This document shows, piece after piece, positions 1 through 64,000 of a stretch of DNA of 64,000 nucleotides (positions within the stretch are counted from its first letter, which is position 1; every line of letters begins with the position of its first letter). A program made the translations under genes and the position numbers. Where the stretch lies: contig OZ017752.1 of assembly GCA_963969365.1 (NCBI GenBank), forward strand, positions 1,240,001 through 1,304,000. The letters are read 5' to 3'. Source of the stretch: Asterochloris sp. CNOR1 (Eukaryota > Chlorophyta > Trebouxiophyceae > Trebouxiales > Trebouxiaceae). The notes beneath the pieces were generated by a model. The model was given only the letters and a program-made list of their open reading frames with translations, was not told the DNA's origin and ran no database searches.

Positions 1-19
1 GAGGACCTTGGATGTTTGC

Positions 20-245
20 ACATGCCTGCACCTGTCGGGCCATTGGCTCAGAGGGCAGCCTGACTCCAATGCCTCCTTGCCCGCACCCGCACGCCAGCCA
101 GCCCACGCACCTGCCTGCCTGCAACTGTTGAGGCCATGACGCACAGGGCGGCCTGACTCATATATCTGCCTGCCCAGATCCACACGCCTCCTCAAATTCC
201 CAAGCCTGCCTGCAGCTGTGGGCCATTGGCACAGAGGGCGACCTG
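20..245. repeat. Three-copy echo of an exon start (WD40 gene)
   Basis: The true acceptor and exon start (about 203-245) is preceded in the intron by two diverged copies at about 22-66 and 109-155. All three share a TGCCTGC run, a GGCCATTGGC-like core (weaker in the middle copy), an AGAGGGC or AGGGCGGCC segment and a GCCTGACTC or GACCTGCGG end. Spacing is about 90 nt. The middle copy is the most decayed. Confidence 0.7.
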
Positions 246-3200
246 CGGCCCCTGCGCACCTTTGCCAAGGCTCCAGTGCCCATCAGCACCATCACCCTGC
301 ACCCCTCGGGGCGTGCCTTCCTGGTGGCCCTATCTGATGGCGGCCTGAGCTTGTACTCCACCCAGGACCTGGCTGTCGTCTACTCCCACAGCCATGAGGG
401 CCCCATCAAGCAGGCAGAGTTCATGAGTACCGATGACATCTTTCTGGTGTCGGGCAGCAGGGTGCGACATGCGGGGGCTCAGTGAGCAGATAGGCAGCAT
501 GTGTCACAGTGTCCAGCAGCAAAGTGGGTGGCGCAGGGCAGCTTCAGCGCTGGGCAGTCTGCATTGCAGTGCATGGTGTCAGACAGCTAGGTATGCAATG
601 CAAGGGGGAGCTGTAGCGCGACGCGGCTTTGCTGCTCTGTGCACAGCGCCTGGCAGCAAGATGGGGAGCTCTCAAGGCAGCTCAGTGCACTGCTTCACAA
701 CAGTGTGCAACAGGATTCCTAAAGCTTGCAAATGGCACGCAGTGGCCTGTTTCACACATTAGGGCTCTTGCCCTGGCTGTGAGCAGGCCACAGAGGCAAC
801 AACTGTCTTCCTCCACGCTCCAGAAGGGCCAAAGACGCACGGCTCAACATGCACATGGGCTGCAGGTGTACTTCCTGCGCATCAAGCACGTCTTCCGCAC
901 CTTTGGCAGCTACCACTCTGCTCCAGAGGCAATGGAGGTGCTGGAGAACGGCCTGGTCATGACGAGTTTTGAGGACAGCAGCATCCGCCTGGTGGACCCC
1001 GACACAGCCCTGGACGCGGCCGTCACCCTACCGCAGCTCTCCCTGCAGAGCCTGGTGTCCGCGAGGTAAGCTGTACACCAGGTCAGCTGCCCCTGTCAGT
1101 ACAGCTCCCCAGAGCAGACGGGAACCTGGCAGGCGCCATTCCAGCCTTAGGCGGCCGCGCTCACATCGCATGGCAAGCATGGTTCGGCAGCTTCTGGTCC
1201 GCTGTGTGAAGTTGATGGTCACAGCTGCACAGCCACGTGTGCTGCACGGTCCATCGTTTGCGGTCTGCTGCTCCTGCCCCAGCCCACCAGCGCCTGGGTT
1301 GCCCTGACTGAGCCTGAACATCCCCAGCCTCCTGCTCCATTCCATGAGCACGGCACAATCCCGTCACCCAGGGCCTGCTGCAGGCTGCACCTGTCCACGG
1401 GCACCCTGTTTGCCCTGCTGGCTGACGGCACCATCCATGTCTGGGAGGTGGCCACAGGCAAGCATCCCGTACTGCTGGAGGTGTGGGACCACCCCACCCC
1501 CAACAACCGAGACCGCGTGTCCAGCTGCTGCTTCATGAGCGGGGTGGACCTGAGTCCCAGGCTGGCAGATCTCCAGGGTGAGCGGCTGGCATGCGTACGG
1601 GGCAACGTCTTTGGGAAGCCAAAGCGGGTGGCTTGGGCTCCAGGCTGCCCATCTGCCAGATTATTTACTGCCTGGCTGCTGAGGCTTGAGAGGGCTCAGG
1701 GAGCTGGCAGTGTCATGCAACACAGGACTTCACTGCGTGTCTCTCTGGAGATCAGCCGCTGCAGAGAGTCTCTGTCTGCCTGTAGGCCTGACACTGCACA
1801 GCTCTGGCATTTGTGAGGACCACCTGGTGGTGGGCACGCAGACAGGAGACTGCCTGTTCCTGGACATTTCACGTGGGGGCCTGGCAGTCAGCTCCTTCCC
1901 TGCACACAGGCAAGGTCGTGCGTGCAACGATGCAAGCCAAGCTCGGCATTCTGAACAGGGTTGCAGCTTACCTGTGCTGTCTCCACGGCCACCTCATGGG
2001 AAGTCCATGCTCTGTGGACTGCATCTGCCCAGGTCATCTGCTTCAAGGCACAGCCAAGCATGCTACCTTGTCTCCAATCTTGTGCAGCAATGGCTGTCCA
2101 CACCCACCTGCAGGGGCACTGCCATCACCCATGTGATGGTGCTCCCCCAGCAGCAGCGTCTGATCACCGTGGCAGACGATACTGTGAAGGTCTGGAATCT
2201 GAGTGGTGTCAAGCTGATACGGGAGACCAGGCAAGCTGCATGTGCGCTGGGCACCGCTGCTTTCGCTGAGCTGGCGTGAAGCTGCCGTCTGGAGTCCACA
2301 CTCTCTCTCACAAAGCCCGGCCCATGACTACCTCAGTTCCACATACGCTGCTGCATGAGCAGCTGCTTGAGTCTGGGTCAAAGGTTGCAGCAGCAGCCCG
2401 CTGCTCAGGACCACAAGGCTCGAATCCGGAGACCACAACTGACAGCCTCCACTCTGCAGGATACGGGGAGCCCCTGACCCACATCGCCAGCACTCATGGA
2501 TGGTGATGTGCTCTGCGGCATGTGACTACGCTGTAACGTCCCCTGCAGGATACGAGAGCCCCTGACCCACATAGCGCGCTTGGATGACATCATCGTGCTG
2601 GGCGACAGCGCTGGGGGCCTGCACACAGTGGGGTGGGAGTCGGGGGCCCTGCGCAACTCCAGCCAGCGCGCCACTGACCATGAAGGCCCCATCACGGGGT
2701 TGCATGCCAGCCAGGAGCTGCGGCACTTTGTCACGGGGGGCCGGGACGGCATGGTCAAGGTGGCCAGTCCGCCTGATGAGCTGCCCGTGCCTTCGCTGGG
2801 GCTGCGCTGACGCTGTGCTGCCAGTGTCCTTCTGCCACGTGTTCAGGCGGTGTCACATGAAGGTGGCTGGTCCCCTTCACATTGAGTGTAAAGCCTCTTG
2901 CACATGTGCAGGACTTGGTTTTGAACAGTGCGCTGTGCTCAGCCTGCTGCAGCGCAACCCTATGAACGACTGTTTGCAAGCGCCTCAGAGCTGGCCGCTC
3001 AGAGCTCATCTGGCTGCCAGAGCTGCCAGACTGCTCACACCTGCCTGCAGGTGGCAGACGCTTCCAAGCAGGTCAAGCGTGTGCTGTACCTCCTGCAGCC
3101 GGTGCAGTGCGTGTGCTTCCTGAATGCCAAGGGCGACATTCTGGCAGGCCTGGGCAACAGGGTGGTGGTGACGCCTGCTGACGCCTACCAGTACCTGTCT

Positions 3201-6200
3201 CCCCAGCAGATGCAGCAGCTGCTGGCTCAGCATGCAGCCCAGGCTGCCATTGCAGGTGCTGGACACAGGTCCTGGCAGGCAAGTGAGGTGAGAGGTGTCC
3301 CCCTGATAAGAGGTGTCCCTGCAGACTGGCCCTGCCAGCATGGTGGCTCAGGGGTGTCCTGGCAGCCCCGACAGGCCAGCCCTTCTGGGCGACTGCCCTC
3401 CATCTGTGAGCTGCAGAGGTCATGCATCGGGGTGGCTGCTACCTCAAGCAGCATCTCCTGCCACAAAAAGAGCAATGACGGCTGCAGACATGCCTATAGG
3501 CATGCGGGGCCTCGCACCAGAAGAAGGGGGTGTCCTGCAGGACGGCATTGCCTTGCTGCTGAAGGTGCCCAGCATGGGGATACCGCCTGTGATGTACAGG
3601 TTGAGCAAGCACACATGTACTGCATGGCTGCACCCTCCTGTCCAGAAGCTGTGATGTGGATGGTTGGGCCTGTGCAGATACCGCAGCCGGGCGCGCACCA
3701 GCTGGGCATCGCTGCAGCGGCCGCTGCCGCTGCCAGGCCTGCAGAGCTGCCTGCTGCCCAGCCCAGCACCCTGAGGCCAAGTCAGGGCAGCGCCCCTGTA
3801 GTGCCGGCTCTCCCTGCCCTGGCACTGACACGGCAGCACACGGCCTCAGGTGCTCGCGGGAGGGAGGTGCAGGAGGCCCTGCACAGAGAGCTGGGCGCTA
3901 TGGAGGCCAGCGCTCTGGTCTCCATCTTTGACCCAGCCTTCGACCAGATCCTGCAGGCAAGGCGCTCCTGTTGCCCGTCATCCCCAGCAGCTGCAAACCC
4001 CTACATATTGCTCATGTGTCTGTCTCATTTGTCAGCAACCAGACCCACTGGCCTGACCTATAGATGTTGACTGCATGCCATGTTCACACGTGTTTGCATC
4101 GCAGAGCACTGTCACAGACACTTGCTGCTCCCCATGTAGGCCTGGCCAGACAACACCCTGTCCCCGCGCAGGGCCATCACGGTCCTGCTGACGGCGCGCC
4201 AGCTGCGCACCAGAGTCAGCCAGCACTCGCATGCACGGCGCACCCAGAGCTCTGCCCGCAGCAGCATCAGCATTGAAGAGGGGTCGGCCGACCTGGACCG
4301 GATCGCTGCCGAGGCTGCGGCTGCGCTGAGGGCAGGTGGGCAAGGGGATGCTTGGAGGGGGCATGCACACATGAAGACGGGCAGTCCTCCCTGTTAGGCA
4401 GCTGCTGCTCTTGAGGCAATCGGTGCCTAAAGGCCAATGCTGGGTTGCAGGATGTGCTTTACTGCCCAGAGCAGCAGTTGTGCAGAGGACAGCCACTGGC
4501 CAGCCAGGGCTGGGCGGCTGCTGCTCACGTCAAAGGCTACTCCCCATGCCAAGGTCATGCCTGCAAGTCTCTGTGCTTCTGGTCCTGCAAAGTTATGAGC
4601 CAGCAGCTTGCATGCTGAGCGGCCCCATTTGCCACACCGAGCTCCATCTGTGACAGCAAGGTTGTGAGGGGTCACAGGGCAGTCGTTGCTGGGCTGAGAG
4701 GGAACTGGGGCCCGCCCTCTACAGGTGCATCCCCTCGCACCATTGTCCCAGACCACAGTCTGCGCCGTGGTATGGTAGCCAGGAGGAGCAGAGACTCTGG
4801 CTCAGTTGCACCCAGCCAGGCAGCTGACCGCGGTGAGCTGGCAGCCGACCATGACCAGCCTGGCAGCATCCTCTAGATGTGGGCTTCCCTGCAGAGTTGA
4901 CCACTGCTGGTTGCTTGCATGCTCTGCTCAGGGATCTGCCAGGGTGCTGGCAGCCAGCGTAAGCCATACATGCAATCATTGTCAGGGACTGGTGGCATCT
5001 TTGGTGTGGGGATGTGCTTGCACAGCCGAACACACATGATTGTTGGCATGCACCTCTTCACCTTTCTGCCAGAAAAGTAGACACGAAGCACTGTCTGCCT
5101 CTCTGCCCGTGCACAAGTGTCTGGGGCTTCGCGCTGCAGAGGGTGAGACGGCCGCAGCAGCAGCAGCTTCAGATGCGCAGGTGGAGGACGCAGCAGTGGT
5201 GAATTCTCACACAGGGGGCAGCGCGGCTGCAGCAGAGGGGCGCAAGGCGCCATCAGCCATGGCTGCGGCACGGGCGGCGCTCAGAGCTGCAGGCAAGCTT
5301 CATTTGAAGCTCATCTGCATCCTCTTGGCTGGGGACGGCGTCCAACCTGGGGTTTACGTGCTCAGGGCATGCAAGCCTTGCAGGCATGACCAAGACACTT
5401 GCAGGCAGTTGCCCCTGCTGACCTTTCTTCTGAGCCCCAGGCAGCGCTGCTGCGTCTTGGGCAAATGGTGGGACCTCTGGTCTGACCAGCTGCTGTGCCT
5501 TATTAGTCACAACCCAGTCTCCACAGCTGCGGCACATGCATAGGTTCTGCGAGGGCAGACTGCTCCACCCGATCCAGCTCAGCGCTGTTGTGCACCAACT
5601 CTGTGCTGCAGGCGAGCTGGAAGCGCAGCTGTCACTGTGGACTGCTGCTGCAGGGGACGCCAAGACTGTGCAGCAACAGGCCTACCGTGCAGATCTGAGC
5701 AAGTCCCGACTTCTGGCCGATGTGCTGCGCACAGCCAAGCAGCGCCAGTCCATGCGTGGCAAGGGCAGCGGGTCCGACCTGCAGCGCAGCCCCAGCCTGG
5801 CTGAGCTAGCCCTGCAGATAGGGGCTGGGGAGGGCGCCTCCAGTGAGGCTGCCGCCCCTGCAGCCATCAAGGCAAGACAGCAGTCCCCCAGCCCTGTGGC
5901 GCCTGCAGCTGCTGCAGACCCGCTTGGCGGCAGCAACAGGCAGCAGGGAGCCCTGCAGCAGGATGATGCAGCACCTGTGGGGCTGGCCAATGGTGGGAGG
6001 CCTGTCAGCACTGGCAAGCCGCCCAGAGCGCCTGCACGGAGGGTGTCCATTAATACGCGGGTGCAGGTACAGGAGGTGAGTTGGGGATCCCCTGGTGGCA
6101 AAGCAATTGAGAGGCAGTGTCCTGTCTGCTGGCATGTGGCTCCAGCCTGCAGGGCAAAGAATCGCCTTTGACAAGGTCATTGCGGCCACCACTAGACCTG

Positions 6201-7422
6201 CCCACATGCCTGGCAGGGAGCCAAGCCAGTTCAATGCTTGCTGCCTGTGGCCCTCATGTTGCTGCATGCAGATCACTGACAGGGGGCTGTCACATGGATG
6301 CCTTGCAGTGCGAGCTGAAGGAAGACGAAGTGGCCCAGTCTGGCTCTTCAGGGGCAACCTCCCCTGAGCGTCGGCCCAGAGATACAGCAGAAAATTCTGC
6401 TCACCAGGACTCCGACATCAAAGATGACTGGTAAGGGAGCTGGGCAAGGGTGAGGTTGCCTCTCAAGCTCAATGTCTGGGTTTGAGTGCAGGCTTGCGTT
6501 CAGTTCAGGCCACATGCCATCTGCTGTACTTCGGCTTGTGCGGTCTGGCGAAAGCCAGACTTGATAGAGCGGCTCATGATGTTGCAGGCGCAGACATGGG
6601 GCACAGGCAGAAGTGGATGGGCTGTCGCCTTTGATGGCTGAAGCCCTCAGGGGGGTGTCCAGGCAGAACGGCGTTCTGCAGGACATAGTCCCAGGGCCCA
6701 GAAGTGTTCATAAATCCAGAAAGGCTGGCAAGGCCACCAATGGTGGCGGCAAAGTGGCTGAGCAAGACAGGGCCACGCCAGGCGGACTTGCCGCTGCTGA
6801 GAGATTGTCTGCTAACCAGCATGAGCAGGCTCGAGATGGGTCAGCAACAGTCAGGTGTGGCACATTGGCTAGGCATGGAATACTGTTATGGGGCCTTACT
6901 CCATGCTGGGGTCTGTAATGTCATGCAAACAAAACCTGCACATGCGACAGCATCATGCTGGTGCAGGTTCATGATGTTGAGAGAAATGGCAGATAGGCAG
7001 AGAGTCAAGAATCAGCACGAGGTAAAATTTGGAGGAGAGTCTGGCCCTGAGGTGCCAACCAAGAAGAAGAGGAAGAAGTTTCGCCGCCGCAGGCCCTTTC
7101 TGTCACGCCCTGGCCTCACTGATGAGCAGAAAGTTGAGTGGCTTCAGAGCCACAGCAAGGTGAGCGATGGTCAGCAGTGAGGTGTTACTGTAGCTAAAGC
7201 GATGGCAGCATTGCAGCGCAGACTGCCTGCTGCAGCCATTTGTCTGTCCACCTGACAGATTATGTGCTGTGCTTGCAGACGCATGATGTACTAGTTGGCC
7301 TATTAGAATACGATGAGGCGCTGACAGTGGCAGATCGGTCTCTCAGGCAGATCATCCCCAAGCCCATATTCACCGCCAGCAACACCCCAAGGTCTCCGCG
7401 AGACACACACCGCTTGATGTAG
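216..7422 (+). CDS. Large WD40-repeat protein, 5' end outside the window
   Basis: The window opens inside an intron; the first visible exon starts at 216 after TGCAG. Exons followed by frame and splice sites: 216-461, 866-1065, 1384-1577, 1786-1909, 2114-2230, 2549-2759, 3050-3255, about 3500-3598, 3679-3956, 4140-4336, part of 5140-5293, about 5530-6075, 6308-6430, 6585-6860, 6966-7160 and 7280-7422. The first seven encode beta-propeller blades with typical motifs such as GTIHVWEVATG, DTVKVWNLSG and GGRDGMVK. The rest is low-complexity Ala/Ser/Gln sequence, a strongly basic patch (KKKRKKFRRRR) and a short conserved-looking tail. WD40 propellers are protein-interaction platforms; the partner cannot be read here. 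It resembles large animal and algal WD-repeat proteins of the WDR87/WDR97 kind only in general layout. Several donors are GC (1910, 2231, 3957, 5294). The WD40 assignment is firm, the function unknown. Confidence 0.85.
2453..2584. repeat. Two-copy echo of an exon start (WD40 gene)
   Basis: Positions 2453-2490 and 2541-2577 share the acceptor and exon start: CTGCAGGATACG, then GAGCCCCTGACCCACAT. The downstream copy is the one that continues in the WD40 frame. The upstream copy still keeps a usable-looking CTGCAG acceptor. Spacing is 88 nt. Confidence 0.8.
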
Positions 7423-7868
7423 CATGGCAGCCATCTGCATGCCTCCTACCATCACAGGCTGTTGCTTTGGGCCGCTGCATGTAAAGAGCGCGAACTATAC
7501 CCAAGTTCATGAAATCAAACCACCTCGAGAATCTGCTGAAGAACCACATATGCTTCCCATGGCGGCTCATGGCCACAGCACCTGTGGCACACAGTCACCC
7601 TGGAGTTATGTCTCCACAACCAAGGGTTTGGCCTTTGCCTTACCAGCTGTAAACCTGCTGCCACTTGCCATCTGACCGGCTCCATGGGCTGCTAGGAACG
7701 CCCTGGTGCTTATCATCATTATAAATGCGTATCCTGGCAATGGTTGGGGACATGCATGACCCCAGGCACAAGCAGGTGGGTGGGTAGTGAAGTTCAAAAT
7801 TGATTTCCTGGGCTGGGTGAGTTTCAGTGCTGAGGGGACGTCTGTCAAGCTGAGACTAGACTACCTGG
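7423..7868. other. Convergent intergenic stretch
   Basis: This lies between the stop of the WD40 gene and the stop of the SMP/C2 gene. It is less GC-rich than the exons and holds the TGTAA at 7648. I see no further gene. Confidence 0.6.
7648..7652 (+). terminator. Poly(A) signal TGTAA (WD40 gene)
   Basis: TGTAA lies about 226 nt after the stop at 7422. This pentamer is the usual chlorophyte polyadenylation signal. Confidence 0.45.
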
Positions 7869-10800
7869 TCAGTGCGCCATCAGGTGCAGCTTGTAGAATA
7901 CCAGAACTAGAAGCAGGATACTGCCAGCCGTCAAGGCTGATAACAAAATTAGCCAGGGACGCTCCGATTTTGCAACGGCGCGCTCAAGCAACTGCTCGAC
8001 TTGCACCTCCTGCACGACATCAGGGCAGTGATGACTCTGGCTGAGATGAAGCAAAAATCAGCTTCTGGCTTGCTTCATGCATGAAGGTGGCCGGCACCAC
8101 ACCTTGAGGCGCCAGCTGTGCTTGACCTCCTCTGCAATGGCTTCAAGGGGAAGATCTGGGGGCACCACAATGGCCTCAACCACCTCCCCTTGCTGCTGCC
8201 TGTCTTCGACGACTGCCTGGTCATTGACTTCATCACCTGCAGCAGAACGTTCGCCACTACTTCTTGCAGCACAACTAGGCAGCAGTGCCTAGGAACACCA
8301 CATGCTTGCGAATGCTGGAGGCAGCAAGCTCAGACAGGCGGCATATGCTTGCATCTCGTCATGTCGCTGCTGTGAGTGCGGCCCGCCTGACTGGTTCTGA
8401 GGCTGGTCCCCCTGGCCCCACGGCAGCCACCCAACCAGGCTACTCCACCAGCTGCCTCCTTCACTGCCCTGATCCCTTGGCCCCTGCTGATCCTGTGCTC
8501 TGCCCAGAGACTCAGCACCGACCGAGCTCTGAGCTGAGTCAGGGCTCCAGCCCAGCTCCCCTCGCTGAGGCCTGGGCGCCTGCTGCTGCTGAGGCGGGGC
8601 GCTGGCCTGAAGGTGCTGCTCAAAGGCCTTCTGCCTCTCCAACTCATCTGCCTGCTGCTGCAGCTGAGGGTCCAGCCAGGACTGCTGGCCCCGCAGCTCA
8701 CTGCCACCCTCTTGGGGGCCTTGCGGCCTGCAGCAAGCACCCCATGCAGCGGTGCCTTTCAGGAAAGTGCTTCATGCGGTGTGCACTATGATGCATGTGG
8801 TGTGCACTGTGATCTGCAGTGAGTGGTGCATGCAGGGGCGCACTCAACCAGCCCATGCATGCGCCACTCACTGCAGAGTCCACTTGAGGTTGCAAATCCC
8901 AGCAGATGCGTGCCGCCACCATGTGCGCGGCTCAGCCATCGGAGCTTTCAGGCAGGTAGCCTTGTCAGGCCAGGCTGCGGGAGCTGCTGCTCATCAATAG
9001 GACAACAGAGCATCACAGGCAGCCACGACAGCGGCATGGGTGCAAAACCTCACCTGCGTGGGGCCTCGTGGCCCCGTCCGTCCAGCTTGCGGGTGACTCC
9101 CACCTTGCCCGTCACAGAGTTCATGGCAGCTGAGGCTGCCAGGGCATCCTCGCCATCCATGGATCGCCCCAGCTCGATCCCGGCATCCACAGACGCTGGG
9201 CTGTCCTGCAGGGTGGTCACTTGGCCCCGCCCAACGGAGCCCCTTGGTGCCTCAGCGGCGTCTGCAGCCCACAAAGAAGCTGTGTGGCTACCTCACACAT
9301 GGTTTAGAGGCTGGCAAGGGCACAGACGTGCGTCAGGCCTTCTGGCTGTAGCCTCCAAAAGCTGCCCTAAGCGGCACAGCTGGACCAACTCAAACGCCTC
9401 CGTGTACGAGCCACTTGCCTCATGACGACTGACGTGAGCACAACAACACAGCCATCACCGCCACACTGCAAAAATCCCTGCACAGAAGCCCACTGAGATC
9501 TACAGTACGGCCTGACCCACTTGTGGTGCTGCCGACGCCTTTGCCAGGAGAGGAGGCGGCTCTCAGCGGGTCGCTTGCCTCCTTGGTGGCCTGGCCCACA
9601 GCCTCAGCCATGCCGGACTCAACAGGCGGACCCTGGACAGCACCCTTAGCTGCGAAGGGCAAGTCCTCATCAAACTCCTCAGTAACTCGGAACTCCACGC
9701 CTGCGATGGGTGGACAAGGTCTGAGCGGTGCAGACGAAGCCCAGCCAAGGAGGTGGACGTGACCCTGCCTGCCAGGCTGCAACACGATCACCGCCTGTAG
9801 TGGAGGTCTCCTGCCTGCCAAAACTGATGGGCAGCAGCTGCTCGGATGTGGGGTGGCGCAAGGGAGAGACCAGGGCTGGACAGCTGGAAGCATAGCATCG
9901 CTGGGGTGCTTCAAATCAAGTCGCTGGCGCAAGCCAACAGAGGAGTGTGTTATGAGGTGGCAGCTTGCCAGCTGGGCACACTGCCTGGGTTGCTCCACAA
10001 GCCTAGCCTGTCATGGGGTGTGAGGGCAGCACAAGGGTGCTCGCCGCTTCATTGCATTGGCGGCAATGGGAGTTGTGAGTTCATTACCACAGGCCTGAAT
10101 ACCTGGGACAGAGTCAGCAGCTCGCCCCCTGAACACACGGTTCTGAGCCAACCTCAACCAGGAGCAGCCCCTTGAGAGCAGCAACATGCAGCAACAGCCA
10201 CCCCACAGGCATGCCATACCATCAAGGCTTGCACAGGGCCCCCACAGGTCCCTCACGAGACAACAGCAGAGCTCATGCATGATGGCGTCCAAGTTGACCT
10301 CTCGCTGCATCACACACTTATGTTATTATGAGCAAAGGTGAATGGCTACCCCCCAGCCACATGAGCTGCTCACCAGGGAACAGCTGCTCAGGGGTTATGG
10401 TGTCCAGGTTTACTTCCGCCCCCTCAGGCTGCGCCGCACGCCCCAGCTGCTCCCGCTGCAGCGAGGAGATGCGCAGGAAGTTGAGCTGGGCCTGCTCGCG
10501 GTCAGCGCTGGGGCCCACAGGGGTCTGCTTTGGACCGCTGGGGGTGAGTTCGCTGCTGGTGGAGGGGGTACCAGTCCCATTGCCTGCAGGGAGACGGGCA
10601 GTGCCAGGGCTGCTGTCATCTGCGCTTGGCAGCCTGCCTCCAGGGATGCTGAGATGCAGCATGGGTCCATTGGGATGCATCTGAGCGCTTTGCGGGGGCT
10701 GCTGCCTGTGTTCAGCATGCTACCACTCAGGTACACCTTCAGGCATGGCCCCACAGCGCCCAGTGATCTTTCCACGCCCAGCACCCACATGCAGGCAGGC

Positions 10801-13800
10801 GCAGGCACCACCCAGGCAGCATCTGTGTGGCCGCGAATGCCGCGCAGGCTGACCTGTGAGCCGGTCTGAGGGGCCCTCAGACCTCCACCTGTCAGCCATA
10901 CTGGCTGAGCGCTGAGCAGCGCTGGGCCTGCTGCCGTTCTGGCTGGCGCCGTTGCCGCTCAGGTCTGCTCCTGACGGCCTCTGGCGTGAGGCGGCACTGG
11001 CAGCCTTGGCGACTGCCCGGGCAGCCGCTGCTTTGGTCACAGCCACAGCTGCTGCTGCCGCAGAGGCAGCCACAGCCGCCCTGCTGGAGGCATCAGCTGC
11101 ACTCTGCAGGAGGCAGAGGTTGGGATCAGGTGGGCATCTTAAGGTTTGGCAACAAAAAGGGTCCACGTCAGGGGAGAGCAGCTGCTCTCTCCTGTGGTAT
11201 GTTGGCAGCAGAGTTTGGCTGACAGCGACGATGCAGCTGTTTGCAAGGTGCCCAAGGGGTGGTGGTGCTGCCCCAGCAGCCAGAGGGGCAACCAGCTTGA
11301 CAGGTGTGCCGCCACACGTGTCCCCACCTTAACATCGGTGATGTTCTGTTGCTGCCTGAGGAGCGCAAAGGCCTCAGCCTCCCTGTAGCCAGAATCCTGC
11401 TCGTCGTCCTCAAAGGGCTTATAGGTGACCTCCAGGTTGAGCTCCCCCTCAGCCTATGGTGGACGACACTTGTCTCAGAGAGAGCCATCAGCCATAAGCG
11501 GGAGTAGCCAGACATTCTCGACAACATGCCCACGCACCACTCTCACTAAGCTGTTTTGCAAATGCACTTGTTGGACCACACAGCACATAGCCCCGAGAAG
11601 TCAACATACTGATGTGACAGCAAGTAGGGCAAGTCAAGGCTCGCTGTTCGCAGGCCAGCAGCGGCGTGCAGATGTATTCGTCGGCTGGCGTCCATGGCAG
11701 GCCCCCCATGCTGGACTCTGGGGTGGATACAAGTGCTGCCATGAGGTGCCGGGCCAAGGCCATGGTGAAGAAACGATTCGAGCCTTCGCCTGGTAAGAGT
11801 TGTTCACCCCTCGGCGGGATTTGAAGCACACAATGCGACTTGCTGACAGCTGTAAGGCGGTAGGCAGAGCCTGTGTGTCCAACAGGCATATCAAGCTGCA
11901 ACGAGGGTCTTGCTGAACACACACGACGGCAGCAGGACTGATGCTGGGCAAGCAGGCAGCATAGGGCTCACCCCACCGCGGGCATGGTTGCCAACCACCG
12001 GCAGCCAGGCATTGAGGCGGCCTCCCTCAGGTAGGGATCGCAGGGGCACTCGCACCACCCCCACAGATGACCTGCCGGTGATGCGGGAATCCTTGATGGC
12101 AATCTCCAGCACCTGTAGGTGCCAAGGCATTAGCTGAGGTTTCTCCACTGCAAAAGCCAAGCAAAGCACAAATCCAGCACACATCGTCGGGTCCCTTCCT
12201 TCTTTTTGGGGGCACTGCAAGCAGCAGACACGGTCACCAGAACAGCACAAGGCCTATCTGCACCGACTTAGCTCACAGCACAGCAAGCAATCCCAAACTT
12301 TGACAGGCAGCCTGACCCAGGCTCAGATGATACGTGAGGTGATGTTAAGCAGTGGACTGGGCAGAACGCAGAGCACAGAGCAGGGGCTTGCCTGGGACTG
12401 CACTTGAAGGACTTGCCTGGGGTTGCAGTCAAAGCAGAAGGACAATAATCGACAGCTGCAGCACCGCCAGGCTTGCCTGGTCCTGCACATCTTCTACCAG
12501 GAACTGGAACTCCTGGTTCCACACGGGCGCCTTGTGGCTGCCCTCGTGACTGGTGTCATCGTCCCGCCGGCTGCGCACAACCTGGCTGCCCAGCCTGAGC
12601 CGGCAGTAGGGATTGCTCTGCCAGGGAAAGCCCCACACCGGGAGGTTTCGAGCCTCCTTCAGGTTCACCTGCACAGGACAAGGGTGGCTGGCTGACAGAC
12701 AAGCTTGTGGCCCAGCAAAGCCTCTCAGTGCCGCCTTGCATTGAGGGGTGAAGCAGCTGAGGAGAGGCAGGTGGCCAGTGACTCAGTCTTTGGTCTCAAT
12801 TGGCAGCTTGCTGCAAGCAAGGCGGGTACTACCGGTGCAGGCCAGGCAGCCAGGATTCCAGCTGCTGAAGGTTTGAAGCAGTGACGTCATGTGGCTCCCC
12901 AGCCTGCTGCCATGAATGCTCTTGTGCTCACCTGCAGTTCCCCAGAGAAGGAGTCTGGCAGGGACACGCCGCCAGCTGCGCTCTGAGGGCCCAAGGGCAG
13001 GGCAGCGATCAGGGCGTGCTCCAGTGCATCAGCCTGCACGGACAGAAGGCAGCTGTCAGGCCAGCATGCATCAGACAGGCCTGACCTTGCAAGCGAACCT
13101 GCAAGCAGCGGCCGCTGCGGAGGCCAGCAAACCTCAAGCATCTGCCACACAGGCTCACAGGGACCAAGCACAGCTTACTGGAAGCAAGTAAATGTGAAGA
13201 TGTTGCCTCTGCAGCCATTGCAACGAGAGCTGCCACTTTACCGCTTCCTGGGCTGGGCAGGGCATGCACAGGCAGGCGCAACACCAGAGGCCAGCATCTA
13301 CAGTGTTGCACTGTCTCAGCAGACCACAGCTTGCTCAGGCAGGCCTGGACAGAGCTTGCTCACAGTGCATTGCTAGACAGAGTGCCATAACATCAAGAGG
13401 CGAGGCAGTACTGTTGACAGAGAAGCTTGCTGGCGGCACTGCTGTGGCAACAGCTTGCTGCCATGCTGCATCAACAAAGCAGGTCACAGCATGCACCCAC
13501 AGTCTTGAAGACACAGGCTTGCCTGCAACACAGCGCTGGCCACAGCCCTCATGACCACATCATGCCCCACAGCCGCCTCAGCCACAGAGGTGATGGCAGG
13601 CGGGATGTTTATCTCCAGCCGCTTTGGCAGCACCATCAGGCTGGGCAGGTCCACAGTCAGCAGCTTCGTCAAGAAGGCCTGCAGCAAAGGTTGTCAGATG
13701 ATTTGTCAGGATCGCCCGCAGCAAAGCCAGACTGAAGCTTCGTCACGGAGGCCTGCGGCAAGGCTGGTAATCGGCTTCATCAAGAAAGCCGCAGCAGAGC

Positions 13801-16477
13801 CTGGCAGCTTGTGTTGATCCCTCACTTGCTGCCCTGAGTGCCTTGATTAGGGACTTGGATGCTGGACTCTCACAGGAGACACAGAGGTCGGCTGCAGACA
13901 CTCTGCAAATACCACACTGAGCCATGACATGAAAGCCAGCTGCCAGACCAAGCACAGCCATGCAGTGACCTGATGCCCAGCAGCAGGCAACGTGCAGCCC
14001 TTGAAGAGATGCCATTTCCAGCAGATTGGCTAGCAGCTGGGTCAAGCAGATTGTCCTGCACTTCGCAGAGCTGTGGCTCACCTGGAGCACCGGGATGCGC
14101 ATCAGCCGCACCCTGTTGTAGGGCAGCAGCTGCACCTTGATTGTGGGCGAGCCCACAAAGGCCAGCGAGATGGTGCCAAAGTAGGGGCACATGGGCGCCA
14201 GCCTGATCTTCAGCCAGAGCTTGCACTCCAGGTCCAGATCGGACACCAGCACAGGGATCTGCAGGAGGCAGGATGCCAGTACTTGGAGCCAGCACAGCGG
14301 CAGGGAGACCTCATCAGCCACAGCTTGCACCCCAGGCCAGAAACTAGCACAGGCAGGCAGGCAGACAGCACTTGCAGCCAGCACATCAGCAATGCTTGCC
14401 TCAGAGGACAAGTCCTGAGCCAGGGCTTGTACCTCAGATGTACGTCAGAACCCATCACAGGGATTTGCAGCAAGCAGCCCACCAGCATACCATGCAGCTG
14501 AGAGCAGGTACTGTGTCACACCTTGCACTTGAATTCAGGTCAACACCAGCACAGTGGACTGCACCATGGAGGTGCCGCAGTTTCTCGATCATCAGGTCAG
14601 AGGAGCCACAAGCCAGCAGATGCACAAGGCTGGCTGCAGGGTACATCTGAAGGACCAGCGCCTTGGATTGTTGACGCAAGGCCATGCAGCGTGCAAGACA
14701 GCACAACAAGGTGGGTGCACCCAGCCAACTGGTCATCTCAGCCACCTTTGGGCAGTCCTCCCCATCTGCCTCTAGCAGCAGCAACATGCGGCGCTGGACC
14801 AGCAGCTCCATGCACGAACAACTCTGGAACAGCCACTAAGGGTGCACCACCAGCCCCTACCTTGGGGGCGCCACATGCCCGACACCATGGCAGCAGCTTG
14901 CGCAGTACTTGTGCAGCACCCTCCAGGACACACCTTCAAGCGCCACTTGCCCGATCCTATCTCCACCAGCAGCAGCATGCGGGCGCCGCCTGTGTATCGT
15001 ACGTCCACCACCCCATTCAAGTCTGAGTCCTTGCGGCTGCTGCGGCGCCTCATGTTGTTGAAATAGGGGGCCTCATGATCAAGGGTGAACTCAAGGATGC
15101 GCAGGCGTTGCACGAAGCGGGGGACTGCAGCAGTGTACACAAGCAGTGCTCAGAGGGGCTTGGGGCTTAACGGCACTGCAGCAGGCCATGACAAACACTC
15201 AAAATTGCAGCTTCAACTGAAGCATGGCACTGCTGCAGGCGCCATGCTGACAGGCAGGCCTGATGCTTGAGGGGTGCTTGCATCTTGTGCACACTCCATG
15301 CATAGGCAGAGCCTGTTCTGCTGGATATTATTTCGCTTGCGTGCTACCAGCAGGGGTTCAGCTGTACTCTACCTGTCTGGTCAGTGATCAGGCTGTCAAA
15401 GACAGGTTGCAGCAAGTCAGCCAGCCAGCGCTCCAGGCCACGCTGATATATGCGCCAGGCCTGCAGAAGGTGCCAGGGGGGACCACTCAGCAGGACTGCT
15501 CTGCAAGAGGGCTAAGGGGTGTTTGACATATCAAGAGACCTGCTCGCTCCGCGTGCAGCTGCTGTGCTGAGCATGATTGCGAGCCCTGGCTTCTGCTGCA
15601 CAGGGCCGCATGGAGGACGGTGTGATAGTGAAGCGTTTGAAGGGAGTGGCCTCCCCTCCAAGAAGCAGCACACAGCCAGATCAGCGGAGCAGCCTGCCCT
15701 TGCAGCAGACCGCAGACAGCATGCCAGAACTGCACATGCACACGCACAGCCCTGCGGAGTTGAGCAGTCAGGCAGCCTGAGCAGCCGGTCTTGCAGCACA
15801 TTACAGTCTAATCGCGCACCACACAGTCCTTTTCCTGCAGACATGCACAACCCACCTTGCGCCAGCACATGTTGACCCACTCCACTGACTCCGCATAATC
15901 TGAATACAGCACCAGGGCAGTGCTCTCCTCGCAAGAGTCCTTGGGTTCCTCCTTGGCAGGTGGGGGCTCGCGCCGGCTCCAGATGAAGCGCCTTGCAGGT
16001 GCAGGCGGCATGGAGGTCTTGCAGCAAAATGGTTGGTTGAGCTCTCATGGAGATGCACGCTGCAGGAGCAGGATATGCCAGGAGTGTACAGCACACAATG
16101 CCATCAGTGGCAGAAAGCTGCAAAGATGAGGCCGCCAAGGGGATACAAGCTGCTGGGGAAAGCCTGTTCATATGAACATTCGCTCGGAGACCTGCAGCCT
16201 GGTCATGTGGCCCTGGGACTGGCCAGCAGCCACAGCATGGAAGGGAGCCAACATAGTGCCCACACAGGCCCCTCCACCACCCAGCCACACCGCAGATGCC
16301 TAGCAGACCACACCGGCCTCACCTAAAGATGTTTTCCCAGAAGGGCGACACAGAGAGCCAGCTAAACAAAAACTGCAGCGCCATCGCCAGGAAGACTCCC
16401 AGAGTGAACATGCCCCAGCCGTGGTGGCCCCTGCCAGGGTCGCGAGGCATAGGTGGTGCGGGCGCTGCAGCCATCAT
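7869..16477 (-). CDS. SMP/C2 lipid-transfer protein, NTMC2 type 5-like
   Basis: Reading 5' to 3' on the minus strand, the protein has an N-terminal membrane segment (about 16330-16477, MFTLGVFLAMALQF). An SMP domain follows, spread over exons at about 15.86-16.0, 15.4, 14.94-15.13, 14.08-14.26 and 13.55-13.68 kb. Its motifs SVEWVNMCWRK, VRYTGGARMLL, DLECKLWLKIRL and FLTKLLTVDLPSL closely match Arabidopsis NTMC2 type 5 proteins as I remember them. One C2 domain follows (12.66-11.34 kb; NLKEARNLP, SNPYCRLRLG, LNLEVTYKPFEDD). After it come an Ala-rich segment, a second beta-rich stretch (10.68-10.85 kb), low-complexity and coiled-coil exons, and a C-terminal membrane segment ending four residues after KLH. 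SMP domains carry lipids between membranes at contact sites; this family is linked to ER and plastid surfaces in plants. The C2 loops lack most calcium-binding Asp residues. The start given is the first Met of the MMAAAP exon; the frame stays open upstream, so the true 5' end may lie nearer 18 kb. Confidence 0.85.
10258..10440. repeat. Donor-side echo in the SMP/C2 gene
   Basis: The exon encoding EVNLDTITPEQLF (about 10366-10440) is followed on the minus strand by a diverged copy at 10258-10310 encoding a similar EVNLDAIMHEL. Both copies are followed by a GTGAG-type donor. Confidence 0.55.
13661..13800. repeat. Three-copy acceptor-side echo in the SMP/C2 gene
   Basis: Units at 13661-13690, 13734-13765 and 13772-13800 share GCTTCGTCAAGAAGGCCTGC or close variants. 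The first unit contains the true exon start on the minus strand (GCCTTCTTGACGAAGC). The other two sit in the upstream intron. Confidence 0.7.
14211..14560. repeat. Four-unit ladder of exon-start echoes
   Basis: The true exon start (14211-14265; minus strand encodes IPVLVSDLDLECKLW) is repeated in the intron upstream at about 14313-14355, 14418-14470 and 14519-14560. Shared elements on the plus strand are CAGAGCTTGCACTCCAGG-like and ACCAGCACAGGGAT-like segments. Spacing is close to 103 nt each time. Confidence 0.8.
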
Positions 16478-18333
16478 GTAGTGCTGCTGATGCTGCCGTC
16501 TGCCATCAGCGCCAGCCCAGGCTCCCTGCTGACTGGCATGTGCCTCAGGCTGCTGTCCCACCCCAGCATCAGCCAAGTCCATGGCAGGACAGGGCTGCTG
16601 GTGGTGCTGCTGCTTCTCAGACTGTTTCAGGCCTGCCAGGTCTGCTCCTGGCTGCTGCCACCCAGACTGGGACAGGGATGTGCCAGCTTGTGGGGACATG
16701 CCGCTGGACGTGTCTCGATGTAAGGGCTGCTGGGCAGGCGGCTGGTGGCAGCTGCCTGTCTGCCCCGAGGGCACAGCTTGCTCAGCCGCGCCTGCCTCCG
16801 GCAGCCTGCCAAAGAATGCTGCCTGCCCAGCGCTGGTGGCCCTGCCTGGTCCAGGCCCTGCATGACTGAGCTGCAGATTGCAGCCTGGCCCGCCTGAATG
16901 GTAGCCAGGTTGCTGGCAGAGCCCCTGACCAAGCCTGCGATGTTCTCCTCGTACACCTGCCTCCCTGCCAGCCGGCAAGTTGGCACGAGTCAAGCCAGTG
17001 TAGGCTTTGTAGGCCATGAGGGCGCAGTCAGCCTCACTGCACGGCACTGCTGCCTGCAAGCCAGTATGTTCTGTGAGCGGGTTGCACCCCAGGCACATTG
17101 ATGTCTGTGCACAGAGTACACTCAGCCTATATGGGCCGACTCGGGGCAGTCTCACCTGGGCAACATCGCTGCTGCCCACAGAGGCTGCAGCCTTGCACCT
17201 TCTGCGCCGATGGGAGTTGCTGCGTGTACTGCCTGTCCTGGCTGCTGCCCGCCCATGTGGTGAGAGGGTGGACTGCCGCAGCTGCAACAAATGCATAGGT
17301 GTGCTCGAATTGAGTGCAGCCAGGATTGCTGAATGGCAAACCTTGTCATGACCAACCTGCCCAGACGTTGGCCTCAGCAATGTCCTGCTGGAATGCAGAC
17401 TCATCAGAGAGGCAGGGCCTCCCAGTGAGACATGGACTGCCTCCACACAATCTATCGCATTGGCCACAGCTGCAGGAATCTGTGGCAGATGATTTGTGCT
17501 CTGTATCTGTTTCGCTGTGCCGCTCACTCTAGCCTGGCCGCTCTACAAAAGGAATGCTGCCAGTGGCTGTGCTAGGTGCCCTGCCTGGTGCACACAAATA
17601 GTTTGCAGCTGACTGGATCACTGGGCTTCCGCAAGCTGACAGGAGCAGATGCTGTGGCTGCTTCAGTGTCTTTCTGGCCACCTCAGACTGGTCACAGCCA
17701 GTGTGCCATGAGTTTGGAGATGGCACCGCAATGGCAGTAAGCATCACAATCAAGGTCACAGCAGCAGACCAGATACTGCTGGTACTAGACCTGACATCTG
17801 CCGTGAATGCGGCCAGGTGATGGACCTCTTCAGCCACCTGGCTTTGCAGCTCAGCCGCATGGGCTCAAAGCCAATCTGTACAGACCTCTCGGTGCACTGC
17901 CACTTGGCTTCTTGTGGAGGCTGGGCATGGGCTGCTGGTCGTAATACTGCACTGGTCAAGACGCAAACTACTAGCTAGGGCACGCCCAGCATTCCCTCAA
18001 ATGATGACCTGGTCCAGCAGAGCTGTAAACTGTGGTATTGCCTTGGGCAACCAAGCTGTTCTTGATGCTGGACTTAGTCTGACTGCTCTTTGCCTGCTGG
18101 CTTTGTAACTCCTGTTTATGTTGTCTGACGAACAGACCGGAGCTTCACTCAGACTACAGGCATATTCCCATGCTTATTACAGAGCTTTCACAAGTGCCAC
18201 AGTCATTGAGAAGAGTGTCTTCAAGAGCTAGCTGTATTGTAACACTGCACATTACAGCAGGGGCCCTGCCTGCTGCCTGTGTGTAGGTGCTCATGCATTG
18301 GATGCCTTGCGTTCTCAGCAGGCCATCTTCTGT
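16478..18333 (-). other. Unresolved 5' region with coding-like minus-strand stretches
   Basis: Three stretches look coding on the minus strand but could not be joined with confidence: about 17700-17850 (VAEEVHHLAAFTADVR then a hydrophobic WSAAVTLIVMLTAIAV), 17363-17425 (SDESAFQQDIAEANVWAG, ending at a GT) and 16880-16965 (VYEENIAGLVRGSASNLA). The frame continuing into the SMP/C2 gene is also open here and Gln-rich. They may be 5' exons of the SMP/C2 gene or a separate small membrane-protein gene. The stretch 17960-18250 holds nothing I can interpret. Confidence 0.4.
18252..18256 (-). terminator. Poly(A) signal TGTAA (secreted protein gene)
   Basis: TTACA on the plus strand reads TGTAA on the minus strand, about 78 nt past the stop at 18334. 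Confidence 0.5.
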
Positions 18334-20342
18334 TCAGAGGGACACGACAGCCAGGCAAAAGGCTCCAACGGCGCCAGTCAGTGCCAGCATGGCGATGCTG
18401 GAGGTTGAGGCGCTGCTGGGTGCTGGAGCAGGGGCACTGGCTGCAGCAGGAAGGTTGTCCACAGTCGGCACAGGCGCAAGTCATGTGCTGCATCTCTTTC
18501 AAAGTTCAGGTCTGACAGCAAGCACATGGGCGTCTTATGCCCTGTGAGCATTGTAGATGGTGGTAGAGAAGGCTCTACCAAGCAAGTGCAGGCAATGCAG
18601 GAAGGTTGCCTACAGGTCTCACCAACGACTGACTGTGTCGACACAGTTCCAGTCACTTGGACAGCACCATAGGTGCTGGCGGGGAAGATGGAGTTGGGGC
18701 TTGACTGCAGGGTGTTGGCGAAGCTGCTTGCAGCCGAGGTGTCGCCGTCCAGGAAGGTGACTGAGCTCTCGACAGTGACAGAGGATGCTGTGATGCGAGT
18801 GATGGCCACCAGCACGTTGGAGGTGGCTGGCAGGTAGCTGCGGATGGTGTTGACAAACTGCAGGCATGGCAGCAGGAAGACCTCACCAGAGGATGCTTGC
18901 TTTGTGCCAGCCTTGAGTGCTGATGCACGGTTGCACAAGCACAGAGGACTTGTATATGCCACGTAGAGTAGCGCAGCGTCCACCATGCACACGGTCAGCA
19001 GTCTGTTCCAAGTCCTGTGACAGCTGGTAACAGTAGGCATGGCATTGGGGGCTGCTGTCATGCTGTGACTGCAGGTTGCAGAGATGGGTGAGCTGACTTG
19101 CTGGTGGCCAGTCAGCAGAGCCAGTGGAGACCTGAGGAATTACTGAGGGGGTCTGCTCACCGCTTGCTGGGCTGCTTTGTCGAAGCTGTGAATGTCAAAG
19201 TTGGTCAGAGAGACGATTGAGGTGACCTGTGGCACCCTTGAGCCAGCAGGGAGCGGTGCCTTGGTGGTGACGGTGGAGGGAGCCACGGTCACAGAAGGGC
19301 TCTTTACATTGCTGGAGCTGTTCGTTGTGGTTGTACCAGCAGAGGTGCCTGGGGGCCCAGTTGTGATCACGCTGGGCAGGATAGCCTGCAGTCAGGAGGG
19401 TGGGCACCCCTGTGAGTGCAGCATCAAGTTGCCAAAGCAAGCGCGCTGCAGAAGCTGTCAATACTCAGACAGACCAGGTTTGCAGAAGATGAATCATGCC
19501 ATGCAGCCTCGGTGCACTGCAGGCACTTGTGGCAGCAGGCGGTGGAGGCTGGCACAAGTGCACAGCAAGCTGCGACATCCAGAGTGTGAGTGCGCTGGCA
19601 GTGTACAAGGCAGGGCCTGCCTGCAGGCACAGCACACACAGCAAGATGCTCACCCCTCCAGGGGTTGGGGCAGGTGCAACAGCGACAGAGTCTACTGAGG
19701 TGTCGTCACTCTGTGCTCCTGCAGGCCATTGACACCTGGTGAGAGCCTTTCAACAAGGCTGGAGCACACCTTGAGCAGCTGCCATACAGTCAAATCTGTA
19801 CACATGGCGATCCTTGCTATCTGCATGCTCAAGAGCAGCTGGATTTGCTCCTTCCAGCAAGGCAGGTCTTGCTGCAGAATCACTGGAGACTGACACACAG
19901 CAGGCTTTACATACTGCTGACTGAGTCAAACAGCTGTCTGCCTGAGCTGTCCTGGCTGCATGCAGCCTTGCTGCTGCCAGCTAGGCCGCTGACAGGCCAT
20001 AGCAGGCTGGCTGCACTGCTGAGATTGCTGGGAGCCAATCATGTGAAAGGCTGCCTGCTGCTCACCGCACGGCAGCACGAACGCCCCGACCTGCAACGCA
20101 AACAGCACCACCATTGGGGGTGAGGCATGACAGGGCCGTGCGAGGCCACGCGCCGTGCAGCCGGCGAGAGCCGTTGACATCTCTATTGGCACCCTGAGCA
20201 ACCTGGCGTGCCATGCAGCTGCTGCCGCTGCCAGGCTCAGTGTGAGGGACTGGCACGCCGGGCAGGCCAAGCAGGCATCTACAGCTCTACAACGGGCAAG
20301 CTCACTCACCAAGAGCGCCAGGAGTAGCACAGCGAGCTTCAT
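18334..20342 (-). CDS. Small secreted, probably GPI-anchored surface protein
   Basis: Six exons were followed. Exon 1 starts MKLAVLLLALL at 20342 and joins to VGAFVLPC (about 20070-20097), giving a complete signal peptide. A Pro/Thr/Ser exon (about 19660-19710) and a longer exon (about 19155-19382) follow, encoding TTTTNSSSNVKSPSVTVAP and then SIVSLTNFDIHSFDKAAQQA. The next exon (about 18627-18862) encodes FVNTIRSYLPATSNVLV and SSVTFLDGDTSAASSF. The last exon has a Pro/Ala/Ser spacer and a hydrophobic tail (IAMLALTGAVGAFCLAVVSL, then stop), the classic layout of a GPI-attachment signal. Signal peptide, Ser/Thr-rich stem, one compact domain and a C-terminal hydrophobic signal suggest a cell-surface protein. 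I recall similar domains as common in trebouxiophyte genomes but know no function. An in-frame Met ten codons upstream (20372) is an alternative start. The divergent neighbour is the GT61 gene. Confidence 0.75.
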
Positions 20343-21530
20343 GACTCCGGCGATGGGGCTCCGCTTCGCCAAGTGAGAGCTGCTGACTGTTGCAAGAATG
20401 GTGTGTGCGCAGAGAGTTCAGCGAGTCAATATCAAGTTTTTCTGTTTATTACTCTTGTTTGTTTTCTTTGTGACAGCCAGCGTCCTCTGCATTTCATGAC
20501 TGCTGTATTGCTCGGTGATTGGGTGCGAGCATCTGGCAAGACTGCTGCCGCTATGAGTTGATGTGAGACTGTCGTGAGGCCTGCTCAGTAGCTGATCCCA
20601 CTGAAGGGCCTGCTCTGCTTGCAAGCATGCTGTCATGCAAGTCATGGTGCTCGTAAGCACCACAATCTGACAGCAGCTGCTCTGGTGCTGTGAGACTGGA
20701 GTGTCTGGCTGCGTGAAGCAGACAGAGGCCTGAAGCGGGCCGCTTCATGTGGGCAGTCTCCATGTGGGACACAAGCCTGCAAAGTGGGCAATTTCCTCAC
20801 AGCCTGCAGAGATCACGCTTCTGCTCTGCTCCTACAAGCAGACTGCGCAGGCGTCAGTTTGTCCTGCAAGCCTGCATGCTGCAGCACGTCACCCTGCCAG
20901 ATGAGGTGTGCCCAACTGCGGTGGACTTCCGGCAGCTATGATGCTGCACAATTGCAGAGCGCTGTGCTTGCAAGCAGTCAGCATCCACACATGCTGGTAG
21001 CGCGGCTGTCAGCACATGTTGATGCAGCTGCACATAGTCACGAAAGCGTACACTCACTTGAGATGGTGCTTGCATGGTGACAAGGCTGGTCATGTGGACC
21101 AGCACTTGCTGCTTGGAAAGGCATGAGGCCCATCAACATGAGAATGGAGAGAGAGGCATCTGACATGAGCCTCTGCCATGGCAAGAGCCCATCACATGCT
21201 ATGCAGCTAGCAAATTCATGCAGGAAGAGCCAGGTGGATGGCAAGCAGCAGGAAGGAAGAGGCTTTGACCAAGCAGGCTGCACCCACCATTGCATTGCAT
21301 GTAGCTGCCCCCAAAGGCTTCCTAACATGAAACTCTTAGTGTGACATGACATTGCCCAGGTCAATAACAATTTGCCATGCCCCCTGCAAAAGCTTGATGG
21401 AGCTCTTCCTGGATTATGGGCCTCTTGGATCTTGGTTCTAGCATAGCGAGCACACTATTGGCCGTTCCCGCTCAGATCAGCCCCAGCAGAAGTGCTCCAA
21501 GCTCTATGCCTGCCTGCTCATGCTGAGGGC
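20343..21530. other. Divergent intergenic region, about 1.2 kb
   Basis: This lies between the starts of the minus-strand secreted-protein gene and the plus-strand GT61 gene, so it should hold both promoters and 5' UTRs. A T-rich patch (about 20430-20472) is close to the minus-strand start. Open frames here are short and not protein-like. The frame leading into the GT61 exon is open from 21447. Confidence 0.5.
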
Positions 21531-24500
21531 ATGCAGCTGCAGCATGTGCTGCTTGAACTCTTGCTGGGCCTCTTCACCCAATCACTTGTCCAGGCCTCCC
21601 AGCCAGACAAGCAGTGGTGGTTTGATGAGCTGCCAGCATCAGGTTTGTGTGCCTGGTGCTGTCTGTGACCAGCTGCAGGCCGCCTCTCAGCTCTTTTGCA
21701 CTGTTCGCAGGGCATGAGGGCACCTCAATGTCCAACACCTCAGAGTTCAGAGTCTATCACAGCCTTTGGTGTGGCTGCTGGCCTGACCTGTAGACCCTCA
21801 GGCTGCAGTGCCTATGTCAGCCAAGGCACTTACACTCCTGCAGGTTCCATGCCCAGAGGTTCCTGGCAACAGAGGACACAGCCGGGGGCACGGTGCCTGG
21901 CCCCTTCGTGACAGACATGAGCCTCAACATCATGGCCATCAGGATGCCCATTGCTGGCGCCACAAGCTTCTACCAGAATGTCCAGGTGTGCGAGAGCAAA
22001 GCTGCAGCCATATCGAAGGCTGCAGGCCCGCCTGTAGGCTTCACACATGGCGCACAGCAGCAGCCTGTCAGAGTGTCCACTTTTCCTCTATAGCCTGTAT
22101 CATGACTGCTGGCGGCTCAAGACGCTGCCTCAACTAGCATCAGCAATGTGAATGCCTGTTGCATCCAGCCCGCTGGCCCAGCATGACCAGTCCATGCCTA
22201 GTCTGCCTGGAGTCTGTCTGGTCGCATGTCAATGCACATCGCAGCCAAGCACGGCAGCAGTGCACCCCTGCAGCGCCCTCAAGTAGGGTAGTAAGGCATT
22301 CTTGGCTGCCTGCAGTTGCCTGAGTGGTGCCACAACCAGCAAGACGGCCCTCCACTGGCTGCAGTCCGCCTGGTGGCCTGGCAACACAGTCATGATCGAC
22401 ATTCCCTTCCCTGCCTACCCAGAAAACATGGGCCACTGGGCAGAGGTCCTACTGCCCCTGTACAGCGTGCTGGCCATGAGAGAGTGGACACACATGGTCA
22501 AAGGGCAGTCAACAGTGATCGACCGCTTGCTGCTGGTCAATGTGCGGCGGCAATACCTTCAGGTGGGTGACCTGTTTGCTTGGTTCCTTGCCAATCTTCT
22601 GCCACTCATAGTAAGGCCAGGCCCGCAGGTCAAAGTTGCCTGGCTGTCTGTCTGCTTTGTAGTTGCAGGATGAACTCAACCAGCCCGCACCGTTGAGTGT
22701 GGCGGCATGCGCGTGGGCGCCACCATCAAGAGCGGGGGTAACCACGATGCTGACTGCAGCGGTGCATCCAGAAGCAGTGATGCGTGGTGCAGGCCATAGA
22801 CTGGGCTCTCAAGATGCTCACCCTGGCGCTGAGCCCAGGCCGCCCTGAGGGTGCCGGCCTGCCCATCATCGTCTGCTATGACGAGCTGGAGACCATGCCC
22901 CAGCAGATGTGGTTGGGCATCGAGAACCTGCTGGTGGCAAATGACAGGTGAGGACATGCGTCTGCGCCCTCAAGTCTTCAGCCGGATAGGAGCAGATACG
23001 GCTGGGCGTGCAGGATCTGCCTGGTTTGCAAACAACATATGGGCAAGTCGCACATGTGAAAGGAGACCCTGCCCCAGCAGAAGTAGCTGGGCATCCAGGA
23101 CCTGCTGATATCAGATGACATGCATGAGGCGGCTGCACTGTCTTTTGCATTGGATGCCCCCTTGAGACGCCGGTATCAGGGAGCATCTCAGGGGCCGGCA
23201 TGATCTCTCACAGGTGCAGCCAGCTTCCATCTGATGTGGGCTGCTCAACTGATGGACATTGCGCCTGTGCATGCAAGAGCAGACAAGAGGCAGCCTGTGG
23301 GCATGCTGTGGCTCGTCACAGGCCAGCAGCAAACAGCATCTTCCCCTGGCCGGAGCGCCCCAGGCACACTGACATAGACAAGCGCGGCAGCTTCCTATCG
23401 CTGAAGCACAGCAGATGTGCATAGCCCAGCATGCACAGAACCCCCGTCAATGTCGCATAGCACTCAGTTGTGCAGGTACACCCACCCGGCGAAGCGTGGG
23501 GGCTTCCACTCAGTGGAGCATGGCCAGGCCTTCCGCGCGGCAGCCTACCGCTTGGCCAACATCACTCAGCCCCCAGACTGGAACACCCGGCCAGCCCCAC
23601 GCACCATCACGCTGGTGTCGGCAGTGGCTGGGGAGGTGGTGGCCAACAGGGATGCCTTGGCGGACACCCTGGCTGATGTAGGGGCCGACCTGGGGATGCG
23701 GGCACGGCCATACTCAGCTACTGCAGGTCAGGCCGAGGCAGATCAGGCACTCTCTGTCTGGGCCGCACCTCGGCACCACAGCAATGCATTACCTCCCTGG
23801 GTGCAATACCTCACAGTAGCGGCTGCCATGACTGCCTAGCTGCAGCGAGGCAGCAGCAGGCTGGCTCCACCTGCACTGGCTTGCAGCCCCCTTCTTGATT
23901 GCAGCCCCCTTCTTTATTGCTGGGGACACCCTGGATGTGCCTGACTTCATGCATTCTGCTGTTGTGTCTGCTGCTCCCCAGCAAGTGACGACGCCCTGCT
24001 GCAGGCACCACCTTTGCCTCCTTCGTGGCCCAGATGTCTAGGACTGGGGTGCTGGTGTCGCGTCATGGCCCCTTCCTGGCCAACACCCTCTTCTTGCCCC
24101 CAGGTGGGTCTTGTGCACGCTGCAGCTTCTTAAAGCACGCAATTGCTCTCCCCTTCACTCATGAACAGCACTTGGCCTGGATACATGGTTGTGGGGCAGT
24201 CTGCTGGGCACGCTGTTAGCCACTGCCAGCCACTCTGCAGTACCTGGCATGTTAGGTCTATGCCATGCTTGACACCCTGCCGCATACTGTCCCTTGCAGA
24301 GCTCTGCTGATGTTGCTCAACCCCCGCCTGTGCAGGTGCCGTCGTTCTGGAGCTCCTGCCCTACAACTGGGAGTGGAGGGGCATCAGCGAGGTGTATGTC
24401 AACATCACGCGCTCATTGGGTGACATCCACCATTTTGCCTGGCGGGCTGAGGAGTCGCGGTGGGCTGTGTATGCTGATGCTGACGAGGCGCGTTATGCTG

Positions 24501-25075
24501 AGTGGACACCTGAGGAGTGCTCCTCCAGGTGAGCGGCTTGCGGCATCCTATGAGTATCATAGTAGACCTCTTGAGTAAGTGCTCCTCCTGGTGGGCTGCT
24601 TGTACAAGAGCAGTGGAGCAATGGCTGCCAAGCATGGCGCCCCATGACAGGCTCTGGAGTGCTGTTCCAGGGGTTCTGGCTGCATCAGCTGTGAGGGACG
24701 GGGCTGCAGATGACGCAGAGACTGGTCAGGGCGCTGATGGCCGCCAAGCTGGCTATCACCCTGCACAGGGTCTCTTTTGAGGCAGTGGGTTCTGGCAAAG
24801 TTGCTGGGGGCGTGTCTGTCAGATTGCGCGCCGTCATCAGCAGCCTGGTGTAGCTGGCAGCTACCTGTGAGCCTGTCCTGCCTGCCTGCTGCAGGCACTG
24901 CTTGGAGGTACATGCCAGAGCTGGCATGCTGGCTGATACAGACAGCATCCGGCAGATGCTGGCTGAGATACTGCCTGCCGCCCAGAACGGTGCCACAGTC
25001 CATGAGCTTTGGAGACCCTGGCCTGAACCATACCCCATGACTGGTGGCACTGGGCTTTGGTGGGACGTTGCTTGA
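21531..25075 (+). CDS. GT61 family (DUF563) glycosyltransferase
   Basis: The diagnostic C-terminal block of the family is clear: SRHGPFLANTLFLPPG (about 24058-24103) followed after an intron by AVVLELLPYNWEWRG (from about 24336). This matches the GT61 consensus HGAgLtN-lFl-pga-v-E-lPy. Earlier exons encode FRVYHSLWFHAQRFLAT (21718-21870), MSLNIMAIRMPIAGATSF, NTVMIDIPFPAYPENMGHW (22384-22560), ECGGMRVGATIKSGG, IIVCYDELETMP (to 22948) and GGFHSVEHGQAFRAAAYRL (23490-23725). The last exon ends ELWRPWPEPYPMTGG then WWDVA and stop. GT61 enzymes transfer xylose, arabinose or GlcNAc in the secretory pathway. The first assigned exon starts MQLQHVLLELLLGLF, a possible signal anchor; an upstream exon cannot be excluded. 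Two exon edges are duplicated in the following introns. Confidence 0.85.
22890..23121. repeat. Donor-side echo, GT61 gene
   Basis: The 3' end of the exon (22892-22948) and a copy in the following intron (23064-23121) align over about 57 nt with scattered substitutions. Shared blocks include GCCCCAGCAGA and CTGGGCATC/TTGGGCATC, followed by a CCTGCTG segment and ATGACA. The copy has an in-frame TAG, so it cannot be a substitute exon in that frame. Confidence 0.8.
24511..24601. repeat. Donor-side echo spanning the splice site, GT61 gene
   Basis: GAGTGCTCCTCCAGGTGAGC with GGCTTG (exon end, donor and intron start, about 24513-24540) is repeated as AAGTGCTCCTCCTGGTGGGC with TGCTTG about 56 nt further on. 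The donor dinucleotide context is weakened in the copy. Confidence 0.75.
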
Positions 25076-25093
25076 AGCTTCACCATGCAGAGA

Positions 25094-25098
25094 TGTAA
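25094..25098 (+). terminator. Poly(A) signal TGTAA (GT61 gene)
   Basis: TGTAA lies 19 nt past the stop codon at 25075. Confidence 0.45.
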
Positions 25099-26335
25099 AC
25101 CAAGGCAGTTGTCCTCAACCCCTTCCGCCTATCAGACGTAAATTACTAGTGGTTCCAATAGGCAAGCAGGTGTTTAGGCATCTGGGCCCACATGCACACA
25201 ATGGATGGCTGAGTACACACACACAAGTAAAGTGATGCTATAGCTTGATCTGCTCCAGGCTCAGGTGCAGCTGTGCAATTTGCATCCAGCAGACATCTGA
25301 ATGACCAAGCAGCTAGGCCCGTCTGTCACAGGCATGCAGCATTGCTACATTGACGGGGCCAAACGCAGCGCATGTGCTGCAGGCAAGACTCGTATGTATT
25401 GATCCAGAAACACAGCAGCTCCTGTTGTGAGGGGACCAGCACTAGCCCTCTTTAGTGTGGCTCAGACCTCTGCTCCAGAAGCTGTTGCTGTGTAAGCACA
25501 TTTAGTCAGGGCACCCTGAGCCCTCAAACATCAAAATCACGTCTTGCAGGAGGTACACAGGCTGTGGCATGCACTGAGATTTGTGGCGGGAGCTGGCTGC
25601 GTGCAGGTGCAGCTTTGTGCGGCTGGACGCTGCTGTGCACACTGCTGCTATATTCTGATGGACAGGTGCCTGCAGCAGGCAAAAGTTGCATGCATAGCAA
25701 GCCAGGCATTGGGGCTAGCTGCCTCATGCAGCCTGTGTAGACAACATGTCGTGGTAGCCACTACAGCACACACACTGGAAGGACCCAAGGCAGCATGCTA
25801 GCATGGCCGCACCCTGGCACAGGCAGGGTAAGCCTTGCACAGGCTCAGAGCCAAAGGTACCGCTGACAGCCATGTCACAAATCAATTTTGCATATCCTCA
25901 ACCAGGGTCAGACAGAGCATGTGTGGTCACAGGCTGGCATCACATCTAAGGCTGGGGACTGCCAAGTAAATCAATTGATATATATCATGAACACCATTCT
26001 TCAACAAATTCACAAGTATAAACCTGGTCTTTAGCTGGAAAACATAGCCTTGCAGTTCAAAGTCTACAACTGGGTGGTCCTGGACTGCAGGCAGAACGAC
26101 ATCAGAGAAAACAAGGGGGCGCCGCAACATACGGCTGAATAGGAGGAAGGTTCTCACGAGCAGCAACACTTCTGCACTAAGCATGGCCAGAGGGAAAGCT
26201 GCTGTACATGTTCCAACCTGATAAATTTGGTCCAGGGATGTTCTGGGCAGACTGTAAGGAGAAGCCAAGGTCACAGCCAACGTGCTGAGATGCTGTACAG
26301 GCCAACAACCTAGTATTTTGCTGTAGATCAAAGAC
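25099..26335. other. Convergent intergenic region with an unexplained open frame
   Basis: This lies between the 3' ends of the GT61 gene and the next minus-strand gene. It is AT-richer than its surroundings, especially 25900-26340. A minus-strand frame stays open from 26430 down to 25927, overlapping the last exon of the neighbour in another frame; see the findings. No TGTAA was found for the minus-strand gene. Confidence 0.45.
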
Positions 26336-29300
26336 TCAATGTTGCTGCTGCCGATGCGACCTGGCAGCGGCCGCCAGGGCATCCGTCTTTGTGTCCTTTG
26401 TCTCGGGAGCACCAAAGCAGCAGTGCCCACTCTTTTTCTTGCTCCTCACAGGCATGGACGCTGCCTGCTCCGCCGCAGGGGGCTGCACAGGGGCCGCTGT
26501 CCGTGAGACGTCTACAGCAGCACCTTTTGGAGCCACAGCCGGCTTGGCTTCCCTGTACGAGGGGCTCCTGAAAGGAGGAGTGCCAGCCTGCGGCTGCGCC
26601 TGCGGATGCCCCTGGCCCCCTGGCTGCTGCTCCAATGCATCCCTGGAGGAGCCCCCGGTGCGGCGGAGGGAGGTTGCCCGCATGATGGTCTTCTTGATGG
26701 GGTTGGAGGAAACCCTATCGAGGTCGGTGTCCTTGGCAGGGCCCAGGCCCTGCACTGCCTGCATCTCCTCCCAGCTCATCGAAGGCAGGGGGTCTGCAAA
26801 GCAAGCAAGGTGAGATCAGCTCAACAACATGGCCACCAGCAAGAACTCTGGGCACACACACATTACAATGCACAAAGGCCCAGCGCACTGCTGCCAGACT
26901 GCTGAAGTGAGCTCCCACACTGAGGTGGGATGCTGAGTGTCACAGGATGTCACAAACTTCGAGCCGCCTCCTGGTGGCTTAAGTATAGGTGACAGCAATG
27001 CTTCTTCACTTCACTCACATGGTGAGAGTCTCAAGTAGTGAGGGCCAGCTGCCAAGCATGCATAGACACTGCAAGGCACACATTGTCTGCAACCTGGCAA
27101 GTTGATGACGCCAGCTCCACTGAAGGCAAGGTCGGCGGCAGGCAGCACACCCTGTCAGGCATGCAGCCAGCATGGTGCACCTTGGAACAGCTTCTGTTCC
27201 TGCTGGACATATTCAACGCTGTCGCGGGGGAAGTAGCGGTCGCGGACAAAGCTCATGCGCTGGGTGTGAATGGACTTGCGCCGCGCTTGCTGCAGCAACA
27301 ACAGGACTGCGGGGTCAAGCACTGCGCTGGTGCAGCAAGGAGCAGCTCCCACAAGCAGCTCAAAGTGGTCTGGGGTGATCTGCAAGGCGGCTGTGCTCCC
27401 CTTGCTGAGGCTGCCGTTCCAGCAGCATGGCAGACCAGGCAGATGGTCACTGCAACAAGCCAGGCACCCAAAGCTGGAGCTCACTGGGGACAACTTGGGG
27501 GACGGCCCTCGTGGTGGGTTGCTGGCTGGAGCGCCCTGCTGCTGTGCCCGCTGCTGCTGCCGCTGCTGGTAGTCAGCAACGGCCTGCTGCACAACTGCTG
27601 GCTTGCTGCCAAACCTGCAGGTCCAGAGGGAGGAGCCTGGAGGTCATGCGTGCAGAGGAGGCGCAGGACGCTGCTGCAGGAGTCACACAACACGCCGTGC
27701 AGTGCTGAGACCAGCTCCCTGGGTTCCGGAAAACCCAAAGCCGTATCCCCGAGAAACAGGCAGTGGGGACATCCCACTCAAAAGCAGACCTGCTGGGTCT
27801 GTGAGGTGGCAGACAAAAGCAATGCTTATGCAGACAAGGACATTCACAGGAGCCTGGCAGGAGAGCCCTTGGTGCTGGCCAGGACGAAGTCAATTTCAGC
27901 TGTCGCTCACAAGCACAAATGAGGCAAACATGACCTGCTGTCTGGCACATGCATTCCCACTCACCGCACTTCTGAGCCAGCATCAGCTAGCTTCTGCCTG
28001 CGCAAGGCTTTGCGCTGTGAAGCAGCGAGCTCGGCCGCAGAACTGGGCATCTGGGATGCTTTGTTCAGCTGCTGAGCCTGTGTCTCGCCACCACCCGTCC
28101 CTGTAGCAGGTACAGTGCTCTCTGGGTGCACCACTGGTGGCTTTGCGTTGCGAGGGATATGAGCGGTCAACATGCAGTCAAACAAAAGCAGGGCCATAGT
28201 TGCTGTCAGCATCTGCTCCACTCACACTATGGGAAAGCACTAGCCCCACGACCGCCACTGTTACTGGCAGGCAACACCTCAGCCCAAGACAGCTCTGTGG
28301 TTGCTAGACCATTGCCAGGCATGCTGCAACAGAGCAAAGGCAGACACAACTAAGCAAAACACGGCCGTGCAGTGTGGCCCCTGCACACCCACCTGGCAGC
28401 TCCAGGCAGGGCTTTGGGTGGCCCTGCCAGGGTGCATCCCAGTCCAGACTGTCTCCATCCGTGCCTCCAAAGTCGCTGGACTGCATACGATCTCCCTGGA
28501 CGCTGCCAAAGCCGTCTGTGGTGGGCACAAAGGCAGTCTCCTGGGAGGCTGAGAACTGCCGAGCCGGCTGCAGGGGCAGGCCTGGCGTTGGCGTGGGCTG
28601 CCCCTTGACGGAGGGCATCTGCATCTGCAAGCAGGATGTCACCTTTTAGGGGCAAGCCAGGCCGTGTTACATGTGCTCATTGCAGGTGGGGCCAGACCTG
28701 CCCTGACTTGCGGCCTGCTCTGCGCTGGAAGCCGCCCCACCCAGTGGGGGCTGGTCAATGAGTAGAAACACTTGTCAGCATCTTCTGCCCCGCGCTGACA
28801 TCATGTGAACAGCCCACTGCCCCAAAGGCTGTCTCACTCACCAGCACAGGTTCTCAGGTGAGCTGGGCACAGTCTGCTGTGCAGGCGCTGTATCCTGTCC
28901 AGGAAAGACCCATGCTCACCAGTGCGGGCTGGTCGATGGAGCTGAGCACAGTGAGCCGCTTCTCCTTGCCCTCCCCCACTGGCCCCAGGGGCAATTTGGT
29001 GCGGTCAAACAATGCAGAAGTCCAGATGGTGGTGTCTTTCATGTCGATGGATTCACTGAGGGAGTCCAGGTGGTGCTCATCCACGTCGCTCTCAGGGGCC
29101 ACCTTCAGGCTGGGCAGCTGTGCAACCTGCAGTGAGGCAGATCACTGGGTCAGCCAAGCGACTGGGGACTGCAGTGCGATAGTTGTTATGGGTGCAGTGG
29201 CGTTTCAACCTGGGCCCTGGAGATGACGGTCAGGCTGGGCAGCTGGGAAAGCTGTGTGTGAGCAAGCAGTGGAGAGCTGCAGCACTCTAGAAGCAGAAGT

Positions 29301-31710
29301 CTTGGTACAAAGATGCCAATACACAGCACCACGATGCGGGATGAAGGCTGGGGCTCCACCAGGACCACTGCAGGTGGAAGCGTGGCGCACCTCTCATCTC
29401 ACTGGACATGTGACCTGTCCGGACAGGTTGAGGCCACGTAAGGCAGCAAAGGGCGCAGCAGCTGAATAGTGGCAGCCATGCTGCCTGCGGTTATCGCTCT
29501 AGTCAATTCCATCTCCATCGAACAGACCCAACACAACATATAGCTGGCAACAGCTAAGTCAGCCCTGGCAGGATGTGACTCGTCAGGCTGGAGAACATGA
29601 TTGACCACGCCCGCTTCAGGTGCCACTAAGCATTCAGAATGCTGCAGGTGGTGCAGAGCCCAATACCACACCACACATACTGCCTCCACTCTGAAAAGTG
29701 CACAGCAAGAGGTATGCCAGGGAATGCAGCAAGACGGACACCACTGAGTGTAGCAGGGACCACCAGAGCGAGCCCAGCAGAATGTTACCAAGATCGCAGA
29801 TAGTACGTAAAAGCTGACCTGATCCTGCACGACTTGCCAGGACTCATGCAGCAGGGAGTTCGTCTGCAGTAGGGCCTCCGTGGAGTCCATCTGGAGGTCC
29901 TCTGCCACCGCGTCAAAGTGGTCAAACCTGCAAGGCAGGTGGCAGTGCTCCACATGGCCAGCTGCTGAAGGAGGCAGCAGGATGCACTCTGCAAGCTGCA
30001 TTGCAGGCGCAACTGAAAGCTGGTGTGACCACATCATTGACCTGGTCTGCTGTCGCGCACAGCTGTGTGGAGACGTGCATGACTGCAGTGTTGTCAGCGG
30101 TCCGAGCAGAAGCCTCACCACAAGGACAGAGCCTTCAGGGCGGCCCCCACCAGCTCTGGCGCCTGCGGGTGACCCACCTGCAGCAGGCCATGCAAGCATG
30201 TGTGCATCTCTGCCTGCCTTGCTGCAAGCGTACAGGTCCCAGCTCCTCCCACTGCTGGACGGCATTGCCGACGTAGGCAGCAAACCCTCAGCATGCCGCT
30301 GACTATGGGTCTGCAGGCCAGGCCTGTGTTGAGGGCTGCAGCAGGAGGCACAGCACACCACTGAGCATGCCCGTCCCCCATCCTGCCAGGCCTGTTATCC
30401 GCACAGGGCACAGCAGCGTGACACTGCCCTGCAGCAGGATGCGTTCTCTGGTGGGGTCAGCACCTGGCGGTGAGCCTGCTCGTGCACAGTGCGCAGCAGC
30501 AGGAGACTTTTCAATTGCAGCCGGCCACCGTGGAGTGCGTTCCTGCAGACAACCACCTGGTGCTGACTGCCTGCTGCTTCCCCACCTTGAAGGGACGCCC
30601 ATCCCGCCCCTGCAGCTGCACGGTGGCGAGTACCATGCCCTGGAGGCAGCAGTCCAGGGACAGGAAAAAGGCTGCCAAATCCTGGGCGTTCTGGCGGTTG
30701 GACAAGAACGTCGTCGCAAACCCTGTCTTGCTCCAGGCCTCCAGGAAGGTGTCTGACACGCGCAGCACCTCTGCGAGCTTGCCTGCAGGGCGAAGCAGCA
30801 ATGTGTGTCTTGGGGTGCTTGCTGCATGCCAGCATAAAGGAACGCAGCTGGGGATCCCATCCTGCCTGGAAGGCTGTGTCCCTGGCAAACGGCAGCGTTG
30901 GTGTCCCGCATCTGTGGCCTGCATGCATGCTCCAGGCGGTGCACAAACCTGGGTGCCCTGCCACACAGGGAGCCCCCTTCGCTGCCAGGATTTGGCCCAA
31001 CAATCAGGCTCTCGCTGCCAAGACCCGGCCAGGACCCCCTTGCTGGCCTCCAGGCAGAAAGCATGCCCTCTAGGTGGGGTGCTGGTGCAGCCGGGGAGGC
31101 GTCCAGGCGCACCTAGCACAGGGGCGCACATGTCCAACTTGGCGAACTTGAGCTCCCCCAGGTACAGGTACAGTTTGGCAGCAAACAGACCCAGGCTGGG
31201 AGCATCCTCCTGCTGGTCATCCTCAGCCTGCAGGTGCAGTGCACTTACTAAAGTGGGACTTGCAAAGCTGGAATGGCAGGGCTTGGCAGCAACCCACACT
31301 TGGCTCATATGAGCAACTGATCTGCAATGGTTCTAGCACTGCATACTGCAGCCGTGCCGCCGCACAGGGGCATCATTTGCATGAGGAATGCTCATCAGTA
31401 TTGCGGATGTTTTGCCACAGATGGTCTCCCCGCATGCCACACTCAAGGTGCTGCAGTTTCCTGCCAGCTTCCTGGGTGCACGCGCCCAGCCAAGCAGCAG
31501 AGGGGCATGCCAGTGTGTAAACCTACAACGCGCTGTGGCAGGCCGAGTGGCGCTGTCTGACGAAGGGGCTGCCAAGCTGCATAGCTTACCTGCAACAGTC
31601 CGAGAATGTGCGCGCACAGCTGCTGTGACTCTGTCACAAATGATCTCGCAGGCGGCATGCGGCGAAGCCTGCATGAACATCCAATGAAAGTTGGCCACAT
31701 AACCCCAAAC
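26336..31710 (-). CDS. Long helical protein of unknown function
   Basis: I do not recognise this gene. Minus-strand exons that read as protein, 5' to 3': 31590-31710 (ANFHWMFMQASPHAACEIIC), 31112-31234 (LGLFAAKLYLYLGELKFAKL), about 30585-30785 (AEVLRVSDTFLEAWSKTGFA), about 30235-30300 (YVGNAVQQWEELGPVRLQQ), about 30118-30180, 29815-29930 (FDHFDAVAEDLQMDSTEALL), 28915-29128, 28395-28620, 27960-28150, about 27470-27600, about 27190-27300 and a last exon 26336-26790. The N-terminal two thirds looks like an all-helical solenoid. The C-terminal third is low-complexity (Gln, Pro, Ser) with short conserved-looking islands such as SFVRDRYFPRD and PSMSWEEMQAVQGLG, and a Lys/Cys patch KKKSGHCCFG near the end. 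A role as a trafficking or scaffolding subunit is possible but not shown. The 5' end is open: see 32051-32176 and 32352-32574. Confidence 0.6.
29100..29256. repeat. Acceptor-side echo in the helical-protein gene
   Basis: The exon start at about 29100-29128 (minus strand QLPSLKVAPES) is echoed at 29226-29256 in the upstream intron (minus strand QLPSLTVIS). The shared plus-strand core is GTCAGGCTGGGCAGCTG-like. Spacing is about 126 nt. Confidence 0.65.
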
Positions 31711-32050
31711 CTCTCATGACTGCAAACTTGCTGCCCATGTAGCCTGTTCACCACTTCACTCCACTACCCTGCTGCAGTGGCACAGTTGGCTGCAACCACA
31801 TGTGCCATGTCTGGTCTCCTGCATTTGTGCCTTGCACATGTTGGATGCACAGCAGATTGCTACAGTGTCTGCACCTTTCAAACAAGATGGCAAAAGGACA
31901 GTGGGATATGGAAGGCAGTTATGCCACTTCAGTTGCCAAGTGAGATTGCCGAGTTCTCGAGGGTGAAAGTAGGCAAAGGAGGGTCTGACACCGCAGACAA
32001 GAGATCTTACCGTTCTCTGTCTAAGCGAGAGTTTTCTTGCGCCACATCAC

Positions 32051-32176
32051 CTCGAACCCTTCCGGGTCAACCCTCTGGCAGATAAAAGGAGCAGCCTGAT
32101 CTAGTAACGGGGTGCGATTCCAGAGCCGGGTCTGCAGAGCAACGGGCCTGTTGCAAAAAGACTTTAGCTCGTCAAC
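32051..32176 (-). CDS. Coding-like exon, likely 5' part of the helical-protein gene
   Basis: A 42-codon stretch bounded by an AG acceptor and a GT donor reads VDELKSFCNRPVALQTRLWN and onward to RVDPEGFE. It ends in phase 0, and the next candidate exon (31710, VWGYVANFHW) also begins in phase 0, so they can be joined. The frame runs into a stop shortly after the proposed donor. I cannot name a domain. Confidence 0.45.
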
Positions 32177-32351
32177 CTAATCGGTCCTATGAGAATTAAC
32201 ACATCTGTCAGGGCATCAATTTGCGATACTCGATGTGGATTTGGGGTGAGAGAGCGTATTCGGCGTAGTCTTTTCAGCTTGCCGTAGCAATCTTCAAGGC
32301 CCACCCTCAACAATGCTCTGTTTTGTTCACATGCAGTGAAAGCAGGACCAC

Positions 32352-32574
32352 CTATAGTGACCCGTAAAAAACATTTGCCTGAGGGCAGCCTGCTCCAGCC
32401 GGCCTCTTGCACCTTGTGCACACTTCTCCTGAAGGTAGCCCAGCAGCCCTCGCTGATGCCCCTCAAGCGGCTGCAACACCTGCATGGCCATGCAGAGTGG
32501 CAGACTTGCTCTGTCTTTATCTGCATTGATGTCTGCAATGAGCACATCAATGTCGTGGATCTTGCTGATAGGGT
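32352..32574 (-). CDS. Coding-like exon upstream of the helical-protein gene
   Basis: The minus-strand frame encodes IHDIDVLIADINADKDRASL, then EGHQRGLLGYLQEKCAQGA, and ends at TATAG|GTGG. Composition and the absence of stops suggest a real exon. Phase does not match 32051-32176 directly, so a short exon or other junction would be needed between them. The opposite strand also stays open over part of this segment (DLADRVETQTYLNRTSPE). Confidence 0.4.
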
Positions 32575-32719
32575 GGAGACCCAGACCTACCTAAACCGCA
32601 CCAGTCCCGAGGTTTGGTAGGCTGCCCTGCAGACTTGCAAGGCCCTCATGCATCAGTCTCGGGCAGACACCCCACTCTGCCATGATGCAGCTGCCATTAT
32701 GTTAGCATCTGCAGGTCCC

Positions 32720-32845
32720 ATTGCAGGGACTGGACAGCCTGTCTCAGAACATGGACTGCCCGGTGGTGTCCATCCTGTCTCAGAGTCTGCGCACCTTACT
32801 GAGTCTGAAACGCGTTGTGCAGGATTATGTGCTCAGGCAGGGGCC
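32720..32845 (+). other. Isolated coding-like plus-strand stretch
   Basis: After a TGCAG acceptor this reads LDSLSQNMDCPVVSILSQSL and continues to KRVVQDYVL, with stops in every minus-strand frame. I could not connect it to a start, an end or a neighbour. It may be an exon of a small gene between the helical-protein gene and the methyltransferase-BTB gene, or a remnant. Confidence 0.35.
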
Positions 32846-33487
32846 AGAACACATGACTTGCAGCAGTGCCTGTGATGAAAGACATGCATCAGCTGATCAG
32901 TGGACACATTGCAGGCGCTGCATATCTGGTCAATCTAACGCGTGCAGCACATTCTCTATGCAGTGAAGCGCCTGTCACTATGGGTCTGACCCCATGCTCG
33001 TGCCGGCCGCAGCTGTGGTTGATTCTCTTCTATACCATTTCTAGCTGTTCACAATATGCTGTCTGGCCGACCGGAAGTGCTTCTGAGTTGCCTGGAGGTA
33101 CAATCATCTCAGTACTAGATCTGGCCAGTGCCTTCTCACTCCGACATCAAAGTGAAATCACGGTCACCCTGCATCGGCCTGGCACAGCAGAGTTTTGAAC
33201 GAAAGCGAGAGGGTTCGGCACTGAAAGGGGGTGAACTCCAGGTGGGCACAGATGAACATGTGCTTCCCAGCAAGAGCTCAGGCTGCATCATAGCCCCTGG
33301 CGGTGCCATCGGAGCAGGCCAAGGTTGCCTATGCGAACCTTGAAGCCAGCAGTTGTGTGCGCACCGCAGGCTGCACACGGTGATCATGCAGCAGAAGAGG
33401 CCTCCAGCAGGCCGCATGACATGCAAACCGATGGCCTGGCTGGCATATGACTCATTCCCAAGGCTTGGTGCACACAGGTACAGTGCC
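32846..33487. other. Upstream region of the methyltransferase-BTB gene
   Basis: Some plus-strand frames stay open (for example 32866-32970, MHQLISGHIAGAAYLVNL) but no consistent gene model emerges. Part of this must be the promoter and 5' UTR of the gene starting at 33488. Confidence 0.4.
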
Positions 33488-36400
33488 ATGGACATATACG
33501 CTGCTGGTGTGCCGGAGGACGCTTTTGAGGGCAGCGACATGGACATGAGCTCCTCAGACAGCGAGGCCGAGGAGGTGGGAGGCCATATACCTTCATAGAC
33601 TTAGTCCCTGATCTTCAAGTTGTGACTGTGGCACAGAGCCAGCCTGTGATGACATCCATCAGGGTTGAGAACAGATGGATTGACAAAAGACATGCCATGG
33701 CACATGCACCAGGCTAGTCTCTACAATGGTGGAAAAGCACCATTGAGCAGAAGGCCTGCATGTCATTGTCCTGGTCTGCCATCCCTATTGCCAAAGGAGC
33801 TGCACAGGGGGTCCCCTCTTTCACACTGGCATCGTCTCCCCTGCCCCTGCCCTGTCAGCTCTGCAGGAGCTGCCCAGCTGCCCAGCGCAGGAGCTGCCTT
33901 GCAGGCGCAAAGGGCAGGCAGTGTCTGCCCTGCTGCCAGGCTTCTTTGACAGGGGCCGGACAGGAGCTGCTGCCTGGCCCCAGCAGCAATGGGCGCAGGC
34001 AGCGCCCGCCTCTGCATGCGCAGCCACCCCTGCTGGCCCTGCCTGACCCCCCTGCCACCTGCGACTTGCAGGAGGTAGCCCCAAGGCGCCCCAGAGGGGG
34101 TGGCCGCGAGCAGCGCCTGCCCCTGCAGCACTTCCTGCGCCTGATCGGCGGGGGGGCCATGCTGGACCGTGACGACGCCTCTAACAATGAGGAGCTGGTG
34201 GCTAATCTGAAGAAGCATGGCGCCATCACCAGGTGTGCTTTCATGAGGCATCCCTATCATGCGTGCAACAGAGCACAAAGACAATTTTTGGTATGATCTC
34301 TCGAGAAGCACACTGGCATCCCCAATGATTTTTGGCTCTGGTGGAGCCCTGGCTTTTTGAGCAGAGACCCAGTTGGCTGATGGTCAATCTGAGCTAGCAT
34401 TGGGCACATACCAGGTACGCAGGCATGTGTGCTGCACCTGATTTTCCCTAACAACACCATGAGCAGTTGTTGTTCTGTGAGTACTGCACGACTTGCTGGG
34501 CTCGAGGCCCTGGCAGCTATGGACCTCTATGCGTAGCTGCCCTGACGCCCAACACATGCCTCATACAGTCAATTGCCCTATGTGTGAATGGCAGCCCTCC
34601 AAAGGGGCCACACGAATGTGGCCCCTCACCCACGTGGTCCCTGCAGCACTGGCAAGCCGTCCTCAGTCCTGCGCATCCCTCCAGCACAAGCACGCCGCCT
34701 CCACAATATCTCTGCCGCCCTGCAGAGACGCTGTGACATGCGCCATGTGCGTCTGCCCTGGAGACGCTGTTGACTTCACCCCCCATCAGACTGCAGCTTG
34801 CACTCCTGTGTTGCTGCATCCAGGCAGTCGCGCATGCCACGTGCGCACCTGCAACAAAGGGTTTATTGCCCAGGGTATGTTTCCTGAAGCCGGTCCTCTG
34901 CTGCCTTGCAGCGAGGGCGTGACACGTGCCATGCGCATGTGCCCCCGCAATGCCTTTGTCCCCCAAGCTCACGCGGATCAGGCCTTTGTGGATGCCCCTA
35001 TCCGTCTGGATGACCTGGACTTCAACATCTCTGCGCCCCACATGCATGCCACCTGCCTGGAGGCGCTGCAGCTGCAGCCGGGGCAGAGGTGAGGCTGTGC
35101 GGTGTGTGCCATATGAGTCTGGCAGCAGCTGCAACCTCTGCTGGAGTCAGATCATCACATCTGCAGCAGCTTGAGATCCTTTCCAAACCATGGTATCTGC
35201 CACTTCATTGCCTCTGGCCCCACCAGCCAAACATGGTGCAGGCAGCTGCCTAAGTCTGCCTGCTCTCCTGCAATGGTGCACGACCTCAGCCAGGCCAAGG
35301 CATGTTTCCCAGGGGCTGGCTGTGGCCTGACTGTGCGTGCCCTCTGCTGCAGCTCACCTGTTAAGCCCATGACAGCAGATGCCACCTGTCTTGCTGCGCC
35401 CCCAGCCCGCCTGCACCCAGCTGCAGCCTCACAGCATTGGCCCCTGTCTGCAGGGTGCTGGATGTTGGCTCTGGCTGCGGCGTGATTGCTGCCAGCGCAG
35501 CCTACCTGGTGGGCAAAGCAGGGACCGTCACAGGCGTCGACGTGCGCCGCGCTGCAGTCACCCTGGGGCGCGAGAACCTGGCCCGCCTGGAGCACAGCAA
35601 CTCAGACTTTGCTGCCAGTGCGGCGGTCTGCAAGTTCCACCTGCACAACGTGTTCATGCCCCTCCGCAAGCACCTGGTGAGCCTGTGGGCAGCCAGCACC
35701 TTTGCTGGTGGGCTGCCATGCTCTGCTGCCTGCACAGTGGGTGTGACAAACTTGACTGACCACCTGCGCACATGCTCAGCTGCAAGGACTGGATGAATCT
35801 GGCTTGCTGCTGCCATGCATCTGTATGCTCACCTGCAAGGGCAACCCTGCAAAGAAGCACATTTCAGGCCATGGTAGAGCTGACAACTCAGAGATTGCAG
35901 TTCATCAGGGGCTGCATGAGCACCCTGCACGCCCAGTGCAAAGGCACCACGTTCTCTCCCAGGACGGTGGGCTCCCTTGCCAAGAACTGCATGACACCCT
36001 CTCTTGGTGCGCATTCAGCTTGACCTTGCATGGCATCTGCGGCCTGGTGGTGTTGGAGCTCAGCTTGCATCCCACCAAGCCCCTTAAATTGGCGACTTTG
36101 CGTGCAGGGCGCGTACGACAGGATCCATGTGGGAGCTTCCTGCCCCCCAGACCGCGTGGCAAGCCTGCTGCAGCTGCTGCAGCCCTCAGGGGGCCTCATC
36201 GTTACCCCCGTCAGCCCCAACGACCTGCAGTGCATCACGCTGGCGGCCAACGGTGCCGTCACACGCAAGACGCTGTCGCAAGTGCGCTACAGCGAGCTGG
36301 AGGTGAGGCTCTGCTGCACTGTCTTCCTCTGCCCACTGTTTGGTAGTATGCATTGCTGCAGTGCTGTCTACTGCATGAAGCAGCGTTGTATGCTTTCTGC

Positions 36401-39400
36401 CTGGCAGCCCTGCCATCCACTTATACAAGACCTGTGCTGCTTTGGAGGGCGTTGCTGACTATTGCATGACCCAGTGCGTTGCAAAGACCATCCCCAGCAG
36501 GCGTGGCGATTCCAGACCACACCGAAGCTGGTATGGGAAGTGCTCCTGCGGAGTGCTGTTGAACATCGCGACAGCTGCGGACACTCTGTCAAAGGTCTTG
36601 CAGGCGCTCTCTCTCCTTGACAGATAGCATCATGCTCCTACACCAATGGTTCTTCAGGTCCCCAGCACCATGTAACACTGTGCTGTGTGGTGCCTCCCAG
36701 GAAGCACTGCAGCTTCACACGGGTGCAGCTGCAGCCTTAGTAAGCACATTAGCCGCGTCTACCATCATTTCCATGGCTCTGCAAGTCCCCAGGGACACAG
36801 AGAGCGTGCTGGCCCAGCACACCTGCTGCACCTGCACATCCCTCCAGGAGGTAATCCTGTCTGTCCCTGCTGCGCTGCAGGTCCCCAGCGACACAGACAT
36901 CGTGCTCGCTCAGCTGCGCATGGAACGCCGTGCCCGCACCAGTGTGCCCGTCCCGCCCTCCACTTTTGCTGAGGATGTTGCCGGCATCACAGGTCAGCCA
37001 CAAGCGTTTGCACGCTGGCCCGAGGCGGCACACCGTTGCCCTTCACCTTTGATGCACTGTGGCTGGCATGAAAGAGTCAGCCTGCCATTTGTATGTCAAC
37101 CAAACCGTGGAAAGCTGCCAGAGTACTGCCCTGCTGCTTTGCACCTGGCATCATAGGTCAGGCACTGTAAATTGCATGCTGCTGTAAAGTGTACACAGTT
37201 GCACCGCTGCTTTACAAAACATTTGGCAGCCAGGTCTGTCTGGAGGCACTGTGCCTTACCTGCTGGGCACTGGCTGCTCTCTGCCTGAGCTGGTGACAGT
37301 CCCTGTATGTACAACTACTTGAGTCAAACACCCATGGGGAGCCGTTTTGTGTACAAACTGCTGGACAAGTGGGCTGTGTGGAGTCACAGGGCCGTTGCCA
37401 TCCTGAGCTCAGGCCTGTGACCCAAGCCGCACTTCCCTCCTGCTGCAGGCTTCTCTGGCAGCAGCGGGACAAGCAGCACCAGCGTGTTTGCCCTGGGCTC
37501 AGGTGCCCTGGCCCACCAGGAGTCCTCAGCCAGCCAGGACAGCCTGGACTCTGCTGGCAGCGGCAGCAGCAAGCGCGCCTGGCCGCGGCGCATGGCCAAG
37601 TTCCTGAGCGCCTGCAGCGGCACGCTCAGCAGCGCTGGAAGCGGTGAGCTGCCTGAAGCACATCCGGGCATGATGCGGGGAGGTTTGACCATTTGGGACT
37701 GGGTGCCTCTGGACACTACCCTGGGCCAGGCTTGAGTCCACGTGACCCTTTGCGACTGCTTTCTGTCAGCCTTCCGGGCCCTGGGTGGGGAAGAGGGGTG
37801 AGGCAATGCTGCTGTGGGCCGCCTGCAGCTCTGGCAGAGGTGATCAGTCCCTGCTGCAATGCTGTCTGGGTCAGGCAATGTGCAATGAGAGGTGTCTGCC
37901 TCCCCAGCGCTCAGCAGCCTTGGCAGCCATGGCTGCTGCTGGGACACCTGGGTGACAGATGTCTGAACACAAAACCATCGATGCTAGAAAGTCCTCAAGG
38001 CGGCCATGTCCCTACAGGAGTTGTATTGTCTGGGACAAGGGGTGGCCTGCCGCCAGCACCAGGCTCTTCAGGTGCCACTGCAGCTTCAGGCTGTGTGCAA
38101 GCTGAGGCCTGGCAGGCTTTCATAGCAGGGTTCTGCGCTCATGGTGCTCCCCAGTGACACTGGGCCTGCCCTCCTGCAGCTGCAGGCGGCGTAGTGGACT
38201 CGATCTATGACACAGGCAGCCCCACCAACAGCAGCGCTGTGAAGCTGGATCTGGGGGAGCTCGGGGCGACCGATGCTGTGCTGTTGGGCCGGGGCTGGAA
38301 CCTGCCAGTACACATGTGCGCACAGCTTTCCACCTGATGCTGGCCTGCTGAGCTGCTAGTGGAGCCTGTCAGTGCACCTGCCAGCCTGCTCTGCTGCCCC
38401 TGGAGCCAATGCATGCTCCAAATCCTGGCTTGTTGCTAGAGCTCAAGCAGTGCTTTGAGTGAGCCAGCGTCAAAAGTGATGTCTCATTGCAAGGTGCATG
38501 CTGCTGCTACTGGCAGGACGTGCTTTCGTGGGGCTATGCTGCATGCACCTGCTGCCCGGCACAAACTGCAGAGGTGGCCATTCATGCTGCCTGGCCTCTC
38601 TGTCTTGTCCATATCCGGACCTGCAGGCCAGAAGGAAGCAGCGCAGGCACCACCTGGGAGGTCCTGGCCTGCAGGCCCTTGCATGTTTCTCTGTGCAGCT
38701 CTGATCTTGGCACCTTCTGCAACCGCATTGTGCTGTGCGTGCAGGGGGGTGCTGCGGGGGCGCTGTGACCACTTCAGGGCCCGCTGTGACAGCGGCATGA
38801 GGGATGCAGAGGACCGCGAGGTTCATGTGCCTGAGCATTTCTCTAAGGCAAGCCCTCAACAGAAGTGCGGGCCATGCAACGTCAGGGAATGTGCGCATGA
38901 TACTTTGGACAGGGCCTGCACAGCTGGGGCCAGGCTGAGGCAGAGGCGGAGTGAAGGCAAGGTACAGGCTTGGCCAGTCTTCTGGCTGCAGTCTGACTCC
39001 GCTTGCTGGATTTGCTGCCTGCAGGAGGTGGTCCAGACCTTTGTGCAGTACCTGTATGAGGACACCTTGGATGTGCGCACCGAGCCAGGGCACGCCGTGG
39101 TCGTGCTTCATTTGGGGCACTACTATGGGGCCACCCGCCTGGTGGGGCTGTGCGAGGGCCTCCTGGCCAAGGCCTTCAAGGCAGGGGACCCTGAGGACGA
39201 AGGTGGGTGTGCTGCAGTAGCAAACGCTGTGTCCAGCTTGCTACTGGCCATGGCCTTCAAGGCAGGGTGCAGGTCGGCACGCGGCAGCAGCAGACCCTGT
39301 GGCCAGGCTGAGGGGCGCTCTTGTGGGTGGTGCAGTTGGCGTTTTGGGCTTCATGTTTTGCAGGGGTTCAGTAGTCGGGCTTGTGCTCTCTGTGCAGAGC

Positions 39401-40141
39401 ATGTTCCCCAGGGTCCCATGCAGCTTGGACATGGAGATAGGCTGCTGTGGTGCCTGTCTGTGCATCTGAGGAGTTGATACCATCGATGACGCTGGAGCAG
39501 CTGATGCGGCTGGCTTGCCCTACAGAGACAAACACCATGGCTGCCCAGCTGCTGGCTCTAGCTGATGAGGCGGGGCTGCAGCGGCTGAAGAACGTGTGCC
39601 TGGATTACATCGCCCACCACTACTCCAGAGTGGCCTCCACCCAGGCGAGTGGCAGCAGGACTGCGGGTCTGCTGTTGGGCATACTGCTCACAGAGGCAGC
39701 AGTGCTTTGGGCACGGCTTGGTGTGTCCGCGGCGCAGAACCTGTGTCAAGCACGGCACTGATCCCCTGCCGGTGGTTAAACATTTGCTAGCTCAGCCTTG
39801 ACCTGATGAGGCACCCGTGCAGGCTGCCTTCTTGCCTTAGCTTCTGCCCCTTGGAAGTCTCTCATGAAGAGCAGCAGTTGATACCTTGCGCCTTTGCTGG
39901 CGTGTGAAGCCCTGTCCAGGCAGCACAGGGTGCCCGCTCTTTCTTGGCTGTTCTCTGTTTGTGCTGACGTGAAGCCAACTGCCTGCAGGCTTTCGAGGCC
40001 CTTTCCAAGCAGCAGGTGGCCATGGTGGCTGAGGAGGCCTGCCACCTGTACAACCACATGCATCAGCTCCTGCAGTCTGGACCCTGCAGCCCCACGCTGC
40101 AGGCTTACGGCAGCAGGCAGAGGCTGAATACCCAGCCATGA
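33488..40141 (+). CDS. Protein isoaspartyl O-methyltransferase fused to a BTB domain
   Basis: Twelve exons (33488-33574, 34072-34232, 34912-35088, 35454-35676, 36108-36302, 36881-36992, 37449-37643, 38180-38315, 38745-38847, 39025-39202, 39526-39644, 39989-40141) join in consistent phase to about 613 residues. Residues 1-29 are acidic (SSSDSEAEE). Residues about 30-320 are a PIMT domain: NNEELVANLKKHGAI, the substrate-pocket motif ISAPHMHA, SAM motif I VLDVGSGCG, AYDRIHVGA and GGLIVTPV. A Ser/Gly linker (about 320-385) leads to a BTB/POZ fold (about 400-560): AVLLGRGWNLPVHM, VLRGRCDHFRA, FVQYLYEDTLDV and LLALADEAGLQRLKNVCLDY. PIMT methylates L-isoaspartyl residues in aged proteins; BTB domains dimerise and can bind CUL3. 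Catalytic motifs look intact. Two donors are GC (38848, 39645). Three introns or intron groups carry echoes of this gene's exon edges. Confidence 0.9.
34722..34965. repeat. Three-unit echo ladder before PIMT exon 3
   Basis: Units at about 34722-34768, 34815-34875 and 34905-34965; the last contains the true exon start at 34912. Translations stay similar: RDAVTCAMCVCPGDAVDFTP, SRACHVRTCNKGFIAQ and EGVTRAMRMCPRNAFVPQ. Spacing is about 90 nt. Confidence 0.8.
36652..36920. repeat. Three-unit echo ladder before PIMT exon 6
   Basis: GTCCCCAGCGACACAGACAT with CGTGCT at the true exon start (36881) is echoed at about 36776-36820 (GTCCCCAGGGACACAGAGAG with CGTGCT) and more weakly at 36652-36690 (GTCCCCAGCACCAT with ACTGTGCT). 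Spacings are about 100 and 124 nt. Confidence 0.8.
39155..39275. repeat. Donor-side echo after BTB exon 10
   Basis: The exon end CTGGCCAAGGCCTTCAAGGC with AGGG (about 39166-39190) recurs in the next intron as CTGGCCATGGCCTTCAAGGC with AGGG at about 39244-39268. Confidence 0.75.
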
Positions 40142-40192
40142 GGCGGCTCAGCACCTGGAGGGCTGCCTGCCTATGCAGCAGCAGGCCCGCCC

Positions 40193-40197
40193 TGTAA
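40193..40197 (+). terminator. Poly(A) signal TGTAA (PIMT-BTB gene)
   Basis: TGTAA lies 52 nt past the stop at 40141, which supports the 3' end chosen for the fusion gene. Confidence 0.55.
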
Positions 40198-41716
40198 CAC
40201 ATGCTGCCGGATGAAGGCATACAGGGGTTTTCTTCCAAGACTTGTTACTTTCAGCCTGGCTGGCTCAATTGCTTGTACACTTCGTACCTTTCCCAGCCTC
40301 ATTGTGCAGGGACCTCGATGAAAATTGAGGCCACGTAGCATATTGAAGGTGCTGTTGTCATGTACTGATGAAGGCTTATAGAGGGTCTCAATAGCTTTTT
40401 GTGTCTCAGCCAACACATCTGCACTTACAGTGTGTTCACTGTAGAAACCCATTGCCTCCTGAACAAAAGGCCTGCGTGCATGTCGCCCACTTCCTATTTG
40501 TAGTAAATCAACCATGGGTCTTTGGAGCGTGCATTGTCATTGATGGCAACACCAGACAGCAACTTGAAATGTGCTTCACAGACACCTTCGACGCTGTTGT
40601 GGCAGACGCCAGCTGTGAGAAAGCTCATTCAATATGTGATTCCTCTACATGGCATTGGACTCCTACATGCATGTGCACAGATGCACATCATTGAAGGAGA
40701 TGCGTGCAGCAGGCACCAGAGGCCTCTTCTTGGCAGGCACTATTTATTGCCAACTGCTGGAAGTCTGTTTGGGGTCCCCTGTGTTGCTTGCAAGCCACAT
40801 TACTACCCACCTATTGACCAGGCTGATGAAAGATTCATGAGGCCTGCCAGTGTGGTCAATGACTGCTGACTCAGGTAAGTGGCTCCTAATGGCTGGTTGG
40901 TGTCATAGGAGAGGTTGCCTGTGGCTATGCTCAAGGCTGTGGCATGGCGCTGAAGTTGCCAATCCAATCAGGGCCGCGTGCAGTGTTGGAGCGGCTAGAT
41001 TCACACTCCAGGCCACAGTGATGTCGGTCACAGTGCCAAAGCCAGGCAAGCGCCCTGCAGCTGTGTCAGCTGCAGATGGCTGCCAGTGCCTGTTCATGAT
41101 AGCCTGGCAGGAAGGCTTGCCACCATCTGCAGCCATTCAGGACCTGTGCCAGACACCTCAAATCTGTGAGGGTGCACACCACGATGCTGCAGCATGATGC
41201 GGCATGCCTGCACTGTGCTGCCTGACTTGGTCACGCTGCATTGAAATGACCGATGGCCAGTGTCCATGACGTCAATTGCAGCTGAACTGTAGGCCAGCAC
41301 TGCAGCTGTTTTGTAGGCCAGCACTGCACTGTTCAGCACCATGCCTGATTTGCTGGTGCATTGGAGCCCAGATCAGAGCCAGCAGGGCTGTTGTTGTGAG
41401 GGACAGTGCCTTCTGTCATGGTGCTTAGAGCCCTTGACCTGGTGACCTCTCCTGCCTGCTCTTGGCAGCAGTGGAGCCAGCCTGTACATCATGAGACTGC
41501 TGCACAATGTGCACTGGCGCCTGAATTGCCTGGACAGGGGTTGCTGCCAGCCTGCTTCTTTGTGTGGTGACGATGTCATGCAAGACATAGTTTTGCAGCA
41601 GGCGCAGCCAAGACACAAAGCAGTGTAGCCCTTGGACAGCTTCTGAGTACCAAAATTGTCCAGCACTGCTCAAGCGGAGCTGCAGCTGTGTGCAAAACTC
41701 AAGGGTTGTGAGGTAC
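40198..41716. other. Convergent intergenic region with coding-like stretches on both strands
   Basis: This lies between the 3' ends of the PIMT-BTB and kinase genes and is AT-richer than either. Two minus-strand frames look protein-like: about 40500-40625 (AGVCHNSVEGVCEAHFKLLS, INDNARSKDPWLIYYK then stop) and 40171-40515 (EAMGFYSEHTVSADVLAETQ). The plus strand is also open at 40401-40694. A duplication of TGTAGGCCAGCACTGCA-like sequence lies at 41288-41335. No family could be recognised. Confidence 0.4.
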
Positions 41717-41721
41717 TTACA
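41717..41721 (-). terminator. Poly(A) signal TGTAA (kinase gene)
   Basis: TTACA on the plus strand is TGTAA on the gene strand, about 95 nt past the stop at 41816. Confidence 0.5.
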
Positions 41722-41815
41722 ATGATGAAATCAATTGAAGAAGGTGTGGGCAGACAGCAACGGGTTCACAGCGTTCTTGTGGTCCTACAATCAATGATTG
41801 CGCAGCACCTGCATT

Positions 41816-44800
41816 TCAGAACATGAATGGGCCTTGCATGCCGAAAGGCCCCATGAGGCCTCCTCCACGCCTGCTCATTTGCCACATGATCTGCTGCATC
41901 ATGCGCTGCTGCTGCAGCATCGCCATCTGCCGCCGCCGCTGGGACAGCATCCGCATCTGCTGCTTCTGTGCAGGCGTGAATGCTGACCTGCATGTGATAT
42001 AGCAAGGTGTCAGGCATTTGCCCTGGCCAGGGTGGATGCAGCAGATGCCCAAGGACCTTCCTGCCCACAGCAAGGACCAAGGGCTGTTGAAGTTATAGCA
42101 GCAAGCAGCCCCACCTGCCTCGCAACATGACAAGCTTCTGCTTAGACAGCAGGTCACGCACAAGCTGGAGATGCAGCAAGCTGCCCACAGTAGCAGTGCC
42201 CACCTGTGCTCATACTGTGGCTCATCATCAGGCAAGCTGAAGCCAAAGCCACGCTGCTGCTGCTGCTGCTGCCTGGGAGGTCCTGACCGCACGCGAGATG
42301 AGGGCCGCCGCCTGCCCCCAGACAGGGCTTGTGCCCAGATGGGCAGCGTCAGGGCCACAAATGGAAAGAGTGGGCCAGCAAACACAGAGGCGGCTGCCAG
42401 AGTCAGGATAATGGCCCCAGGGTTGGGGCTCTGTCCCACCAGCTCTGGCTCAGGGCTGGATGTGCTTTCCTGGAACCCGATGACCTCTGGACTCTGCAGA
42501 AGTACAGACCTGGACTGGTGAAGAGCCTGGGAGACGTCAGCTCACGTAAACTTGCAAGGGCGCCCTGATGCTTGTCACTCCTGAGCGCCCCACTTGAGCA
42601 CAGCTATTTGCGCAAGTGCAGATAGCTCAGCAAGGCTGTTCTGCCCGATAGACTCAAACTCCTCAGGCGGACTCAAGCACATGCCCACTCCCCGGTGCAG
42701 TGTCATCGGGCATGCCGCCCCTGCTAGACTAGACAGCAAAAATTCGGCTTCATCATAACTCATCACAAACCTGCACATCTGCCAAGCATTGGAGGCAGCC
42801 ACCCCTGAGACGGGCTTTGACACACTGCGTCTCTCACCTGTGCAGTGCCGGCAGGGGTGTTGTTCTGGCTGGGGGCTGTCGTGGCCTGCTCCCAGGCGCT
42901 GCGCGCCCTGCTGCCCAGCCCCTGCAGCCTCTTCCAGCTGAACAGCTGCCGCACCCCCTGTTCCACCTTGTAGACAGCCTGGTCAACAGACAGTGGGCGC
43001 TCCACCGCCTTGCCTGCCAGCATGGCACGGGCCTCCGCTGCGGTCAGCCTGTCCTCCCAGGCTGGCTCCAAAAGGCCAGCCAGCAGAGCCTGCATCTGTG
43101 GGGAGGCCTTGAGGCTGCTCAGGTCGAGGCGGAGGCGACGCTGGGGGAAAGCGCTGGGTGGCTTGCCTGCAATTGCAGAGGTACCATCGGGTCTCAGCAA
43201 CCAAGAGAGGCATGGCTTGAGTAGGCTCTGGCACTGACAAATGGTCATCGACCTGGAGCAGGCACAAGAGAGGGGACAGGCCCTCAGTGGAAGCAGGCAG
43301 ACTGAGGAGGTGCCCAGCCCCTGACAGCCCGCTGAAGGGTGAGCAGACCAACTTCACCTGAAATGAGGTACACCAGGGTGGCCCCCAGGCCATACAGGTC
43401 GCTGCCTGGCTGTGTCTGGCCACGCATCTGCTCAGGAGCAGCAAAACCCCAAGTGCCTGTAAAGGTTCCGGCATCAATTAACTGGGTGGCGGCTGCCTCC
43501 TCTGCTTGCAGCTGCCTCATGGCCCCAAAATCCACCAACAGGCAGCGGCCACCAGGCTTGCCACCCTCCAGGACAACATTCTCTGGCCTGCACAGAGGCA
43601 ATGCAAGGTGTGAGTAGGGAGTGAGGCCGGGCCGCACATAAGTCATGGAGGGACAGGCTGCAGGGCCGCAACCCCTTCCAGTACTGCTGCGGGGTGCAGG
43701 AGGGGCCACGGGGCCACAGTCTAGCTACTGAAGCAGCAGGGCTGCTGGCATGGGGCCGCAGCAGAGACTCTGTGCAAGCTGCCCAAGCAGGCAGCTGTGG
43801 CAGCACGAGGCTGAAACAGCCTCTCTCAAGAGGGCTCACTTGATGTCGCCATGCACAATACGCTTGCTCTGAAGGTACTGGGTTGTGCGCAGCAGCTGGT
43901 CGGCAATGCGCTGCACATCAGTCTCTGAAGGTGTCCAGCCGCTGGCCACCAGGTCGCCAAGCGTCTTGCCCTCTACCAGCTCCTGCAAGCAGAGCACCTG
44001 TCAGTGCACGGAGTGCTATGTTGCAGGCAGACAGCAGTGCAGCAGGTGCTGAGATCTGTGCATTGCGCAACCCAACAGCAGTGCAGCAGGTGCCAACTCT
44101 GGATGCGGAGCGACGGTCAGTGAGCGTTGTGCGGGGAGCTGCAAGCGGCAGCAGTGCAGCTGGTGTTCGCAAAGTATGCCGGAAGCCAGCACTGCCGCCA
44201 CCAGACCCCAGATGCCGCCAAGCAGAACCTACATGTGGCACTGGGCGGGGGCAGGGGAGCGCGGCAGAAGGTGTAGAGTAACAACTTAACAAACAGGAAG
44301 GGTAGTTACTTGGCTGCAATGCAGAGCAACACATCGTCCTGCAGCAAATCAGAGGCGCCCCAGACAATGTAGCTTGTGGCACAAAAGGCTGTGGATGCAG
44401 CGGGTGTCGGAGCAGGATATCACTGGCATGGGATGGAAGGGCAAGCAGCCCCAGTCCCCACCTGGACCAGGAAGAAGCCCCTGTCCGAGGCAGTGTCCAC
44501 CTCGAAGTACTCCACGAAACGGGGGATGCCCTCGTGGCGCAGCCCCTGCAGCGCCCTGGCCTCCCGCTCGAAGAGCTCCAGCTGGCGCCAGTCCTGCATG
44601 CTGCGCAGCGTGAGGGCCTTGATGGCCACCAGGCCACCCCCGGGGCGCTGTGCCTGCAGCAGGGCCAACCACGAGTCAGTGCGGCCCCCTTGCAGCACCG
44701 ACTGCAATGTGTGCTGGCTTGGCTGGCGGATGGTGGCAACAGTGCTGGGGGCCTGGCCAGTGGGTGCATGTGCATATCATGCAGCAACAGCACCAAGCTG

Positions 44801-45339
44801 CACAGTCTCAGAAGCTATGAGCACCTGGACTTGCAGAAGCAGCCAGCTGCATGGCAGCCTGGCATGGCCAGCACTGCAGCAGCTGGAAGAAGGTGTGATG
44901 ATCAATGCCATGATGCATGCACCTTGTAGGCGACGCTGCCAGTTCCCTGCCCAATCTTCTTCATGACGGTATAGCGCCCTCCAATGCGGTCCCCAGGCTT
45001 GTAGTCTCGCTGGGGCCCAGCGATGGGGAAGGCCTGGGTGTCGATGACCTCTTGTGGGGCATCAAAGGACAGTGATGCAGGCACCGGCTTCTGATCATCT
45101 CCGTCTGAGAAGTCTTTGGCAGCCATTACCTGGACAGCGCGGCGCTGGGACCCTGCAGGAGGCCAAAAATATTGGCATAAGAGGGTGCTGCTGACACAAC
45201 AACATGGGAGAGGACATCCCAGGGGAAACCCAAGCAGCAATGTGCCAGGTTCAGAGGTCACCTTGCCGATGCAGCTTGGCAGTCTGCTGCTGGCGATGAC
45301 TGGGCTTGAACAGGTTGGTGCCGGCAAAAGCTCTGCTGC
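41816..45339 (-). CDS. Cyanobacterial-type Ser/Thr kinase with transit-like leader and membrane hairpin
   Basis: Minus-strand exons: about 45262-45339 (SRAFAGTNLFKPSHRQQQT, transit-peptide-like), 44927-45153 (QRRAVQVMAAKDF and the P-loop GQGTGSVAYK), about 44462-44655 (VAIKAL with the catalytic Lys, FEREARAL with the helix C Glu), about 43843-43982 (ELVEGKTLGDL, IVHGDIK), 43358-43588 (PENVVL, LLVDFGAM, GFAAPEQMRG, SDLYGLGATLVYL), 42839-43168 (kinase C-lobe end and linker), about 42212-42493 and 41816-41986. APEQ and SDLYGLGATL are typical of cyanobacterial STKs. The catalytic loop has HGD instead of HRD. The last exons add a hydrophobic pair (AIILTLAAASVFAGPLFPFV and onward) and a Gln/Met/Arg-rich tail. 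Phases agree from the Lys exon to the stop. No in-frame ATG precedes the leader exon; the first ATG is at 45126, so a short upstream exon is likely. Plastid location is inference. Confidence 0.8.
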
Positions 45340-45641
45340 CTGCAGCGACAGATGTCAACTATGAATGGCAGGGTGCATCCATGCATTGCCAAAGCTCACG
45401 AGGACCAACCATAGTGCTGCAGCCTCTGCTGTCCTGATTCTGCTGAAGAACCTCTTGTGCTGGGAGAGTGCAGTGTAGTCTGCATGTTTAATGTGCTCAA
45501 CAGTGTGTTCTGAGATGTTTTCTGAGATAAGCTGCGGGATCCCTTCCTCTAGGCTGGTCGTATTGGATGGTGTTGACAGAGCTGACTGTGTCTCATGGTC
45601 ACCATGGGTGACGTGCCTTTGACCATTTAGAAGCCAAACCA

Positions 45642-45654
45642 GAAGCTTCCAGGA
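45642..45654 (+). promoter_or_regulatory. Heat-shock element
   Basis: AGAAGCTTCCAGGA contains GAA, TTC and GGA units at exact 5-nt spacing, a near-perfect three-unit HSE (consensus nGAAnnTTCnnGAAn). It sits 24 nt upstream of the TATA box of the HSP20 gene. Confidence 0.65.
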
Positions 45655-45678
45655 TCTGCGAGCTGTCCTCTGAGAGTT

Positions 45679-45683
45679 TATAA
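45679..45683 (+). promoter_or_regulatory. TATA box of the HSP20 gene
   Basis: GTTTATAAGCC places TATAA at 45679-45683, about 80 nt before the ATG at 45762, leaving room for a 50 nt 5' UTR. Confidence 0.6.
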
Positions 45684-45761
45684 GCCCTACATTGCCACAC
45701 ATTCCTCACTTCTGCTCTTTCAGCAGCAATATCAGGCAGCATTCAAGGCGAACAGACAATC

Positions 45762-47200
45762 ATGGCCACTGCAATGCTGACATCTCCGGTCACTCTGTCT
45801 GGTGCCACTCAGCTGCGCATCAGGAGGTCCAGCCCTGGCAACCAGCTGAAAGCCCTCATCCAGTCTAAGGGTAGCCCAGCTTCAAGGTGGGCACATCTCT
45901 CACCTGGTAGCTTGCTCTGCTGCATGCCTCGGTGCCGCATGTGGTAGCTCATATTCAAGTTGCAGTTGGCCAGGTCTGGGGCTCACGACATGCAACTCTG
46001 ATGCAGGCGCTATGTCGCCCCTTCAGCACACATGTGCGGCCCCTCCAGACGCAACTGGAACAGGCGCATGATGGACCCCTTCCAGATCCCCATGATGGGC
46101 CCAATGTCAGGCGCCATCAGCTGGGAGCTGGGCCCCAATGGCTGGTCTGCCAAGCAGCACAAGTCCAACCAGCAGCAAAACCTCTGGTTCCCAGTGAGTG
46201 CCTCATGCGCATGTGCGTGCTGGCCCATGACTCTGTGACAGCCCATGTGAGGTGCTGTGTCTGCCAGGCTGTTCTCACTCTCGGTTGCTTTGAATAAGTA
46301 AAGTGCACGACACCACCTGAGCGTTGCCAGTATCTGCAGGTGGATGTGGAGGAGACCAGGAACTCTTACCGGTGGTATGCAGATGTTCCAGGCCTCACCA
46401 AAGACAATATTCAGGTGAGCAGTGCTGGCCTGCTTCTTGCAGCTTCCATGAGCTGATGTGTCTACATGGTGCAGCAGAGTTTCTTCTGTTTGCACATCAG
46501 GCATGCACTGCACACCAGGCATGCACTGCAGCTGGCAGCTGCAAGGACAGCCTGGCTGCATGGCACAGGGCATCATGCTGTCTTCCTCCACCCACCTTTG
46601 CCCACTGCCGCTTGTCGGCTGCCTTGTCGCTGGCAGATCTGCTGGATTCATGCCCACGTCAGACTGGCTTGTGTGCTTTCGATGCTTCCCTGCTGCAGTC
46701 CTCCTGAGCAGCCCCACCTGTGCCCACAGGTGCAAGTCAGCCGGGAGAGGGAGCTGACCATTTCAGGGCACCGCCAGCGAGCCACTGCTGAGACTGCTGC
46801 CTCCCAGCCAGCTGATCAGGAGGGAGTTGTAGATGTTGGCTCCTCTGACAGTGAGGCTGACAGCAAGGTGAGCACTGCCATCTGCCCTGCTGCTGCAATA
46901 AGATGTTTTGTATGAGTTACTGGTGTGCAAACAGCAGCCTGCTTGCCCTCAATTGTCATTCTCAGCAGCCTGGCGTCATGTGCTGAGATGATGTCGGCAA
47001 ACCTGCAGGATGCTGGCGATGACTTCCAGAAGTCTCTGCAGCGCGAACGCCGCTTTGGCAGCTTTAAGCGCTCGTGGTCGCTGCCAGAGGATGCAGATGT
47101 CTCTGCCATCCGCGCCTCAGTGCAGCATGGCATCCTGTCTTTGACCATCAGCAAGACCAAGCCGTCAGAGCCTGAGGTTACCAGCATCCCCATTAACTGA
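45762..47200 (+). CDS. HSP20 small heat-shock protein, probably plastid-targeted
   Basis: Five exons in consistent phase (45762-45886, 46007-46193, 46340-46414, 46730-46867, 47009-47200) encode about 238 residues. Residues 1-65 are Ser/Thr/Arg-rich with few acidic residues (MATAMLTSPVTLSGATQLRI), like a plastid transit peptide. A Met-rich segment follows (DPFQIPMMGPMSG), as in plastid sHSP N-arms. The alpha-crystallin domain spans about 115-235: NSYRWYADVPGLTKDNIQVQ, RERELTISGHR, FGSFKRSWSLPEDADVSAI and the closing HGILSLTISK. An acidic insert (VDVGSSDSEADSKDAGDD) sits in the loop before the FKRSWSLPED strand. The short tail ends TSIPIN, an I-x-I-like anchor. sHSPs are ATP-independent holdases that keep unfolding proteins soluble. 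The upstream HSE and TATA box fit heat induction. The kinase gene lies divergently upstream. Confidence 0.92.
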
Positions 47201-47298
47201 CCTTGCTGCAGCCTGGATTCTTTTATTCAACCAAACATTTGATCCATTCAATCCCAAATCTTGGCCCCCAGTCAGCACTTGTTTCTGCCTGTACTTCG

Positions 47299-47303
47299 TG
47301 TAA
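47299..47303 (+). terminator. Poly(A) signal TGTAA (HSP20 gene)
   Basis: TGTAA lies about 99 nt past the stop at 47200. Confidence 0.55.
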
Positions 47304-47681
47304 CAAAGCCATTTTATGACATAGCAGCAAATTTGCGTATAGGCGTAGGCAGCAACACCACCCACACACATGATGGCATGCAATGGTTCACACCTTAATG
47401 TTTGGGGCTGGAGGTTGCTTGCTGCCTTCTGCCCATCAGCAATATAGCATGTTGCCATGTATGTAGGTACCTTGATATGGAACATGGACTGTTTACACTT
47501 TGGGCCAAAGAGCATCAACTGTGGCTTGATATGCAAAAAGCTGTGTAGGACTTACCTTCAGCCTGTAGACAAAAGCTTTGACCCTAGGCAAGTAGGGATG
47601 CCTGACGGTGAGAATCCTTGTTATCTCAGTAAGATTGTGCTTGGAGGCACCCCAGACAGTGATGTCAGATGTTCTCAGTTT
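47304..47681. other. Convergent intergenic stretch
   Basis: AT-rich sequence between two convergent 3' ends. Open frames are short and I see no gene or repeat. Confidence 0.6.
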
Positions 47682-47686
47682 TTACA
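47682..47686 (-). terminator. Poly(A) signal TGTAA (secreted Cys-rich protein gene)
   Basis: TTACA on the plus strand, about 119 nt beyond the stop at 47805 on the gene strand. Confidence 0.5.
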
Positions 47687-47804
47687 AAGAGTGGCACTCT
47701 CACTGTTGAAACTTCTGGGGCGCAGTTCGCAATAATCACACATTTATTGCTGAGCAAGCTCAAGAGTCGTGCTGTCCAAGGATTAGCGGGGGGGGGACCA
47801 ATGC

Positions 47805-50800
47805 TCAGTTGCTCTCCTCCAGCTTCTTAGTTACATACAGGTCCTTGCCATTGCACCAGGCGCCCATGGCAACGCCCTCGCCTGGCTTGGCAGCTGCACG
47901 TACAGCCTTCTTGCCTGCAGCAGCCGGGCACGCCAGCACTTGCCATTGGATGGGACAGACATGACCATTGTCAGGCAGCCTTTTGCAGACCCCAACAGGA
48001 GGTAGCTGGCTGCTAGTGCAGAAAGCCAATCTACAGAGGGCGTCTTGGCCAGCAACGCAGCTCTGTTGCGTTGTGAGCAGGTTCAAAGCAGCCTTGACCC
48101 CTTGCCCTTGCACTACTGAACCCATCACATCTTACCAGGCAAGTGATCAGATGGCCAGGGCTTACCTGCGCAGAAGTCGTACACCTCCATGCCGTCTTCG
48201 CCGTGCTCAAAGTCGCCATGGAATGCACTGAAGCCAGTGCAGGTCTTGAAGAGCTTGCCAGTCCAGAGTCCCTGCAGGCAAAGTAGCATGCATGAGTCTG
48301 TACATCCTAACATTCTGCTGCAAACAGTTCACCACAACAGCTGGCTGCCAGTCAAGGGGCCAGCAGCAGCAACACAGAGCAGACTGCTGCAGCTATACAT
48401 TGGGGGTAGATCAGAGTTGAGCAGCACAGTCATGAGCAACCACCAAGACAGCTTGGGCTGCCATGCAGGGGGGCAGCAGCAAGCCTTGTTGTGAGTGCAG
48501 GCCAGTCCTGCTGGTCTACTGTATTGGCACCACACCTGAGAAGGTGTGGAGTGCACCCACCTGGCAGGAGGCCGTAACCTCGTTGCCGTGCATCTCCGCA
48601 TGCACCTCAAACTTGCCCCAGCAGGGCAGGAAGCCATGGGCCCACACAGGGCGCCCGTTGCAGGTCTCACGGAGGCCGCGCTGAGGGCCAGGGCCCATCT
48701 CCAGGAGGTCTGTCCCGCTGGGCAGGCTCTTGGGCACCAGCTCCATGCCAGCCTTGTGCAGGGCCTTCTCCAGCTTGTCTGCAGCAGCAGCCGCATTGAT
48801 CTCAGCACACTGCCTCTGCCGACAGGATCTTGGGGCAGCCTCATCAGGCCCAGCCCTTAACCAGCCTTGTGCAGGGCCTCCCTCCAGCCTGTCAGGCCAA
48901 AGCATTACGGGGGCAGCGAGGATTGACATGGCGTGGGCAGAGCAGGACAATCTCTACAAAGACCCTGGTGGACAGACAGTGGGCAGTGCAGCTCCCAGAA
49001 CAGCACAGGACATGGCACAGTCTGCATCAATGCAGGGCACAAGCAAACAGCTCAGGCAGCCACCAGCAGCGCAATTGTACAACAGGTCAGCAGAGCGGGC
49101 GATCATGGTGGCAGAGCATGCAGTTGGGATCACGCCCCTGGAGGAGGCCAATGCAGAGCGGCCAAGGGCAGCAGCATGCAGCAGCGGCAGCAATATGCAA
49201 AAGCCGGCACTCACGCTCCAGTTTGTCATAGTTGAAGCAGTCCTTGGGGGCATTCTTCTCTTCCCTGCAGTAGATAGGCACAGCGTCAGCACTGGCAGCA
49301 GGACAGCTATTTGACAATTGCTTGTGCAGACAACACTGACCCTCCCTGTAGTGCACCCTGCCATTTGCACTGCCAGCAAAGTCTGCAGGCACAGCTCTGC
49401 AGCCAGGAAACAGGGCCAGTGGACGGCTGCTGCAGGTTGCACTCTGGGCTCTAGGTGACAGGCACCCCTGCAGCAGCGCCAATTCGCATGGTATCCAGCA
49501 GCAGAGGCCCCAGCAGCAGAGCAGCCAGCAGGCCAAAGCCTGGCTGCTACCTGCCTCACACACACACGCACAACAAAAACGCTCACCCAGTGTGCTGTTC
49601 GCCTCCTTGGGGCTTGTAATGCACTGATCTGCAACTTTCTACCACTGCAGGCACTGGGCCCATATTGGCAGGCTCTCAGCACAGGGATGCAGCTACGCGC
49701 TTTTCTGGGGGTGTGCGTGCCCTTCAGGCCTGGCATCACTGCTGCACTGCCTGGGCGCTCGCTGCTGCAGGCTGGCCCTCGAGTACTCACCCCTCCTTGT
49801 GGGCGTGCTTGCCCTTCTTGCCCTTGTCATGCTTGCCCTTCATCTTCTTGGGCTTGTCCTCATCACTGTCCTCATTGTCCTGATGCTTCCCCTTCTTGGG
49901 CTTGTCCCCCTTCTGGGGGCCGTGGTGATGGTGGTCCTTCACTGAGAATGCGCGGAAGCGCCCGCTCAGGCCCCTGCAGCGAGCCTCTGCAATGGTGTCA
50001 TTGCCTGCAGGCAAGGCGGTGGACACTCACGCATGGAAGTGGCAGATCAGGCGGCAGGTGTCCACACAGGCGTTGGGCGCAAGCAATGGCACAGACGCCT
50101 GCAGGCATCGCGGACTCAGCTAGTACTTCATGCCTTGCATGCTGCTGGAGGGGCAGGCTGGTTCTGGGGCCATGTGAGCCTCTGTGATGATGTCGCTGCC
50201 TACATGCAGCACACGCATGCAGCCTGAAGTCCATGCTCTGCATGTCTCCTGCAGGCAAGCACGAGCCAGCAGTGGCCGGCAAGCCCAGCCTGGCAGGCAG
50301 TGAGCTCCTGTAGGGGTGTCATTGCCTGCAGGCAGCAGACACACAACTGCAGTCAGGGCTGGCACATGTGGGAACCAGCAATGCTCTGGCCTGCCCGCGG
50401 TGGCTGCTGCTGGGCACAGATGCAAGCCCCTGCTCCCAAGATATAAGCCAAATCCTGCTTGTCAAAAGCTGGTGCTGGCAGTCCCCCCACAGCTAAGGCG
50501 AGAGGGAGGCTAGGGGGGCTGTCGTCCAGTCTGAGGGCTCACGCCCAGACACACAGAGTCGTTGGACGCCGTGCAGCGCACACGGCCTGAACACCCAAAG
50601 GTAGGCAAGAACGCTACCAGCAGGGCGCCGACAGGGCCTTTTGCCATTCTGAAGCAGCTGTCTCACACCACACACAGCCTGAGCAAGCTATGAATAGGCC
50701 AGAACAGCGCCACCAAAGCTGCACGTGCCACAAGCACAGCAGCTCCCAGCACCACCACAGCCGTGCCAACCAAGAAAGGTGGCACAGTAATTTCTGGCAG

Positions 50801-52424
50801 GCCTCACCAATGGCGGACCACAGGCTGTCGATGCTGCCTGTGACTTCATCAGCATGCTCCATGTCAGACAGGCCTGCCATCAGGGCTGGCCGGGCTTCTT
50901 CGCTGCTGCTATTGCCTTCAATGGTCTTGATGGCAACGGTGGTGCCGAGGCAGCCATATGCAGCCACTGCCTGCAGTGCAAGGCAACAAATATGCAGCAG
51001 AGTCGCAGCAGATGATGAGCCACCTTCAGGGAGCCAGCCAGCAAGAGCACCAGCCAGCAACTTAAGACGGCGTGGCTTCGTGAGGAGCTGAGCTGTGCAC
51101 AGCAGGCAAAGCTTGCGGGGGAAGCAGTGCTGATCCTGCAGGTCAGCAGCAATGGACGGCGCTGCCCGCCAGATTCATGGACTGAGGATGCCCCCCATGG
51201 GGCCAATGATGCAATGTCTTCCAAACCTCAGCAGTGAGTCATCTCAGCTGGAAGGAGGGCGAAGCTGCTGCAGACTGTGCCTCGAGGGACATTGGCCAGT
51301 CAAGTGGCCTACCGTGAACTCCTTGTCTGTGTCATTGATGGCCTTTGCCACCTTGCCGAAGTTCTTGAACAAGCCCTCGCAGACGCTGACCACGGCGCCA
51401 TCCTTTTCGACGGTGGTGGTCTTGCCCTCGCACTTGGCTGCATACACGCCGTGGCCCTTGCCCTTGTGTCCCTTGCACACGACCTGCGTGCCAAGGGAGG
51501 CCCCTTTGCTGCTGGCGTGGGGCGGTGCAGCTGCACACCCAAGCAGTGCAGTGCGCAAGCAGTGCAATAGGCACTCTCCTGGCAGGCAGGATGGGGTCTG
51601 GATGGCCCATGAAGACACCACCTGTGTGCCGGGAGAAGCCCCTTGACGGTATTGTTTGCAGCAGTGCAGGCACACCAGGGCTGCCAAAGCAGGCAGTGCA
51701 GTATGCAGGCTCTGGCAGGATCACCCATGAGCACACAGCCCAATTAGCTGACCCCTGCATGACCCCTGCGTAGCAGCTGTTCAAGGCAGTGCAGGTGCAA
51801 GAGCCTACACATGCAGATGTGACCATTATCTCACGGTGAAGGTGCCCACGCAGGACTGTGCCTCCTCCAGCTGCCCAGGGAGAGTCAATGCTGAAAAATC
51901 CTCCTCATCGTTGCACCTGCAAGGCCAGAGAAGTGCCTGCTTCATATCGCATTATTAAGCCCCTCTGGCAGGAAGCAAACCCAGCTCAGAAAGCCTCAGC
52001 GGGTCCACACAGGCTAATCTTTGTCTCGTCTGTGGCCACTGCCTGGACCCACCTGACTTTGCATGTGACATTGGACTCTTTGGTCAGGCTGGGCAGGCTG
52101 ACAGGCGTTGTGCTGGCTTCAGTCTGAACCCACAGGACGTCCTGGTCTCCCGCAATGGGCCCCTCATTCTGCTGCTTGTCATGGTGCTTGCGGGCTGATG
52201 CTGCAGCACAGATGAATGACTTATGTGTGACAACTCTGCTGCACATACCGAAGCAGTGCGGTAGGCTTGCCCCGCTCTCCCAACTCAGACACCCGCACCC
52301 CTCAAGCTGACAGGCATAGCAATGGGGTGACAGATCAACTCGCAATCGGACCAGGCAGCAGCTCACCACTCGCGGTCAGGCAGACAAGAAGCAGCACCAC
52401 TGCTGCACGAACACCCCTCGCCAT
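47805..52424 (-). CDS. Secreted Cys-rich protein with a Lys/His-rich block
   Basis: Exon 1 at 52424 encodes a signal peptide, MARGVRAAVVLLLVCLTASG. Later exons, 5' to 3': about 52054-52203 (ends NVTCKV), about 51831-51915 (LPGQLEEAQSCVGTF), about 51313-51515 (CKGHKGKGHGVYAAKCEGK, VCEGLFKNFGKV), about 50808-50972 (AAYGCLGTTVAIKTI), about 50547-50592 (RVRCTASNDSVCLG), about 50031-50104 (NACVDTCRLICHFHA), about 49793-50006, about 49206-49265 (EEKNAPKDCFNYDKLE), about 48562-48818 (TCNGRPVWAHGFLPCWGKF), 48166-48272 (TCTGFSAFHGDFEHG) and 47805-47910. Nearly every exon carries Cys, as expected of a disulfide-bonded extracellular protein. The 49.8-50.0 kb exon holds a hydrophilic run starting HHHHGPQKGDKPKKGK, alternating Lys/Gly/His with acidic clusters. 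I do not recognise the family. No membrane anchor or retention signal is seen at the C-terminus (TKKLEESN). Confidence 0.75.
48752..48906. repeat. Echo of the first part of an exon in the upstream intron
   Basis: CCTTGTGCAGGGCCTTCTCC with AGCTTGTC in the exon (about 48753-48780) recurs as CCTTGTGCAGGGCCTCCCTC with CAGCCTGTC at about 48863-48891, in the intron upstream on the minus strand. Spacing is about 112 nt. Confidence 0.75.
49976..50333. repeat. Echo ladder flanking a small exon
   Basis: The exon start at about 49976-50012 (minus strand GNDTIAEARC) is echoed at about 50165-50207 (GSDIITEAH on the minus strand) and about 50290-50333 (GNDTPTGAHC). A different short exon (50031-50104) sits between the true copy and its echoes. 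Confidence 0.7.
51478..51669. repeat. Acceptor-side echo in the secreted Cys-rich protein gene
   Basis: The exon stretch encoding GASLGTQVVCKG (about 51476-51515) is echoed at about 51605-51645, encoding GASPGTQVVSS. Spacing is about 131 nt. Confidence 0.75.
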
Positions 52425-52557
52425 GTTCTCCACTTTGAAACTCAAGAAGTTGGTTAGAAGAAGAAGGACAACATAAACAGAAAAATGTTTGACCACATTG
52501 CTGCTTGATGCCGGAAGCCCTGCTGAGCAGCTGACTATCTTGCAGCAGCTATGCTGA
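52425..52557. promoter_or_regulatory. Compact divergent promoter
   Basis: Only about 130 nt separate the start codon of the minus-strand secreted-protein gene from the first plus-strand ATG. Both promoters and 5' UTRs must share or overlap this AT-richer segment, unless the plus-strand gene starts further in. Confidence 0.4.
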
Positions 52558-55500
52558 ATGGCTCCTCTCTGGGCTAAGGAATGCCTTGAATGGTTGTATT
52601 GCTGCCTCTGCTTGTGCCACAGTGGGCGCAAGACAGATGAAGACTGGGCACCAACAGAGGATGCAGGGGCCCAGCCTGCCGAACTCAAGATCTCTGTCAA
52701 CAATTCGCGGGCAATTGAGATCAAGCTTGTGTACAATGTCAACTCAGCTCGGAAGAAGCAGCTATATGAGGTGGACCATTGCTTTGCCTGGTTGCCGCTG
52801 CAGCCTTGGGATTCTCTGAGAACATGCACAGCGTGGCAGCACAGCATGGCATCACCTCTCACAGATCAAGTGATCTGCCTGCAGTTTGACGTGTTCTCCT
52901 TTTTCCCAGAGGAGCTGGAGGCTGTTGCCACCAACTTCTACACAGACCTGTGGCAGGCTGTGCGTATGCACACCCCCAAGACTTCTCTGAAAGCCATGTC
53001 CGCCGATGAGCAGGCTGTGGCTGCCATGCAGCAGGAGATCGAGGTGCTGCTGCATGCGTGGGCTTAAATTGTCTGCCTGTGTCTGGTGTTGCTGCCAAGC
53101 TTCTCCTTCCTGCATGTGCTCAGCCTCGCTCTCCGGCATCGTTGCCAGCAATTGATGACCACGCAGGTCATGCTGCCTGTGCTTGCCCTTTCTGCCTGTG
53201 CCCACTAATGCTTTCTTTGAGGCTGCCCATGAGATACTGGCTGCATGCATTGTGCAGGCGGTGATTGATGCGCATGCAGAGAAGTCTGAAACGCTGGAGC
53301 AGGACATCAACACGGCAGCTCGGCATCTGAGGCTGCAGGTGCATGCTCGAGGTAGCACTATAAGTGTGTGTGCTGCTGCTCTGCGCATAGCTACATGAGC
53401 CGCAGCTTGCTTATTTTCAACAGAGCGAGTGGGGAGCCCCATCAGTCAGCAGTGGACCTGCCCAGCACTGCACAGCTTTTGCAGGCAATCAGGACGGCCT
53501 GACACTGCCCCCGGCTGTCTAGACCCTAAACCCCTGATTTGTCACTGGTGTCCCCGCAGGCATGCTGCTTCAGAAGGTCAGTGCGCAAGGCATCCCAGCA
53601 GGTCATCCACAGCCTGAGGAGGGCTGGCAGGGAGCACCCTGGCTGGTCAGCGGAGCAGCAGGAGGGTTCCGCTGCCCAGGCTGTGCAGCTGCTGGTCGGC
53701 GAGACCTGCCAAGTCATTGCCAACCTGCAGGAGGTCAGTCCACCCCCAAGATGGCACCAGGGCCTATGCAGCTGCAAGCCTTGGCCTGTACGCAGCTGCA
53801 TGGGCAGTACTGGCCATTTCAGGGATACACTCCGTACAGTCAGTGCTGTCCTTACACAGACTGCATGCAGCTAAAGGCGGGCTGAGTCTGTACAGGCGAT
53901 CAGCCTGTCTTGTGAGCAGGGAGGTTGTTGGACTCAGCGCAGGGAGCATCGGCCTTCGCAGCTGCACAGGGGCAGACAGGGCTATTTCACGCATTGTGCC
54001 AGGATGTGGTCTGAAGGACTACATCCACGACCCCTGGGTGCACGCCTGCATGCCTTGCATAGACAGTGCTGAGGCAGCCGCCCGCTGCCCTGGTCTGCCC
54101 CAGCTGTCTGTTGAAGCGCACACACTACTGTGGTGCAGGCCTGCAGGCAATGCGAGCAGCCCTCCTGCCCCCAGTCCCTGCAGGAGGTGTGGCTGCTGGT
54201 CCACGAATTCCTGCTGGCTGAGGCTGAGCGAGCGCTGCTGAAGCTGCTACGGGACCTAGATAAAGCCTCCGCGCCAGGGCAGGCTTGGGGTCAACAGTCA
54301 GAGCCGCTCTCCGGCATGCCTAGCCGCCAGTCCACCCTGGATGCAGAGGTGAAGGCATAGCAGTGGGCTGCCTGTAGGCTGCTGTAGCCTCAGGGGCATG
54401 CCAGCCCACGCTGCTTGCAGAGGGCTGTGGCGGACGGCTGGCTGATGCTGTGCAACCCCCGCCATGCATGCCACAAGCACCCAATATGGATGCTGGATGG
54501 ACCAGGGTTAGAAAGCTGGCTGGAGGCTGCTCATTCAAGGGCATGCCTGGTTTCCACACCAAACCATAATGCCCTCAGGGCTGACTGGTGGTTGCTGTTT
54601 CTTAGGCTGCAGGCAAGCGCATTCTTCTGGTGGTGTTGTTGGAGAGATGTGGACAACATCAGTACCACCCTTTGTAGGATCAGTCTGCAAGAAGCAAGTC
54701 TGTCTGCATGTCCATTCGCTAAACTGTCCACGGGCTTGCATTGCAGGTGGGTGCTGCAACTGCTGCAGCAGCTGCTGCCGCTCGGGGCAGCCTCGAACTG
54801 CAGCCAGAGCCACAGCGCGTGCTGCGGATCAGCCTACTGGATGCAGACCACGAGGGCAGAGAGCTGGAGCATATCAGCATCCATACAGGGCAGCAAGAGG
54901 CTGTCCACCACCATGTTCCCACCCTGGCCACCATCGAGGAGCAGCACTCAAGGCATGTGGAGCCACCTGTGTCCAGCCTGCAGGTGAGGTTGTCTGGTGC
55001 ACTGCTTCGCTGCTGGACCTGCCACTTTGAGGTTTGCAATGTGGCTGTGCCCCTGTATCCTCTGCCGACCCGGGCATCCTCCAGTGTCATTCGACAAAGA
55101 CCAGAGACTCTGCCTGGCGCAGTTGCCCGCTCAGAACAGCAAGCAGCTCAGAACCATGACCTTTTACATCTGAGTGATAAGCTGCTGCTTGCCTTGCAGG
55201 AAGCTGCACCTGTCCAACTGACAGCCAGTAATCCAGGGGATGGGGATGCCGGCCTGCCGCCAGAGCCAGGCTTTCCAGTGGAACCCTCTATGGAGATGCC
55301 AGGCAGTCAAGCTGCACAGGGAGATGTGAAGCATGCCCAGGCAGCACGGCAGCTGCTGGTGGACGCAGTAAAGCAGTTTCAGGCAAGTCAACTCTAGCCA
55401 TGCGTGCAAGCCCCACAAGAGCTCTAGGCGGGGGCACTGCAGCAGCTCCTGGCTTGCGGGCCTACACCAGATGCCGGTCCTGGTGCCACACCTACGAGCC

Positions 55501-58500
55501 CACAAAGCCTCCAGGCACCGCAGCTGGCACCAGGACAAAGCCCGCACAGTCGACTGGGTCCAGGCAAGCTGTGATTGGCCAGCGGCAGTTCCAGGCAAGC
55601 TGTGATTGGCCAGCGGCAGTTCCAGGCAAGCTGTGATTGGCCAGCGGCAGTTCCAGGCAAGCTGTTGGGGCGGCCAGGTGCAGAGTGGACTGGCAACCCC
55701 CCACACAGCCTCCAGGCAGAGACAGGGCAGCAGCTGCTAAGTCACATGGTGAAGCTGGCGCAATGCACACTAGAAGCTGACTAGAAAGGGGGTGCTCTGC
55801 TTGTGGAGAATCCCTGCCTCCCGTTCACTCATGCAGATGCCGCCCAGATGCCTCACCTGCATGCTGGGCACGCACTCTTTTCCCGGGGGCGCTGGTTGGC
55901 AGCTGATGTTGCTGTTCCTCCCTCTGCAGAGAGAGCGCTTGTCTCGGGGGTTCACAGAGAGCGTCCTGATGGCAGGCGACCCAAACAACAATGAGAAGTT
56001 CACAAATCGTATCAAGTGAGCCCAGGCTTAGAAGCAAACACAGTGGGTTGCAGGTGCGCTGTTGGCGGCATCACATGCCCATGGGAAAAGCAACGGGCTG
56101 GCCTGCCGCATCAAACATAGCAGGGAGTCTGAGTTTGAAGCCTGGCTGTGCCATTGCACAAGGGACTCACCCTGCTCGCTGCGCTCATTGCCTTTGCTTG
56201 TGAGGAGGATGAAGTGCCGGGGCCTGCATGCGCTTGGTCAACAGCACTGTTCATGGAGCTGATTCATGTGAAAGCAAAGTCGGCTGCACCTCACATCAGT
56301 GAGCAGGCTGGCGGTGCAGAGGTCATGTGCCTCCCTTCCCACTGCAGCCTGCATGCCGTGAGGTTCAAGGCAGAAGGGCATACTGCTCCAGCAGGCTCCC
56401 CCTGCAGGATTCTGAAGCACAATGCCCGGGCAGCTGTGACCCTGCACCACCAGGTTCGGCCGCCCAGCACCCTGGCGGCGGACACCTTTGGCATGGTCTG
56501 GGCAGCCATTGCCATGGTCGTCGCTGTGGGTACTGTCTACGCGGCCTCCTACCTCGGCGCCGGCACCAACCCACGGAATCAGGCAAGATGTGCTGGGCAC
56601 GTCCCTGCTGCTCCCTCCAGCCGCACGCGGCCTGTCTTGCTTCGAAAGCATTGCCAGGGGAGGGGGATACAGGGGCCCCTTTTGGCCATAATGCTGTGAC
56701 TGTCCACTGCTGTAAGCTGCAGCTGAAGTGCATCCTGAGCAGATGCCCTGGCATCCCATTGCTGCCTGCGAATGGCTGCAATGTTTGCAGCTGCTGCACT
56801 TTGCACTACTGATCTGATGTGCTGCAGTTTGCTGCACCCTACCTGGCCATCATTGTGGTGGGCTATGTCTTGAAGGACCGCATCAAGGAGTGGGGCAAGC
56901 GCTACCTGCAGCCCTTGGCAGGATGGTTTGGCGTGGACTTTCCTGACAGAAGAGTACGGGTACGTACACCAGCCTGTCATTGCCACTGCATGGCAGCCTT
57001 TTTTACTACGTTTGCTGCAGGTGTGCAGGCTAGGCATGCAGTGTGTGGGGTGTCTTCTGCAGTGCTGTCATGTGCTGCATGCAAACAGCGTCCAAGCTGT
57101 GGACGCACCCTTTGCAGAAGGCATGCTGTAACTGTCTGTAGGCTTGTGCCAGGTGTGCCTGCTTTACAGCAACAGTATGCCTGTGAGCGCGGGGCTACAT
57201 CAAGCTGTGGCTCCATTTGCGTGGCTTGCCACAGACCACTGGCAGCCATGGTCCTGCTGTGAGCAGAGCTTTTGTGGCCTGCAAATCACAGCTTCCCAAA
57301 GGCAGCACATGGGGTGCTGCACAATGTGCATGCAGCGAAGACGAGCCCTGCTGCAGCTCATGGGGGTGCATGGCTGCTTTGATAATACACATGCATGAGG
57401 GCCATGCCACGGTGCGTCCAATGCATCCCTGGCCCCCTGCAGATTGTCGGCACCCATGGGCAGCATGTGGGGCACTGCATGGAGTGGGTGAGGATCACAG
57501 ACGACACCAAGGTGGACCGGCGTGTCCTGGAACTGCGCCATCGCGATAAGGGCTTTGTGCCTGCGCAGCGCCATGCCACCAAGCCCGAGCGTGTGATGGC
57601 ATATAGGTAGGGTCCTTTCTTGGGCCTACATTGCAGAACCTGCCCGTTGCCATGTTGCAATATTGACTAATGTGCTACACTTGCCTTGATCAGTCAAATT
57701 GGCTGACAGCCTATTTTGCTGGAGCATGGCGGGAGCATGTTGGACACACGACGCCAGCACGCTGCAGGGCCTGGCCTGGATAGTTGAGAAGTGGGGCTGA
57801 GGCTGTGCAAGTTGCCAGGCCTGGAGGGGTCAGAGACTGTGGCTGTGCGTGTGGCTAGGCCAGCATAGGTTGGTGGGGTGCTGGGTCTGCAATGCTGGTG
57901 CCACAGGCAGGCAGGCAAGTAGCTGACAGGGCAGCAGCCTGGCACAAGAGAGCTGGCTAGGCACAAGGTGCAGGGGAGTGGGGAGGGTGGCTGCGCAAGT
58001 GCTTGGGCGTTCTGCTTGATCACTCTGCTTGTGCTGTGCCTGGACTTAGAGTCACCCCAAAACATCAGCTTCTGGCCGCCTGCTTGAGCTGTTGGCAGAC
58101 TGCAATGGTGAGGTCCCTTAGATGCTGCAGGAAGAAGGTGGAGATCAACTGGAGGAAGCTTGACCCTAAGCTACAGGGCGTCAATGGCCTGGACGACCTC
58201 ATGAGCTTTGACCTACGCCACTTCTGCCGGCGCATGCAACCGCCGCTTGAGGCACAGTACAGGTGCAGTGCTCTGGCTCCTCCTCCTGCACTGAGCCCAG
58301 CAGGATGACCTGAAACCTGAGGTCGAAGGCGCAATGCTTTCGTGATTGTTCTTGAGCCGCATGTCTGCGTGAAGCGCTGACCAACCCCTGCCCACCTTGC
58401 ACCCTGCTGGAGCACACAAGGGGCTGCTGGCAGCATCTGCCACCCACTGAGCCTGTGCACAAAGCTTGCTGGCATGCAGTCAGGGAGCCACCGGGCTGGC

Positions 58501-58871
58501 TGCTGGCACACAACAGCACTCAGCAGTGGCCTTGCTGCAGAATGTTTGAGGATGCGAACGGGCGCGCCTCAGTGCAGAAAATAATGTGCTCCAGAGTGTA
58601 TCACATCAATGTCGTGCTCAGACTCAGGACCAATGCCCTTGGCAGGGCCAAGCGGTCCTTCCACAAGGAGAAGGCCATGCAGCTGCAGCGCGCTCGCGTG
58701 ATCATGAACCAAAACGGAATCCAGCGCCTGGAGGCAGCCAATGAGGCTGTCACCCTGCACGCAACCCTCCTGCGCGATAGCAGGCTACATATGCATATGG
58801 CCCCACCCCACCTAGCCATGCCTTCAATCCTAGGCAGGAAGTCAACCAATGATCAGCAGCAGCAGGCCTGA
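52558..58871 (+). CDS. Two-pass membrane protein resembling an uncharacterised bacterial family
   Basis: Exons followed: to 52770, 52885-53040, about 53260-53340, 53561-53732, 54182-54349, 54748-54982, 55200-55382, about 55929-56017, about 56407-56582, 56828-56959, 57443-57607, 58130-58261 and 58540-58871. The N-terminus is a beta-rich segment (SRAIEIKLVYNVNSARKKQL, FDVFSFFPEELEAVATNFYT). A long helical, partly low-complexity region follows. Next comes FTNRIK, then two membrane segments (FGMVWAAIAMVVAVGTVYAA and YLAIIVVGYVLKDRIKEW). The soluble C-terminus has RHATKPERVMAYRKK, FDLRHFCRRM and VYHINVVLRL, ending in an RxxxxxNxxGIxRxE motif. This order matches, from memory, a widespread uncharacterised bacterial membrane protein with DRIKE after its second membrane segment. 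Function is unknown. Two donors are GC (55383, 56583). The ATG at 52558 is the first in frame; an acceptor-like CCACAG just after it leaves the start uncertain. Confidence 0.7.
55560..55665. repeat. 31-bp tandem repeat, three and a half copies, intronic
   Basis: Three identical 31-nt units (55560-55590, 55591-55621, 55622-55652) and a partial fourth. The unit contains GCAGTTCCAGGCAAG across its junction, matching the end of the preceding exon and its GC donor (GCAGTTTCAGGCAAG at 55371-55387) at 14 of 15 positions. The copies are identical, so the array is recent. Confidence 0.9.
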
Positions 58872-59041
58872 AACTTGACAACCCTTTGACTGCAGTCCCT
58901 CACTCTGACTGCATGGCTGCTTGCAGTTCTCCTTTTTGACCTATGAGGTGGAGCTACTTTCATCTCTGGCTCTTTGCCTGAGGCAGCGTGCCAGCAGCAC
59001 CAGACACACAAAGCCTCATCTCAAACAAAGGCAACATTACC

Positions 59042-62000
59042 TCAACACGGGTGGGCGGGGATGCACAGACCAACCATGAGGCGCCCACTGCTGAGGGTGC
59101 CAGCTGCAATCCACTCAGACACCACTGCAGGGAGGTGATTGTCGGTCACTTCGCCAGGCCTCCATAAAAGCCCAACAGTATGTGTCTCAATACAGATCGG
59201 CCCATTCGCGTGCTTGACAGCGAAGACCTGAACGGTGGGCATCCAGGTCTCCTCCTGGGTACTTGTCGTGGCGGTCTCCATGACCAGGCCCCACTTGTTG
59301 CTGCGCTGGTCGTAGTGGAGACACAGACAAACTGTCAGGGCGCCAAAGCGCAGACTGGGGAGCGGTGCACGGTCATGGTACAGGTCGCAGGCGATGCTGA
59401 TGCCGCCGGCGCCCCACCTGGTCAGGTTTTCCAGGTTGGTCTGCGGGTCACACCTGAACAGACCTCAGACAACAGCACCATCTGGTGAAACTGTTGAGGA
59501 CAGTGCGCAGGGCATGTACACAGGACGCTGTAAAATGAGAATTACCAGGGTGATCTGCGTTGCTGGGCAGCGCCATTCAGGCAGCCTGTCTTGGCATGTG
59601 CATCACGGGCTTGAGGACAGCCATTGCAGCACCACTAGAGACAGGATAAGCAGCACCAGCTGATGCAGGGGACAGCAGCATGTGTACAGAGCCAGGCTGG
59701 CACCCATGGAGAGACAAGCTGTTCAGGGAGGGATGCAGCAGGATCCAGGTGCAAGTGAGGAGATCTGAGTGCAAGGCGCTGGTGGCGTGAATGCGGGAAG
59801 CCAAGCCATTGCAGTTCAGGAGTTTCAGCATTCAGACCCACCTGGCCCACAGTCGTGTTGCCTTGCTGGACGGGGGTAGGAGGGCAGGATTCCACGTCAA
59901 CCAGGGCTCGCAGCAGCGCAGGGTCAGCCAGGGTTGCCCGCATCCCAAAGCTCTGGCAGTGCTGCTGCACCTGCAGACAGGGATGCGACCTCAGCGCAGG
60001 TCTTGCCTGACTGAGAACATGTTGTTGGGCGTTGTGAGGGACTGCAGGCGTCCTGGCTGGCATCTGCATGCAAGGCTTTGGCATGCTCAGTGTGGGCTGT
60101 GTCAGGCTCCCTGCCTGCCCGGCATGCAGCAGCCAGCAGGCACAGGATGGGCAACTGGCCGCATCGCAGTCTGCCTCAAGCCGCCTGTGCAGGGTCCCCA
60201 CCATCACAGAGTGCTGCTGCATGTGAGGGGGAGGTTCAAGGCAGGGGATGCCAGAGGCTGTGCGGTGTGACCTCCAGGAAGACCATGGTCTGCAATGTAC
60301 CTTTTCAGCCGTCGCAGGCGCATTGCTGAGCGTTGTCACCCTCACGAAGCTTCCTGGCTATCCCCACATTGCTGACACTGCTGGCATGGCAAGCAGGCTC
60401 GCTCAGCAGCTCGCCTAGCATCCCTCCTTCTGATGGCAGCGGCCCTCTTCCTCACCTGCTGAGAAGGGTCAAGAGTCAACGGTCTGTATCCTGCCATGGG
60501 CCCACCCAAGACTTGCACTGGCAGCGCCAACAGCATGTCCTCTTGAAACGGGTGTTCAGGACAGAGCGCTCAACCGCCAAGGTCCCGACCTGAACAATTA
60601 CCAAGGTCCCGACCTGAGCAAGTGAGATCTGCTGTGGGGCAGACTATGAATGCACAGTGCTTGCTCTGCTCAACCAGAAGCATTACGTGATGCTTGACTG
60701 CCGTTTTCAGCACATACAGCTCCGGGCCAACCAGGCGGGGCAAGGCATGCCGCCAGAGCTCGACAGCCTGCGTCAGGGGCCCGTTCGCAGGGTTGCCTGT
60801 AACAATTGCAGCATTGTCCATCTCGGCCTCCTCCACAGCTGCTATGGTCAGCCCCAGCTGGGCCACCTACAGTGGCAGGCAGGTAGGCACTCATGGTAAG
60901 GATGCTGCTCGGCACCCCGCCTGGCAGGCAAGGAGGGCACCCACAGCTAGTTGCCAGCCTGAACAAAGGCGTCTGTGAGGTTCTCCACAAGGCAGCAATG
61001 CGCTTGCAGGAGGTTGTTCCCTGGCCTCTGCTGTGGCTGTGATGGTCACATAGCCTGCTCGGCTGAGCAAGCTGGCAGGTAGACAGGCACAGGCTGCCCA
61101 TGGGCATGAGCAGGCAGGCAGGCATGTCCATCACAGATGCTGTCCAGCAAGCTGTCCAGCGGCGCGCATGTGTCAGGCCAGCATGCCCTGCCGACACTTG
61201 CCAGGCCCACAGGCAGCCTGCAGGCAGCCCCTGCCAGCCTGCGCATCTGACCACTCTATGCAGGCTGGCACCAACGAGGCTTACTGGCAGCTGGGTTGCA
61301 GGTTGGGCCCCCTCGTCCATGAGGAGCTGTGGCGAGGTGCCCGTGCAGCATGGTGCACTCACCGTCAGCTGAAAGGAAGGCTCCCGACAGCAGTTCCCGG
61401 AGCAGCTGTGGCTGGATCAGGATGAGGCTGCATACATGTGCAGCATGGCATGGCACTGGGGAAGACAGATGATACAACCTCCTCTCTCTCTCTGGGGCAA
61501 TTAATAAAGGACCACCCAATAACCTCAGGGAAGACAGGTGCCTTGTGTACAGACAGCAGCAATGCTCACCGGCAGCTGGGAAGGCAGGGTTCCCCCCTCC
61601 TCCCTGAGCAGCTGGGACAGGTTGAAGGGGAGCTGCCCATGCAGTACGGCATGGGCCAGGCCCTTGAGACCCTCATGGGGCGTGCACAGCTGCTTGAAGA
61701 GAGCATCCTTCAGCAGCCTGTCTAGCTCCAAAGCAGTGTCTGTGCAGTCCTCCAGCAGGCTGGTCAGCGCGCCAGCGGGGCCCTTGAGGGCGCTAGCTGC
61801 CACCTGGAGACGCATATGCAGGACAGGTTGTGGCGCGTGCAGCAGTATGACATGCACCGAGTGCTCTGCAGAGCTTGTTTGCAGATGGAGCAGTTGTGCA
61901 GCCCTCAAGAGGGCTGGCCAGGGCGCCAGCAGGCTCACAAGGGCGTTGGTGCAATAGCATGTTTGGAGGGCATGAATCAACCCACCGCCTCACACCTCAG

Positions 62001-62555
62001 CTTGATTGCTGCAGTGCTGCAGGGGCGTACGACAGCAAGGCGTCGCGCACCTCCCTCAGGGTCAGCTTGCAGGCTGCCAGCACCTTCTCGCAGTTCAAGT
62101 AGTCCGCCAGGCTCACGATGGGCAGCAGAGAGTGGTTGCTGATGTCCAGCCAAGTCTCACCAGCCAGGGCTGCAGCAGCAAGGATGCTGCTGGTGCGCAG
62201 CAGAGGCAAATGAGTGTTGTGGACAGCAAAGCTCACCCTGAACGAAGTTGTGGAGCTGGGCTATGCTGACCTGCCGCTGCGGGCTGATCCTGTAGAGGGG
62301 CATCAGGACGTCAGAGAGCCATGCAAAATGCAACTGCACTTCACCCCAGCCACGTGTGCAAGTGACCCACATGAGCACATCGCAAATCTTGCAGGCCGAG
62401 CTTGCATCAGCAATGACTTTGCAGCTCTGCTGCAGTGCTGCCAGGCCGGCAGGAACCTTTTCGCCATTGTCCAGCTCAAGTGTGACTGTTTCAGGGCTCA
62501 CTGAGTAGCTTGCAAGATCGACCTGCTTGTGGAAGGCAGGCGCCTTAGCCAGCAT
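59042..62555 (-). CDS. BTB-domain protein with an unfamiliar C-terminal domain
   Basis: The minus-strand start at 62555 reads MLAKAPAFHKQVDLASYSVS. The first exon continues VTLELDNGEKVPAGLAAL then SCKVIADA, the first half of a BTB/POZ fold. The second half is in exons at about 62226-62310 (ISPQRQVSIAQLHNF) and 62055-62180 (HSLLPIVSLADYLNCEKVLA). Downstream exons: 61575-61807 (LTSLLEDCTDTALELDRLL), 61372-61420, about 60680-60870 (LGLTIAAVEEAEMDNAAIV), 60464-60522, about 60160-60230, 59841-59970 (FGMRATLADPALLRALVDVE) and 59042-59450. The last exons form a beta-rich segment (ISIACDLYHDRAPLPSL, KWGLVMETATTSTQEETWM, NGPICIETHTVGLLW) that I do not recognise. Many trebouxiophyte BTB proteins are plant-unlike single-domain forms. 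A CUL3-adaptor role is possible but not shown. Its stop lies 170 nt from that of the convergent membrane-protein gene. Confidence 0.65.
61750..61955. repeat. Acceptor-side echo in the BTB gene
   Basis: The exon start at about 61750-61800 (minus strand GPAGALTSLLEDCTD) is echoed at 61905-61955 in the upstream intron (minus strand EPAGALASPLEGCTT). Confidence 0.65.
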
Positions 62556-63753
62556 GGTCAAGGAGGGGGCAGAGATATGTAGGTGTGAAGTTCGGGGCAC
62601 ACAATGGGATGAACGGAATCAAAGTCTCGGGCATGGGACTGAACGATGACAGCTGTTGACTAGCTATAGCACACTTGACCATTCAGCTGTACATGACTGC
62701 AAGTGTTAAGTTAACATCAAAGTAGAGCACCCGAATGACCGATCGATCGCGACCTGCAGTAGCTCCATGTCAAGGCGCTGCTCAGTAGCCAGCCCTGATG
62801 TCTGAGCAGATCTCACAGGCATGAGGTATGTGTCATACCGCCCCCTTGCTGTTGCGGAGCAGGACTAGCAGGTGCCAATGCCGGGTAGCATGCTGCAGCA
62901 TGAGACACGGCGCACATCAGTTCTTACTACCCAACTCTGGTCTGTGTGGTGCAGACTTGGGGTCAACGCCAGACAATCTGGCAGCAGATGGCACGCACCC
63001 GCAGCATAAAGGGCATGCACACAAAGACGGCACCGCTGCTGCCCCATGCTCTATATTATGGAGGAAGATGACATCTCTGTTGTGCCCGGCAGCCGCCTCT
63101 CTGTGGCTCAGATGCTTATGTACAACCAGCGCTGTGGGGCTTTCCTGCAGATGAAGGCTTGTCGCATGCAGGACACCCACTGAATCCTGCAAAATGGCCT
63201 CCTATCCCTCCTCTCCTGGTCGTCCTTAGCCCTTGTATGGCAGGTGTCGCATTGCACACCCAATGCATGAAGGACAGCTATCACATCTTTGCTGCTCTGT
63301 TGCTATCGACATGTGCCAGGGCAAGCGCTTTCTGCTGTTGTGCATGCTGGCAGCTTCCTTTTTGGGGTTCAGTCAGGCCAGGGAATACTAAAGCCTGCAA
63401 GCACTTAGCTGAAGCTCCTGACAGCCAGCTGCTGGCCTGGATTGACTACCACTTTCCAAGAGTCACTGAATAGGCGTCCGTGGCCAAATTATCATCGGGC
63501 CTTAGTGGAGTCACTTCGCTGTGCAGCTCACCCGTGACAGAGTAGAAGGTGCCAGAGATCAGGGGCTGAGAGGGTGCCCCACTGACAGCAGTGACAGGTG
63601 GTTTGCCACAACCTCTCTGACACTGGAGGCAGCAAGCCATGTCAGGGGGCATATGCAATTTCAAAGACAAGGGTATAGGTGCGAAGTCTGGGATGAGAGC
63701 TTAGCGATCTATCTGCTCCCTGCCATCCGCTTACTGCTGGACCTTCTCTGCAG
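62556..63753. other. Divergent intergenic region and unresolved first exon of the VPS4-like gene
   Basis: This must hold the promoter of the minus-strand BTB gene and the promoter and first coding exon of the plus-strand gene. A short open frame at 63058-63183 (MEEDDISVVPGSRLSVAQML) is the only striking one. No exon matching the first residues of VPS4 was confirmed. Confidence 0.4.
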
Positions 63754-64000
63754 AGTTTGTCAAGAAAGCAGTTGCAGCAGACAATGCAGGGGAGTATGAT
63801 GAGGCCATTCACAACTATGCAACAGCCTGCCAGGTCAGGCAGCTTGCCAAACATGTACTCGTCATGTGCTTGCTGTGCCCTGCCTGAGGCTGGCGTGCTG
63901 CTGTGCAGTACTTCCTCACATATCTCAAATACGAGAAGAGCGAGTCTGCCAGAAACATCGTGTTGCCAAAGGTAGGCATCCCATATGGCCTGCAGTCTGC
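63754..64000 (+). CDS. VPS4: VPS4/SKD1-type AAA ATPase, MIT domain exons, 3' part outside the window
   Basis: Exon 63754-63833 encodes EFVKKAVAADNAGEYDEAIH and NYATACQ; exon 63909-63971 encodes YFLTYLKYEKSESARNIVLP K. Together they match the first two and a half helices of the MIT domain of VPS4 (canonical VKKAVeaDnAgnYeeA and yFlthLKYEkn). VPS4 disassembles ESCRT-III filaments in endosomal sorting, cytokinesis and membrane repair. Both exons are in phase. The ATPase domain must lie beyond 64000. Other MIT-containing AAA proteins such as katanin or spastin lack the YFLTYLKYEK pattern, which favours VPS4. The initiating exon is not identified. Confidence 0.8.

Follow-up and report, generated by a model that had tools for sequence, protein, structure and literature searches.

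What produces the degraded copies of exon edges that recur in the introns of this locus? The window, by which we mean the whole 64-kb stretch of DNA analysed (G000:C7:1240001-1304000, in a genome of 56.4 Mb and 21 contigs), had been given a sequence-only reading in which introns lengthen by tandem duplication of a unit spanning an exon edge, with the outermost splice site kept. We find that the copies, here called exon-edge echoes, are most probably (roughly 80%) the remains of direct tandem duplications of ~60-300 nt which hit gene bodies regardless of splice junctions.

The window and five 50-kb stretches gave six blocks totalling 314 kb. Gene models were predicted from the DNA sequence alone with a gene HMM self-trained on these 314 kb, which converged on 653 introns (mean 275, median 245 nt) and gave 57 gene models. 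The donor consensus was CAG/GTGAG, including 102 GC donors, and the acceptor consensus was CTGCAG/G. Pfam matches in four of the six predicted proteins scanned support the models. So does P0001, an independent fgenesh prediction with the source name Astpho2 (presumably JGI's Asterochloris genome), for the gene at 33488-40138: four of the 12 tblastn rows against P0001 were 100% identical, and the remaining rows differed where the alignment overran exon ends. By this match the organism is an Asterochloris lichen alga, either that strain or a very near relative. The intergenic share is given as ~26% for the published assembly (PMC6652019) vs 16.5% in our models for the 314 kb, and part of what the models call introns may in truth lie between genes.

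Exon edges recur in their own introns

We compared 45-nt exon edges with their own introns by Smith-Waterman (SW) alignment in the 364 introns with both exons at least 45 nt long, drawn from 636 in genes of at least 100 aa. At SW scores of at least 28, matches were found for 21/364 donor and 20/364 acceptor edges, compared with 7/14,560 and 20/14,560 against introns of other genes; own edges matched far better than unrelated ones, as the sequence-only reading had predicted. The reverse complement of the own intron gave 1/364 (donor) and 0/364 (acceptor), and other introns in the same gene gave 0/1,221 and 2/1,221. A looser threshold of at least 20 returned 64/364 donor and 57/364 acceptor edges, with controls at 6.3% and 6.5%. 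At the stricter threshold, 40 of the 364 introns, about one in nine tested, carried at least one echo.

Direct comparison of the six blocks, made without gene models, gave the same picture. Of 120 direct-repeat pairs of at least 36 bits, 106 were spaced 50-400 nt apart, the copy adjoining its source in the same orientation. Only six inverted pairs reached this score in the 314 kb, two of them within 500 nt, with no comparable local excess. Pair density between blocks was ~1000 times lower (49 pairs/0.082 Mb2 vs 107 pairs/0.00014 Mb2). The direct-repeat listing starts at 50-nt spacing, presumably through BLAST's near-diagonal rule, and shorter units fall outside its range. A set of 196 local pairs, which overlap one another, reduced to 125 clusters.

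Chance similarity in CAG/CTG-rich sequence has some appeal, as the sequence is rich in CTGCAG and one of the 15 window examples (Table 1) is weak and another borderline. It is nonetheless a negligible account of the whole pattern and is refuted by the matched controls: the composition-matched comparisons, the reverse complements and the same-gene introns all lacked the signal, and only ~5.5 of the 196 pairs were expected by chance. Each example was also scored against 300 chimeras built from 40-nt genic chunks. Thirteen of the 15 introns originally put forward stood at P ≤ 0.01, eight of which also pass 0.05/15; 34722-34965 was borderline (0.013) and 10258-10440 weak (0.047). Against a looser control, 14 of 15 exceeded the 99% point. 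We regard the exon-edge echo pattern as confirmed.

Table 1. Exon-edge echoes in the 15 window examples
Span	Strand	Edge and copies	Predicted exon boundary	Spacing (nt)	P	Remarks
23..245	+	acceptor-side edge, three copies 23-62, 116-155, 207-245	exon start 216		0.003	
2454..2575	+	acceptor-side echo 2454-2487 of edge 2543-2575	exon start 2549	89	0.003	with CTGCAG
10271..10416	-	weak pair 10271-10301 / 10386-10416			0.047	SW 22; insecure taken alone
13662..13800	-	acceptor-side echo 13736-13800 of 13662-13727	exon 13523-13678	74	0.003	
14207..14477	-	exon edge and intron copies 14311-14391, 14418-14477	exon 14082-14258		0.007	one genome match; first echo (14311) also in relative's open frame P0096
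22890..23120	+	donor-side echo 23064-23120 of edge 22890-22946	exon end 22947	174	0.003	echo with a stop in frame with the exon
24516..24601	+	donor-side echo 24578-24601 of 24516-24539	exon end 24528	62	0.003	
29105..29254	-	acceptor-side echo 29230-29254 of 29105-29129	exon 28920-29126	125	0.003	
34722..34944	+	acceptor-side echo 34722-34758 of 34908-34944	exon start 34912		0.013	
36776..36914	+	acceptor-side echo 36776-36818 of edge 36872-36914	exon start 36881	96	0.007	one genome match; echo also read through in relative P0045
39160..39267	+	donor-side echo 39241-39267 of edge 39160-39186	exon end 39202	81	0.003	one genome match; relative P0093 apparently with two echoes here
48720..48893	-	acceptor-side echo 48833-48893 of edge 48720-48779	exon 48561-48778	113	0.003	
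49976..50333	-	acceptor-side edge, intron copies near 50176-50208, 50297-50333	exon 49791-50004		0.010	
51478..51644	-	acceptor-side echo 51616-51644 of 51478-51506	exon 51313-51530	138	0.007	
61732..61933	-	acceptor-side echo 61889-61933 of 61732-61779	exon 61570-61803	~155	0.007	

Introner-like transposable introns or other dispersed repeats could yield both local repeats and intron growth, and we find such a source barely plausible. Just three inter-block matches in the 314 kb reached at least 50 bits, all of them intergenic on the side classified; three window units had a single genome match each, in a search that skips very common words; and the local inverted excess was absent. No families of similar introns across genes were found between blocks (314 kb) or, for the three units, genome-wide. 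For the material examined, these inter-block and genome matches led us to reject introners and transposons as the source.

Duplicated units and the copy that is kept

The units are more variable than the 90-130 nt spacing first described: across the 125 clusters, the median spacing was 117 nt, with quartiles of 94-174, and spacing modulo 3 was flat (42/40/43), showing no preference for multiples of 3. A tandem unit predicts that similarity should extend beyond the matched segment, and it did so in 26 of 102 clusters (5 expected); in the other 76 the extension was not significant. Some alignments repeat the exon end, donor and intron start together (e.g. c3 43746, c2 7157, c4 5699), and on average the intron flank is copied too, with a mean identity of 0.577 vs 0.491 in the control (n = 46, P = 6 × 10−7). 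The 30-nt exon part averaged 0.756 over these 46 echoes, a value inflated by their selection on that part. Selecting on the intron flank instead left few matches (4/310 and 7/310), whose exon parts, with means of 0.527 (n = 4) and 0.597 (n = 6), were not significantly (P = 0.13 and 0.11) above the control at 0.466.

The units contain the exon edge together with its intron flank, although the flank is invisible in some cases. In several very similar echoes the match breaks off sharply at the exon edge and the intron flank is at background level; at c5 32067, identity is 0.87 over the 30-nt exon part and 0.53 in the intron part. A sharp stop fits units that end at the edge without proving them, and, taken singly, these echoes are unexplained by plain tandem decay unless the unit ended there. 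Introns with an echo were longer (median 493 vs 275 nt), a difference to which the larger target offered by long introns may contribute.

The earlier claim that an echo usually includes its splice site holds for about half. Among echoes scoring at least 26 that come within 2 nt of the junction, AG was retained in 6 of 13 on the acceptor side and GT or GC in 8 of 13 on the donor side. At the three echo junctions of gene 33488-40138, P0001 follows the outer copy and skips the echoes. Together with the copied flank, this supports the proposal of junction-unit duplication with the outermost splice site kept; the accompanying ideas of edge specificity and ongoing action fared less well, as described below. 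We also observed that the HMM called a 21-nt exon inside echo 34722-34758, one without a counterpart in P0001. Gene finders can be misled by echoes.

The splice dinucleotides retained in 14 of 26 echoes, and the 39160/39241 echo, which lies in its exon's frame at a spacing of 81, might suggest that selection maintains the echoes as working alternative exons or splice sites. We consider this very improbable, given the flat spacing modulo 3, the in-frame stop in the echo at 22890-23120 and the omission of all three echoes of its gene by P0001.

Less probable again is that each echo is itself a new intron of the kind in the Rogers model, where an exonic AGGT segment is duplicated in tandem. One intron does look like this: at c5:25214-25309, the upstream exon end is repeated exactly (22/22) at the intron's 3' end, so that the spacing equals the intron length, and c2:22179-22324 resembles it. 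These two are the only ones among the listed echoes with that spacing. In an ungapped test at a threshold of at least 15/25, 1 of 404 introns matched (0.03 expected), and the mirror test gave 0 of 404. Birth of this type may account for one or two introns and was rejected as a general cause; the pattern is distinct from the AGGT model, as had been claimed.

Protein searches also brought up open frames from close relatives that continue through introns, evidence at the amino-acid level only. P0096 contains the intron with the 14311 echo, ungapped. P0045 contains the 36776 echo by tblastn alignment; a multiple alignment failed to line it up. P0093 contains the 39241 echo and, in another frame, apparently a second copy of the exon edge that follows a duplicate of the intron start. 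The frame match of this second echo scored 45, against a 99% null point of 41 and a highest score of 47 in 500 shuffles, and in our view its order beside the copied intron start is what makes it convincing. By these readings the relatives share three window echoes, which would therefore predate the splits, and unit copy number apparently changed between relatives in one case.

Edges, intron interiors and age

Compared with expectations by rotation, the 196 local pairs were distributed unevenly over the gene models. Pairs of an edge-straddling copy and an intron copy numbered 59 (30 expected), pairs with both copies edge-straddling 12 (6.8 expected), exonic-intron pairs 46 (40 expected) and intron-intron pairs 65 (66 expected). 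Both copies lay wholly in coding sequence (CDS) in only two pairs (8.5 expected, z = −2.2), and seven pairs were intergenic (25 expected). Local duplications in which neither copy held much or any CDS, most of them in introns, were as common as those at edges. A comparison on equal targets found copies for 35 of 528 edges and 29 of 1,264 intron-internal windows, a ratio of 2.9 (95% interval 1.7-5.5, bootstrap by gene).

This ratio, the doubling of edge-straddling pairs over the rotation expectation and the echoes that start exactly at an exon boundary with no intron flank could all point to a process aimed at exon edges, perhaps linked to splicing or RNA, that copies exon ends into introns. 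We judge it quite improbable. Intron-intron copies are common, the units contain the intron start in clear cases and apparently in P0093 as well, and the excess falls within the range expected from slower decay alone; specificity for exon edges, part of the original proposal, is therefore unsupported. With the exon copy under selection, a pair would decay at half the rate and stay visible about twice as long, and the predicted ratio of 2 lies within the observed interval. We infer that half-rate decay, which could explain the excess, is its cause. The identity spectrum is compatible with this: among pairs without CDS and with at least 40 aligned nt, 24 of 25 fell at 65-85%, the exception being a 31-nt repeat at 55559, and pairs with CDS reached 90-92% (1/53). 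Clusters below 90% identity comprised 63 with CDS in one copy, 34 without and 12 with CDS in both; those at or above 90% were split eight and eight between CDS in one copy and none. Identity is a poor clock for short matches.

Young copies are scarce, and young copies with exact breakpoints are almost absent. Full-unit identity was below 0.85 in all 125 clusters, and a single pair of 25 without CDS exceeded 85%; at a constant rate, about seven would be expected for each 5% step. BLAST hiding close repeats was rejected as the cause: a separate diagonal scan (at least 37/40 identical, spacing 20-1000) gave only nine matches, two from one array, and four of them (spaced 67, 106, 123 and 204) were short stretches of near identity within larger units that had diverged further. 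RIP-like or otherwise odd mutation was also rejected, as no strong bias appeared (ts/tv 1.12, A to G 13%, T to C 8%) and nothing unusual was found in the substitution pattern from exon to echo.

Intergenic sequence is depleted, twofold to eightfold according to method. Two intergenic runs of at least 300 nt held an internal pair, in 49.6 kb (0.040/kb), compared with 32 introns in 111.5 kb of long introns (0.287/kb); by cluster majority, 4 of 125 were intergenic (0.77 per 10 kb vs 6.3). Random 45-nt windows gave 18/1,500 intergenic vs 38/1,500, only a twofold difference, in which the same places were possibly sampled repeatedly. Selection on UTRs and promoters or gene-model errors may account for the deficit. 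Neither the scarcity of young copies nor the intergenic deficit is predicted by a constant, uniform process, and the suggestion that the process is active now is not supported by so few young copies. The echoes are apparently old and the duplications apparently a mostly past burst. A stronger version, in which a past episode of ~100-nt gene-body duplication lengthened many introns of the lineage and spared intergenic DNA through a cause tied to transcription or introns, not merely through selection, is possible if rather unlikely.

Relation to known duplications and meaning for intron growth

To our knowledge, an earlier study of internal duplications did not describe exon-edge echoes left in introns genome-wide. 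The duplicated stretches of that study, as it is cited in PMC3443670 and PMC4974935, include intron and exon portions, as ours do. In the potato RdRp gene, a tandem duplication crossed an intron-exon boundary (Ma, Lan and Niu 2016, PMC4974935); there the unit likewise joins an intron's 3' end to the start of the next exon and copies the splice signals along, but that case is one gene in which a new intron was created, whereas here existing introns are lengthened in many genes. Rogers-type intron birth shares tandem genomic duplication within genes; here, however, the duplicated segment often holds an existing junction, and strictly Rogers-type introns number 1/404.

Under the preferred reading of gene-body tandem duplication, a unit that spans an exon edge would leave splicing to continue at the copy adjoining the exon. 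That copy would be kept under coding selection, while the inner copy would become intron and drift, so that the intron would gain about one unit of length per junction-spanning duplication. Duplications are probably tolerated through the copy landing in an intron. Intron-internal duplications would be tolerated too; those inside exons would be lost, and apparently many between genes as well. Edge echoes would be conspicuous because one copy is fixed by selection, and the pair, diverging half as fast, would be recognisable longer. The duplications themselves would most likely stem from staggered breaks or paired nicks that were filled in and rejoined by end joining. Tandem duplications that arise in break repair were reportedly described by Vaughn and Bennetzen in 2014 and Schiml et al. 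in 2016. In the passages concerned of PMC8355091, short direct tandem duplications arise by fill-in and end joining; ours are equally short, direct and tandem, while those passages, on mutation studies, do not mention introns or splice junctions. The pattern is explicable without a new molecular process.

The claim of novelty stands in part, as junction-crossing tandem duplication was known in the potato gene (PMC4974935), and here it appears genome-wide and lengthens introns. No description of genome-wide exon-edge echoes was found among the titles and abstract openings listed, drawn mostly from outside the subscription journals. The process is known in kind; what differs here is its genome-wide scale and the lengthening of existing introns. 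Changes in intron length are mostly ascribed to transposons and small indels. In this alga, ~11% of the tested introns retain signs of growth by duplication beside or across their own junctions. Since the exon copy is roughly a record of the ancestral state, a single growth event could be dated from each echo, which would also allow a test of which of the duplicated splice sites prevails. Junction-spanning duplication would be a way in which the introns of one lineage commonly lengthen.

Short-period tandem arrays

Among the TRF arrays with a period of at least 30 nt, a match above 90% was found in only three, all with periods of 31-39 nt; short-period repeats therefore look younger than the ~100-nt units, the short direct tandem duplications in gene bodies that are the probable source of exon-edge echoes in introns.

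Location and properties of the features (c5, c2: positions within sampled blocks; C1, C2: contigs)
Feature	Location	Period or spacing (nt)	Match or identity	Details
Tandem array	window 55559-55665	31	perfect	3.5 copies, predicted intron
Tandem array	c5 13332	39	>90%	TRF
Tandem array	c2 42191	31	>90%	TRF
Dispersed repeat	C1:504618-505266 + 509355-509775; C2:528040-529191		74-82%	predicted intergenic DNA
Duplicated predicted exon	C2:539742-540043	206	87%	~88 nt plus short flanks, present twice
Predicted gene	window 20876-25402			419-aa model

Gene models and splice donors

GC donors were present in 102 of the 653 introns predicted by the self-trained gene HMM across the whole 314-kb dataset (about 16%), a high share for a eukaryote. 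The tabulated gene model had no Pfam match at E<=0.001.

Dispersed repeat and duplicated exon

The repeat with copies on two contigs is possibly an old mobile element. The second copy of the C2 exon may be a new exon, made by the same short tandem duplication process as the echoes.
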